From assembly GCA_905221615.1 (NCBI GenBank), contig CAJNDT010000946.1, forward strand, positions 562,865 through 626,864: 64,000 bases of DNA, read 5' to 3'. The position numbers and the translations under genes are program-made. Source of the stretch: Symbiodinium sp. CCMP2592. Taxonomy: Eukaryota > Sar > Dinophyceae > Suessiales > Symbiodiniaceae. Below the pieces are notes generated by a model. The model saw only the letters and a program-made list of their open reading frames with translations, did no database searches and had not been told where the DNA came from. This document shows positions 1-64,000 of this stretch, one piece after another (within the stretch, counting starts at the first letter, position 1; the number at the start of each line of letters is the position of its first letter).

Positions 1-1044
1 TTGACGGTTTGGGACGCTTACGCTATACGAGGCAGAGCGACAGGGTTCATGCTAATTAAAGATGTAGTGACTGTTACGGGTCTTATAGGATCTAAGAATA
101 TGATTCCCCCATGTGCTCACAATCCTTACATGCTTATAGCAGTGTCTATGCCCCAAACCCCATGATGCTCCGCCTTCTGCATATAAGATCGCAAACCCAA
201 GTAGGCCTTCGAAATGAAGACCGCGTTTGCTAGAGTAAGGAAGCAGAGAAAGGCGCCCTGCCTGGGTCCATGTAACCGCTATAATATACTTTGGCTTTAA
301 AAGTAGCAAACGAGTGTCAGTCTGTCGAGCTTCGGTTGCGGTTTGCGCGCTTTTGGGCCGTTCGTCTGGAGGGTTTTACATGTGACTTGTTGCAGTTGTG
401 GGCTCAACGCAAACGTGTTCCTTTAAACCTCACTTGGACATGGTTATGGCTCGTACCCTTAAGTACGACGCCCTGGCACGAAAGCCGAGTCTCATCTTAA
501 GCTTCTGTCGGGGTTTAGGGTTTCGGGTGGCCCCTCTTAGGGTTTCGGTCGTTTGTTTCGTCATGGCAAAGCCGCCGGTCATGGACATCTGGCTCGCCCT
601 GCAGCGCATGTCGATGCTTGGCGAGGACACTTCCCAAGACCCTGTTCTAGTTGTAAAGATCCCTACATGAAACTCGTTCTGGCTTCTGAGTCTTCGGGAC
701 CTACCAATTTAGGGCTGTATGATTTCGGTGTCCGTGGGTGGTTCAAGCTTTTGGGTTTTTGATGCGAAGCTCAAGCTAAAGATGCAACTATAGCTGTAGT
801 TGCCGTCGAACGCGTTGTGCCACTGCTACTTACGAATTTTCCGGTTTGACTTTCAGTAGATCGCTACATTGAGTCATTCGTGTTCTGTAGTTGAGAGATA
901 TGTCTTGCCTCATTCCAACAGGATGAGAAAGGATTTAGGGTTGGGGGGTTAGCCACCTACGCCCTAAACCCGAAGACCAAACTGTCTGCGCCCCAAAACT
1001 GAGGTATCCGGACAAGGACGCGGTATGGAAACATATGAAGGTGG
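1..1044. other. no recognisable gene
   Basis: Mixed-composition DNA with only short, unconvincing open frames. A weak TTTAGGG-like patch lies near 510-545 and another near 930-975. I see no domain, RNA gene or clear inverted repeat here. Confidence 0.5.
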
Positions 1045-1449
1045 TTGGCCACAAGCGAGAACGAAGGTTTCCTGGCTACTCATTCCTTCCCAGAGGAGGT
1101 CTGTCGTCTCCTTATGTTCGGTTCCTTACGGATGCAGATCTCATCTTCAACACTACATCATCTGGCAATGTGGATCCCGAGGACGTGTCTCAGCACCTTT
1201 GTAGGGCTTCGGAACATAATTCGTAGCCGGAGCCTTTGGATCCTGGACGCTGTCGAGGATTTCCACGCCTTGCACCAGCTGGCAGTCGAACTTTTTCGCG
1301 GCGAGGCCAATCTGCACAGCGCTCGCATCGTTTCCGATGGTGAGGAGCTCTTTGACGAGGACATCCTCTCTGCAGCAGACATGGCCCAAGTTTTTACCTT
1401 CGTCCGACAAGGCTGCGACGTGGCGACTTTGACAGGCACAGGGAAATAG
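1045..1449 (+). CDS. possible ubiquitin-like domain fragment
   Basis: An open frame of 134 codons ends at a stop at 1447-1449. Its C-terminal half (from about residue 70) contains HSARIVSDGEELFDEDIL followed by a hydrophobic strand (AQVFTFV). That layout, 'R-x-hydrophobic, DGEEL, D(E/D)..L', resembles the small ubiquitin-like N-terminal domain that precedes ankyrin repeats in many dinoflagellate proteins, as I remember them. The first 60 residues look less protein-like, so the true exon may start later, and nothing downstream continues the protein. An antisense open frame covers the same DNA, so this could also be chance. Treat it as a fragment or single exon at best. Confidence 0.3.
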   Translation: MATSENEGFLATHSFPEEVCRLLMFGSLRMQISSSTLHHLAMWIPRTCLSTFVGLRNIIRSRSLWILDAVEDFHALHQLAVELFRGEANLHSARIVSDGEELFDEDILSAADMAQVFTFVRQGCDVATLTGTGK

Positions 1450-1812
1450 GTCCCAAGAGAACTGGATCGGGAAATATCAGGCCAACCCGAAGATGTTAAG
1501 ATAGAGCGTAGGGGTGCAAAGAACTATAACCCCAGAGCCCTAAGAAGAGCACGAAGCACAGCCCAAAGGGTCCGAGGTGCTGCTGCGGCGGGGGTACTTT
1601 CCCAAATAGCAAAAGTAATTCCCAACTTTTTAACATAGGAGCCCCAGAAAAAGGAACCCGTACCCTAAACCCCTCAACGCCCAAACCCCAAACCCTAAAC
1701 CTTAAAACCCTAAACCCGAAACCTAGGATTTTTCGGGCAGGCAGTTACCGTCTGCCGAGTGGCTGGCACGTGCCCGTTGATCTGACTCTCCAAAGAGGCG
1801 ACAAGGACACTT
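1450..1812. other. intergenic with telomere-like patch
   Basis: No gene is visible. About 1672-1725 is a degenerate CCCTAAA-type run (several CCCTAAAC units broken by single-base changes). The rest shows no pattern. Confidence 0.5.
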
Positions 1813-1996
1813 CCCCTAAGGGTCCATGTACCGACATAGGGATCCTTTAAGGATTCCTGTGAGGGCGACTATAAGGGTTCTATGAGTATTAAGGGTACCA
1901 TGTACCCAAGTAGTATACGCATTGGCGTTAGAGTAGTCCCTATATAGGTACTTCGGGGCCATAGTATGTACTATTTGGGTACATGAACCTTTGAGT
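1813..1996. mobile_element. MITE-like hairpin, family 'GGTCCATGTACC'
   Basis: The left arm starts CCCTAAGGGTCCATGTACC and the right arm ends TTTGGGTACATGAACCTTTG, its imperfect inverse. Similar hairpins occur at 8602-8710, 50940-51049, 51599-51707 and 52281-52479, with one half-copy near 63700. This copy is longer than its relatives and the arms have diverged, so it looks old. Confidence 0.6.
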
Positions 1997-2683
1997 TCGT
2001 TTCTGAGTTTGTTGGCTCTGGCCTACAGAGCCTGCAAAACTCAGGCGATTACACATTGTAAACCGAAAATGGGTTGTGTAGTAAGAATATGCCTTAAGAC
2101 AGAAAGATAAGAACAAAAACTGCCTTTGGCATATATGACCTGGACAGCTTGAGGACATGTCCAAGGCCACAAGGCTCGATCGGATCCTTCTGAACATCGA
2201 GGATCTTAATTTTGCCAAGGTCGTCTCGAGAGTTCGACGCTCTGCTGCATTGTACCATAATATGGGGGGGGGGGGGCAAATTAAATGGAATGGGGTTTCA
2301 GGGCCCATTATGCTGTACTTTATAATAAGGAACCCCAAAACACTATGGGTAAGTAATTATTCAGCCCCCATATTAGACGGTGTGTACATTTTGACCGAAA
2401 GGGACAAGGCAACATGTTTTTTTGTGGGCGAGGCTGTAAAGTAAATGTAATAGCTGTCTGTGTACAGAGTAATATATGGGCCCATTAAATAATTACCAAT
2501 ACTATCGGGGGATTCCTTATTCTAATTCAAGTATAATGGGCCCCAAAACGCTATTCTAATTATTAAGGCTCCTGCATTAGGTGTCTCTCTTTCGTCTGTC
2601 CTTGCAGGGCTTAGGTTTGTCCTCGCAGTTCAGCGTACCGGTTCTGGTTTATTTGAACCACTGCCATGGGAAACCCCAACCTC
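1997..2683. other. no gene; part of a dispersed hairpin family
   Basis: A run of ten G follows ATAT near 2263-2277. About 2490-2580 resembles the dispersed family whose arms read 'TTAATAATTA...CCCTATTCTAATTATTAAGG' (other members near 5454-5590, 37140-37320, 41936-42035 and 51150-51250). No exon is supportable. Confidence 0.4.
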
Positions 2684-2800
2684 TACAGTAGAAGCCAGAA
2701 AGTTGGAACATGGAGTTAGGATGATTAGTGCTAGGATCCCTTATGCTTTACCTTAAGGGCATGGGGATAGTGATGTTCCAACTTTCTGGCTTCTACTATA
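2684..2800. mobile_element. MITE-like hairpin, family 'GCCAGAAAGTTGGAACAT'
   Basis: Near-perfect terminal inverted repeats of about 28 bp: the left arm contains AGAAGCCAGAAAGTTGGAAC and the right arm its inverse. They surround an unrelated centre of about 60 bp. TA dinucleotides lie at both outer ends, which fits a TA target. A full sister copy lies at 43547-43663 and shorter relatives at 7610-7694 and 39666-39750. Several copies with the same arms make transposition the best explanation. Confidence 0.75.
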
Positions 2801-2803
2801 TTG

Positions 2804-2871
2804 GGGTTTAGGGTTTAGGGAAACCCTAAACCCTAAACTCCTAAACCCCTAAACCCTAAACCCTAAACCCC
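2804..2871. repeat. telomere-like repeats in head-to-head orientation
   Basis: GGGTTTAGGGTTTAGGG meets AAACCCTAAACCCTAAAC near 2820, so two short telomere-type tracts face each other. Units are 7 bp with minor errors. The tract directly abuts the preceding hairpin element. Confidence 0.75.
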
Positions 2872-4458
2872 AAAGGCTCCGGACCATCAACAGAGTGAGA
2901 CCGCTGACCCCCACCAAAGACCAACTTACAGCCAAGGCTACAATCGGCTAGATCTCTTGCACATATATACATATGTACACACATATACACATATACATAC
3001 ATGCATCCATACATAATTACGTACATACATACATACATATTTAACAGTGCATCCTGCCTTTTGCTGGGCTGTAGCGTCAGAATCATGTGTTAATTGTGTC
3101 TTCGGTTTTCCTTGGACTGAGGTTTGCAAATAGTGTTGAATCTTCGGTTTGAATACTTTCAAGTATATTGTGAGTGCTTGCGACATTAAGCTTCAAACAA
3201 ATCAGAGGACCGAGGGAAATCAAATACCATCTCCAAATCGGACAACCTGGGGGACTAAACGAAACAAGCAATCAAGCCTGGGAAAACAACAAAACTCAAT
3301 CAAGCACACATCAAAGACCGGTCAACTTTTTGCTTTAACCTACAGGGGTACTCAAACAAACTCCAAAAAGCAGAACAACCTAGGAAAGTCACAGCAAGCT
3401 TACAATCAATCGGCAAATCAAGTCAAGCAGACGCCCCCAAGGGCAAAATCTTGGCGAGGTCAATAACAACAAGAAGTCCAGAAGGCATAGTGGCATCACG
3501 AACTTCTTCTAAAAAAGCAAACAACCTACGCAGGGCTAACGAACTCTGAAATCCCAAATCAGCCGAACCTCCTTCCATGATATGTGTACGCACTCATAAA
3601 ATACCGGAAATTCAGGGCGATAACACATGACAAACACAAATGTTTAACAATTGACTCCCAAGATATACCGGCCGCGGCAAATCTGAAACATAGCAAGTTC
3701 CTAACTAATTACCGGATATATTTACAACGGGAGTGTTTTACAATGCTTGTTTTAAACTACCCCCGAGCCAGCGAACAAGCACCCAGCGACAACGGTCAGG
3801 AAGGATTTTGAAGCCCGCTGGCAAAGCTCGGCTGTCGGATGCTTGGAATCGCCAGGGCGGCGCCCTTCGTTTTCTTGTGACGCAGCTGGGCCTTGCGAGC
3901 CGCATGCCACTCCAGGAGCAGCAACCGTACTTGCCTCTTGCAAGTCGCTGGGTAGTAGCCTTTTGGTTTTCGGATTTTTTCTACATTCATAACACACCGA
4001 AAGGCTTGCACACTTTTTGGTCGGGGGGCTTTGGATTTCGAGTTTCAGTTTGCCGTCGTGGCATGGTCATCTTTTCCAACCTAGTAAATTTTGGAGCCCT
4101 ACATTCTGCTGTGCATTTACTTTGGACCCTTTCGGTATAAAGCAAGTGCTACAGCCCTTCGCTCTAGACCAATTGCAGCCCCTCGAAAAGCCGTTTCAAG
4201 CTGCGTACAACCCCATGACAGCTTACAATAATACCACAATCCTGAACCCTACCTGTGCTCCCCAAACCACACCTTGTTAGGACGTATATATAGAAACATG
4301 ACTCAGGAACCCCAAAAAGGTAAGGTTTTTCTGCGCGTAAGCCTATGAAACCAACAATGTTTAGCCGAGGAGTTTCCTACAGCTGCGCCCCGGCTTCACA
4401 CCGGAGGCATGGAAACATGCCGCGGAGATCGACGCCAGTCCTTTGAGGGTTTCCATGT
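2872..4458. other. no convincing gene
   Basis: About 2955-3045 is an ACATATAC/ACATAC-type microsatellite. The rest is A-rich DNA (3180-3560) and mixed DNA with open frames on both strands around 3750-4140, none with a recognisable domain or supporting splice pattern. Confidence 0.4.
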
Positions 4459-4502
4459 ACTTAGGGTTTAGGGTTTAAGGTTTAGGGTTTAGGGTTTCGG
4501 GT
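4459..4502. repeat. telomere-like TTTAGGG tract
   Basis: About six TTTAGGG units in + orientation with one TTTAAGG variant. Short and interrupted, so an interstitial seed and not a chromosome end. Confidence 0.7.
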
Positions 4503-4613
4503 TCAGGGATAAGTTTAACCCTTGCCTCATGAGCTCGAATCCCGCGACTCGCTGAAACCTCGTTTTGCACTTGCGCTCTGTCGCTGTCCTGAAGCGGCCC
4601 GGAACTTAAAAAT

Positions 4614-4722
4614 CCCAAAGGGTCCCATGTACCGATATAGTAGAATGTAGGGTTTCCATATTAGGCAGTACTACTATGACCTAGGGAAGTATCCCCCATA
4701 ACAGTACATAGGACCCTTTGGG
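4614..4722. mobile_element. MITE-like hairpin, family 'CCCAAAGGGTCC'
   Basis: The left arm TCCCAAAGGGTCCCATGTAC pairs with a right arm GTACATAGGACCCTTTGGGA. The inner part (GTAGAATG ... AACAGTAC) is shared with copies at 5241-5329 and 42875-42990, so this is a dispersed family. Confidence 0.65.
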
Positions 4723-4750
4723 AATGCAAACTTAAATGTCCCAACGCCCT

Positions 4751-4937
4751 CTACCCATAGGCTCCATAGTAGTTCCTTTTTGGGGCTCATGTTTGAATAC
4801 TATAATGTAATCCCAAAAAGGAACTACTATGGGGCCTACCTGTAGCCGGAAAGACCTAACTTTCTAGGGTTCCTTATTCTGGTTTCTATATATAGTTCCT
4901 TAAGAAGGTAGGTCTTTTCGGCTACAGGTATGGGTAG
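4751..4937. mobile_element. hairpin element interrupted by a second hairpin
   Basis: The right arm reads GGCTACAGGTATGGGTAG (ending at 4937). Its inverse is found on the left only if 4760-4838 is removed: CTACCCATA at 4751-4759 joins CCTGTAGCC at 4839. The outer element therefore has long arms (CTACCCATACCTGTAGCC, then GAAAGACCTA) and was split by a later insertion. Confidence 0.7.
4760..4836. mobile_element. 77-bp MITE-like hairpin inserted at TA
   Basis: Arms GGCTCCATAGTAGTTCC and GGAACTACTATGGGGCC are inverse copies. TA flanks both sides (4758-4759 and 4837-4838), and removing the element plus one TA restores the arm of the surrounding hairpin. That is direct evidence of insertion with TA duplication, as in Tc1/mariner-type MITEs. 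A related hairpin occurs at 44320-44417. Confidence 0.75.
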
Positions 4938-5848
4938 TGCTTGGGTCATGGAGGATCCCTTACTCTTTTTCCCTGAACCTGCACTCCGCCGAAGCTTGTC
5001 TCCAAGGGCAAAACGAGAGACCCTTAGTAAGGACCCCTAGGTATATACCCTTAATTATAGAGCCATTATATACCCATTACATAGCCCATTATAGGGTAGG
5101 GGTCCCCATGAAGGGTCCCTCCTTTTCCCCTTTGATTGTCGGACTCCAGACCCCAGGGCGAAAGACAGATCCGAAGCTTGAGCTTAGTAGCTGAGTCGGC
5201 AACCTCTAACCTTTTGGAGCTTATGTAATCCTACCATTATCCCAAAGGGTCCAAAGTACCAATATATTGGGAATCAGCTATTATGACTTGGGGAAGTAGT
5301 CCCCATAGCAGTACCTAGGACGCTTTGGGTATTGAAAAGGGCTACGGCTAAGGTACTTAGCCCCTAAGTAGCACGAAATCATAGTCGAGCCTTGAACCAT
5401 CGATCCTCAACGGCCTCGAAACCGGCAAGGGCGCGAGGATCAGAATCCTAATATAGCGGCCTTGATAAAATCACCTATACTACTGTTTGTTTGGGGGGAG
5501 GGTTCCTTATCAAACTTATCATAATTAATAATTATAGTGTTATATATCCCCCAAACCCTATTCTTAGTATTAAGGCCCTATATTAAACCCGAGATTCTAG
5601 AAACCCAAAGGCACCACTCTTATGCAAATGGCAGTGTGGCCGCTTTTGGGGTTCTGGGGTAGGGGAGTCGGAGGTTCAGGGTGCGCAAAAATCGCAAAAA
5701 TCCGCTCCCGATCAGCGACTCCCTAGCCCTGTAGTAAGAGTAACTTGCTTGTGCCAGTTCCATAGAAGCTTTCAGATTATTTCACGTGCTACATACATAC
5801 ATATATACATACATACATACGTACATGTTTGTATGTATAAAAACACGT

Positions 5849-5881
<33 letters not shown>

Positions 5882-6058
5882 GTATATATAGTCATGGCGT
5901 TCTTCTGGTTGGCTTTTAGGACTTTAACATCTTTTTGGGTTTCTTTATGAAGTATGATGGGGAGGCTAAAAGTTTAACTTTTAGGAGGGGTTCAGAAGTC
6001 AGGCAAGTGTATATGTGTTTTAAATCCCGAAACCACCAGTGAACATGCATCCGAGGAA
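4938..6058. other. no gene; short repeats
   Basis: Contains the hairpin at 5241-5329, a dispersed TTAATAATTA-type hairpin near 5454-5590, and an ACATACAT then (TA)n microsatellite at about 5790-5890. No supportable exon. Confidence 0.5.
5241..5329. mobile_element. MITE-like hairpin, family 'CCCAAAGGGTCC'
   Basis: CCCAAAGGGTCCAAAGTACC pairs with GTACCTAGGACGCTTTGGG. The inner GACTTGGGGAAGTAGTCCCC matches the inner part of the copy at 4614-4722, showing common descent. Confidence 0.6.
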
Positions 6059-6511
6059 ATGCAACACCGAGCGCTCGACGTTATCGATGAATGCAGAGGT
6101 GTCCTTAGTAACGCCTTTGCCGATCGTGCAGGCTCGTTTTGCTTTGTCCTAGTTTACAATTCGTCTTTTTGCGGGTCAACTTTTTGTTTAGGGTGTGCAG
6201 AGCGTCCCGTGCTTTACTTTCACGTGCCACTCAAGCATTCAAACACTCGAACACGGACATGCCCACGGCGCATGCAACATTGGAACCGACACTCACCGTC
6301 ACTCAGCTGGAATCTAAGCAAATTTCGAATCATCCATGAGCTGCCACACCTCATAAGACCTTCTAGAAACCTGCTTCCATGTTCCCTCGATCCTTCGTGC
6401 GAGCAGTTCGATCCTCAGTTAACCCTGAACGAATCGCTGTCAAGCCCGACATGGCAACGCAACCCTTAGGGCTCCACCTACCAAAACAAAAGCCCACTAC
6501 CAGATCACATT

Positions 6512-6760
6512 GTGATTTCGTATGTGGTAGCAGACCTGGCGTTTGGACCCAGTGACCCATCAACCTGGGCACCAAGAAAGACGGTTCGACAGCCATCAGT
6601 CCCAAACTTGGACCCTTTGGGAGTTCAACCCCCAGGAGAGATTTGGGACGCACTGGAAAGCAAATCCCAAATCTTCCTATCGACGGCTGGTGGCTCGCAG
6701 TTGGAGGGCCTTTCCCTTGACGAGCTGTATTTTGAAAGGCTCCGGCAGCTGCATCGGTAG
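6512..6760 (+). CDS. possible exon, unknown protein
   Basis: An open frame whose last 45 codons read as plausible protein (GEIWDALESKSQIFL, then LEGLSLDELYFERLRQLHR) before a stop at 6758-6760. There is no recognised family. It may belong with the Gly/Lys-rich frame at 6924-7208, but I could not establish a join. The first half is less convincing. Could be chance. Confidence 0.25.
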   Translation: MISYVVADLAFGPSDPSTWAPRKTVRQPSVPNLDPLGVQPPGEIWDALESKSQIFLSTAGGSQLEGLSLDELYFERLRQLHR

Positions 6761-6923
6761 TTCTTCGGGTTTGGGGCTTCGTGGTTTAGGGTATAATTTG
6801 TCAGCTGCATGACGAGCATTGGTGTAGGATGTAACATTGTGTGGGTAGGGCTTGTACTTTGCAGTGCAGTGCAGTTTAGGATCTTAGAACTCATGAACAA
6901 CAGACTATGGATGCTGATACTCA

Positions 6924-7208
6924 GTGCAGTTCTTAGAGCGTTTGTTTGTTCCTCGCCGGAGGTATGACACCAAAGGTCGCGAAGACAAGGGCAGTGGTAC
7001 TGGCAAGGGCACTGATGGCAGACACCCAATGGATTCTAGAGGTGCTCCTTCGAGGGGCAGCGGCAAGACGGGAGATAGACATGGTGGCAAAGGCAGAAGC
7101 CATGGCAAGGATGGCGCTGGCGGATGTCCTGCCCGTGTCAACGCTGTCCCTGCCAAAGGCTACGGCAAGAAAGGCAACGGACATGCTGGCAAGAAAGGCA
7201 AGTTGTAG
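6924..7208 (+). CDS. possible Gly/Lys/Arg-rich C-terminal exon
   Basis: From about codon 15 this frame is rich in G, K, R, D and S (KGSGTGKGTDGRHP, HGGKGRSHGKDGAGG, GKKGNGHAGKKGKL) and ends at 7206-7208. Such low-complexity basic tails are common at the ends of dinoflagellate RNA- or DNA-binding proteins. Two other frames over the same DNA are also open (one Ala-rich, one antisense), as GC-rich repetitive DNA often allows, so the coding frame is uncertain. Confidence 0.3.
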   Translation: MQFLERLFVPRRRYDTKGREDKGSGTGKGTDGRHPMDSRGAPSRGSGKTGDRHGGKGRSHGKDGAGGCPARVNAVPAKGYGKKGNGHAGKKGKL

Positions 7209-8601
7209 ATATCGCTTTCCATCCGGTTGAAAGTCAGCATCTGGACCGGGGAACCGGAAAGAGATGCCGGATATTTTGTTTGTCGGTGCCATGCTGCGGA
7301 GTAAAACAGACCTAAACTTCATATCGACCATTGTGGGAGACTCGCTGGCAGCACCTCCGCATGCTAAACGGAAAGCATGTGATTGTAGATCCTAGTGGGC
7401 AGGCGGCGTTGTTAAGATTCAGGGGCTCTCATTCGGCACGCTCGTGCTGAACCGAAGTCACCCGTACCTGTGAAGTCATATCAGGATCCCTTTAACGTTC
7501 AGGGTTTAGGGTTCCCTAAGCGTGTTTATTTCCAAGCTTCCAAGCCCAAATATTGAACCGATTCAGCCCAGAGCCAAAGCCTGAACCCCAAAACAGTTTA
7601 AGGTAATTGCCAGAAAGTTGGAATATCATTATCGTAACCTCTTTAAGGTAAATTATAGGGGATCCTACCATGAAACCATATTCCAACTTTCTGGAGTTCC
7701 CTGTAGGGTCAAAAACCCCAAGCCCTCCGTTCGCCCCCTCCGCTGCACCACAAGTCCTGTTTGCAGGTCGTGGAGCTTTCTCAGTCAGAGATCTTGGAGC
7801 AGTTTACCCAGCGATTTCGGGTTGAGTGTTAAGGGGATTTGTAGGGAGTTAAGCCAAAGAAGCCTTGCATGTGGTTTGCAGGGTATGGTTGTGAGGGGTT
7901 CGGGCTTACTAAATTATGGAAGGTGCAGCGGCTAATGTTTCGTGTTGAGGATTCAGGGAGGTAAGGGCTCGACCAATCCTTTCTGTGTCCACCTCCTCAA
8001 CGGCCGTAAACCCCAAAAGCCCCACGGAGAATCGGCAGCTGTGTTCCTAAGTCACCTCAAGCAGGATCGCGTTCGTTCATATGGGTAGTTCTCTAGATTG
8101 CGGATTGGGGTCTCGCATCTTCTCACGAACCCGAACAGGGACCCATAGTTCGCAGAACCCGCCCATATGTGTCAAATCACGCACAAGGATTCGGTGCGGA
8201 TTGTATCTCACTGTGCGCCTGCTCTGACATCCGGTGGGCCACCCACAAGCTTGCACTGAGAGAGAAGTAATGCTTCTAATACTGAAGGAGCATTCCGTGA
8301 GTCAGAGTCCCGAAACCCGTAGCCAAAGGACAGCGGAATACTGTGGCCCATTCCTCAGGGACGACTTGGTCAGCACCGGGGCGCTGAGTACAGTCGAGGC
8401 CAGTCTGCCAGTGAGTGTGCGTTTTTGTTCGTTGTCTTGGTTGGTGCAGAGCCCAGAAAATCATATAACCGAGTAGGTAACCTTTAACTTTTGTTGGGTA
8501 TTATAGTCCCAATGTAATGCCTATATGACCAAAAAGATTAGCCTTTAGTTCCCCTTTATACCCGACAAGTAGGAAACCCTGTGGTTTTCTGTTTGGTAAT
8601 T
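7209..8601. other. no gene; one hairpin element
   Basis: Apart from the hairpin at 7610-7694, I see only mixed DNA with isolated TTTAGGG-like words. Confidence 0.45.
7610..7694. mobile_element. MITE-like hairpin, short CCAGAAAGTTGGAATAT type
   Basis: CCAGAAAGTTGGAATAT on the left and ATATTCCAACTTTCTGG on the right are perfect inverses, 85 bp end to end. The internal GGTAAATTATA is shared with the copy at 39666-39750. Confidence 0.7.
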
Positions 8602-8710
8602 CCCTAAGGGTCCATGTACCTAAATAGTATATACATTGGCCTTAAAGTACTCCCTATATGGGTACATTGGGCCCAAAGTATATACTATTTGGGCACATGG
8701 ACCCTCAGGG
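8602..8710. mobile_element. MITE-like hairpin, family 'GGTCCATGTACC'
   Basis: CCCTAAGGGTCCATGTACC pairs with GGGCACATGGACCCTCAGGG. The inner AGTATATAC and GTATATACT also pair. It lies 90 bp outside the large mobile element. Confidence 0.7.
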
Positions 8711-8780
8711 ATTTGGGAATCGAAGTTTGGTTGCCCACTCGACTCTGAAAGTCATCTTCCCACTGCACGGGCTCCTTGAA

Positions 8781-8800
8781 TGTGTGTGTGTGTGTGTGTG
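8781..8800. repeat. (TG)10 at left edge of large element
   Basis: Ten TG units immediately before the left terminal repeat. The right copy of the terminal repeat is followed at 36931-36961 by a TG-rich run, so both outer edges sit in TG microsatellite. Confidence 0.9.
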
Positions 8801-9092
8801 TCCACCCCTGTTTCGAAGGGTAGGCAAATCTGAGTCGAATGAGCAGGGGGACGGAGGGGGTGCAGGGGAGCTCCGTCCAACGAAGCTCTCCCCTACACCC
8901 TAGGAAAACGTACCTGCTTTGCCTGCGCCTGGGCCCCGTCGTGGGCAGCTAGCGAGGCACTCTTGCCAGTCAAAGTTCTAGTTGCTGCCATGTTGATGAG
9001 CCTGGAGACCCCATGCTAGTCATGTTTGAAGGTTCTGACTTCTCCTGACTTATGCTGACTTCACAGACCTGCGACACATTGTGTCAAGTGTG
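8801..9092 (+). repeat. left 292-bp terminal direct repeat
   Basis: Starts TCCACCCCTGTTTCGAAGGG and ends CATTGTGTCAAGTGTG. By eye identical to 36642-36933. Positions 8849-8900 can form two interleaved helices that co-vary with the relative at 47746 (see findings). GACAC-ATT-GTGTC, a short palindrome, lies just before the inner end. Confidence 0.95.
8849..8900 (+). other. conserved pseudoknot-type or switch structure in terminal repeat
   Basis: Helix a pairs GGACGGAG (8849-8856) with CTCCGTCC (8871-8878). Helix b pairs 8858-8870 with 8888-8900 (12 of 13 pairs). The arms interleave in the order a5', b5', a3', b3'. In the relative, the same geometry is kept with different sequence: 47794-47801 with 47816-47823, and 47806-47815 with 47833-47842. 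The 17-nt spacer between the b arms keeps CCAACGAAG in both. The right copy of this repeat carries the same structure at 36690-36741. Full simultaneous formation would be strained because only one base separates the a5' and b5' arms, so alternative hairpins are possible. Confidence 0.7.
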
Positions 9093-9134
9093 ATTCACAA
9101 CGGCATTCCCTATGGGCGCCGTGTCTCCCAGAGG

Positions 9135-9335
9135 TAGCTCTGGCGGCTGACTTTCCCGATTGATTCTATAAGCATCGGATGACTTTCTCTGACTTTATAT
9201 CCATGCTTGCAAGCTGACTTTCCCAGTGAATTCACCGACGTTTTCACCGAAACCTGAAAGCTGACTTCACCATTGACTTCTTTATTATGACAGTGACTTC
9301 ACCGAGCTGACTTTCCCACTGACTTGTCGCAGGTC
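9135..9335. repeat. left subterminal CTGACTT-type repeats
   Basis: GCTGACTTTCCC, GCTGACTTCACC and close variants recur about nine times, roughly every 20-30 bp, and end in GACTTGTCGCAGGTCTTCGG. The short relative has the same array at 48029-48225. Arrays of a short word just inside an element end are typical of recombinase-binding sites; that role is inferred. Confidence 0.7.
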
Positions 9336-9650
9336 TTCGGCTGGAAGCGAAGTAGGAAAGCTGTGCGTTTGATAGTTACTGAGTATCCTGCTTTGCGTGT
9401 AGCAAGTGATCAGCCTGGTCCTTCTGTAGTTCATCAAAACCGTCAGCAAGTTCTGCAGCAAGACGTGCCGCCAGCAATCACGCTTCATGCGGATGGCACA
9501 GGTTTTAAGTTGTCATTTCGATCAGTGGCCGATTTTGCTGAATATTCAGCAATCATGTCGGCAAACTTGACTCATGTTCGAGGTCATAGGGACGTCTGTG
9601 CTGGCCTGAACAACTTGCTTGACATACAGCAGACTGTTGCAGAGCTTGTG
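9336..9650 (+). other. between subterminal repeats and 51-bp array
   Basis: An open frame spans 9324-9695 on +, with a plausible stretch (AITLHADGTGFKLSFRSVADF). It runs into repeat DNA and has no recognised domain. It may be a degenerate exon of the element, or nothing. Confidence 0.25.
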
Positions 9651-11110
9651 TTTGTCCACCCCTGTTTCCAAGTTTCAAAGGGTAGGCAAATCTGAGTCGA
9701 ACGAGCAGGGGTCTGTACGGCTGGAGTGATTGGTTTAGTACATGTGTTTACTTGCTTGTGCGACTCGTAGACTGCAGTTTTCGCCACATGAGTGCGGTTT
9801 GCATATGTTGGAATGCGTAGACTCTGCAGTTTCGTGACATGAGTGCGGTTTGTATATGTTGGAATGCGTAGACTCTGCAGTTTCGTGACATGAGTGCGGC
9901 TCGCCAATGTTGGAATGCGTAGACTTCAGTTTCGTGTCATCAGTGCGGTATGCCTATATTGGAATGCGTTGACTCTGCAGTTTCGTGACACATGAGTGCG
10001 GTTCGCCGATGTTGGAATGCGTAGACTCTGCAGTTTCGTGACATGAGTGCAGTTCGCTGATGTTGGAATGCGTAGATTTTGCAGTTTCGTGACATGAGTG
10101 CGGTTCGCCGATGTTGGAATGCGTAGACTCTGCAGATTTGTGACATGAGTGTAGTTTGCCCATGTTGGAATGCGTAGACTCTCTGACATGAGTGTGGTTC
10201 GCCTATGTTGGAATGCGTGGACTCTGCAGTTTCGTAGACTTTCTGCTTTGAGACGCTGCTGTCAATAAGTCCGGAAGGGCGTGTGTGTGTCAACCGGTGT
10301 TTCGAACGGCTACAATGAGCCCGGCAGAGCTTGTGTGTGTCCACCCCGGTTTCAAAGTTTCAAAGGGTCGGCAAATCTGAGTCGAACGAGCAGGGGTCTG
10401 TACGGCTGGAGTGATTGGTTTAGTACATGTGTTTGCTTGCTTGTGCGACTCGTAGACTGCAGTTTTCGCGACATGAGTGCGGTTTGCATATGTTGGAATG
10501 CGTAGACTCTGCAGTTTTGTGACATGAGTGCGGTTTGTATATGTTGGAATGCGTAGACTCTGCAGTTTCGTGACATGAGTGCGGCTCGCCAATGTTGGAA
10601 TGCGTGTGCTTCAGTTTCGTGTCATCAGTGCGGTATGCCTATGTTGGAATGCGTAAACTCTGGAGTTTAGTGACACATGAGTGCGGTTCGCTGATGTTGG
10701 AATGCGTAGACTCTGCAGTTTCGTGACATGAGTGCGGTTCGCTGATGTTGGAATGCGTAGATTTTGCAGTTTCGTGACATGAGTGCGGTTCGCCGATGTT
10801 GGAATGCGTAGACTCTGCAGATTTGTGACATGAGTGCGGTTTGCCTATGTTGGAATGCGTAGACTCTCTGACATGAGTGTGGTTCGCCTATGTTGGAATG
10901 CGTAGACTCTGCAGTTTCGTAGACTTTCTGCTCTGAGACGCTGCTGTCAATAAGTCCGGAAGGGCGTGTGTATGTCAACCGGTGTTTCGTCAAAGGGTAG
11001 GCAAATCTGAGTCGAACGAGCAGGGATCTGTGCGGCTGGAGTAATTGGCTCAGTACATGTGTTTGCTTGCTTGTGCGACTCGTAGACTGCAGTTTCGCGA
11101 CATGACTGCG
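9651..11110. repeat. left 51-bp tandem repeats in higher-order units
   Basis: The unit GTAGACTCTGCAGTTTCGTG-ACATGAGTGCGG-(8 bp)-TGTTGGAATGC recurs every 51 bp, about nine times at 9770-10240 and again at 10455-10920. Each block is preceded by a copy of the first ~50 bp of the terminal repeat (9654-9709, 10339-10394, partial 10989-11028). Blocks end in GTAGACTTTCTGCT..GAGACGC and a piece of the element's right inner end (GTTTCGAACGGCT...GAGCCCG). The result is head-to-tail units of about 650-690 bp. Because 51 is divisible by three, long antisense frames stay open here; I do not regard them as genes. Confidence 0.9.
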
Positions 11111-11510
11111 GTTTGAGTACTGTGCAAGTGCAAGTTTGGCAAACGTTTTTCGTCTGTGGTGAATGCGTGCATGCCTACATGCGTTCGGAGTGCGCATCTC
11201 TCTGCTTTGCTGCATCGCAAGTGTTGTGCAAGTGCAAGAGTACGGCGTTTTGTCGTGTAGGAGTGAAGCTTCTGGAGCGAGCTGTGCCTCAGGGGTCGGA
11301 GGTTGAAGTTCTGTAGGTGCAAGTGACGTGCAAGTGACGTGCAAGGGACGTGCAAGTGATGTGCAAGGGAGGTGCAAGTGCCGTGCAAGTGACATGCAAC
11401 AGTACAAGGTCCTATGTGTTTGCGAGAAGTTGTGCTGTGCAGACGGAGGTTTGTGCAAGCAAGGGACATGCAAGTGATGTGCGAGAGAAGGGCAATGGAA
11501 GTTTCTGACC
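11111..11510. repeat. GTGCAAG-rich region
   Basis: GTGCAAGTGACGTGCAAGGG-type words recur from about 11310 to 11490. The segment 11238-11443 recurs, slightly shorter, at 34978-35174 in the same orientation. The stretch 11117-11235 matches 48425-48540 of the short relative, so this is element DNA and not host DNA. Confidence 0.8.
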
Positions 11511-11514
11511 CAAC

Positions 11515-11615
11515 GCCTCCGGTTACCCAGAATTGGGGTAACCAGTTTGGTAACCCAGAATTCAGGTCACCAGACCCCAAGAACCAAGATAGCAGGAACC
11601 AGTTCCAAGCCCATT
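11515..11615. repeat. GGTTACC/GGAACC motif cluster, left
   Basis: GGTTACCC, GGTAACC, GGTAACCC, GGTCACC and GGAACCAG recur within 100 bp. A cluster of the same type (GGAACC, GGTTACC) sits at 34358-34446 on the far side of the gene region. Confidence 0.6.
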
Positions 11616-12518
11616 CCTTGACCAGTGCGAAATATGGACTTTAAACATGTCCATGTAGTTTCCTTGTAAATCGTGTGTGTTTGCATACATTTCAAAGAGA
11701 TAACATGGCATGTGTTGACAATACTGGTGAGGTGGGTTTATTTTTTCGGAGAGTATATGTGGATTTTGTGTGTGTCTGGCTGTATTTATCTTATATTTCT
11801 TTGAATCTACATAGGTTTTTCGGGAGTTCATGTCTATTACATACATACATACATACATATGCACACACACATGCAATAATATATGCATGCATACATACAT
11901 ACCTACGTACATATACATACACACATATATAACGTACATGGATTGTTGGGCGGATGGAAGAACGATCGATGGATGGATTGGAATCTGAATAGGATGGATA
12001 CAGCTTTACTGATTAGGCCAGGTATGTAATTCGGTTTATGGTGCTTGCATGCCCCGGCGATTCAGTTTCGACACCAGCTTGTATGTAGGCAGTGGATGCT
12101 AGGAGGACACGACAGCACATGCGACATTCCTGTTGCAGCTGGGCTAGCTGTACATATAGTCGTCGTGCAGCCCTTGTGAAAGTCGTGCGTGATGTAGTAA
12201 TACGGTAGTGGATGTGGAGGTCTCGCCTGCACTCGATGCTAGAGCTACATCGAGTCGTAAAGGATGAAATGTGTGTCACGCATGTGCTCCGCCCGATGAC
12301 TCGAGCATGCTGCGAGCTCGTGTTCGGCAGCAGCTTCGCAAGAAAGAAGGCGGTACAGGTGCGCCCCCCCTTTGCATGTGGATTCGAGATCTGGTGGAGC
12401 AAGATCTAGAGGTGATTCACTTGTAGATGCCATTGCAGTGAATGTCTCGCAGGATTTTGCTGCATAGCATACAGCTAGCTGCACGTGCCTGCATTTTGCA
12501 GTGCACACGTTTCACGAA
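11616..12518. other. left edge of gene region, no assigned exon
   Basis: Contains an ATACATAC microsatellite at about 11840-11935. 12212-12409 is open on + with a possibly real stretch (FGSSFARKKAVQVRPPF), which may be an upstream exon or leader of gene A. I cannot join it in phase. Confidence 0.35.
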
Positions 12519-15500
12519 ATGGCTGCCCAACCCGGGGCGGAAGAAGCTGGGGCTGCCTGCCCCGATGATGAGGTAGCTGCAGCTGTAGATGAAGAGCTAC
12601 TCGATCGATATGGTGTTCGCGGTGTTTTTTGGGTGCAATACGCTCATTCGTTTCCTAGTGCACACGAGAAATATTTAGGCATTGCACTCCCAGGTCGCAG
12701 ACTCTTCGTGACATCTTGGCTGAGTGGCTGAATGGAAAAGATGACGACGGAAAACATTCGATACTTTCCAGGATGCGCAAGGATGAGGACTCTCAAGTGT
12801 GTGTATGCACATGTACACATGCATATATGTACATGTGTCTTATAATATTTAGCAGTACATAGCAGCCTGCCTTTCAAAACCATGTGGCAGGACCACAGTT
12901 GCTTGAAGCTGGTGGAGTATGTTTCCGAGCAGGCGGTGCATGATGCAGCGGGTGTATTGAAAGAGCTGTACGCAAATTTCGGTGTAAAGCAGCCGGTGCT
13001 CTCGAAGTACAGAGTTACTTGCTTGCAGTGTTTGTGCAGTGCTGCCCGGCTTTTTATAATGCATGTACACACATGTACGACATTTCTGCGACGCACACAT
13101 GCTTTCATGAGGCTGCCTTCCAATGGATCCAGGATGAGTATGCTGTCCTGCCTGTGACATCCTTGAAAAAGGAGATCCAGGCAGGTTCGCCAATCTTGGT
13201 GTTTAGAGTGTATCATATGTCCTGGGTTTCGATCTGACCAGGCCTGGACAGAGGTCCAAGCTGCTACATTGAGAAGCAGGGCTATGTATGGAATCAGACT
13301 TTGGAGAAAGACTCCAGAAAGATCACTGTATTCTGGCCATCTAAACACGTACATGCACTATATAATCAATGGTCGAATATGCATGCATTTGTATGCAGCT
13401 GTGCATAAGGTCCAAAGAGGTGCAGCTGTTGAAAGATGTCCTGACAATTTTGGCTGCAGATGTGGAGGGGGCCGATGATGATGCATCTTCGGATTCAGGC
13501 GCCGAGGATTCGGCGGGTGAGGAGTCTGCCCCCGGCAGTGATGTGGCTGCTGATCCAGCAGCATCCCAGGAGTCGGAAATGGATACATGTGACACACAGA
13601 TTTCTGAGGATGTGCTTTCGACTTCGCAGGAACCACCTGTGAACAAGAAAGTTTTGCCCCCGGTGCCAAAGTTTATTGGCATTTTGCCCCACCGCTGCAC
13701 AACCCTTCCGAAGCCAGAGGCACCGGCAGAAAACCCCTGCCCAACAGACTTGGCCCGAAAGCTTGAGATTGCACCGACCTCCAAGGCCCCGGTTTCTGTG
13801 AACCCAGAAGCCTCTGCAGAGTGTCTGGATCCGATTCCTCAGAAGTCCGAGACCGCCAAGATTCCGGAGAAGTCCGAAAGCCCCGTGATTCCCGAGAAGT
13901 CCGAGAGCCCCGTGATTCCCGAGAAGTCCGAGAGCCCCGTGATTCATGAGAAGTCCGAGAGCCCCGTGATTCATGAGAAGTCCGAGAGCCCCGTGATTCA
14001 CGTGTCCGAGCTACATGCAAACCCCGTGCCCGTAGACGTGCCCAAACCGGATTCCGAAGCTTGGCGGTATTATGTGTAGGGATACTGCAGTTTTCGTGAC
14101 CCATGCAATATTTGTCATGTACAGTGTAATAAACGTAGTAGCGTAGACTTTCGAGGTGCAGCCACCAGATCATGAGAAGCCAACCCGGACCGCTGAGGCC
14201 CACCGTTTTAAAGGAAGAAGTGTACATGTGTAGTCACGTATAGTGTGTACCATGCGACCGCATTGAGGCAGCAAACGAGCCGCTGATTGGAATGCGACCC
14301 CAGCTCAATGTGGCTGACAAGGTTCGTGAGTTGCAGGCCAAGGGGTATCTCCGGGACGACAACAGGGAAGCCTATGCAGACTTGCCAGAAGTGCAAAGCA
14401 AACTGTGACTCAGCCTCAACTGAAAATAGTTGTAATCAGCAATCATGATGAGGCACCCGTGCGCTAAGGACATTAATTATATATGTGTGTTATATATATA
14501 TTAAGCATGTATACATGCATCCATTAAGTCATTCGTTCTTTCGCTCTCATAGTATATACATATATACACATGATTCACTCTTTCACTCGTTCACTCCTTC
14601 ATCATCATGAGATTGTTACCTAGTACAAATATGCATGCATGTTTCATCGAACTAGTCATGATCGATCCAGCACTTTTCCTGCTGAGGCGAGCTGCTGCAA
14701 AAGCCAAGGCCACCGCAGAGCAGGGCAAGGGCAAGGGCCGAGGACGGGGTGGGAGAGGCCGAGGCGGCCGAGGAAGGGGTGGGAAGTCGACGATCCTGGA
14801 CTGCAATGTGCACGTGTGTGTTTCAGCATGTTGCATGTGTGAATATGAGATGGAGTTTCGATGAGGACAGATGCACCAGTTGTGGAGGATCCTGGTGAAG
14901 TGCCTGCTCAGGTTGAGCCGGGATGTGCCCCTGCCGAGAATCCCAGCAACAAGCGTCCACATGAGCCGGAGGAGGCAGACGGTGAGGATCAGAGCAAACG
15001 GAGAAGGGTTCGTGGCAAGAAGAGGACTGCCACCGAGGAGCCTAGTGGTTCAACAGGACCTCCAACAGCAAAGGCGAAAGCAACACCGAAAGCAAAAGGA
15101 AAGGCAAAGGCGAAAGCGAAGCCAGCACCGGCCGAAGCAACGCCAGCGCCGACCGAAGCAACTCATGCACCGACCGAGGCAGCTGATGCACCGACCGAAG
15201 CAGCTGATGCACCGACCGAAGCAACTGATGCACCGACCGAAGATGCACCGGTCAGCAAGCGGTTCAAAAAGGCTGATTTCGGCACTATCAGAATTCCGCT
15301 TTTCAAGGAATACTATGCGACTGGACAGCATGTAGTGGCACATGTTAACGTTCATGATTACTCCGGTGATGTGTATAATTAGCAAGCTATATAATCGTGC
15401 GCAAGGTGATGCCGTACTGGAGCCGAGCTTGCGTGGGTCTCTGTATGCGGAGTGATGGCGCACAGACGAAGAAGCAGGCTGGAGCATATGGCGTCAGGGT

Positions 15501-18500
15501 TCCAAGGTTACATGCTTAAGATTTAAAGTTTCTGTGGATAAGCACATGTACATATATGGCATATACATATACATGTGTGAGTGTGCATGGATATTATTTA
15601 TGGTGTGTAATTCTGTCTAGAGCACACGTACATGCATGTGCATATACATGCACACACACACACACACATGACATACATATACAAGTGTTTCCAGGGTTAT
15701 ACCCGTCTAGCTATCTGAGACCTGAGAATATGTGCCGATGATCGCGACAAATCCCCAACGGCCACCAACACTAAACCGGATGGGATCCGAAAGTCACAAA
15801 ATCCTGCATCGCTATAGCCTAACTATCGTATAAAGGCGAGTTATCGAGATGTATCCTGGTGACAACCTAGCTGATTGCAGTACCTATAGAGGGCTACTGT
15901 CGAGTCGATCGGCAGGTCCTGCACATTGCTGCCCCAAGCAACATGAAGATGGAGACGTGTGGTCTCGCAATGCAGAACATGGTGGACATCTGTGGCACAG
16001 CCGTGGCTGGGGCTTATAGATGATAAACTCTTGATACCCACTCAAATTATTGCATGCTAGAACATTGTATACCTCGATGTCTTGCATCGATTACGACTCT
16101 CCGGCTTGCCAGCTTGCGATAAAGCTTCCAACTTGCTCAAGCCCTAGATCCCTGAAACCCTAGTGCCTAGTACCACATGATTTAACCCTAAGCCGTAAAC
16201 CCTAGAAACCCAAAACCCCAAAACCCGAAAACCTTATTGAACCTAAAACCCTAAAATCCTCAACCCCAGGCACCCTGATTTCCTCAGCCCGAAAACCCCA
16301 TAAAACCCTAAACCCTAAAACCCTATGGGACTTCGACGTTTGAAGCTTTCAGGGTCCGAGGGTTATGTAATGGGTCGAATGGTCCCCCTGCATGTCAAAT
16401 CCTAGGCCAAGCGCTTGGAGGACGGCATGCCCTTCGCAGAAGTCAAGGCCAAGTTCGATCGAGCCAAGCGGGGAGAGTGATAGGTGCATCTAGGTTCAAG
16501 TTTTTATGTCTCAGCCAGCCAGAATGTGCGAGGCTGATTGTGACCCGAAGCATTAACAAATTACCTATGCTATACAGCTGTACGAATACACATATGTGGC
16601 TAGTGTGTTGCTTTCTGGGGTTCCTTTGAGGCTTATGTACAAATAACTGCTAGATTTGCCGGGTCCTTGTCAGCATGTGCTGAGCTGGGTGTGTAGCTAA
16701 ACACACCAGCATGCACTGCAGTGTTCCAATCAGGATGGGGTAGAACTTCGTGTGCTCGAGGGAAGGGAAAACACGCAAGTGCACAAGCTTGCAAGTGTGC
16801 TGCTAGGCATGCATGCATGCTACATGTACAGATGCACTTATCTCTGCATTCTTGGTGTGTGCTCATGTTGTAGGGCTTGCAAAGCCTCCTTGCCGTGTGC
16901 CCCTGGGTGCTGTTGTGTAGCCATGGTGCTCTCGCTTTCTCGAATGGAAGTCATAACCCTGTTGTCCTTGGGAGCTCCTGGTGTTTTGTTGCTCGGCTGG
17001 ATCTAAAATTTCTATTCAATTATAATTCTACATGAAGACGGGAATATAGCTGCTTGGCCCAGGATCCATGCTCTGGACTTTATCGTGCAGACCAGCGCCC
17101 CTCACTTCGACCAGGATCCTCGAGCCTGCCAGAAGTATTATTTAATTAATAAATAATTCACGGTGTATCGTCGTCGCTAGCAGCACTATAGTCGCATGGT
17201 ACTAGTGGCAGTGTAGCACTGTACTAGCCCTAGTATGCTACGTGTACAAAATACAATATGGTCTTGTAGGATGGGCTTTCTGCTTTGGGGGGGCTCTATA
17301 AGATCGGTTTTGGAGTACATGCAGAATGAACTATAGAGTACCTGTAGGGTGCCGGTTTCAGGCTTCGTTTGAGCGGGCATTGCTGGGCTGGGGTATATTA
17401 CACGAAAGTCAACACCGAAGAATTGTGCGAGTGCCGCCGGTCTCGCAATTAACTTAGGAGCTTGATGCCTTGGACCTGTTCTGTGGCTGGGGAGGCATTC
17501 ACCGTGCTTTTCGTATTTCGACTGCACCTATACATGCAGAATAATGCAGCACGAGTGTGCCATTAACAGTCAAGGTCGCAGAGGCTTCAGATCCTCGAGA
17601 TATGATAAAGAGCGAATCAACCCCGATCATGATGTGGAGACAACGATGCTTGCCTAATTCTAGTGGCATGATTCGGTATGATCTGATATATTGCAACTAT
17701 CCTGCATCGACTAAGGATTGGGTTTCTCTGCATGCTACAGAGTGTCATGAGGATGCGATGTGGCGGGTTGATTTCAGCGGCACCACCATGCGGCGCTCAT
17801 GTTTTCATGTGCTCTTCGAAGACCAAGAAATCTAAGTGGAACCCCCGTGGAGACCTCAACTCGGAAACCTGTGTCCGGGGTAACTGTACAGCTACGAGGA
17901 CCATTTTGGGTGTACTGCTGGGAATAGCGCGTGGGGTATACTTTATCCTAGAACAACCTTCATCTTCGGTGTTGGTGCACCTGCCGGCGATGATCCACTT
18001 ATTTGTGAACATGCACCGCCTCCAATTGGGGCAGCACGGAGCTGTCCGTTTGTGGCTCGCCTCAACATCGATGTGGCATTAATTGTACTTGAGTGCATGT
18101 ACATGTTATTGTGTCTTCAGTTGGATGGGCCTCTTCGGTGCAAAGTCGGTGAAAAGAACTGTGGTGGTGGGAAATGCGTCGCCTAACTGCATGTAGATAC
18201 AAACTATGTTTAAATTCACTGCACATGCATTCTGTGGGCTGCAAACATGATCATTGAACAGATTAGCTCAGGCCCTGGATCAGCCGTTTCTCATGGGCTG
18301 CCCGAATACAGCCAGGTGATCGCAACAAGCACCGTTGGACTTCCGAAGGTGTGTACAAGAAGGGTGTGAGCAAGAAAACAGGCAAAAGGACCACGCAACT
18401 CAGCCGCTCAATCACCATGTGCACAGTGACTGCAACGCTGTAAAGTATGAGCCCCGATCATGCAGCCATCAAATGCCCCACTTCTGATCAGGACCGGTGG

Positions 18501-18842
18501 TTCCAAGCTGCAGAACACCCAGGCCTACCCGTACAACTTCTGTCGATTTGTGGCTTGCGAGCACGGAAAGCTTCTTCGGGTAGCTAGATTGCAATACATG
18601 AATGATCGCAGTTATGAGAGGTCGCTTGTGCAACAATTGTTTCCCCCCCCAGTGGTATTCATGACGAGCAATCGGAAAACCCCAGAACCCGTAAACCCAG
18701 CAGCCCTCAACCAAACCCAACCCCAGGCCCTGAGACCCTGAACTTTTATAGCTTCCAACTCCCATATAATGATCTCAGGAGAGCACCACACCATCACGGC
18801 CACACGCTGACCTGGCGAACGAGTTCGTGCCGGAGCTGACCC
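12519..18842 (+). CDS. gene A: multi-exon methyltransferase-like protein
   Basis: Proposed exons: 12519-~12731 (MAAQPGAEEAGAACPDDE), 12891-13013, 13112-13180, 13426-14058, 14268-14404, 14687-14785, 14866-15331, 15406-15506, ~15881/15892-16018, ~16406-16478, ~17063-17131, 17458-17512, 17575-17647, 17716-18072, 18121-~18177, 18316-18418, 18492-18579, 18779-18842. Many joins keep phase; several donors read GC. The N-terminal half is acidic with an EKSESPVI repeat, an RGG/GRG tract, a KRPHEP..KRRRVRGKKR basic patch and KAKAK/APTEA repeats, which suggests a nuclear protein. The C-terminal half has LDLFCGWGGIHRAF (motif I-like), GGLISAAPPCG (motif IV-like), YFILEQPSSS, WMGLFGAKSVK, then KLQNTQAYPYNF. 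I recognise this order from an uncharacterised dinoflagellate family resembling C5 or other class I methyltransferases. Activity is unproven. The gene may continue to 21765. Confidence 0.72.
13830..14010 (+). repeat. coding repeat in gene A (EKSESPVI)
   Basis: A 24-bp unit (GAGAAGTCCGAGAGCCCCGT plus four bases) is repeated about six times, giving EKSESPVI in gene A. The first units differ slightly and the last are nearly identical, which indicates recent local expansion. It is likely a flexible, phosphorylatable linker. Confidence 0.85.
15060..15265 (+). repeat. coding repeats in gene A (KAK and APTEA)
   Basis: A Lys/Ala tract (KAKATPKAKGKAKAKAK) is followed by 5-6 copies of a 24-bp unit that encodes EA(T/A)xAPT. 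The bases GCACCGACCGAAGC recur almost unchanged. The tail of gene B (about 27890-27930) has a similar Lys/Ala tract. Confidence 0.85.
16141..16326. repeat. degenerate CCCTAAA-type tract in intron
   Basis: Many AACCCTAAA and AAACCCCAAAACCC words with errors, inside a gene A intron. Telomere-type seeds therefore also occur within transcribed introns of the element. Confidence 0.6.
17458..18579 (+). other. methyltransferase-like core domain of gene A
   Basis: Joining 17458-17512, 17575-17647 and 17716-18072 in phase gives ALDLFCGWGGIHRAF, then RRGFRSSRYDKERI (an acidic residue after the next strand, as in SAM-binding motif II), then about 25 residues to GGLISAAPPCGAHVF. Next come NPRGDLNSETCVRGN, an Ile/Leu-rich helix, GVYFILEQPSSS, and (from 18121) WMGLFGAKSVKRTVVVGN. 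C5 methyltransferases have a Pro-Cys in motif IV and ENV in motif VI; here the counterparts would be PPC and EQP. Regions 18316-18418 and 18492-18579 (YKKGVSKKTGKR, NTQAYPYNF) are family-specific and presumably C-terminal to the catalytic fold. Confidence 0.7.
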
Positions 18843-19793
18843 AGGCCGGGCGTCGGAGACCGAAGGGATGGGGTTTAGGCCTGTCTTTGGAGTGTGGTGT
18901 TCGTAGCTCGCGATCGTACATACAATTACATCTACTTAATCACCGGGGGCACAAGAAGTACTTAGAACTGCAGACATCGGGATTGATTTTGCAGTCGTGT
19001 CTCAATGCCCGGACCCCAAATTATCAGCATACTCGTGCTAGCGCTAGCTGCTATCTATATACCATGCATGCAGCTAGCTGCTTATATTCAAGCAAACATC
19101 CTGTTCTACGTGAATACAGAATTTTCTTGCAGTGGGAACTATTTGTTCAATAGAGTTTAGGTTTCAGGAGTTTTTGCATATATTACGGATTATGATATAT
19201 AGTATTTTAAAAAATCGAGAAATGTTATATATATACATAGCATATATAGGGCGAATTGGGGTTTAGGGCTAAAACCTCGATTCCACTACTGTATACAGTA
19301 TATCTATATATAATATTGGGGCTCTGATGTTTAAAAAAAAAATAGCTTCAACAGTTTCATCTCTCCAGGTCTCGATTCCCGAACTCAGACAGTCGACGAC
19401 CCTGAACCATAAACCCTACAACCTTAAACTATATTGCAATCATATTTTAAAGTATATACATTGCCACCCATAGATCTATATATAGGACGTGGGCTTGTTG
19501 TTTCATTGGGTGCTTCGGGCAGGGCTTTATTCTTCACTGGTTTCGGGCTGAGGATCATCCTCGAATGAGTCTGAAGCTACAGCAACCTGTGCACCGAAAT
19601 CTCCAGGATGAGAAACTGCTGTGGCAGGATGCTATGCTTGAGCCTCACTTGCAATTAATTGTACATGTGGTGCAGGAGACAATGAAGCTTAAGTGGCAAT
19701 GCAAGGAGCCGGTTGTCGAATTCTTGCGAGATGCTCAACGCTCCGGGGCATGGGTTATGCAGTACACGAAAGTGCCGCTGACTACCGATCGAG

Positions 19794-21765
19794 TCTGTGT
19801 CACCGAATGTTTCTTGGGAAACCGATGATGGGTGCACATGTACATCCGCCCCGGCTAAAATCCTATCCCTGGTGGAAGAAATGATTAGTAAGCTTGTGGG
19901 GCCCATCTACTTGAAGTTCGTTTAAGAGCATGCACACTTGGTTCGCTCTTTCCTGGGTTTATGTAGCTGCAGGGTGTATATATGTATATATGGAATTATC
20001 TAGCTAGAGCATCCCGTAAACCCTGAATCTTATAAGCAACCCGGGAAGACGACACCTGGCCTGCTCATCCGGATCCATCTTGTGTGAGACTGTGCATGGT
20101 CGAGATTCCTGCATCAGATCGATCATGTACCGAAGCATTGCATCTTGTACTGGATGGCACAGCAGTCCACATAGCTTATGTGATGACCTCTGGAGATTGA
20201 ACGATTCAGTTCTGACATTCCAGCTGCACACAAGATGGTTAGCTAATTAAATTTAGCAGTCGTCCCGTTGCACCCCGGCGATAAAATCTGCATCTGGCAA
20301 CCACATGTACATGTACTACACCGAGTGGTGTGTCTTACTCCTGTGCATGCATTTCTGCATCCCTACATGACCCGAACAGAAAACTCTATGGCCAATTGAC
20401 TGCTCAAGATCGCCATCCGCCTGGCCTTGGAAGTTGTCGACCTCCTCGGCCATCCCTGCTTCTCGATCGAGAAGCAGACCTTCGAGTCAAGGCCGGAACT
20501 CTAATACCCTGGATTAATCCAGGACGTCTTCGGAGATCTAGATAGGGTTGGGGCTTTAAGGTTGTAAAGGGTTTTGGTGTTTGGGGGTGCGTTTAGGGAA
20601 CTATTATGGGTTTGCCGATATGTGTTGTAAAGGGTCGTGGTGTTGTGCAGAGTGGGTTTAGGGATGTCGCTAAGCTTCCAAAGAAGGCTTTAAGGGTTAA
20701 GGATTTTTGGGTTTAGAGGACTTGGGGCTTGATTTAGGGAACGCTATGGGGTCTGCCGATATCCATTTGAAAGGGTCATGGTGTCGATCTGAGTGGCTTG
20801 ATGGCACTAACCCCCCCAAAAGCTAGCTTTCAGGGTCAAGGGTTTTGGGTCATGTTGGGATTTGATCTAGAGTGCCCTATGGGTCTGCGGGTATCCATAT
20901 AGTAAAGGGTACAATATTAATGTCTAGGGATGTCGCTAACCCCTCAAAGGGTTTTGGTGTTTTGGGGTTTGATTTAGGGTTAATCCTAGGCTTTGCGGAT
21001 CCAGTGTAAAGGCCCATGGTCTGTATGGCTTCGGGTGTAGGGTTTCCTTTGTAGAGGGTTGATTTCAAGGGCCCAACAAGGCCAAAGCCCAACGATGCCA
21101 GGATGTAGCTCATCATGATTCTCGGAAGCTCCCACTCATTCATGAAGCTCCGGTGCCGATAGCGGCGCACTCCTTCGTAATCGAGGGGTCTTAGGCCCTA
21201 GGCGCTTCGACATTGGACAGTATCTGCGACAGCGTCTGCGACAGCGTCTGCGAAAGCCCCTGAAGTCGTATCAATGGTGTCCGCCCACAGCTGTCATAGG
21301 CCGGTGCACTCACCCCACGGCCATAGTCTTCATCTGGCAATCGGTGTGCCCTCCAACCAAATACACGCAAGCCTGCATGCTACAAATGTTGTAACCCGCT
21401 AGCTAATAACAAACCAGAGCCCCGAAGCTCTCCTTAGGATTGGAATCTAGAGAGTGGAATCTGGAAGTAACCCCGATGGGTTTTGCTATCATGACTCCAA
21501 ATCCAAGCACTTAGATGGTAGATGTCGCACCGAGTGGTTGATGACCGACAGTGTATATACTAGCTCTACTGGACCAGCACTTCCATGATCAGTATGTGCA
21601 GGCAGTAACCATGGGCCCCCAATTCGAACCGAATGAGGATTCATGGATCGACCATGAGGACTTCATCCCTTCGTGCACAAAGTGCTATGCAAAGCTCAGG
21701 AAACATGGCATGTGGTGCTGCAGTCTGATGTTGAGGACGATGAAGACGACGACGATTTGACTTAA
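19794..21765 (+). CDS. further coding exons after gene A core, unassigned
   Basis: Several stretches read as exons on +: 19794-~19923 (SVSPNVSWETDDG, then AKILSLVEEMISKLVG), ~20097-20212 (EIPASDRSCTEALHLVL), 20409-20504 (KIAIRLALEVVDLLGHPCF, IEKQTFESRPEL) and 21673-21765 (LCKAQETWHVVLQSDV, then an Asp/Glu run and a stop). They could be the C-terminal part of gene A or a separate gene. Between them (20520-21060 and 21770-22080) lie degenerate TTTAGGG or CCCTAAA tracts. I could not verify joins or phase, and no family is recognised. The acidic end resembles the candidate exon at 33950. Confidence 0.4.
20540..21065. repeat. degenerate GGGTTT/TTTAGGG tract
   Basis: Many words like GGGTTTAGGG, GGGTTTTGG and AAAGGGT. 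Phrases such as 'TATGGGTCTGCGGGTATCCAT' type recur near 20750 and 20880, so part may be an old tandem duplication. Confidence 0.4.
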
Positions 21766-22339
21766 ACCCTTAACCCCCTAAGCTCTAACCCCAAAAATCC
21801 TCACGATGTCTATTGGACTTTAAACCCTAAAGCCCCTACTTAAGACCTAACCGGAAAATCAACATGATATCCTGTCCCTCGGGAATCATAGCCTATAAAT
21901 AATATACAAGCCATCAATCTCAATCCTACACTGGACCCCAAACCCTGCTGCACCCCGAATCGAAAACCTGAACCGAAACCCTAAATCCCAATGCTGTCCT
22001 TTTCCTGCATATCAATAGGGACTGATCTAGAAAACCACAAACCCTAAATCCTAGACAACCCTAAACCCTGGCGCCCCCCACACTGTGCTTCGTCATTGAG
22101 GCAGTTCCACAGCCTGGGTTGTAAATTGTGTAGTGGATGCTTATTTACAAACTCTTCTTGGTTTCCCCATGTATGTGGCCATATGGTTTGCCTAATATAT
22201 AGAGCCGAAAGCACGACAAACCCTCACGAATTCCTATGTTTACACGTGTGAAAGAATTGTAGTATGCATGTATGTATATGCATATAGGTCATATATACAT
22301 ATACATATACATGTGTATCTATGTTGTTTAAATTAATAA

Positions 22340-22503
22340 ATACGTACATATATATATATATATATATAATATTTATAATATATATATATATATATGTATA
22401 TATGTATTGTCACATATATATATATATATATATATATATACTATGCTGTGTCTGTATACTCTCTCTAAATATATGTGTATATGTATATGTATATATATAT
22501 ACA

Positions 22504-22544
<41 letters not shown>

Positions 22545-22560
22545 CATAGTATATAATATA
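22340..22560. repeat. (TA)n-rich microsatellite cluster
   Basis: Several (TA)n runs of 20-40 bp separated by short GTATATGT-type spacers. Open frames here are composition artefacts. Confidence 0.9.
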
Positions 22561-22937
22561 TTGTTAATGTTGTATATTACAGTATGATATCTATAGTGAA
22601 ATATGTACTATATATTATAGTTGTTGTACACATATGTATACATAGTATAAATAAATCATGTCGATGTATATGTAAGTACATATATGTGTACATGTTATAC
22701 ATATATATACATTATATGCACATATTACACACCTTCATTCATACATACATGCACATATTACACGATGCTAGGGCCAATCTGTAGTTCCACCATACAAAAC
22801 CCTAGAAAATACAGCATTTGCGCACGACTGGCACGATTCGCGTAAGTGTTTGGGTCTATTGCATGAAAACGCATGCTGGACACCTTGCGCTTTGTGCGGT
22901 TTTCGTGCGGATGCGCTTCGGGGTCTAGAAAAGGGGT

Positions 22938-23035
22938 CCGTGAAATTCGGGCTGGAACCGTGAAATTAGGGGCTGGAACCGTTAAATTAGGGCTGGAACC
23001 GTGAAATACGAGTGGTTCCGTGAAATTCGGGGGTG
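22938..23035 (+). promoter_or_regulatory. five ~20-bp tandem repeats upstream of gene B
   Basis: CCGTGAAATTCGGGCTGGAA recurs about five times with spacing 19-21 bp (variants ATTAGGGGC, TTAAATTAGGG, ATACGAGTGG). The array ends about 30 bp before the proposed start codon of gene B. A promoter or factor-binding role is inferred from position only. Confidence 0.5.
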
Positions 23036-23065
23036 GCCCTCCCTAGCGTACAATTGCTGTCCAGG

Positions 23066-27930
<4,865 letters not shown>

Positions 27931-28526
27931 ATAGGCGTAGTTTTCCAATGGGATCTGGATGCGTGTGCACTGGTTTGTCAGTGCGCAGGGCTTGCATCTA
28001 GACTGTTTTGATGTGGGCTGTCGGGATGATCCTGACACCGGGGGCTCTGCTCATAGAGTATCAGGGCGCCTTTTGGGTTTTGGGACACATGTGATCGGAA
28101 AGCCCGGGAAACAAACCTCCTAGGTAAACCTACAGCTTCTAAGTCCATGCTGCATAGGACGAGGAACCCGGGGCCATCCAATCGAGCACTCAGGGAAACC
28201 TGCTACGGGCATGGAACGAAGCAGCGCTGCCTCGTCGAAAAAAGGCACCGCTTCGATTCGGTGAACCTGCTGGGAGCGGCCAACCACTAGGATACCAGCG
28301 TGTGTGGAGGTGTGAAGTCGGTAACCCTATCCCAGGCCTTAAATTAATTTACCCCTATAAACCCTAAACCCTTTAACCCTTAAATCACAAATCCTACGCA
28401 GGTCCCGCTGCAAACACCCCTTCCCAGTCTTGCCCGGCCACTCGAAGGTGTGTGGAGGTATGACGTCGGTAACCCAAGTATTAACCCTAAAGCCCTTGAC
28501 CCCTAAACCCCAAATCCTACGCAGAT
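27931..28526. other. spacer between genes B and C
   Basis: No confident exon. GGTGTGTGGAGGT-GAAGTCGGTAACCC occurs near 28297 and again (ACGTCGG) near 28448, each followed by CCCTAAA-like DNA and a 'CTACGCAG(G/A)TCCCGCTG' stretch (28394, 28515). This suggests a local duplication of an exon start. Confidence 0.45.
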
Positions 28527-31500
28527 CCCGCTGATGACGCTGCCGATGGATCTACACGGAGATCAAAACGTAACCCAGCTGCAATTCTGCAACCCTGCAG
28601 GATCGAATTTCGAATCTATGCAATGTCGCACATCCCAGTCTTGCCCTAGTACCCGGTATCATTTGATCGAAGCTACAGATATATCTCAGGATCGGAGACC
28701 CCAGCTGGAGCACACAGCCGATCACGATCGGCCAAGCCGCGACCTGCGCGACCTGTGCCTCAACATACATACTTCCGATCCCGATCCTAGGCTTTAATCT
28801 GATGAGTCCACATGCACGTTTCAATGTTACTACGTGTGAAGTATATCGCACCAATACACTCAACCCAGGTTCCAAGAGGTCACGATCTCCTGACGACCCA
28901 CATCGACCTCCTTCTAGACCTCTAGAGAGATCACGATCTCGGTCCGACCCACGAGAACCTGCCTCCACAGGCCAGCTGTACAACTATAATGGGTTGTCCC
29001 CTATAATAACCTGTGAACCAACATCGGCCAGGCCTGGGTGGGAAAAGATCACGATCTCCAGCAGGCCTGCTGCAGATCATATATTCCAAACAACATGTAG
29101 GGTGTGGAATGAGTGCTTGTGCAGTGTTTGTGATCCAATTTCGCAGTGTGGTGGCCGCTACAAGATCAGGGTTTGGGTGCTTGGCATCGGGTTTACGTTA
29201 AGTTTATGGGCTCAGGGTTATACAGACAAGAAATATCATGCATGATCCTCCAGCACTGTTTAGAGAGCTTCTTTACGATGCTGGTTATATAGCACATATA
29301 GCTATGTGCTGTCGACCACTGCAGGCAAGCGTGCGATGGAGAGCAAGATGCCACTGGCTGCTCATGTGTGTCTTGGCTTAGAAATAATATCGGCAAACTC
29401 GGTATGGGCTCTAATACTTAATATTGCAAGGCTCAGACAAGTCGGTGAAGGACACGATTCAGTTTGGAAAGCAGTGAAAACTGCCCAAGCCGCCGCACAG
29501 GAGATTTGCCTTTAGATCTAGATCTAGATCCAGTATATAACCCTCCAGGCCTCAAAGATTAAAACCATATTGTGCGCACTGGACAGTACTGAACCCGACA
29601 GCCCTTCAATATCCCACTAGCTCCAAATCTCAAAGCCACTATCCCCGCCCTTCGTTGGAAGGAGGCGGGCCAGAAGAACATGCATGCTGCCACACAGAAG
29701 CTGGCCTCGATGGCGACGAGGGGCAATGCAGCCCGGGATCTTTTTAGATTCGTGAGACTGCCCATCGATGCTTAGCTCATCCAGCTTTGAAGATATTGAG
29801 GTTTTCTTATGGGGGGATTTTTTGTGAATAGACCGGTATGTATATACAAACCTATGGTAGCTATCTAAATATCGAATTTAATATGTCGACTATCTCGTAC
29901 TTGCCCGAGGCCCTGAGCTACGTGCCCACGCAAGTGTTGGATCACGAATCTGAAGTAGCGGGCAAACTTATGGATGTGTCATTGCCAATGTTCGACCCGC
30001 ACGAGCTGCTGGAGTGGTTGTTCGCGAACGAAAGGGTTTACATTGACGACGAAACCATCCGGTGACTTTGAGCAACTAGCTATAATGTATATCAAGATGT
30101 AAATGTATGGATGAAACTTCATGTCTGAGTCTTCCCTACACCTCACGATTCAGGTCCTATTGGCAGCACTTCAGAAAGCTGGATGTGCAGTGGGCCCACA
30201 GGCATCCGGCTTCCGACGACCATATTCCGATTTCTGTTTCTTGGAGCATTTAAAAAGTAGGAGGCCTCGAGTGCATTCTGATCAAAGAGCATTGGTGCTG
30301 ACAAGGTAGAACCGGTCGTTTTCCTGCTAGATCTAAATACAGTAATTATCAAATCACTATATACCCAGAGACTCCAATATTGTGGGATCCTAGTACATAT
30401 ATTTAAAATACATATAGTATATATATAATAATAAATGATGATATCATCGAGTATTGGAGTCTCTGGGTGTATAGCTAGCTACCGCTTATAGCCTAGGATG
30501 TACTTGCAAATCTACAGCTACCTAGCTGCACCTCCGATGGATCTTGCAATACCCGGAAACACATCCCACCGAAAACCCAATACGCTGCACCCCAACAGCC
30601 CCACCATACGAGCGATCGCAAAAAACTGCTGCACGGAAGTCAAAGCCTCGCAGGAAAACCCGAAAGAAAGCTTTAAGGCCCAACTCCATAAAACATAATA
30701 CCTGGCCGCACAACATATAACCCGGAACCCTAATCCTAAACCACCACATGAGGTGTACGGGGACGCTGCTCAGTTCACCCGCGAGGGCGACAAGTTCACA
30801 GCACTGCTGCTGACACTCCCACTGTTTCGGATCAAAGGCCGATCGAGTGCAAATTATTGTTTTTAAATAGGGGTTTAAGGGTCTAGGGTTTAGGGACTTA
30901 GGGTTTAGGGGTCTAGGGGTCCAGGGGCTATAATTAGCTAAGGGTTATATATATAGGGTTTAGGGATTAGGGGTATACCGGCTTTACTGGTTTTTCCACA
31001 CGTTGACACTAGGAGAGCCTTGGCGCAAAACCTACATGTTTTTCGTGGTCAATTCGTACAAGAGTGCCGGCGCCGCATCTCGGATGTAAGGTCACCTTTT
31101 TGTTTGGTCGTTGTCGAGCGAGGTGATACTCGACCTATATAGACAATCAAGCTCGTATAGGTCACGATGAGACCGATCCTACACCGCACATGCTGGTCTT
31201 TACAACATGCTTTTGCTGGGCGGCGACCACAAGCGCACCCACACGATCCCTGCCTGCAGATCCCACGCCTACACCAGAAGCTGAAGCCACAGCTGTCTCG
31301 CAGATATGCTGTGGCGGAATACAAAGGCGACTGGGAGTGGCACCAGCGCCTTTGGCAGATGCGCACGCATTGGAATGCAAAGCAGATTTGCCACGCTTGC
31401 CGTGCGACCCGAAACTCCAAGGGCAATGATGGGCAATGCTGCTTCACCCTCTTCGGATCAAACTTCCCTCGTCGCAGTTTCGAAGAGTGCTTGCTGGAGT

Positions 31501-32589
31501 CGATGCCAGACTGTCCGTGCCCGCTGGTGTTGTGCGAAGGGTTCCACCCTGCCATAATACGCTTCTGTGCGATGCACGTGCTTGCATTAGGGATCTATCA
31601 GACCCTAACTGCGGAGGCATTATTGTGGCTTTGCGAGCAGCGGATCTTTGCCCCATCTGCAACAGACCTGGACGAGCGACTCCGGGCAGCGTTCATGCAT
31701 TTCAAAGGCTGGCTTCGATCCAACAAGCTGTCCTGCAGCGGACGAGAGTTCTCCTCGAAACGCCTGCATGTCAGCAAGATTGACTACCCTTTCCTGGGAT
31801 ACAAGGCGTTCAACACTCGAATCGTGCTTGCCTGGTGTGCTGACACTAGCATCGCATTTAGCAGTTGTTTTCGAAAGGGTGTTTGTATGTTATGGAGCCA
31901 CGTGCTGGAGCCACGTGCACCATTAAGGCTGTACTCTGTGACTCAGAAACTCAGCAGAAGATCTGCCAGCGTTTGGATGGAGAATCAGAGAATGACTTTC
32001 AGGCTCGGTGTGATTTGAATACGATCATCACGGGTTGTGTGATACTTGCCCGCACTTGGCAAGAAGTGCTGGTTATACATCATGGTCCCAGGATCACTGT
32101 CGATCCCGCCCACTCCCGGCTCTTTCGGGCTCCTATATCCTGCTAAGGTTCGAAATGAGCGAATTCCAGAATGATCTGGAGTGCACGGACCGCTACTTGA
32201 CTGGCAGCGAAGGTGAGCAGCTCTACAGCGAAGGCATTCGGCACATCAAACATGCAAGCGGGTTTTTTATTACAATACGAACAGCAGCTTGTCTCCCTGC
32301 AGGTCAGCGAGCGCTCCGTCTCTACAGAGAAGCAGCCTTGATATTTTCTGGGAAAGGTGAGCTTCGGTTCCTGCTGAGGCCGAAGTTGCATGCAATGGAC
32401 GAACTTTTGAAAGGATGCCGAGAAGAACTCTATAACCCCAGGTTTTTTCAGAATTATGCGGAGGAAGATGTCCTTGGCTTGTTGAAACCATTGGCACAGA
32501 AATCGATCCTGGCTCGACACTTCGAAGTGACGATGCTGAAACGATACTTCTTGAGGTGGGATCTGGGCAGAACTGATTTCATGATCTGA
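28527..32589 (+). CDS. gene C: RS-rich start plus large conserved 'YGDAAQF...YKGDW' module
   Basis: Early candidate exons encode basic RS-type stretches: ~28527-28575 (DPADDAADGSTRRSKR), ~28690-28765 (HSRSRSAKPRPARP), ~28867-28970 (SKRSRSPDDPHRPPSRPLER), ~29044-29080 (KRSRSPAG), then ~29322-29515. From 29621 the joins keep phase: 29621-29769, 29910-30061 (PMFDPHELLEWLFANERVY), 30154-30235 (SYWQHFRKLDVQWAHRHPAS), 30753-30846 (VYGDAAQFTREGDKF), 31013-31055, then ~31170-31860 (AEYKGDWEWHQRLW, ICHACRA, GFHPAIIRFCAMHVLALGI). Later exons run from ~31908 to 32589 (RPKLHAMDEL, YNPRFFQNYAEEDVLGLLK) and end at a stop at 32587-32589. I recognise the module from very abundant, uncharacterised dinoflagellate proteins. 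Spaced acidic residues plus a CxxC insert recall RNase H-like transposases, but this is inference and key residues are unproven. Confidence 0.7.
30357..30473. mobile_element. MITE-like hairpin in gene C intron
   Basis: TATACCCAGAGACTCCAATA on the left pairs with TATTGGAGTCTCTGGGTGTA on the right, around an AT-rich centre. It sits in the large intron between the exon ending 30235 and the one starting 30753. Confidence 0.75.
30868..30965. repeat. TTTAGGG-type tract in gene C intron
   Basis: Degenerate GGGTTTAGGG and GGGTCTAGGG units just after the exon ending 30846. Confidence 0.65.
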
Positions 32590-33949
32590 TAACACAGTCC
32601 TTCGGGATACCTCCCTTAATTTGTGCCCTGCAGGCTTCTTTCCGATCAGCCTGGAGATGTCGAACGAAGCATCCGGCGATAAAGTCGCCTCTCGCTGCCT
32701 GTGGAATGGCCACACTGTTGCCATGGAGAGCACACACAGGACTCTCTGAAATGCGAAGTCGATTTGAACCGACATGCTGTTTTTTGACCAGTCGGTCGTT
32801 TTGAGCCTGTTATAATCGGGGTTCTAAGGGGTTTAGGGTTGAACCCTTAAAATATAATGTCCCCCCTTGTGCCGATGAGGAAATGGATGGTCCTTGGACG
32901 GCACATGCGACTTTACTTGGTGTCCCTTGCACTGCATATATTATGTGCCTTCTTTTTAAGGTCCTGGGTAGATACAGGGTATTATTTAATTTCTTTGATC
33001 CGAATATGGCCTCCCATTCAGGCTCAGAGCTGCCCGAAGAGCTCTGCGTCAAAAAAAGACCCGCCGATCGACGCTTCTGATCTAGGCTAAACCCTGCACC
33101 CTGCAGGTCCCTAAAATCCCATCGATTCAGAGCCCGTAACTCAAAGACAAACCCGAACCACCAAACCCTCAAGACGCCGAAACCGGCAAGCAGCCTCGAG
33201 CCCCGAACCCAAGAAATCGAACCTACCGTTCAGGGAATTCGGTATATGTAGCTAGCTAGTCATATTGGGCGTTCGTACGAAGCTTGCAACCGTCCGGTAC
33301 GGTTTTGTGTTTTCTAGATTGATTTATATATCTGGTCCATTAGGGTTCTGCTTGGAGGATAAAGGGCTTCGTGGCAGGAATTCGAATCCGGTGTGCAACT
33401 CCTATAGACCCTGCTATCCTATATAATTAGCCGTAGGACCTAATCCCGATATGCAATCTTGGGTTTGGGATTGAAGGGTTATATGCTGAAAGCACAACCT
33501 TCGACACAACTGTTACATATCGCCCATAAAGCCCTAAACCCATGCAGCCTAAACCGTCCTACATGAAACCCTAGCGAGATCCCGCCAAATTGGCTCACTG
33601 CACTCGTATTATATAATAACCAATATCCGAACTTCGAAACCCCTATTGGATCCTGACTCCTGACCTGTGATCAATCCGAAAAATCAGAAGCATCCCCGAA
33701 GCCCTAATAACTCTCTCCAAAGGCCACCCTATGCTAGCTGACTCCTATAACACTCGAACCTTGAAGCTGCTATGGGCCCGGAAAGATTTGCATGATGCGT
33801 ACATTTGCTGATGTCGTGACGATGACGATGACCCTAACATGGTGATGTTGTTGGGAAGATCTAGAATTCGAAGGAGAAGAATGATGATGCGATGACGAGG
33901 ATGAGTGTGACACATGTGGCATAGGCTGGATTGTTGATGATCTCGGCAC
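32590..33949. other. region after gene C; possible extra exon
   Basis: 32630-32748 is open in two sense frames (one gives FPISLEMSNEASGDKVASRC), so it may be a 3' exon of gene C. 33100-33700 shows no pattern beyond scattered CCCTAAA-like words. Confidence 0.3.
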
Positions 33950-34057
33950 GAAGATGACGACCAGCTGGTGATGTCGTGGGAGGACACAGATGATGATGAG
34001 GATGATGTTGATGCGATGGCATGTGAAAGCCTGTACTGCGAGTTATGCATGCATGCT
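33950..34057 (+). CDS. possible acidic exon near the right side
   Basis: Reads EDDQLVMSWEDTDDDEDDV, then DAMACESLYCELC, on +. The acidic run resembles the end of the candidate exon at 21673-21765. No start, stop or splice partner was established. GATGAC-type simple repeats around it (33815-34020) make a chance origin possible. Confidence 0.3.
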
Positions 34058-34357
34058 GCATAATAGTTGTTATACCCCAAAACTTGCACGGGACTGTAGT
34101 TCGAGAGCACGATTGTGCGGGTTACCCACACCCCCTCCCAATTTTAACCGCGCGCGCATGCGGGACTGTACCTGAGAGCACGATTCCGGACGAAACTACG
34201 TGTTTCACCCATTTTTTTTGTGCCAAACTGGCCGGAGAGCGGTTCTGCAAGGCAGATTTGTACTCTTTCTCGGGACTTCTGTGCTTTGGAGTGTCCGGTG
34301 GGATGCAATTTCACGTAACAATCATCTCTTTTGCTTCGTTTTTTGAGCCTCCTGAAC

Positions 34358-34446
34358 ACCCCTTGGTTCCAAGCCAGCCTTTGGAACCAAGACTTTTGGG
34401 AACCAGATCTGGGGACCACGCAAACTAGGAACCAGGCTCTGGTTAC
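34358..34446. repeat. GGAACC/GGTTACC motif cluster, right
   Basis: TTGGTTCCAAG, TTTGGAACCAAG, GGGAACCAG, GGAACCAGG and GGTTACC within 90 bp. It mirrors the left cluster at 11515-11615 at the border between the gene region and the repeat modules. Confidence 0.6.
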
Positions 34447-34479
34447 CTACCTCATGGGGCCTTAGGATGCCCTGGGTGA

Positions 34480-35180
34480 AGCAGTAGGGTTGTGCGAGAG
34501 ATACGCAAGCGCCCAGCAAGTGACGTGCAAGGGATGTGCAAGAGTTATGCAAGTGACATGCTTTGACGCATTCAAGAATTCCCATGGGAGGCGTCGAAGG
34601 TGACCATTCATGCAGTTACATTCGTGATGTTGCCCGAGCCAAAGCAGCCACCGTCGTGAACCGGACGCCGCGATCGGCAAGAGCAGTGCAACTGAGTGCG
34701 TGTCGTCGTGCACAAGGGATGTGCAAGTGCAGTGCAAGTGATCTGTAAGGTATGTGCAGGCAGTCAATGAGTGATGTGCGAGTGTTGTGTGTTCATGCTT
34801 TTGCTTGTGTCAGAAGCGAAGTCGAGAGTTTCTCTCATCCGCAAGTACACTTGGCCAACGTGTTAGGCTGAAATTGCTGTTCACAACTTTGTGCGGTGGT
34901 TAGCAAATCTTGGATACCCATGTCATTTGTGCGAAGCTTTGATGAAACCGTAAAAGTGCTTCAGTGTGACGTAGACAAGAGCACGGCGTTTTGTCGTGTA
35001 GGAGTGAAGCTTGTGGAGCGAGCTGTGTTTTAGGGGTCGGAGGCTGAAGTTCTGTAGGTGCAAGTGACGTGCAAGGGACGTGCAAGTGATGTGCAAGGGA
35101 GGTGCAAGTGCCGTGCAAGTGACATGCAACAGTACAAGGTCCTATGTGTTTGTGAGAGGTTGTGCTGTGCAGAGTCAATT
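34480..35180. repeat. right GTGCAAG-rich region with copy of left segment
   Basis: GTGCAAGTGA-type words recur at 34515-34765 and 35055-35130. Segment 34978-35174 is a close copy of 11238-11443 in the same orientation, one 11-bp unit shorter. Confidence 0.8.
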
Positions 35181-36130
35181 GTTGCGGGTTTGCCTATGTT
35201 GCAATGCGTAGACTCTCTGACATGAGTGTGGTTCGCCTATGTTGGAATGCGTAGACTCTGCAGTTTCGTAGACTTTCTACTTTGAGACGCTGCTGTCAAT
35301 AAGTCCCCTGTTTCAAAGAGTAGGCAAATCTGAGTCGAACGAGCAAGGGTCTGCACGGCTGGAGTGCCTGGTTCAGTCCATGTGTTTGCTTGCTTGTGCG
35401 ACTCGTTGACTGCAGTTTCGCGACATGAGTGCGGTTTGCATATGTTGGAATGCGTAGACTCTGCAGTTTCGTGATATGAGTGCGGTTTGCATATGTTGGA
35501 ATGCGTAGACTCTGCAGTTTCGTGACATGAGTGCGGCTCGCCAATGTTGGAATGTAGTTTCTGCAGTTTCGTGACATGAGTGCGGTTTGCCGATGTTGGA
35601 ATGCGTAGACTCTGCAGACTGGTGACACGAGTGCGGGTTTGCCTATGTTGCCATGTGTAGACTCTCTGACATGAGTGTGGTTCGCCTATGTTGGAATGCG
35701 TAGACTCTGCAGTTTCGTAGACTTTCTGCTTTGAGACGCTGTTGTCAATAAGTCCGGAAGGGCAAGAGTCTTATAAACAGCTTGCAGGGTTTGTGTGTGT
35801 CCACCCCTGTTTCAAAAGGTAGGCAAATCTGAGTCGAACGAGCAGGGGTCTGCACGGCTGGAGTGATCGGTTCAGTCCATGTGTTTGCTTGCTTTTGCGA
35901 CTTGTAGACTGCAGTTTCGCGACATGAGTGCGGTTTGCATATGTTGGAATGTGTAGACTCTGCAGCTTCGTGACATGAGTGCGGTTTGCATATGTTGGAA
36001 TGCGTAGACTCTGCAGTTTCGTGACATGAGTGCAGCTCGCCAATGTTGGAATGCGTATACTTCAGTTTCGTGTCATCAGTGCTGTTCGCCTATGTTGGAA
36101 TGCGTAGACTCTGCAGTTTCGTGACACATG
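35181..36130. repeat. right 51-bp tandem repeats in higher-order units
   Basis: The same 51-bp unit as at 9770-10920, in fewer copies (35190-35275, 35415-35715, 35920-36125). Again each block follows a copy of the first part of the terminal repeat (35309-35347, 35799-35848). Confidence 0.9.
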
Positions 36131-36641
36131 CTGGAAATGATTGCTGAGAGTATTCCTGCAATCATTGCTATTTGCCACGTTCTGAAAGCGATTTGCTGAG
36201 ATCCTGACAACCACATTGCTATTTGCCACGTTCTGAAAGCGATTTGCAGACTCAAACAGACCAGTAGCCTGTTGTCAAATTCAGGTCATGTCGGAGTCCA
36301 GCTTTGAGTTTGCAGCTCTGTAGGTGCAAGTGACGTGCAAGCGACGTGCAAGGGACGTGCAAGTGATGTGCAAGGGAGGTGCAAGTGCCGTGTAAGTGTG
36401 CAAGGGATGTGCAGTTTGCAGCAGGGTTCGGCCATGGCTGGTGGTGGCACTGTGGTTTCTGGTGGTCTGGTGGCGATCTGGACAAGTGAGTGCGCATTGT
36501 CATGCAAGTGTCGTGCAAGTGATTGCATTGTCATGCATGGGTTATGTACGTGAGCGTTTCCTGTCAGTAAGTTCGAAAGTGCATGTGTATGTTGACCGGT
36601 GTTTCGAACGGCTGCAACGAGCCCGAGAGGGCTTGTGTGTG
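36131..36641. repeat. right subterminal region of large element
   Basis: Includes two copies of a GCTATTTGCCACGTTCTG-AAAGCGATTTGC segment (about 36165 and 36215), a GTGCAAG array at 36325-36415, and a final 160 bp (GTGATTGCATTGTCATGCAT ... CGGTGTTTCGAACGG ... GGGCTTGTGTGTG). That last part nearly matches 48666-48792, next to the right repeat of the short relative. Confidence 0.8.
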
Positions 36642-36933
36642 TCCACCCCTGTTTCGAAGGGTAGGCAAATCTGAGTCGAATGAGCAGGGGGACGGAGGGG
36701 GTGCAGGGGAGCTCCGTCCAACGAAGCTCTCCCCTACACCCTAGGAAAACGTACCTGCTTTGCCTGCGCCTGGGCCCCGTCGTGGGCAGCTAGCGAGGCA
36801 CTCTTGCCAGTCAAAGTTCTAGTTGCTGCCATGTTGATGAGCCTGGAGACCCCATGCTAGTCATGTTTGAAGGTTCTGACTTCTCCTGACTTATGCTGAC
36901 TTCACAGACCTGCGACACATTGTGTCAAGTGTG
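36642..36933 (+). repeat. right 292-bp terminal direct repeat
   Basis: By eye identical to 8801-9092 across all 292 bp. Followed by TG-rich microsatellite (36931-36961) and then unrelated DNA (CTCGGAAACTACCG). Confidence 0.95.
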
Positions 36934-36961
36934 TATGTGTGTGTATGTGTGTGTGTGTGTC

Positions 36962-38030
36962 TCGGAAACTACCGTTCGAGTCGCCCAGAGCTTATAGAAG
37001 CCTAAATATTGACCTACATTTTTCCGTAGGGCCGTAGGGGTCCTCATTATGACCAATTTATAAAGGAGCCCAAAACTCTACTCTATTTATTAAGGCTCCT
37101 AAATTAGGACAGCGAGCTACAAAGTTCTTCCAGGAGAGTCCATCTGTTTCGTAATGTCGGGACCTTGATAATTACGTATACTATCCCTTCGGGTTTCTTT
37201 AAAGGGGTCTATAAGGGCTACTATAACGTTAATGCAGGGACCTTCATAACTGCTTTGGGGGTTCCTTTACGCACATATAGTAGAATATACACCAAAACCC
37301 TACTCTAATTAGTGTAATTATAAGCTCTTTTTCCTATTTGGATGCCGATCAGAGGCGCAAGACATGAGAGCAACAAGAATACTAGCCATGCATAACATAC
37401 CTGTGCAGCATACTTACGAATCCAGATAGATAGACCTATAGATACATATATGTATATGCATATACATATATGCAATAGAGATGAAAACCTCGGGTGGTAC
37501 ACAACTAAGATCGCGCTACTAGCATGGGGGTGGGGTGGGGCGAAGGACGAGGCCGTCCAGAGTGGTCCCGTTATGCCGATGTCACATGGCGAGGAGATGT
37601 GCTAGCCTCAGCTGGGACTTGGGGTTGAGATTTCAAGGTTCCGGGTGATTTTGATTTAAAGATTGTCTTGGCTTTAGACTGCAGGGTTTAAGTTTCAGGC
37701 TTCCAGGAAGTGTAGTGCGAAGAATCGCACCAAAGGTGAAAAGAAGTTGAACAGACAGCAGTGCGATTCACCGTCAGCCCGCTTGGGAGTAGTGCCGAGT
37801 AGTACCAACTGCCCGCAGTCAAGTGCACTGCAGTAGCAGTGGCAGCAGTGAGTAGACTAGCAGGACGAGTAGTGTGGTGAAGCGAGCTAGTTGCTGCAAA
37901 AACTTGCCGCCGATGACCAAAAATCAACGGGCAACCTGCTTGATGTTGAGTGTTACGGTGATGTCGATGGTTCTGATGACGGTAGAAGTGGTTTTAATGC
38001 GCACTGCAAAAGGAGAATGCGAACGCGATA
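36962..38030. other. right flank, no clear gene
   Basis: 37030-37320 contains pieces of the TTAATAATTA/GGGGTTCCTT hairpin family. 37915-38030 is open on + with an acidic reading (LLDVECYGDVDGSDDGRSG) that could be an exon, but other frames are also open. The remainder shows no pattern. Confidence 0.35.
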
Positions 38031-38037
38031 AGTGCTG

Positions 38038-38345
38038 GGTAGTAGTGGTTGTAGTAGTAGTAGTAGTAGCAGCAGCAGGAGTAGTAGCAGTAGTGGTAGT
38101 AGTAGTAGTAGTGGTAGTGGTAGTGGTAGTGGTAGTGGTAGTGGTAGCAGTGTTTAGTAGTGGTAGTAGTGGTAGTAGTGGCAGTTGTTGTTGTGGTAAT
38201 TGGTAAGTGGTAGTGATAGTGGTAGTGGTAGGTGGGGGTGGTGGTGGGTAGTAGTAGCAGCAGTTGTAGGACAGCCAGCATAGTAGCAGCAGCAATAGCA
38301 GTAAGTAGCAGCAGTAGAAGCGGCAGTAGCCATAGCAGCAGTACG
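38038..38345. repeat. GTA/GTGGTA trinucleotide-rich region
   Basis: Imperfect (GTAGTAGTGGTAGT)n and (GCAGCA)n runs. Poly-Val or poly-Thr frames here are artefacts. Confidence 0.9.
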
Positions 38346-38916
38346 TTTCTAATGAATATCATGAGTGTTACTCCATGTTGTAGCACCTCAAAAGGCCCTC
38401 ACCCTAAACTTGTCTACGAACTCACTCTCAGGCAGAAGCTGCTTCGTGTTGCAATGGCGGCCAGGGGCTTTGGTGTGAAATTCAGTCATCTTCCAAGCCT
38501 TTTAGTCAAGACCGTTTCATCTATTTAGCTGTCGAGCTTCGGTATATCCATCTGCATCATACCTGTGTAAGCGTGTGTGCATACAAGCAACAGAGAATAT
38601 GCGCTTCGAAAACTCGAGTCCAGTTCTTGCATTCCCGGATCTCAGCGGCGGTTCGAGTTCCAGTAATTCCGAGACTCGTACATGACAGGGAGGACAGAAG
38701 TACTCACATCGCAGCAGCAATTTTTTTGAAGCACGCTCGCACTGAAAAGACAATCCGTCGAGAACTGCAAGTTTGCAGATTTCGGATTGCCGGTTGTCAA
38801 TCAGGTTTTGTATTTACATACAGGATTCAGGGCTTAGGGCCTGGGCCCGATTGAGGGCTAGAGGAGGTCACACACAGAGCAAGATCAAACCACTATACAA
38901 ATAAACAAAAAATGTG

Positions 38917-38918
<2 letters not shown>
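38346..38918. other. possible short exon, otherwise nothing
   Basis: About 38393-38528 reads KGPHPKLVYELTLRQKLLRV and then FGVKFSHLPSLLVK before a stop. It is plausible but lacks family, start and splice support. Confidence 0.25.
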
Positions 38919-38958
<40 letters not shown>

Positions 38959-39141
38959 ATATATATATATTTATATTATATTATATTATATTATATTATA
39001 TTATATTATATTATATTATATTATATTATATTATATTATATTATATTATATTATATTATACTATATTATATTATATTATATTATATTATATTATATTATA
39101 TTATATTATATTATATTATATTATATTATATTATATTATAT
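38919..39141. repeat. (TA)n then (TTATA)n microsatellite
   Basis: About 50 bp of (TA)n, then roughly 34 copies of a perfect TTATA pentamer with one base change near 39061. Very uniform, so probably young or actively slipping. Confidence 0.95.
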
Positions 39142-39593
39142 ACACGCACATAAAGTCTGCGGACATATATGCCTCCTTGCTGCCTAACTACACACGTGAT
39201 TACCAGATCGAAAGCACATACCCGGTTGATTGCTTCCATGCATGACGTGCTGATGTAGTCCAACCATGCTGTTGGATGCATACTCATACATATATACTTG
39301 CAGACATCTAGACATGCATACCCACCTACCATTAGATATGTTTGTACATTCCGGGCCACCTACATCCTTCGGTGCATATCCACTTTTATACGCATATCGT
39401 ATCTACGCATGCCTCAAGCAGCGGTCCCTCCCAAGCCCAAACCCATAGCAGTAGGTTTTGGGCTTGGGTTTTGGGGTATAGGGACCCTAAGTGGAGGCGC
39501 TGGTGCCGCAGGCCCACTTTGGATCTCCCAGAGCCTAAGAGTGCTGTTGAACTCCTCAGCAAGCCGCTCAAACCCCAGGTTGTTTTGGAACTC
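39142..39593. other. no recognisable gene
   Basis: Open frames on + (39266-39612) have no recognised domain. Confidence 0.4.
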
Positions 39594-39630
39594 CTTAGGG
39601 TTTAGGGCTTAGGGTTTAGGGCTTAGGGAT
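39594..39630. repeat. TTTAGGG tract
   Basis: About four units of GGTTTAGGGCTTA type, 40 bp before the hairpin at 39666. Confidence 0.65.
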
Positions 39631-39665
39631 TCACGGCCCGCAGCCCTCAAGCCTTAAAGTAAAAG

Positions 39666-39750
39666 CCAGAAAGTTGGAATATGATTACCCTAAACCTTTT
39701 ATGGTAAATTATAAGGTATCTTACCCTGAAACCATATTCCAACTTTCTGG
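39666..39750. mobile_element. MITE-like hairpin, short CCAGAAAGTTGGAATAT type
   Basis: Arms CCAGAAAGTTGGAATAT and its inverse, 85 bp in all. Nearly the same length and centre (GGTAAATTATA) as the copy at 7610-7694, so recently dispersed. Confidence 0.75.
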
Positions 39751-39776
39751 AGTTCCCTTTATTATGTTAACTCCCA

Positions 39777-40040
39777 AAGCACAAACCCTCAGACTCCGGC
39801 CTTGAAAGCCCTAAACCCTTAGCCCTTACAAACCCTAAACCCTAAACCCTTATAAACCTAGCCTTAACCCGTATAAAACCGTATATAACCCTAAAGCCCG
39901 AAACCCTAAAACCCTAAACCCTTGACCCTTAACCCTTATAAACCCTTGACCCTAAACCCCTAAGCTCTTAGCCCTCAACCCTAAACGCGTAACCCTTATG
40001 AACCCTTTAAGCCTAAACCCCTAAACCCGTAGTCTTGAAC
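39777..40040. repeat. degenerate CCCTAAA-type tract
   Basis: AACCCTAAACCCTTATAAACC-type words over about 260 bp. The variant CCCTTATAAA gives a longer local period, so part is a secondary satellite derived from telomere-type units. Confidence 0.65.
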
Positions 40041-42210
40041 TTGCAGCTACTTGGGAAAAAGGAGTTCAAAATAAGATGGTAGGTTTTGCTCGACACCGTC
40101 CCGGGCACGGGGGAGACCAAGCCTGGCTCGCTGCTGCAGCTGGAGGACATTAGGGTGTAGGAAATAGGGTTTTAGGGTTTGGGGCGTTTAGGGTGTAGGA
40201 AATAGGGTTTGAGGGTTTAGGAAATAGAGTTTTAGGGTTATTTACCATGTATGCTATTATTATGGTTAGGTCGCCAAGACCATGATGAGGTGGTCTTTTG
40301 GGACCCAGTTATATAATCGTAGTATATGTGGACCCTCTGGGTTTTTTGACTTGACGATATCTTATTGTGTCACTCTCCATTGTGCGATCTTCGACTACGG
40401 AATATTATGGGATCTTCTGGTGCATTGTGGTTTGTTGTGGTATATCATAGCATGGTGAAAATCTCCTCAGGCTCAGCCAGGCTAAACGTTTAGGACTTCC
40501 GTCGGTCTCTCTTATGGGGCGGTTTACGAAGCTTAGGCTTAGGTAGATATAGCTGTGTTTGATGTTGGGAACTTGTAGTGTGTTCGGAAGTTTAGCAGCA
40601 GTATCCAACATTCCGTCAGGAAGGGAGGAATGCCCCAGGTTCGAGCCCAAGGGTTTGAGGTTTAGGCCCCTGTGTCTGTGTGAATGCGGTTTACACTGGT
40701 TGCTCTAGGCAGGAATCAAAAGCAACATCATAAAGAGTCCCAGATTAGAGCTTCCTAGTAGTCGTTGCTGGCCCTAAACCCTAAACCCTAGTAGTTGTTG
40801 TTTGCACGAACTCTCCTGCTGCATTCTGAAGGCATCAAACCTAAACCCCACAGGCCCGATACCAAGTAGCCCGACAAACCCTGAACACCTTAATGAGCCC
40901 TAAAGCCTAGACCGCTTGGGGTGGGGGTTATAAGTATTCTATAGGCACCTATAGAAGACCTGGCAAGGAACCCCAAACCCTAAACCCTTATGGAACCGTT
41001 AAAGAATCATACACTGTAGGTGCTTTGGACCCTTTGGGATAAAATCTAAACGCTAAGTCTCAAACCCCAAGCCCCCATAGAAACCCTAAAAATGGCCCCT
41101 TAGAGTAACCGTAAAAGCAGCCCTTTTTTGCAGGAGTCCTGACAGGTACTTTGGACCTGTTGAGGGAGAGTTTGCATAGCCTGGGTTCTTGTTATAATGG
41201 GTCTAATTGATGTCAAACTTGTAAAGAAACCATATTACTTACTATAAATTCCTATTATGGTAACTTAAAAATAAAATGCCGTTATAAGGACTGAACCCAG
41301 TAAAGCAAGCCCGCAGGCTCACTGGTTTGATGTCAAGGTCTTACCTGCAGGCTCATACCCTGCCCGTTTTTTCGGGTACCCACTCTTCTATACAACACCC
41401 TAAACCCTAAACCCTAACGGAACAGATCCTAACCCGAAAACCGCAAAAAGGGGTAGGGTATGAGCCCTCGAGGCAGGGTGTTAGGTTTGGGTTTGGGGGT
41501 TCAAGGTTTAGGGTTTAGGGCTTCTTAGGGTTTAGGGTTTAGGGCTTAGGGTTTAGGATTTAGGGTTTAGGGTTTGGGGGTTTAGGGCTTTCTGGCTTTA
41601 TGCAGAGTTTAAGGGTGTAGGGTGCAGGTTTCTGGCCTTCGCGGTTGTGGTTGTTGCAATAAATCAAGCTTGGCATAATGCGATTTTCGGAGAGGTTCTT
41701 CAGTAGATCAGACGTCAGGGTTCGTGTTTTTAACCCTGAAGGACCCTGAAAAAAGCCCAGTCGTAAAGAAAGGAGCCCTCGAAGGGAACCCTACGAGAGC
41801 CCTTCAAGGAAGCAGTAAAGGAACCTTTAAGATTCCTCTAGGGATTCTTGAAAGGATCTAAAGGGATCTTATACGGGTTCCGTAAAAGCAACCCCAAAAA
41901 GGAGGCATTACAGTAACCGGAACCCCGTCTACCGTAGGGGTCTTAACAACTACCTATACAATTTTGGGGGTTCCTCATTCTTCCTATAGTAGAATGGACC
42001 CCAAAACCCTATTCTAATTATTGAGGCCCCTATATGATAGTACCCTTATAGTAATCCTTATAGACCCCTTTCAAAGGAACCCTATTCTAACCATTAAGGC
42101 CCCTATATTGCAGGGTCCGAAACATGCGGCCACTTTCGATGACAGTGTACCCACGAAATGGCCTGGCCCTCGTCGATGCTACGGTTTAGGGGTTTGGGGT
42201 TTAGGCGGGC
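40041..42210. other. no gene; telomere-like tracts and hairpin pieces
   Basis: TTTAGGG or CCCTAAA patches at 40150-40240, 40770-40790, 40975-40990, 41396-41420 and 41478-41600. 41936-42035 is a TTAATAATTA/GGGGTTCC-type hairpin. No exon is supportable. Confidence 0.45.
41478..41600. repeat. TTTAGGG-type tract
   Basis: About twelve units of GGGTTTAGGG with GGGCTTAGG variants, + orientation. A CCCTAAACCC run in the opposite sense lies 60 bp upstream at 41396-41416. Confidence 0.7.
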
Positions 42211-42312
42211 TGATGACATAAATGCTCCATTAGCTTAATGACCCTAGACTATGGGAATTATGGTACCTTCCTTGTTCTAAGGAAATGCAGGACTTATATC
42301 ATCAACCGTACA
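42211..42312. mobile_element. MITE-like hairpin, family 'ATGCAGGA...TCATCAAC'
   Basis: GCTGATGACATAAATGCTCC on the left and ATGCAGGACTTATATCATCA on the right are imperfect inverses. The centre (CTATGGGAATTATGGTA) is shared with 47365-47455, 52896-52985 and 61373-61456. Confidence 0.55.
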
Positions 42313-42322
42313 TCGGGTATTA

Positions 42323-42490
42323 GCGTTTAGCCTTTTAGGGTTCGGGGTTGGGGTTTCGGGTGTTAGGGTTTAGAGTGCGGGGTTTCGATTTTCAGGGTTT
42401 AGGGTGTCGGATTCTCGGGTTTAGGGCCTGTACGGTTTTAAGTAAACCCTAAACCCTAAACCCTTATAGGTACATTTATTTCTTAGGGTT
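42323..42490. repeat. telomere-like tracts in both orientations
   Basis: GGGTTTAGGG-like units to about 42425, then AAACCCTAAACCCTAAACC at 42445-42463, then TTAGGGTTTAGGG at 42484-42496. Orientation changes twice within 170 bp. Confidence 0.65.
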
Positions 42491-42874
42491 TAGGGTGTGG
42501 GGGGGTTTAAGGTCTGGGGCCGATCGGAGGTTTTACTAGAGGGCTCAGAATGTAAATTTGTCGACTTTCGATGCACCCATCTCTGCAGGGCTTTGCAAGG
42601 TTTTGTGAGGTGTTAATGGTGTTGAAAGTGCTTATATCTCAGCATCAGGGTCCAGTTTAGGGTCCCCAAATAATACGGCAAGATTACAACAAAGGACCTT
42701 AGAAGCGTGATTTCGAGAACTACCCACGTAAGTTGGTCCAAAACGATGGTATACGACATTAAGGTGATTCCCCCTTAAACCCTAAACCGAACATTTTTGA
42801 AGATACTCGAGGCAAACCCTGCAGTCCCACCTTCTGCTGCCAGCAGTCCCTCGGTAGCCGTACTAGCAGTCATA

Positions 42875-42990
42875 TCCCAAAGGGTCTCAAGTACCTGTAT
42901 AGTAGACTGTGTCTATACTAGGAATTGGGAGTTACCTTTCTGATGTGGGGACGTAATTATCCCTCGTAACAGTACCTTGGACCCTTTTGG
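42875..42990. mobile_element. MITE-like hairpin, family 'CCCAAAGGGTCC'
   Basis: CCCAAAGGGTCTCAAGTACC pairs with GTACCTTGGACCCTTTTGG. The centre resembles those of 4614-4722 and 5241-5329 (GGGGACG..ATCCC, AACAGTACC). Confidence 0.6.
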
Positions 42991-43546
42991 TATGTTCCGT
43001 CTCGTGCAGCCTGCATTTCCCGGGCTGCTCCTGCAGTCTTAATATAGGGGCCTTAATAATTAGAGTAGGGTTTAGGGGCCCAGGAACTCCGAAAATAGTA
43101 CAGGTAGTTGTAGGAAACTGTATTGTTTTCCTGCGGTCCTGTTTGGCTGCATCTCCTGCTGTCCTCATGGACTAAGGCAGTAAGTACAGGTTCCCTTCCC
43201 CGAGCCCTTTACGCGACCTCTTCAGGATACCCTGCAACTGTACTCTAATTAGTTATTTCCAAGCGAAATGCCTGCCCAAGCGAAATCGAGGATTGGAGCG
43301 GGGGGGAGGGACACTCAGTTCAGATATACGGAAGACTTTCATCCACAGACGCACCCCGCTACTCGCGAAAATCGTGTAAAGATAGGTAGCAGCGCAGACC
43401 ATCACCAAATCTGCTCGGCCCCGTGCACTGACAAGGCACAGCGATACCAAGAGGCCTCCGCAGTGGGCTTTGGGGTGGGCTGTTCTGTGTGTTCGGTTCA
43501 AGCTTCAATGGTCCGGAGCTGAAGATCCTCGATGTTTAGGATAGTT

Positions 43547-43663
43547 TACAGTAGAAGCCAGAAAGTTGGAACATGGCTTTAGGAGGATTAGTGCTAGGAT
43601 CCCTTATGCTTTACCTTAAGGGCATGAGGAGAATGATGTTCCAACTGTCTGGCTTCTACTGTA
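43547..43663. mobile_element. MITE-like hairpin, family 'GCCAGAAAGTTGGAACAT'
   Basis: TACAGTAGAAGCCAGAAAGT on the left, with its inverse on the right (one mismatch, CTGTCT for CTTTCT). The centre (GATTAGTGCTAGGATCCC) is almost the same as in 2684-2800, so both copies derive from the same source. Confidence 0.8.
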
Positions 43664-44145
43664 GAGTTAAGGACCGAATTCGTGTTTATGGAGTCTTAGG
43701 TTCTTGTCTGGCGAGATTTCAAACAGCCGGCTTGTCCTGATCTGAAACTGGCTTCAAATTTCAAGCATTCAGGTTCGGGAGTGGGAAGAGGGTAGCGTAA
43801 ACCCTGAACCCCTAAACCCTAGGCCCTAAACCCTAAACCGGGTGGTGCCCTGACTGTTTGATCCAAGTGGGCCCCTCATGACAAAGAGGGATGTGCAGGC
43901 ATCGTTGAAGGAACTTTCCGCCTGGGAGACTGCCCGGAGTAACTAAGGTACCTAAAAAAGTCAATGTACCATACTTTTGGGACATATCGTAAACCCTGAA
44001 CCCTAAACCCCTAAACTCCCTATCTTAGAGGTGCATTGGCTACTCTAAGTGGATCTAGGGCCTTTGACACCTACCGCTCGACCCTGAAACACCAAGTCTC
44101 AAATTTCCTCAAAGCATCTTAAAGCGCAAGCCTGAGTTTCAGTGC
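43664..44145. other. no gene
   Basis: A CCCTAAA patch at 43796-43842 and nothing else that I can support. Confidence 0.45.
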
Positions 44146-45500
44146 ATGCATGCAGGCTGCAGGTGTGCAAGTAAGCACGCACGCATGTATGTATTTGTGT
44201 ATGTATGTGTGTACATATGTATGTATGTATGTACGTATGTATGCCTCTGTGTATGCCTGTATGCAGGCATGCAACCTTACAAGTATGTGGGTGTTGAATT
44301 TATGACTGTACCTATGATCTCCATTGTAGTTCTTTTTTTGGTTAGCTAGTTTTATGGCTAGGATCCTATAATAATTAGAGTTTTTGGTTAACCATCAAAA
44401 GGAACTACAATGGAGACCACAGGTATGTTGGAATGTACGAGTGCCTGCATCGATGTATGTGTGCGCGTATGTATACAGACATGCCGCATGTATGGTTCGC
44501 TGAATATGCGTCGGAATGTGTCAATGCATAATTCATTGATCTATGTATGCATGTCTTGTTATATGGTTGCATGTATGTTTGAAGGCATGAATGTATGTAT
44601 GAGTGTATGCAGGATTGTTGCCATAATATGCTGAAAATGAAATGCATACGTTGATGCATGTATGTGCGTGTGTGTTTGTGTGTCTGTACGAATGTATGTC
44701 TGAATCTACAATTGGGTGTATGTACGTATACGCATGTGTCTATGTATGTACGAATGTGCGTGCATGTATGTGCGCACATGCCGATGTGTGTGTGTGTGTG
44801 TGTGACTGTGTGTGTGTGTGTGTGTAAGTGGTGTGTGTGCCCGACTCCGTTTTGCAAGAACTTAGGTTCACACTTTTATCAGTATGCATAGGGTCAGCGA
44901 GCATTTCAGGATTGCTTTGCCTAACAAAGACTGTCCAGATATGTTGTGATACGAAGAAGGGACACCTTCTTCACGTACCGGCGAAAGGCCGCCCCAAAAT
45001 GTCCTTAAAGTTGTTGACGCTGCATTGGCCTGAAAGATGAGCAAGTGTAAGGATGACTGGTCTGTGTGTCTGTATATGCATGTGCTTGTTTGTCTCTGTG
45101 TGGGCATTTTGGTGTACGTATGTATGTATACATGCATGCATGCGTGAATGTTTGTTTGCAATGAATAATATGTAGGGTAATTATGTAAGAAAGCAACTGT
45201 GAGTAAGCAAGTATGTAGGTGTCGTGCATGTATGTGTGTCTACGTATATGTATGTGTATATGTATATGTACATGTATATGCATATGCATATGCATGCGTA
45301 TGTGTATGTGTATATGTGTATATGTATATATGTGTATATGTACATGTACATGCATATAATAACCAACCAATAGACATGAAAGCATGCCTGCTCATCCTTT
45401 GCATACGTATGTAAGTCTGTAAGTAAGTAAGTATAGAAAAAGCATGTAAATATTATAGGTATGTAATGTAAGTATGCATGCATTTATGCTGTATTCATTT
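44146..45500. repeat. TGTATGTA-rich satellite-like DNA
   Basis: TGTATGTATG, GCATGTATG and GTGTGTATG words dominate on +, with (TG)n at about 44783-44826. All long open frames here are Cys/Val/Tyr- or His/Thr-rich artefacts. A non-repetitive island lies at 44840-45040. Confidence 0.8.
44320..44417. mobile_element. MITE-like hairpin, CTCCATTGTAGTTC type
   Basis: CTCCATTGTAGTTCTTTTTT and AAAAGGAACTACAATGGAG are inverse ends inside the TGTATGTA-rich region. Related to the 77-bp hairpin at 4760-4836 (CCATAGTAGTTCCTTTTTGG). Confidence 0.7.
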
Positions 45501-45639
45501 GTGCAAGTTTGTATTTGCCGGCTAGTTGCAACCATACCTACATGTTTGACAAGGATAAGTTGGCATGTGAGCAGGAAGAAGCATAGATAATATGGCTGCC
45601 CAATTATTGGACGGGCACATCATATGATTCACAGATAGT

Positions 45640-45850
45640 TATTCAAAAACTAGATAGATATAGATGATTCGACAGATATGCAGACAGGCAGACATTCGAA
45701 CAGACACAGATACATAAGTGTATCGACAGACAACGGCGGATACAGAGGTAGTTAGACTGATAGGTAGGTGGGTAGATAGGTTGGATAGCTAGGTAGATGG
45801 GTGGGTCGATGGATGGAGGAACATGTAGGTAGGCAGGCAGCTGGACAGAC
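45640..45850. repeat. GATA/GGTAG-rich simple sequence
   Basis: AGATAGATA, GACAGACA and TAGGTAGGTGGGTAG words. Confidence 0.8.
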
Positions 45851-45962
45851 ACACCAAAAAATGCATAGAGGACCTGTGTGTACACCCCTGCACCTCGTTG
45901 TAGCTACATGCAGCTGGATATTTCCACTACATGTTCCATGCTTTGCATGTGCCAAGAATTAG

Positions 45963-46255
45963 CACCTTGCGAAACGGGGCCCTCGTGCCGTCTGCAAGAA
46001 ACAGTCCAACCGCAGTTTGCTGCACAGGGCCGTCCTGAAAGCCGCCACATGGGTGAAGGAAGCGCTTCAGAAGATTGACTCGCAGCCCAAGGTGATCAAG
46101 ACTCTTTGCAGCTTTGGCCAGCCACACTCGCTAAGCCCCCGAACTCACGAATCCGTATTCAGCTCGGTAAATACCTTTTGTGCTTGACTTTGGGCAATCC
46201 CAAGACCCAGCGTGCTTTTGTCATTCAGAACGAAGCTCGCGCTGCTTGTTGTATA
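45963..46255 (+). CDS. likely exon(s) of an unknown gene
   Basis: From an AG at 45961-45962 the frame reads HLAKRGPRAVCKKQSNRSL, LHRAVLKAATWVKEALQKID and SQPKVIKTLCSFGQ up to a good donor (TCG|GTAAAT) at 46167/46168. A second stretch (about 46190-46255) reads NPKTQRAFVIQNEARAACC before a stop. The amphipathic, Lys/Ala/Leu-rich sequence is clearly more protein-like than the surroundings. I do not recognise a family. It may be a host gene fragment or part of another element. Confidence 0.45.
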
Positions 46256-47613
46256 TAAATCTGAAATCCCTGGAAGCAGTTAGCCGGTTGCATGTCAACA
46301 AGAAGCCCTTCTTGAGTGCTCCCGGCCCACCCGAAACATTAAACCATCCGAAACCCTAACCCCCCCAAACCCTCCCCTTCACCCCCCAACCCTAAATCCC
46401 GGCTGGACTGAGGAAGTGGTTTCGTCTCGAGGATGCATCTGACCGGCAGGTGAATCGGGAGGGGCCTAGATTTTTGCAACTGGGTTCCTGTTTGAGGGTC
46501 CCTGTTTACAAGTCCTCCTATAAAGAGATGCAAAAAGGGGTTTGGAGTATATCAAACTCTAGCTGTAGTTTTTGTAAGGAATCGTGCGGGGCAGTTTCGG
46601 CTTCTACGTTCGGGCCTAAGGTTAGTTGTTCACGGGTCCGGGCATCTGGTGTAAAAGACTTAGGACGTACGGATAAGTGGTTCTTGTTTCTGGGCTACAG
46701 CTTTGCAGCGGCATTCTCTGAATGATCGCTGTGGATGCACCAACTCAACCCCGTAATAAGCAAGATCCGGGCCTGTACACTTGAATTCGGGATGGGGCTT
46801 AGCACTCAAGTCAAGGTTTTGTTCATATACGAACTCTACAGTTTATGGGTCAAGGGTTCAGAATGGGGTCAAACAGCTACGATTCCGGGTGGAGGGGTCA
46901 CGGCCCTGTTGTTGCACTAAACCCTAAACTAAACCCAGAACCCTGAGCCCTCAACCCGAAGTGCTAACTCGCGTTCCTGGGACGGGGCAACTCGGACGTT
47001 TGGGTGATCCTTCCATATTCTGATGTTTCGCTTATGCCAGAAAAAACATGACTTTCCTGTACATGTACAAGGGTCAGGAGTCGTTGCAGTAGGGCTTGAC
47101 GTTTCAAGCGGGACCAGAAATGTCATTTAGTATGAGTCTGGTTTGAGTTTGTCATACTTCTGACCCAGAGTCTTGCAAGGTGGAGTCCTGGTTGATTCTA
47201 CAATTCAACCCCGGGCCTAAATCAAAAGCAGCCATGCAGCCAACCCAAGAAACACGAATACTATGGGGGGCTGCGGAATCGTCAATACTGCACGCCTTAC
47301 AAGTACGGGCTCCGTTATATAGCAATACTATCCAGTACCTGTACTACCTCACATCCCTACTGTTGATGCATGAGCTTAATGGTTCCAGACCATGGGAATT
47401 ACAGTATATTCCTGTTTCTGGGTCATGCAGGATTTATGTAATCGACCGTAGTCTATTATTACCTTAAACCCTAATGCAGCTCTGCAGGTCGAGCGACGGA
47501 CTCGTGAGGCAGGAACCAGCTCCAGTTTCTGGTCGTACACACACATATATATATATATATATATACATACTTACATACATGCACTATAACATCCATATAC
47601 ACACTATAGTATG

Positions 47614-47644
<31 letters not shown>

Positions 47645-47680
47645 GCTGGCGGTGGATCATGGGAGGGGGTGACCATATAT

Positions 47681-47714
<34 letters not shown>

Positions 47715-47730
47715 CACTATAAATATGAAT
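46256..47730. other. no gene; microsatellites near the end
   Basis: 46320-46400 is C-rich CCCTAAA-like DNA. 47365-47455 is a diverged member of the ATGCAGGA hairpin family. (TA)n runs occur at 47545-47565, 47615-47640 and 47684-47712. No exon is supportable. Confidence 0.45.
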
Positions 47731-47745
47731 ATGTGTGTGTGTGGG

Positions 47746-47974
47746 TCCACCCCTGTTTCGAAGGGTAGGCAAATCTGAGTCGAATGAGCAGGGGGCCCGG
47801 AGAGCCCGAGTGAGGTCCGGGCCAACGAAGACCCTCACTCGGTGCTCGTGTAAACGTACCTGCAAATCAGTAACCCTAGAGCGCTTCAGATCACAGGTTC
47901 TGACTTCTCCTGACAGACCTTCCCTGACAGTATGCACCGACAGATCAGACCTGCGACACGATGTGTCAAGTGTG
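47746..47974 (+). repeat. left terminal repeat of short element
   Basis: The first ~48 bp equal those of the giant element's repeat, the middle differs, and the end CTGCGACACGATGTGTCAAGTG is nearly the same. The interleaved helices are preserved with different bases. A frame reading DLRHDVSSVLHNGIPYGRR crosses its inner end, as it does in the giant element. Confidence 0.92.
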
Positions 47975-48792
47975 CTTCACAACGGCATTCCCTATGGGCG
48001 CCGTGTCTCCCAGAGGTAGCTCTGGCGCTGACTTTCCCGATTGACTGTATAAGCATTGGATGACTTTCCCTGATTCTATATCCGTGCTTGCAAGCTGACT
48101 TTCTCAGTGAGTCTTTCCCAAATGCCTTTGCCGAAACCTGAATGCTGACTTTCCCACTGATTTTCTATGATCTGATTGACTTTCCCGAACCTGACTTCAC
48201 CGCTGACTTGTCGCAGGTCTTCGGCTGCAAGTTGAGTACATGAGCTGTACTTTTGGTAGTTGCTGATCAATTTGCCACGCGCTTTCAGTCATCTGCTTTG
48301 CAATGAGCCTGGAGACCCGTAACCTAGAGTGATGGTTTGTATGCTTTCAGTCATCTGTCTTGCGATGCGCTGTACATGCGATAAACTTTGCAGGGGCAGT
48401 GCAAGTGAGTGCGTGTCGTCGTGCAAGTATTGTGCAAGTGTCAGTTTAGCAAACGTTTTTCTTCTGTGGTGAATGCGTGCATGCCTACATGCGTTCGGAG
48501 TGCGCATCTCGCTGCTTTACTGCATTGCAAGTGTCGTGCTGGTGGAGCGAGCTGTGGTTTCTGGTGGCCCGGTGGAGCATTGGAGCTGCTGGTGGTGGAG
48601 CTTTGGTTCCTGGTGGTCTGGTGGCGATCTGGACAAGTGAGTGCGCATTGTCATGCAAGTGCTGGGCAAGTGATTGCATTGTCATGCATGTGTTATGTTC
48701 GTGAGTGCTTCCTGTCAGTAAGTTCGAAAGAGCATGTGTATGTCAACCGGTGTTTCGAACGGATGCAGTGAGCCCGGGAGGGCTTGTGTGTG

Positions 48793-49013
48793 TCCACCCC
48801 TGTTTCGAAGGGTAGGCAAATCTGAGTCGAATGAGCAGGGGGCCCGGAGAGCCCGAGTGAGGTCCGGGCCAACGAAGACCCTCACTCGGTGCTCGTGTAA
48901 ACGTACCTGCAAATCAGTAACCCTAGAGCGCTTCAGATCACAGGTTCTGACTTCTCCTGACAGACTTTCCCTGACAGTATGCACCGACAGATCAGACCTG
49001 CGACACGATGTGT

Positions 49014-49021
<8 letters not shown>
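48793..49021 (+). repeat. right terminal repeat of short element
   Basis: One difference from 47746-47974. Followed directly by about 30 bp of pure (GT)n. Confidence 0.92.
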
Positions 49022-49051
<30 letters not shown>

Positions 49052-49159
49052 AGTTCGTGTGTTTTACGAAGATTTGTTGGGTGTAGGAATCTGGGATGAG
49101 ACGACATGTGTCTGTAACATGGACGCCCACACACTGGCAAACATATACGTTTGCACGTA

Positions 49160-49230
49160 AAGAGAACGAGCAAGAGAGAGAGAGAGAGAGAGATACAGAG
49201 AGCGCGAGAGAGCGCGAGAGAGCGAAAGGT
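49160..49230. repeat. (GA)n-rich microsatellite
   Basis: GAGAGAGAG and GCGAGAGAGCGAGA runs. Confidence 0.85.
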
Positions 49231-49365
49231 GGAGCAAACAGAGCATGAAGAGAGAGGGTGAAACAGAAAGACGAGTTCTGTCAAGTCTTAGCAAGGCATG
49301 TACAAGTTTGAGGCTGTATACTATAGTACATAGGTTTCAAAAGCACGGACTTTGCCGCTCTGGGC

Positions 49366-49638
49366 ATGTCGGTTTCAGAGGTAGCGACTCTGCCACCAAA
49401 TAGGCATCCTGCAGTAGGAGCTATAGTTATCTGGTATAGAACTTTGCAACGAACTGCAACAGAACCTCCATTTAGCTTTCGCCACCACTTGCGAGAATGG
49501 ACCAATCATCCGATGCAAAGCCTACAAGAATTCTTGGCTAACACAGAAGCCGATGTAATTGGGAATACTGTCGCCTTAGCAAACCTCATGAATTACAGTA
49601 AACCCCATAAAGTTGGAAATCGGATTGACGCCAAATAG
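49366..49638 (+). CDS. possible exon just outside the short element
   Basis: An open frame of 90 codons with protein-like sequence (AIVIWYRTLQRTATEPPFSF, then HHLREWTNHPMQSLQEFLA, ADVIGNTVALANLMN). The end overlaps a weak hairpin (49609-49692) that resembles the AAAGTTGGAA family. No recognised domain. Could be a host exon near which the element landed. Confidence 0.35.
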   Translation: MSVSEVATLPPNRHPAVGAIVIWYRTLQRTATEPPFSFRHHLREWTNHPMQSLQEFLANTEADVIGNTVALANLMNYSKPHKVGNRIDAK

Positions 49639-49854
49639 TGCTGGGATTCCCTATACATTACTCTTAAGGATTGAGGCTATTGGGTTTCCAACTGTTGCAC
49701 CTGTACCGTATACTATGAAGATAGCCCATGAGACCCCCGAGGCCCTATTGTGATTCTCAAGACGCCGTCATCACAGAAAGCCATTGGGGGCTAGGGTTTT
49801 GGAATCTTTGCGTGTGCAGTCGAAGCCTGGTGTATGTCACCTTGCCCGGATCGG

Positions 49855-49968
49855 CATGTGGGGGTTGATCAAAATTATGGGCCCTTTTGGGGTCTGTATT
49901 ATAGTATACTCCTTATAGTTCAAGGGATCGAAAGGGGCTCATAATTTTGATCAATCCCCATGTGATGG
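49855..49968. mobile_element. MITE-like hairpin (GTTGATCAAAATTATG)
   Basis: CATGTGGGGGTTGATCAAAA and its near inverse TTTTGATCAATCCCCATGTG end a 114-bp hairpin. Single copy in this window. Confidence 0.7.
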
Positions 49969-50185
49969 AGCAGAGTTTAGGGTTAAGGGAGCGTTTAAAC
50001 TTAAATGGCACACCTCAGGCCTCGTCTTTCTCAGGGTTTGGAGTTCAAGGTTTGTATCTGCACCCTGAAGCAGCCTAAAGTTCTGGGTGGTACTTTAGGG
50101 GAGAAAGAACCCTGTATGGTTCCTATAGAGGCACTGATTCATAAATATTTTGTATGACAGGCACCTAAACTGCCACCCGTCGAAT

Positions 50186-50316
50186 GGTCTAACTTGGATA
50201 CTGCCCCCACTCAGTCACAGTTGGATAATATTCATAGTATAGATATATTAGGCCCTTCATACTGGCCCTATTACAGACTGTTACTGTATGGGGGCAGTAT
50301 CCAAGGTCTAACCTTT
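50186..50316. mobile_element. MITE-like hairpin (GATACTGCCCCCA)
   Basis: GGTCTAACTTGGATACTGCC and GGCAGTATCCAAGGTCTAAC-type arms about 28 bp long, with a 70-bp centre. Single copy here. Confidence 0.7.
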
Positions 50317-50939
50317 TTCCTCCCTGGGCCTGGCTACCTGGGTTTGGTGTACTATACTTTTCTATATTCGTTTAGAATTGAAGCTGTTCCTTAAAGAAGC
50401 CCAAATCAATTAAAGTCTGCACTTTTGTCATACTTTTTCTCCCTGGTTGCTTCAAAGTCCAAGATACGGTATGACCACGAGTCAGGCATATCCCATTCAG
50501 CTTTATCCCGTACCCGGCCCGATTACATTGTTCGCCAGCTCTGTCGCCCGGTGGTTGTCCCGATAAGATGAGCGTTCTTCTGCAAGGCCGTAATTAAGAC
50601 ACTTCTCATATATGTCATATATGACAAGTGGAGGGCCGTGGGCCGTAAACCCGAAAATCACAGAATCCGAAGCACGATCTACAGTCCCCTCATAGACCCT
50701 TTTCATGATCCTGATAGACCCCTTTCAAGGCACCCTACAGCTTGAAGACCCTTTATGGATCCCTTACAGTAACCCTTATAGACCCCTTTACAGGAACCCC
50801 ACAGCCAAGCACCTGACACAGGTGAAGTCACGACTCGTTGACATGCTCGATGCCCTGACCCAGGCGCGGGTTCAGGGTTTGGATTTCCAAGGGGCATAAA
50901 GCCTCGGTACCCTTTGGGGTTTAGGGTTTAGGGCATAAA

Positions 50940-51049
50940 CCCAAAGGCTCCATGTACCTTTATAGTAGACACTTAGGCCTTAAAGGGGTCCCTATATAGG
51001 CGCTTTCAGGCCTAAGTATATACTATGTGGGTACATGGAGCCTTTTGGG
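50940..51049. mobile_element. MITE-like hairpin, family 'GGCTCCATGTACC'
   Basis: CCCAAAGGCTCCATGTACC pairs with GGGTACATGGAGCCTTTTGG. Inner GTAGACACTTAGGCC also pairs. Sister of 51599-51707. Confidence 0.75.
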
Positions 51050-51598
51050 AAAGCTTCAGTACCTTTTCGGGTTTGGGCTGTAATTAGCAACAACAGCCGT
51101 ACGTCCGAAAGTACTACTGCTCCTCACCTCGAAAACAAAATTCAAGACGATAATGTAGGGGCCTACATAATTACTATTATGCTGGTTCGTTACCATAATT
51201 ATAGTATGATATACCCCCAAACCCTATTCCAACTGTTCAGGCAACCTATATTATCGATACCAAACGATCAGGAGCAGACTTGAATACATGAATGAGAATT
51301 AGTATATAACTAGCGAACCTCAACCCTTCCCAGAAAAAACGAACCTATTCCGACGAACCGGAGGAAAAGAACCCTCAGTTAAAGCAGACCCTAAACCTGG
51401 AAAATCGCCCCTAAAGCCCTACACCCTGAACTCTAAACCTTACAGGCTGAACCCTACAACCTAAACCCTACACCCTAAACCCTTAAACCCCAAACCCCAC
51501 GATGTTTTGCACTCCGACTCTCCAGCCCACAGTTGCTTTCTGCCCCTGAGCCTAGACCTGAAACGTTGCAACCCAAGAAACCTTCATTTAGTAGGGTT
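51050..51598. other. no gene
   Basis: 51150-51250 holds a TTAATAATTA/CCCCAAACCCTATTC-type hairpin remnant. 51380-51500 is degenerate CCCTAAA DNA. Confidence 0.45.
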
Positions 51599-51707
51599 CC
51601 CAAAGGCTCCATGTACCCGTATAGTATATACTTAGGCCTTAAGGTACCTATATAGGGACCCCTTTAAGGCCAAAGTATCCACTATAAAGTTACATGGAGC
51701 CTTTGGG
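51599..51707. mobile_element. MITE-like hairpin, family 'GGCTCCATGTACC'
   Basis: CCCAAAGGCTCCATGTACCC and GTTACATGGAGCCTTTGGG arms. Same length class as 50940-51049. Confidence 0.75.
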
Positions 51708-51892
51708 TAAGTGGCTTAAGGCTTTGGTTTGCAAAAGACATGGCTTTCACCGTCGCCGCAGGTCCACTTTCAGAAGGCTGGCACGGGCATCGCGCGTCGT
51801 TCCGTTGCCTTGTCCTGGTGTGACGGAGTTTTAGAAGTTGCAGAACGGGTGTATGCATGTGTATTGCATACACACATGCGACAACTAATGTA

Positions 51893-51989
51893 GGAACCTG
51901 ATTAAGAAACCCTGGGCCTATAACCCCAAAATAGTAGGTTTCATATAAGGAACCCTCATAAAGGCCCAAGGTTTCTTAATCAGGTTCCC
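51893..51989. mobile_element. MITE-like hairpin (GGAACCTGATTAAGAAACC)
   Basis: GGAACCTGATTAAGAAACCC pairs with GGTTTCTTAATCAGGTTCC. The centre (ATAGTAGGTTTCATATAAGG) is repeated in the sister at 62377-62473. Confidence 0.8.
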
Positions 51990-52280
51990 AGATTATGCAT
52001 GAATGGCCGTGGACACACATACTCTGGGCTTTGAAGTACCATACTTTAATACTTTTTTCTTAAAGGAAACCTTATGAAATATCAGTCCCTAAGCTCCCTC
52101 AAACCCCTAAACCCCTAAACCCTGAACCCTAAACCCTAAACCACTCCTTATGAAATAAAAGTTTAAATCCTTTTTTCTCCCTGGTTACTTAAAAGCCCAG
52201 TACTGCAAGCGTGCTTAACTTAATCAAAGGCCGAGTCCTTAGACTTCCGGGCCCTGCACCCGGAGCCCTAAACCCCACGC

Positions 52281-52479
52281 CCAAGGGCCCATGTATCCAA
52301 ATAGGGGCCTTAAAGTACCTGTATCCTCAAACCCTACAAAATAGTAGGTTGTGACCCCTGAATTAGAGTCTATAACCCTGAAATCGGTAGGTTTTCGGAT
52401 CCACAGGTAGTCCTTATTTCGGTTCTTTGGGGGACCCAAGATGGCCAAAGTATATGGTATTCGGGTACATGGACCCTTA
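52281..52479. mobile_element. MITE-like hairpin, family 'GGTCCATGTACC', enlarged
   Basis: Arms CCAAGGGCCCATGTATCC and GGGTACATGGACCCTTAG enclose about 160 bp. That includes two ATAGTAGGTT words facing AACCTAC-type DNA, so another small element may be nested. Confidence 0.55.
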
Positions 52480-52895
52480 GTGTAATCGAAGGGTAAAAGC
52501 AGGGACCCTCAATAAGGACCCCTAAATATGTACCCTTGATATAGCAATTATATACCCATTATATAGCCCATTATGGGGTACGGGTCCCCATTAAGGGTCC
52601 CTCCTTTTCCCCTTTGATGTAAGCTTACAAAGCCCGCGCCCTAAACCGAGGTGCTAAGCCGTTGACGTGTGTCGGTCTCTATATCTTAGAAGCATTCGAC
52701 GCCACACGGCAGTTTCCGAGAACATGGGACCCCCATAGAGTACCCGAAATAGTAGGATGCTAACAACAAGGACCCCCAAATAAGGTACCCCTCGTTTTCG
52801 GAAACTCGCAGATTACAAGCCCCGCTTCAGCGACTCGATCTACTTACTTGAGGGGTCTGAGGCGACTGGCAGTTTCTGGTTTGGGTATACGGCTG
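52480..52895. other. no gene; duplicate of an upstream segment
   Basis: 52500-52620 (AAGGACCCCTAA..TATATACCCATTATATAGCCC...TTCCCCTTTGATGT) is a near copy of 5025-5137, so a sequence block of about 110 bp occurs twice in the window. Confidence 0.5.
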
Positions 52896-52985
52896 ATGGA
52901 CAAAATCCTGCATGACCTTAAGGACCCTAAACTATGGGAATGATGGTATATTCCTTATATTGGGTCATGCAGGATATTGTCCATC
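52896..52985. mobile_element. MITE-like hairpin, family 'ATGCAGGA...'
   Basis: ATGGACAAAATCCTGCATGA pairs with TCATGCAGGATATTGTCCAT. This is the cleanest member of the family (see 42211, 47365 and 61373). Confidence 0.75.
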
Positions 52986-53725
52986 CACAGTAGTGTTGAG
53001 TCTAGGGTTGGGATTTAGGGTTGCAGGTTTCACCACATTACATACATAAGCTGATACCTCGATACACACATACATACATATATACATACATACATACATA
53101 CATCCACAAAGGCATGCATAGATGCATGCATGAGGCGTCACTTCCGAGGCATTGTGTCTCCCTTCCTCACTCCGTGGCCAGGGGAGCAAATGCTCATCGC
53201 GGGACTATGCCTACGTCGAGCGTACCAAGACGAGGGCCAGAGAGGGTTTAGGGTTGTAGGGATTAGGTTTCAGGGCTTACAGGGTTGAGGGAGTTTAAGG
53301 CCGCAGTGCTAGGGCTTCAGGATTTGTATTTTCTATGTGTGGTTTGAGCTTTGAGCTTGAGGTGTTGGGACGAATCATAATTTTGCCGAGGTCCGGAAAC
53401 CAAACCCCAGGCTGTACCCTGCACTGTTGAGGTTGCTACACCATTGCCGGTACGATGCAAATATTGTGCGGTCCTGGTTAATACGATGTGCCCGAATGAT
53501 GTGTTTTTTGCCTTAAGCTTATTCGAGCCCGTACCAAAAAACAGGTGTCCCAATTGGTGCATTTCTTTTGGACGGCCTTTTTTGTCGGGGGGTGACTGTC
53601 TGCTGATGGTCAATCTTAAGGCACCCACGACTTAAAACCCCCGCCCAAACCCTAAAACCCTGGCCCTGAAGCTCGAAACTGTCCCTAAACTCGAAACCCC
53701 GCCCCAAACCCTGACCACACTGAAC
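52986..53725. other. no recognisable gene
   Basis: ACATACATA microsatellite at 53065-53105. Open frames at 53317-53635 on both strands overlap and have no recognised domain. Confidence 0.4.
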
Positions 53726-53729
53726 TCTT

Positions 53730-54375
53730 GCTGTACTACTACGTACTACTGTACTCCTACTGTACTCCTACTGTACTCCTGCTGTACTACTACTGTAATA
53801 CTACTGTAATACTACTGTGATACTGTACTACTACTGTACTACTTACTAATTGTACTATTACTGTACTACTGCTGTACTACCGTATTACTATTGTACTACT
53901 ACTACTGTACTACTGTACACTACCAGGGGCCAGACCTGGTCCATAGTGGAGGGGGGTGTAGGCTGGAAGGTAAAGTCTTCAAAATGAAGGGTTTTAAGTC
54001 TTGGTAGTTATCTTCCGGGGCTTGGTTTCGAGCTCTTGGTCCTGAACCCTCGTATTGTACTACTTCTGTACTACTGTTGTACTATTACTGTACTACTACG
54101 TACTACTGTACTATTACTGTACTTCTACCGTACTACTACGAGCTACTTTACTGCTACTGTACTACTACTGTACTATTACCGTACTACTGTACAATACAAC
54201 TACTGTACTACTGTACTACTATTGTATTACTACTGTACGACCACAGTACTGCTGTACTACTACTGTACTATTACTGTACTACTACTATGCTACTGTACAC
54301 TACCAGGGGTCAGACTTGGTCGATAGCGCAGGGGAGTGTGGCTGGAAGGAAAAGTCTTCTAAATGAAGGGTTTTT
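53730..54375. repeat. duplicated block with (TACTACTGTAC)n array
   Basis: Arrays of TGTACTACTACTGTACT type at 53730-53930 and 54055-54300 are each followed by the same ~90-bp sequence (CTACCAGGGG(C/T)CAGAC ... AAATGAAGGGTTTTTAG). So the array plus its tail has been duplicated in tandem with about 10% divergence. Confidence 0.85.
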
Positions 54376-54922
54376 AGACTTGGGTATCTTCTATTGTAAT
54401 AAGGAACCCCAAAATCGTACAAGTAATTCATGAGGCCTCGACATTATCCAATTTCGGCGAGTCACGGATTTTGACCCCCCTTCTGAAACTAACACGAGCC
54501 CATCCTTGAAAAGGAGAGCCGGTCAATTATGTGCTGCTCCATGTTAGTCTCGAAGAGGGTAGAATGCGGGCGTGACCCGATACGCTCCGCTTCGAGGACG
54601 GCCGCTACATCGTCAACCTCTGCGATACCTTCTTTGAGGCTTCAAGCGGGAGCCTAGACAACAGAAAAAATACAAGAGCTAAATTTTCTAAACCCGAAAC
54701 CCCAAACCCCGGACTTAGCAGTTTAGGGGTGGGGCATCAGACCGCTTGCGTGTGGCTGTTTGCTTTGCAACCGTGAAAGTGACTTTGCAGGTTTTGTTTT
54801 TGACAGGGTGTTGTAGATGGGATGTAGTGTCTCGGCGGTTTTTGTTTAACAGGTGTGTCCGGAAATCCTGTTAGTGCGGGAAGGATCTAGAGGGTGTTTG
54901 GGCATGTGGTGGGGCTTAGTCT
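54376..54922. other. no recognisable gene
   Basis: A short stretch (54540-54650) could code on +, but no frame is convincing. Confidence 0.35.
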
Positions 54923-55010
54923 CTAAACCCTGAAACCTCCTAGTCTAAACCCTGAAACCTCCTAGTCTAAACCCTGAAACCTCCTAGTCTAAACCCTGAA
55001 ACCTCCTAGT
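54923..55010. repeat. 22-bp tandem repeat, four perfect copies
   Basis: CTAAACCCTGAAACCTCCTAGT repeated four times without error, then CCCTAAACCCTAAACCCTAA. The unit contains a telomere-type word, so this small satellite probably arose from such a seed. The perfect copies imply recent origin. Confidence 0.9.
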
Positions 55011-55739
55011 CTAGCCCTAAACCCTAAACCCTAATCCCGGAATGCCAGACCCGAAGGTTTCAAGCCGTGAAACTTCGATGCGCCCCAAGCCGTCTAGAGC
55101 CTGTGCAGTTTAGCCGGTGCGATTGTGTTTCATTTTTTTTTCATTTTTCTCATTTTTGTTTTTAATCTTGGGGGGTGTCTCTTGTTACTCAACCCTGAAC
55201 AGCAGGCTCCGGTCGTGAATACTCGGGATTATGCCATATGCCTTGTCACTGTCGGAATTATCGTGCTCCGTAATAAACCTGCTTATGTTATCAAAGCCTC
55301 TATGCTACACCCTAAACCCCAAACCCTAAACCGTAAGAGCAGTCCTGTTATTTGTGGTCCAGGGCGTATCTCTGTGCTGGGTTGCCTGACGATCCCAGCA
55401 AGCCTTTAAAAACATGTTGCATCACGGTGTTAAGGCTTATAGGATACCCTTAAACCTACAGTAAGCCCTATGCCTCAAATCCCTAAAGCCTAAACTCCTA
55501 AACCCCAGGCCCAAAAACAAAGCCTAAGCCGCAAACCTCTGCCCTGCACGACGCGACCACTTGAGCTGAAGTCTTCCGAGAGTCCAATATCGAAGCCTGG
55601 AAGCATTCCAAAGACAGTAATAATATGGGGGCCTTAATAATTACCTATACCATTCCTTAGGCTTCCTGAGTGCTATCCCATTTCGTGCTGCTTGCTACCA
55701 CCATACTGCAGCATACGCAGAAGACCATATGTTCTAAGT
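55011..55739. other. no recognisable gene
   Basis: CCCTAAA patches at 55015-55034 and 55310-55333. An open frame at 55125-55409 is driven by T-rich DNA. Confidence 0.4.
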
Positions 55740-55850
55740 ACCCAGACCTTCCAAAACCGCTTAATTAAGGAGTATACCTTAAATTATAGTAGGTCCCTAA
55801 TATGATTTAAGGTATATTGCTTAATTAAGGGATTTTGGAAGGGTTGGGTA
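55740..55850. mobile_element. MITE-like hairpin (CTTCCAAAACCGCTTAATTAAG)
   Basis: GTACCCAGACCTTCCAAAAC on the left pairs with a right end GGAAGGGTTGGGTA. Inner CTTAATTAAGG and GGTATA..TTAAAT words also pair. Confidence 0.7.
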
Positions 55851-57060
55851 TCAAGGCCCCTACGTACTACCGTAATGCAAGGAAAGGCCTGAACCAGTGA
55901 ACGACTACAGAGACCGCTGGAAGACCGTGGTTACGTTGCAGTTCAGGGTTTGTGGTTCGGGGTTTAGGGTTTAGAGTTTAGGGCTCAGGGTTCTGGATCT
56001 GGGTTTGGAGCCTGTGGCTTGAATTTCAGGGTTTACAGCTACATTCTGACAACACTGCACTATGAGAAATGCTAGGAAATGACAAGAAGCAGGAGAGCAC
56101 AGCGAGCAGCCAGACACGCAGAACTGTGTGGCATTGCCAGCACTTTAGACACTCAAAGCGTTTCAATCTTAATTCCTGCGCAATCCCAAAGGAAGTGCAG
56201 CGACATCTATCTGGTGTTAGGTCTATGTGGTTTCGGTTCAAGAAAGAGTGTAATCCTAGGCTGAGCACTCTACAAGGTATTCTTGCAGACAGCGCTCCGG
56301 GTTGTGGCAGGAATCACAGAACGAGCGCGTCTCCACTATGGTCCACGAAATTTCGCACCACTTCGGCACCATCGATGCCGCCTGCTTAGCTGCGCTGGGT
56401 ATATACTGCGTTTTTGCTTCAGTATATCTGAATACTTGTGTGCTTTTGCTTGTGGTTATTTGCTCCGGGTTTTAATGTGTATTCAGAATCATGCAGCGAA
56501 GATAAAGTTCCGTTGAGATTTTGGCCTTGAGCTCTGAATACAAGCAACTGGCGATTTGGGATCCCCAGCCAATTCCACTGTGGCTTTCTAGAGATACCGG
56601 TTCATAGGAGCTGCAAGTCCTGGATTCTGGCCTAAGTCAACCCTAAACCCTAAACCATAAACCATGTGATCCTCTTCCCAAGACCCTACGGGTTGCTGAG
56701 TCCCGCCCTCCCGAAGTCCGAGACTCTGGCATGTGCCTTAGACCTTTTTGCTTCCCCGATCTCTTAATCCTCTACGTCCCAAGCCATAATCTGAACCACA
56801 CATCCTCAACTGCATGTACCTCGCCCCCTTCATTGCCCGTTAGCAAGCAATCTGCTGCCATAGAGCTATCGTCTTTCGGTTTCCCTGCGGCCTGCCAGAC
56901 TCGGGCCAGGTCGGTCTTCTTGCGAGGTCAATCTGGGAGTTTGAGTGCCTGAGAAAATATGTATTGTATTTTTCCCGAGCAGCATCTGTTTAATCGCAGG
57001 CAAAGGGTTTAGGGTTTAGTATGAACCAGCCCAAACCCTCACCACCGGGTCATCAATTAA
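55851..57060. other. no recognisable gene
   Basis: Frames open on both strands around 56026-56520 (one + frame has NLNSCAIPKEVQRHLSGVRS) but without domain or splice support. Telomere-like patches lie at 55950-55990 and 56640-56665. Confidence 0.4.
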
Positions 57061-57147
57061 GTTTGATATATACATATAAATATATACGGTAGGTATGTAT
57101 GTATGTTTGTATGTAAATCAAATGATGTATCATATGTAAATATATGC

Positions 57148-57182
<35 letters not shown>

Positions 57183-57270
57183 TGTGTACATATATATATA
57201 TATATATATAAATATAAATATATAAATATATAAATATAAATAGATATATATATATATATATATGTTAGCA
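57061..57270. repeat. (TA)n/(ATATAA)n microsatellite
   Basis: Several (TA)n runs plus AAATATA units. Confidence 0.9.
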
Positions 57271-57559
57271 TATCATGACATATCATATTACGTATGTACA
57301 TATATTGTCACCACCTCCCATGATCTACCTCCGCCCTTTTTCTATATGTACCACCCATCGAAACCACCGTAAATACCGGTGTTTTGCTGTTGTCAGAAAC
57401 TCAGATATCCACCCAAAACTGTGTCACAAAATCGCTGCTTCGGAGCTTAACGAGGCAAAATACAGTTCAAACAAAGCAGAACAGCAACCTGCGCCATGTG
57501 AGGCTGAATTGTATTCTGGTTCGAACCTGATGACGGACTCGCATAAGACATTGACAAAT

Positions 57560-58030
57560 AGTACAGAAATCCCAAAATCCAAAAATCCAAAGATTTTAAC
57601 AGAATCTTTGGATTTGCCTATTTCTTTGGTTTTTGGATTTCAATGTGTTTTTTGGTTTTTGGGGTAGAACCCAAAAACACAAGGAAATGTTTGGATTTTG
57701 TTGCTGTCGCGTGTCAAAATGGTTGTATTCTCCAGGTTTTTTGGATTTTGTAGCGAAATCCAAGAAAAAAGGCCTAAGGAACACACAGATTCCGACCAGC
57801 GACACGAACAAACATCAAAGTTTTCCTAGGGAATTTTTTGGATTTTACAACGAAATCCAAAGAACCTAGAGGGTATACTGATTTTGACCAGCGACATCAG
57901 CAAAATCCAAACACTTCCTTGTGTTTTTTTGGATTCTCACCCAAAAAATCCAAAAAAACACATTGATATCAAAAAAAAAAAGCGAATCCAAAGATTTTGT
58001 GAAAATCTTTGGATTTTTGGATTTGCGAGC
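57560..58030. repeat. AATCCAAAGATTTT hairpins flanking TTTTGGATTT-rich DNA
   Basis: Two similar hairpins, AATCCAAAGATTTT with AATCTTTGGATT at 57583-57617 and AATCCAAAGATTTTGTG at about 57983-58026, bracket 400 bp rich in TTTTGGATTT and its inverse. It could be a small inverted-repeat element. Confidence 0.6.
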
Positions 58031-58439
58031 GTTTGCAGTTATCTAACCTCACATTCGATCCTGCGGCTACTGAATATAAGTATCATACAAGAAGTATGGG
58101 CTCTCCAACAAGCTTAGAGCAAGTACGCGAGTTTCAGCTGGGAGGTTGTGATGTGATCCCGTATCCGCACTCGGTTTTCATGAAAGAAGACTGTAGCATA
58201 CATACGGAACCCCCCTTGTTATTTGTGATATACCATTAAAAGTGTTGTTCCAACCCAAACAATATGCTTGGGTAGATGCATACAGAACATCTGTGCGAGT
58301 TTGTTTTCTTTTGCAACACGACACGCGGTCGTGCACGAATGCATGAGCCAAGCGATTAAATGAGGGAAATGCAGGATCTAGGTTTTAGGAAATCCCTGAA
58401 CAAACGGAAGGCTGCTTGGAGAGGAACTTATAGAAATAA
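58031..58439. other. no recognisable gene
   Basis: Short open frames only; no pattern. Confidence 0.4.
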
Positions 58440-59860
58440 CGGATTACCGTTTGGGGTTCCCCCTTTGCATATCCTTCAGAATACCTGCTACAATACCTTG
58501 TGGAAGAACCAATAGCATACCCTTTAGAATACCTTCTTAGATGATATTGCACAACTCCACTCTTTTGCCCTATATATATATATATATATATATATATCTA
58601 TACACATATATATACACACACACCTTGTGGAACACCATCTGGAATACCGTGTAGAATATGTACCTTATACAAGACCACCTATTTATATGTTTCCGCACGC
58701 CTTAGATTACATATACTCTATACAACACCCTATGCAGTACACTATATAGAATACTTTAAAAGATGACCTTTAGAATACTTCCCCTATTGCCCGTAGAAAC
58801 TTTAATATATAATACACTAACCTAGAATACCTCAATGCCATATTGGATACTCTATAGCTGTTAGAATACCGCATAACATACCTTGAGGAATAATTACCCA
58901 CGTACACCTACCTGAAAGAATACCTTATACAATAACTTATGGAACACCCTGTGGAGTACGACATAGAATACCTTGCAAATCCCTTATGGAATGTTTATTG
59001 CGCTCTATTAATCGTACGCCTTATGGAAGATCATCTGGAATATTCTATAGATACCTTAAGAAAACCCCCTATGACCCTATATGTGATAGCTCCTCCAGAC
59101 CGTGTATATACCCTAACACTCTCACACTGTATGGTGCCCTTAGGATGTGTATAAGGACAATCCGGACGAGCCCAAAATCTGAGAATCCCCCCATACAACT
59201 GTAGCTTATTGGGTACGGGGTTTCTAGGAAAGAAATTAGGAATCGAAGAGAATTGTCCATAAAACACCTTGCCACCTTGCAAAATATATTGCTACGGACC
59301 ATACAAAGTTTCATATGGCTTAACCCAAGTAATACATTATAGAATACCCCTATATACCTTTATGCACCTTATTGAATATAGCTTCTAGATTACTTAAACA
59401 CGTTTTACAATGCAAGTCTTACGTTTATTCTTATGCCTTGTAGAATTCCTTATACACCGCCTGTCGGAAAACCTTCTTGTATGCCCAAAGAAATACATTA
59501 CATAATATGCCTTTTATAGACTTTATAGAATACCATCTGCAATACCCTATAGCCAACCTCATACAATACGCCCTGCGTCTGATACTCTCAGTATACCCCA
59601 TGGAAAACCCTAACGGCATCCCTATAAAATACCCTTGGAATGCACAAGAGAATGCCTTGTAGAAAACTTTACAGAATAACTACAAATAAAGACACAACCA
59701 GGAGAATAGTACTATATATAATACCTGCTATATGCCCAGTATGTACCTGTTGTTTACCACATATAGAATACAATGCCTTACAGAATACTTGGCCGATAAA
59801 CTATGTATATAGGGAGAATCAGGAAGATCCCAAGATCTGGAAGCCACCCGTTGAATTACA
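58440..59860. repeat. degenerate satellite rich in AGAATACCTTAT
   Basis: Words like TAGAATACC, GAATACCTTA and TATACAATAC recur dozens of times with irregular spacing over 1.4 kb, interrupted by (TA)n at about 58570-58600. It appears to be an old, decayed short-period satellite. Frames here are artefacts. Confidence 0.65.
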
Positions 59861-60365
59861 GCTTCTTGAATAAGGGATTCATATGAAGGAGATTCGGCAT
59901 CTAAGATCTTGTTTGTATACGCTAATTAATCGCAGCTTATCTAGTACGGGGTAGTAAGGGGTCTATTTACTGAAAATCAGGTGTGCAGTGCATGCAGGAT
60001 CGGAGAATTCCCGATGTAAACCGAAGTTCATTTAATAAAGGAATCAACTATGTAAAGAAACGCAGGAGCCCTTGACGTAACAACCCTTTGTTAAGTTCGA
60101 AGCTTATTCTGGGCCAACGAGATTGCGTTACGAAGAAGCACGCTAGCCATGGGAGCATTGATGCGACAAGGCTACAAAAAGGATCGCCTGATGAAGCCTG
60201 ATCTGACACGAGTTGGGAAATGAGCGAACACACATGTTTGCAGAGCACGGCTGGAGAATGAACGAACCTGGCATCTACAAGGTTTGTTTAGAGCTTAGCG
60301 TGTGTATAGGTGCAACTAAGGATTTGCTTTTGGTGGCCCAACTCTCCGAAATTGGAGCATATTTC
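59861..60365. other. no recognisable gene
   Basis: The segment GAATCAGGAAGA..CCCAAGAT...TTGAATTACAGCTTCTTGAA (about 59815-59870) recurs at about 60775-60820, and CGCCTGATGAAGC..GATCTGACA(C/G)GAG recurs at 60186 and 60859. These are pieces of one duplicated block. Confidence 0.45.
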
Positions 60366-60725
60366 TCGAGACAGTCCCACAAAAATAATAACACCAAAAC
60401 CCATGAGCCTCTAAATGAGCAAATTCTCCGAGACAATCCCAACAAAAGCAAAGATTCAGAGCTATTCCAAAGGCCATTTCTCGAGACAGTCCAAAAAAGA
60501 CCAGAAATGCCAAAGCCCATAGGCTAGGAAATGAGCACAGTTCTCGAGACAGTTCCAAAAAACAACGAAAATACCAAACCCAGAGGCCACGAAATAAAGA
60601 TATTCATCCATACAGTCCCAAAACAACCAAAAAAACAAAAATTCCAAGCCATTGGGGCTGTTTCCAGAAATGGCTTTTGGGATACTTCTGAATCTTTGGT
60701 TTTGTTGGTACTGTCTCGATGAATA
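60366..60725. repeat. ~60-bp tandem repeats with TCTCGAGACAGTCC
   Basis: (T)CTC(C)GAGACA(G/A)T(C/T)CC recurs near 60366, 60427, 60480 and 60541. CATACAGTCCC near 60610 and the inverse CTGTCTCGA near 60712 extend it. A-rich spacers contain GAGG/CCCA(T/G)AGG words. Confidence 0.6.
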
Positions 60726-61210
60726 TGCTCAGTTAGAGGCCAGAGTAGCTTGCAGATAAACTATGTATATAGGAAGATTCAGGAAGAGCCCAAAGCCCCT
60801 GTTGAATTACAGCTTTTGGAATAAGGGACTTATGCAACGAGGCTACGAAAAAGATATCGCCTGATGAAGCTTGATCTGACAGGAGCTGAAGTAATGCATT
60901 GTAGAATACCCCTCCATATACCTTATATGCATCTTATTGAGTATAGCTTATAGATTACTTGACTACGTTGTACAATACAACTTTTACGTTTGTTTTTATG
61001 CTTTGTCGAAATCCGTATACAGGGCCTTTCGGAATAGGAAGTTAGCTGTGATGCCATTGATGAAGACGACAGTTGAGAAGACAGGAAAATGCACTGTTCG
61101 AGCAATTGCAGGCTGCGGAATTCAGTTCTGTCGTCAGGGTCAGTTTCAGTTGCGGACTGTGCGTGTTCGCGTATTCCCCAAACCCACCAATGGTAGATCA
61201 TGGGGGGGCG
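60726..61210. other. no recognisable gene
   Basis: 61035-61185 is open on + (AVMPLMKTTVEKTGKCTVRA) with weak protein character and no family. Confidence 0.3.
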
Positions 61211-61211
61211 A

Positions 61212-61268
<57 letters not shown>

Positions 61269-61300
61269 CATATATACATATATATATATATACTATCGCA
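61211..61300. repeat. (TA)n microsatellite
   Basis: About 80 bp of (TA)n with ACATATATACA interruptions. Confidence 0.95.
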
Positions 61301-61372
61301 CATCAGTTTACAATGAAATACTTTTTTGCAAAATACACATACAACAAATCGGCTGCACTATGTCATATTACG

Positions 61373-61456
61373 GTTGATGTTTACTTAAATGACCCTACAC
61401 GACGGGAATTATGGTACATTCCTTGTTATGGGTAGTGCAGGATTTGTCTCATCAAC
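61373..61456. mobile_element. MITE-like hairpin, family 'ATGCAGGA...'
   Basis: GGTTGATGTTTACTTAAATG on the left and GTGCAGGATTTGTCTCATCA on the right, with the shared centre GGGAATTATGGTACATTCC. The arms are more diverged than in 52896-52985. Confidence 0.5.
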
Positions 61457-62376
61457 ACTTTCTTGAGCTATGCCATACGATTGCGAATGGTACTTTTTGC
61501 AAGACTTTGTTCTCCTTTTTTCATAACATGTGATATTATGGTATAGTCTGTCATGCCCTATCTAGTTCATCCCCGATTAGAACATAAGTTGTTTTCTGTT
61601 GTGATATGTTCCTCTATGTGACGAAACCGTATGAACCATGTCATAGCAAATAATCTACTCAATACTGTCAGATATCACAATTCATGTCATTGTGTTTTTC
61701 TTTATCACCCTCTAAGACGATCTTAGATTGTATCATATCATACTGGCTTATAGTAAGGTTTAGTATAGGCTAGCCGCGTATAGAAGCATCCAATAACATG
61801 TTGTATTATACATCTGTCCATCCCTGTTATGTGTATATATATATATATATACACATATCACACATTTATATATACACATATACATATACACATATATGTT
61901 GGATGTGCTGGGGATCCTTTTCACGATCAGCTTAGCCCTGGGCTCTGGACCATATTTTTGCGTGTTTTCGCAGACTCTCCCGCCTTAGGCTTCATACGCG
62001 GGCCCTCCATACATGTTTTGGTGTCTCCGAGGTACCTTGGTAAAAGGGAAGGACCCGTTTGTTGGAGGTCAAGTAAAACTCGCGTTGAACCAGCAATCGG
62101 ACGTAAGCTCCACTTGCTTCACCAGAGGCCAAGACTCCAAGCGGAAGGCATGCGTACGGTGAGGAGCCTCGGTTTAGGGTTCAGGGTTTAGGGCTAAGGG
62201 TTTCGGGTTTAGGGGGTTTAGGGTTTAGGGTTCAAGACTTAAGGGACTGGTAGGAGACTGATGCCAAAATTGCAACTATTGACCCGCTTACCCTAACTAC
62301 TGACCCTCAAACCCTGAACCCAAAGCCCTAAACTACCTTAAACACTCAACCGTAACGGCACTAACGATGCTAAGGT
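61457..62376. other. no clear gene; telomere-like tract
   Basis: (TA)n at 61835-61852. 61905-62160 is open on + with a mildly protein-like stretch (DQLSPGLWTIFLRVFADSP), unsupported otherwise. 62164-62237 is a TTTAGGG-type tract; 62285-62345 is CCCTAAA-like. Confidence 0.35.
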
Positions 62377-62473
62377 GGGAACCTGATTAAGAAACCCTGG
62401 CCCTGTAACCCAATATATTAGGATTCATAAAAGGAACCCTAATAAAGGCCCAAGGTCTCTTAATCAGGTTCCT
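62377..62473. mobile_element. MITE-like hairpin (GGAACCTGATTAAGAAACC)
   Basis: Sister of 51893-51989 with the same arms and similar centre. A third arm-like piece (GTTTCTTAATCAAGTTCCT) lies 80 bp downstream near 62555. Confidence 0.8.
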
Positions 62474-64000
62474 GTGTCGCACCCCCCAAAAACCCTTACA
62501 GTACCCTTACAGTACCCTTATAGTACCTGTATAGTACCCTTTGAAGGAACTTTAAAGTTTCTTAATCAAGTTCCTACATGAATGGAAGCCTGCGGATACA
62601 TTCTCACAATCGGCCTGTCGGTTTCAAAGTTGAGAACTTCAGGACTCTGAGGATTTCTTCCGGTTCCATGGCTTTGACCCAGTCCTACCAAAACCTACTG
62701 CTTTTGTAGGGCTCCTACAACTTCCATATTAGGGTTTACACTAAGAACCTACACAATAGTAGGGTTTGGTAGGTTGAGGTAGACCCTAAACTAGGCAACG
62801 GCCTGCAAAGCTTTAGTGCTCGTCGATTTTGTAGTACCGCTAGTATAAATAATCCCAAATGTAAAGGCTAACCTACCATAAACCCTGGAAACCCTTGGAC
62901 ACCCTATAAAACCCTAAACCCTAAACCCTTGAACCCTAAACCCTAAGCCCTAAAACTCGAAGCCCTAAAGAGCTATAACTTAAGGTATATTCCTTAATTT
63001 TAAACGCTTCGCGTCGTCCGCCTCTGCCCGGCCGTGACGGAAGCAAGCGCACTGTGAAGGCGTCCTTGAAGGACTCTCAAACCCTAAGATTTAGTTTAAA
63101 AAGAGGCATCCTTTTTTCCCATGTTTTCCCGGCTCTTAAGGTTGGTTGAGGTATGCAGACTGAGGACCTTCATCCCGTCACGACTTGCTCCTAAGACCCT
63201 ATATAAACCTCAACGCTTCATCTCTCAAGCCTAAACCCTCATTCTTCGCTGCATTTTCCTCAACGGCGGCATCGATGCCATGCTCGGTCGGGCCTTCCAG
63301 AGCGATCTATAGTCATAGTGTTTCCGAACCTGTAAGTTTTGTAGCCGACAGCTCGCAAGCTTCAGTTTCTGAGCCTTGTACAAGTCGTAGCAGCAGCGGA
63401 TGGAGCTTGCGCTGGCACCGGAACAACCGTGTCTAAGACGCGCCGAACACGTTTTGGGACAAGGCGAGAATCCACCGCCGGACCTTGGGGCTCATCTAGT
63501 CAACGGGTTTCCTTGTTTTAGGGGGGGTCCAGCGGGCCCCCTTGGAAGGGGTTCCCTTTGAATAGGAACCTGTGGCCGCTTCGGCCGCGCCTAAGGCGAA
63601 TTAAGGGGTATTGGGCTTTCTGGGTCCCCTTTATACCTGACCGCTGGCAGGAGAAATGCCTCCAGTTGGACTCCGAAAACGCCGTAGCTTGGCTTCCCTA
63701 AGAGTCCATATACCCAAATATAGTATATACTTTGGCCTTAAGTAGGTAGGCCTTGGGGACATTTCTGATTTCCCGTACTATTGGGCTACGAAGAGGTTCT
63801 TATTTACGAATGCTTTTCAGGGGCTTTCAGAGGCCAGCCTAGATAGAATAGTTGCTTTGCTCGCTGCGTTGGACCCCTAGGAATGGAAGACTCATTCAGT
63901 ATGTACAGGTCAAGCAGTTGCAACCTGTAAGTATATCTTTCTTGGAGCTCCATTTGAGATCCGCACAACGTTTCCCCTAAGGCTGGGAGTACGGTTTGGG
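62474..64000. other. no clear gene; repeat fragments
   Basis: CCCTTACAGTA repeats at 62490-62540, a CCCTAAA tract at 62893-62962, and a half-copy of the GGTCCATGTACC hairpin at about 63698-63740. A Ser-rich open frame at 63185-63436 (SVSEPVSFVADSSQASVSEP) is possible but unsupported. Confidence 0.4.

Follow-up and report, generated by a model that had tools for sequence, protein, structure and literature searches.

The stretch between positions 8801 and 36933 of the window, the 64,000 nucleotides of Symbiodinium sp. CCMP2592 analyzed here, is composed of two nested elements and not of one unit. In the model that we favor, with a probability of roughly 85%, the outer element is a retroelement related to the Penelope-like elements (PLEs) and the inner one a DNA transposon with terminal inverted repeats (TIRs) that carries genes A to C. 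The sequence-only reading had assigned the same span to a single 28-kb element of an undescribed class of giant DNA elements with direct repeats. Its description of the edges was confirmed and extended: the 292-bp repeats 8801-9092 and 36642-36933 do not differ at any base, and identity reaches 8 bases further to the left, such that 8793-9092 and 36634-36933 agree in 300 of 300 bases. TG runs border both outer edges (8781-8800 and within 36929-36960), and the repeat modules reported at both ends are real (Table 1). It was also correct to regard the repeats as termini of a mobile element in TG runs and to place genes A to C on a mobile element, but these are two different elements.

A single element, bounded by the terminal direct repeats and carrying all genes, would agree with the identity of the repeats, with their location in TG runs and with the plus-strand frames of genes B and C between them. 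Arguing against it are six fetched copies (L009, L011, L012, L022, L023, L024) that lack exactly 11509-34476. In these copies the base matching 11508 is directly joined to the base matching 34480, with a single TGA after which the sequence resumes at window position 34480; five of the six match window 8781-11508 (L011 from 8790) at 99.2-99.6%. Genes A to C therefore sit in a nested insert with separate ends, separate 3-bp target-site duplications (TSDs) and a copy of the same length elsewhere. The genome search that had been set beforehand as the test of a link between the repeat and such genes yielded, besides the six copies without the gene region, five other pairs of the full 292-bp repeat spaced 4.5-5.6 kb apart. 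Five closely related whole outer elements of 4.8-5.9 kb occur in the same genome, and copies of the inner part occur independently with TSDs of their own. The one-element interpretation is refuted by the empty site and retains practically no probability. An 11-bp repeat, TGTGCGAGAGA, was considered as the target duplication of the insert and rejected: the empty site shows that its two copies, at a distance of about 35 bp, are both part of the outer element.

Table 1. Positions of the features in the window
Feature	Position	Strand	Remarks
TG run, left outer edge	8781..8800		
Left terminal direct repeat (pseudo-LTR)	8793..9092	+	300/300 match to 36634-36933
Covarying pseudoknot-type motif, left repeat	8843..8917	+	8-bp P1, up to 14-bp P2, AACGAAG joint, ACGTACCTGC end
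5' internal region with CTGACTT clusters	9093..9382	+	common to small element; 9064-9382 vs 47946-48266, 83% identity
Head-to-tail units	9639..11115	+	repeat head three times, two with 51-bp tandem repeats
TGA, left TSD copy of insert	11506..11508		empty-site comparison
Nested DNA transposon-like insert with gene region	11509..34476	+	22,968 bp; missing from six copies; second copy C4323
Insert left end	11509..11637	+	CCCAACGCCTCC plus GGTWACC / GGAACCA motif cluster; matched from base 1 onward at six other loci
Gene B open frame, methyltransferase-like by eye (PPC, EQP)	17687..18079	+	3 database relatives, 73-92%
Gene C upstream exon	30750..30842	+	81% identity to P0008 stretch, 31 residues
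Gene C core exon, candidate transposase	31299..31865	+	11 database relatives
Gene C downstream open frame	32014..32589	+	2 relatives, 68-69%
Insert right end	34348..34476	+	GGATGCCCTGGG
TGA, right TSD copy of insert	34477..34479		empty-site comparison
Right-hand unit array matching left one	35183..36130	+	repeat head twice
3' internal end	36437..36633	+	common to small element; 36437-36691 vs 48588-48842, 93% identity
Right terminal direct repeat (pseudo-LTR)	36634..36933	+	five more full-length pairs elsewhere in genome
Pseudoknot-type motif, right repeat	36684..36758	+	
TG-rich run, right outer edge	36934..36960		
Second element of same family, 1.28 kb	47738..49021	+	
Motif, left repeat of 1.28-kb element	47788..47863	+	stem sequences differ, pairing same
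Motif, right repeat of 1.28-kb element	48835..48910	+	

The insert, too, is a mobile DNA element. Another copy, at C4323, was read at its ends, which lie 23,052 bp apart and are 99.0-99.8% alike; it contains gene C at 99%, is bordered by the TSD TAG, and its flanks are unlike those in the window apart from TG-type simple repeats. This block of the same length and with the same ends in unrelated surroundings refutes the idea of genes taken up by the outer element and transported as its cargo, as their location between the outer element's repeats would allow. The 5' end of the insert is, moreover, found at five more places among the matches listed, and such a capture is hardly conceivable. A relative of 6,757 bp at C1 is devoid of both gene B and gene C, is bordered by the TSD TTA and has 12-bp inverted ends with CCCAGGGCCTCC at both. 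In all three loci with both edges read (TGA in the window, TAG at C4323, TTA at C1) the TSD is 3 bp long, and the inner element thus combines TIRs, as seen in CCCAGGGCCTCC at both C1 ends, with a TSD of fixed length. The inverted ends of the window insert are imperfect, their alignment score of 32 lying between the mean (24) and the maximum (38) of 200 shuffles.

Among large TIR DNA transposons, EnSpm/CACTA and PIF/Harbinger duplicate 3 bp of their target. The inner element resembles these in having inverted ends, a TSD of 3 bp, motif clusters in subterminal position, several genes and a short relative that lacks genes B and C; it differs in that its ends start with CCCAGGG or CCCAACG and in that gene C has no Pfam transposase match. 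In the proposed course of events, the 22,968-bp transposon would have inserted at a TGA of the outer element, carrying genes A to C. The most plausible transposase candidate is gene C. The core exon of gene C has no match in Pfam, and its structure model is poor (pLDDT 47) and unfit for searching. At least 152 matches to gene C are present in the genome, and other copies of the insert 5' end are followed, on the same strand, by 70% relatives at a distance of 22.8 kb (C946) and 27.8 kb (C86). Gene B has no methyltransferase match in Pfam, and gene A was examined within the Pfam six-frame scan only. The viral and prokaryotic collections contained no relatives. Location on a mobile element contributes to an explanation for the large size of gene family C, and to this extent the earlier suggestion that mobility underlies the numbers of these genes is upheld. 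Since at least one family sits in the transposon, the 23-kb element provides a concrete reason for the high copy numbers of some dinoflagellate-type gene families. The claim of a new giant class is replaced by two testable objects, a covarying motif in the outer repeats and a 23-kb multi-gene DNA transposon for which the empty site is defined and both a further copy and a short relative exist.

Penelope-like elements with pseudo-LTRs are known in the Chlamys/Naiad type, and a hammerhead motif in the repeats of PLEs is common but not universal. The outer element, with its pseudo-LTR direct repeats and partial tandem structure, looks like a relative of these retroelements, which takes the place of the undescribed class with direct repeats. 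It would be a non-autonomous retroelement of about 5.17 kb, without recognized proteins, that inserts in or beside TG microsatellite. Less in line with such a target, the TG at the right edges of L009, L011 and L013 comprises 6-8 nt only, barely above the element's own TG, and the larger C402 element (see below) lies outside any TG run. In agreement with the sequence-only reading, a Pfam scan of 9001-36002 in all six frames, with X in place of stops, revealed no reverse transcriptase (RT). The six weak matches in one plus frame and the one in one minus frame all stayed below the cut-offs, and retroelement and transposase families were absent among them. Neither an integrase nor an aspartic protease appeared among the Pfam matches of 9001-36002 or of the six C402 ORFs scanned.

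If the outer element were a non-autonomous LTR retrotransposon of the ordinary, TRIM-like kind instead of a PLE relative, it might also have small copies, such as 47738-49021, and terminal repeats that are alike within elements and not between elements, as observed here (97.8-100% within L009-L013). Arguing against this alternative are the outer-element ends, which read TG...TG and, as noted earlier, not TG...CA. By eye, no primer-binding site, polypurine tract or 4-6 bp TSD was seen, of which a TSD within the TG run would be invisible. In addition, elements that share the motif of the outer repeats encode N-terminal GIY-YIG-like and RT-like parts. A TRIM-like origin is therefore considered quite improbable.

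These larger elements, C402 and C199, have terminal repeats and the motif, and each encodes a related GIY-YIG-like plus RT-like protein (24% identity, tblastn E 1e-46). The RT-like motifs GAPMGSHFSP / GTCIGNQISP and RYVDN are found in the C402 and C199 proteins, not in the window's element, without Pfam or PDB support. N-terminal to them a GIY-YIG-like pattern, YC...YVGS...R...E...LN, is conserved, without a profile match. The protein had no Pfam match and nothing notable among PDB sequences; because no library recognized it, both parts are named from motifs only. The structure model of the RT-like part was unusable (pLDDT 34.5). Elements of this kind are the likely source of the outer element's machinery, and it may move via RNA with the help of their enzyme. 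The two coding families examined differ from the window family in their repeat-end sequences, so that we only infer that such elements drive the window family.

The motif consists of two interleaved helices, P1 and P2, that covary strongly. In an alignment of 16 rows (A2), 19 of 27 pairs changed on both sides, and doubly changed cells numbered 53, compared with 13.0 (sd 3.1) after shuffling and 10-23 after sliding. Three rows misaligned by MAFFT (L026:4723, L033:8324, L033:6988) were kept in this count and dropped only from the 13-row count of pair types. The motif signature matched the genome 481 times, often in pairs, versus 0 matches for the reversed control. In 13 of 18 further matches the own P1 paired at 8/8 positions, compared with only 1.3% of 306 cross pairings; the other five fell short of a perfect P1. 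As the strands are not separated by a linker, simultaneous formation of P1 and the full 14-bp P2 would hardly be feasible, such that the helices may be alternatives.

The fold is possibly a ribozyme, and the motif may function in the cleavage, circularization or recognition of RNA. With considerable reservation, since the odds are against it, we propose that the motif represents a functional RNA of a new class, which might be self-cleaving and would replace the hammerhead in the Penelope-like elements of this lineage and determine how their RNAs are cut, circularized or primed for insertion into TG microsatellite. That the pairing acts instead in DNA, as a recombinase or endonuclease site, would agree with the position of the motif near the element ends and with the predominance of Watson-Crick pairs (254 of 286 cells, 13 of the 16 rows). 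On the ORF strand, however, G-T cells exceed A-C cells 16 to 8 in the same 13 rows, and conservation extends to the unpaired joint and end, which makes a DNA site rather unlikely. A C-A mismatch that might have pointed to a minus-strand RNA was discounted, because G-T outnumbers A-C and the motif and the ORFs share one strand. Rfam detected no hammerhead and nothing above threshold in the window and in L014, L026, L028, L031, L033 and L034; its output comprised microRNA-type matches of low complexity and a few weak hits. A mir-1207 match that exactly overlapped the L028 motif (24.6 bits, gathering score 90, E 2) was taken as chance.

Ribozymes in the repeats of PLEs are described in PMC11167929 and PMC6431247. 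The outer element shares with PLEs the pseudo-LTRs, the partial-tandem structure and larger relatives with a GIY-YIG-like plus RT-like protein. It differs in its motif, which is not a hammerhead, in the lack of a Pfam match for the protein of the larger relatives, in its location in TG runs and in window copies without recognized proteins. If the motif cleaves or primes, the mobility of PLEs need not rely on hammerhead ribozymes. Retrozymes are non-autonomous elements whose LTRs carry hammerhead ribozymes (PMC9695139). The outer element is likewise non-autonomous and conserves an RNA-type fold in each terminal repeat, but the fold is a different one, the self-cleaving hammerhead is unmatched (Rfam), internal tandem arrays are present, and no primer-binding site or polypurine tract was seen. 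Terminons are giant telomeric PLEs of rotifers (PMC6431247); the outer element resembles them as a PLE-type element in simple repeats with tandem arrays, whereas its giant size stems from the nested DNA transposon and it is situated in TG microsatellite, not at a telomere. According to a 2025 paper, PLEs had been unreported in the TSAR supergroup before its Ectocarpus elements (PMC12477816), a finding that an alveolate PLE would extend if the RT-like protein is confirmed.

The window contains a second, 1.28-kb element of the outer family that was overlooked in the sequence-only reading. It likewise sits between TG runs, and its terminal repeats (47738-47974 and 48785-49021) are 99.2% identical.

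Sequence 8781-11508 of the window aligns with four other genome stretches (L009, L012, L022 and L023) at 99.2-99.6% identity, and 8790-11508 with a fifth (L011) at 99.4%. All of these matches, together with partial ones in L010 and L024, stop at 11508. The empty site in L009, L011, L012, L022, L023 and L024 reads ...GTTTCTGAAGCAGTAGGG...; the window has, at the same site, ...GTTTCTGA, then 22,968 bp, then TGAAGCAGTAGGG.... The junction was located by an anchor string, which was found in these six copies and not in L010, L013 or L021. The gene region has been inserted at this site and is flanked by a 3-bp duplication; minus the insert, the host element measures about 5.17 kb. The sequence-only reading, which took the repeats and the genes between them for a single 28-kb element, fails because of the empty site, as in six copies the sequence is continuous without the gene region. 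What remains is a nested pair of elements.

Features of the window and of a relative of the insert
Feature	Position	Details
Outer element	8793-36933	
Terminal repeats of outer element	8793-9092; 36634-36933	
Insert	11509-34476	genes A-C
Gene B	17687-18079 (+)	
Gene C	31299-31865 (+)	core exon; upstream exon 30750-30842, downstream frame 32014-32589
Structured motif	8843-8917; 36684-36758; 47788-47863; 48835-48910	helices P1 and P2
Second family member	47738-49021	1.28 kb in all; terminal repeats 237 bp, 99.2% alike
Relative of the insert	contig C1	6,757 bp; TTA on either side; CCCAGGGCCTCC at both ends

The insert is itself mobile. A genome search with its 3' end (397 bp) gave three matches: the window's own, contig C4323 (100%) and contig C1 (81%, last 128 bases). 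Its 5' end is matched from base 1 at 99% in C4323 and at 81-86% in C1, C86, C4308, C933 and a second place on C946, the contig of the window; C4308 and C933, which have a common flank, may represent a single locus present twice in the assembly. In C4323, where the copy is known from its ends and a gene C match, the ends lie 23,052 bp apart with gene C between them, TAG stands on either side as the target-site duplication, and the flanks are unlike those of the window, TG-type repeats excepted. The window's insert has clusters of the motifs GGTWACC and GGAACCA inside each of its ends. None of 16 relatives of genes B and C matched the C1 element below E 0.05, whereas all 16 matched the window. 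A counterpart to a 20-bp tandem repeat of the insert, CCGTGAAATTCGGGCTGGAA (22938-23031), lies midway along the 6.8-kb relative (L064).

Gene C has 11 database relatives, one of them named, from Symbiodinium, in keeping with a dinoflagellate source, and at least 152 genome matches (643 candidates, 150 scored). The C4323 copy is 99% alike, and relatives at 70% lie on the same strand 22.8 kb inside the C946 copy and 27.8 kb inside the C86 copy of the 5' end. Gene C travels with the element family of the insert, and since its copies lie inside other members of that family we infer that it is the best candidate for the transposase. Comparison with Pfam and PDB sequences was uninformative and the structure model was poor. 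Among the matches listed, about 30 relatives on many contigs are near-equal in score (about 30-31% identity) and alike in open-frame length (359 aa); they make up a branch that was amplified recently, as a transposon gene would be. Gene B has three database relatives and no methyltransferase match in Pfam. The same longest-contig figure, 185,581 bp, is given for one gene B and two gene C relatives, which suggests that the two genes are linked elsewhere too.

The direct repeat of the outer element, described from the sequence as lacking any visible difference and as set in TG runs, is indeed exact, extends to 300 bases and lies between TG runs. In a search of the 1.10-Gb assembly (5,383 contigs, the window lying within C946) a 292-bp repeat query gave 277 first-look candidates, 40 of them scored. 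By our own count 24 of these form 12 same-strand pairs spaced 1.8-5.6 kb apart. Sixteen match the whole query: ten make up five of these pairs, two come from the window itself, and four are without a near partner among the matches listed. Self-comparison delimited whole elements in L009 (5,165 bp), L010 (4,813 bp), L011 (4,984 bp), L012 (5,883 bp) and L013 (5,600 bp), with repeats 97.8-100% alike. A Pfam search found no retroelement or transposase domain in the outer element, which is therefore taken as non-autonomous.

A script for copy edges returned 20 rows, some edges of L021-L024 being unlisted; three rows were dropped by eye as not being repeat ends. Among the 17 edges kept, all nine left edges adjoin a TG run of at least 10 and five of the eight right edges one of at least 14; at the remaining three the run is 6-8, with the element's own end contributing TGTG. 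As background, 30 of 3,198 40-mers of the window contain a TG run of at least 8. No target-site duplication of the outer-element copies was seen, and any inside the TG run would stay hidden.

The second family member shares with the outer element its 5' internal end (83%) and its 3' internal end with the head of the repeat (93%); the repeat middle differs. Terminal repeats are thus alike within each element and unlike between the two, a pattern as if they were renewed at each transposition. Four of the six window runs of at least five TG lie at, or at most 13 bases from, the four outer edges of these elements (by script). The word CTGACTT occurs 20 times in the window, 18 of them in 8960-9345 (9), 36800-36935 (3) and 47870-48235 (6), and the only two TTGTCGCAG words, at 9324 and 48208, are in the internal regions of both elements; these words might act in splicing as branch-point-like acceptor signals. 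Degenerate CCCTAAA/TTTAGGG telomere-like stretches are numerous across the whole window.

The repeats contain a pseudoknot-type motif in the order GCAGGGG, P1, P2, P1', AACGAAG, P2', ACGTACCTGC, which recurs with changed stem letters and the pairing kept. In 16 rows both sides have changed in 19 of 27 pairs, with 53 double-change cells against 13.0 (sd 3.1) in shuffled and 10-23 in slid versions, and none of 500 shuffles reached any of the five measures. The signature CAACGAAG N12-40 AAACGTACCTGC is matched exactly at 481 places in the genome, the reversed pattern nowhere; 63 of the 100 matches listed fall into same-strand groups 0.6-11.1 kb apart (own count). Among 18 further matches, picked by hand mostly for differing P2' letters, P1 pairs at 8/8 in 13 and P2 at 9/10 or better in 10 at near-fixed spacing, compared with 1.3% each for cross pairings (n = 306). 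The five without a perfect P1 at that spacing are L044, L045, L052, L053 and L054; L052 has one given a shorter inner stretch. On the ORF strand, G-T cells number 16 and A-C cells 8 (13 rows). Because their strands abut without a linker, P1 and P2 may be alternatives rather than one rigid pseudoknot. Judged by Rfam, by literature searches that did not use the motif sequence as a query, and by text of PMC11453091, PMC5029490, PMC6431247, PMC11167929 and PMC12477816, the motif is apparently undescribed.

Two larger elements, on contigs C402 and C199, carry the motif in both repeats (those of C402 are 459 bp, 99.1% alike). The proteins that they encode are related to each other (24% identity, tblastn E 1e-46), and in C199 the two parts of the protein lie in separate open frames. 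The N-terminal part has a pattern that we take to be GIY-YIG-like, the C-terminal part motifs presumably RT-like (GAPMGSHFSP/GTCIGNQISP and RYVDN); the protein gave no useful match in Pfam or PDB. Among Penelope-like retroelements, Chlamys and Naiad have the endonuclease-first order. Elements of the C402/C199 type are the likely partner of the outer element. The C402 element lies outside any TG run. It also has a 369-aa ORF (L035:3503-4609, minus strand), 2OG-Fe(II) oxygenase-like by eye, with no Pfam match.

The repeat ends of C402 resemble those of L014, L015 and L017-L019, which on this resemblance are likely its non-autonomous partners. All repeats of L014-L019 (contigs C364, C5012, C4401, C2480, C2413 and C4568) have in common with those of the window, from 8843, a block of 120-125 bp with the motif in it; identity is 93.6-99.2% for 11 of the 12 repeats and 89% for the remaining one. 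The repeat ends differ between the two families, and a common block with different ends would point to modular exchange between them.
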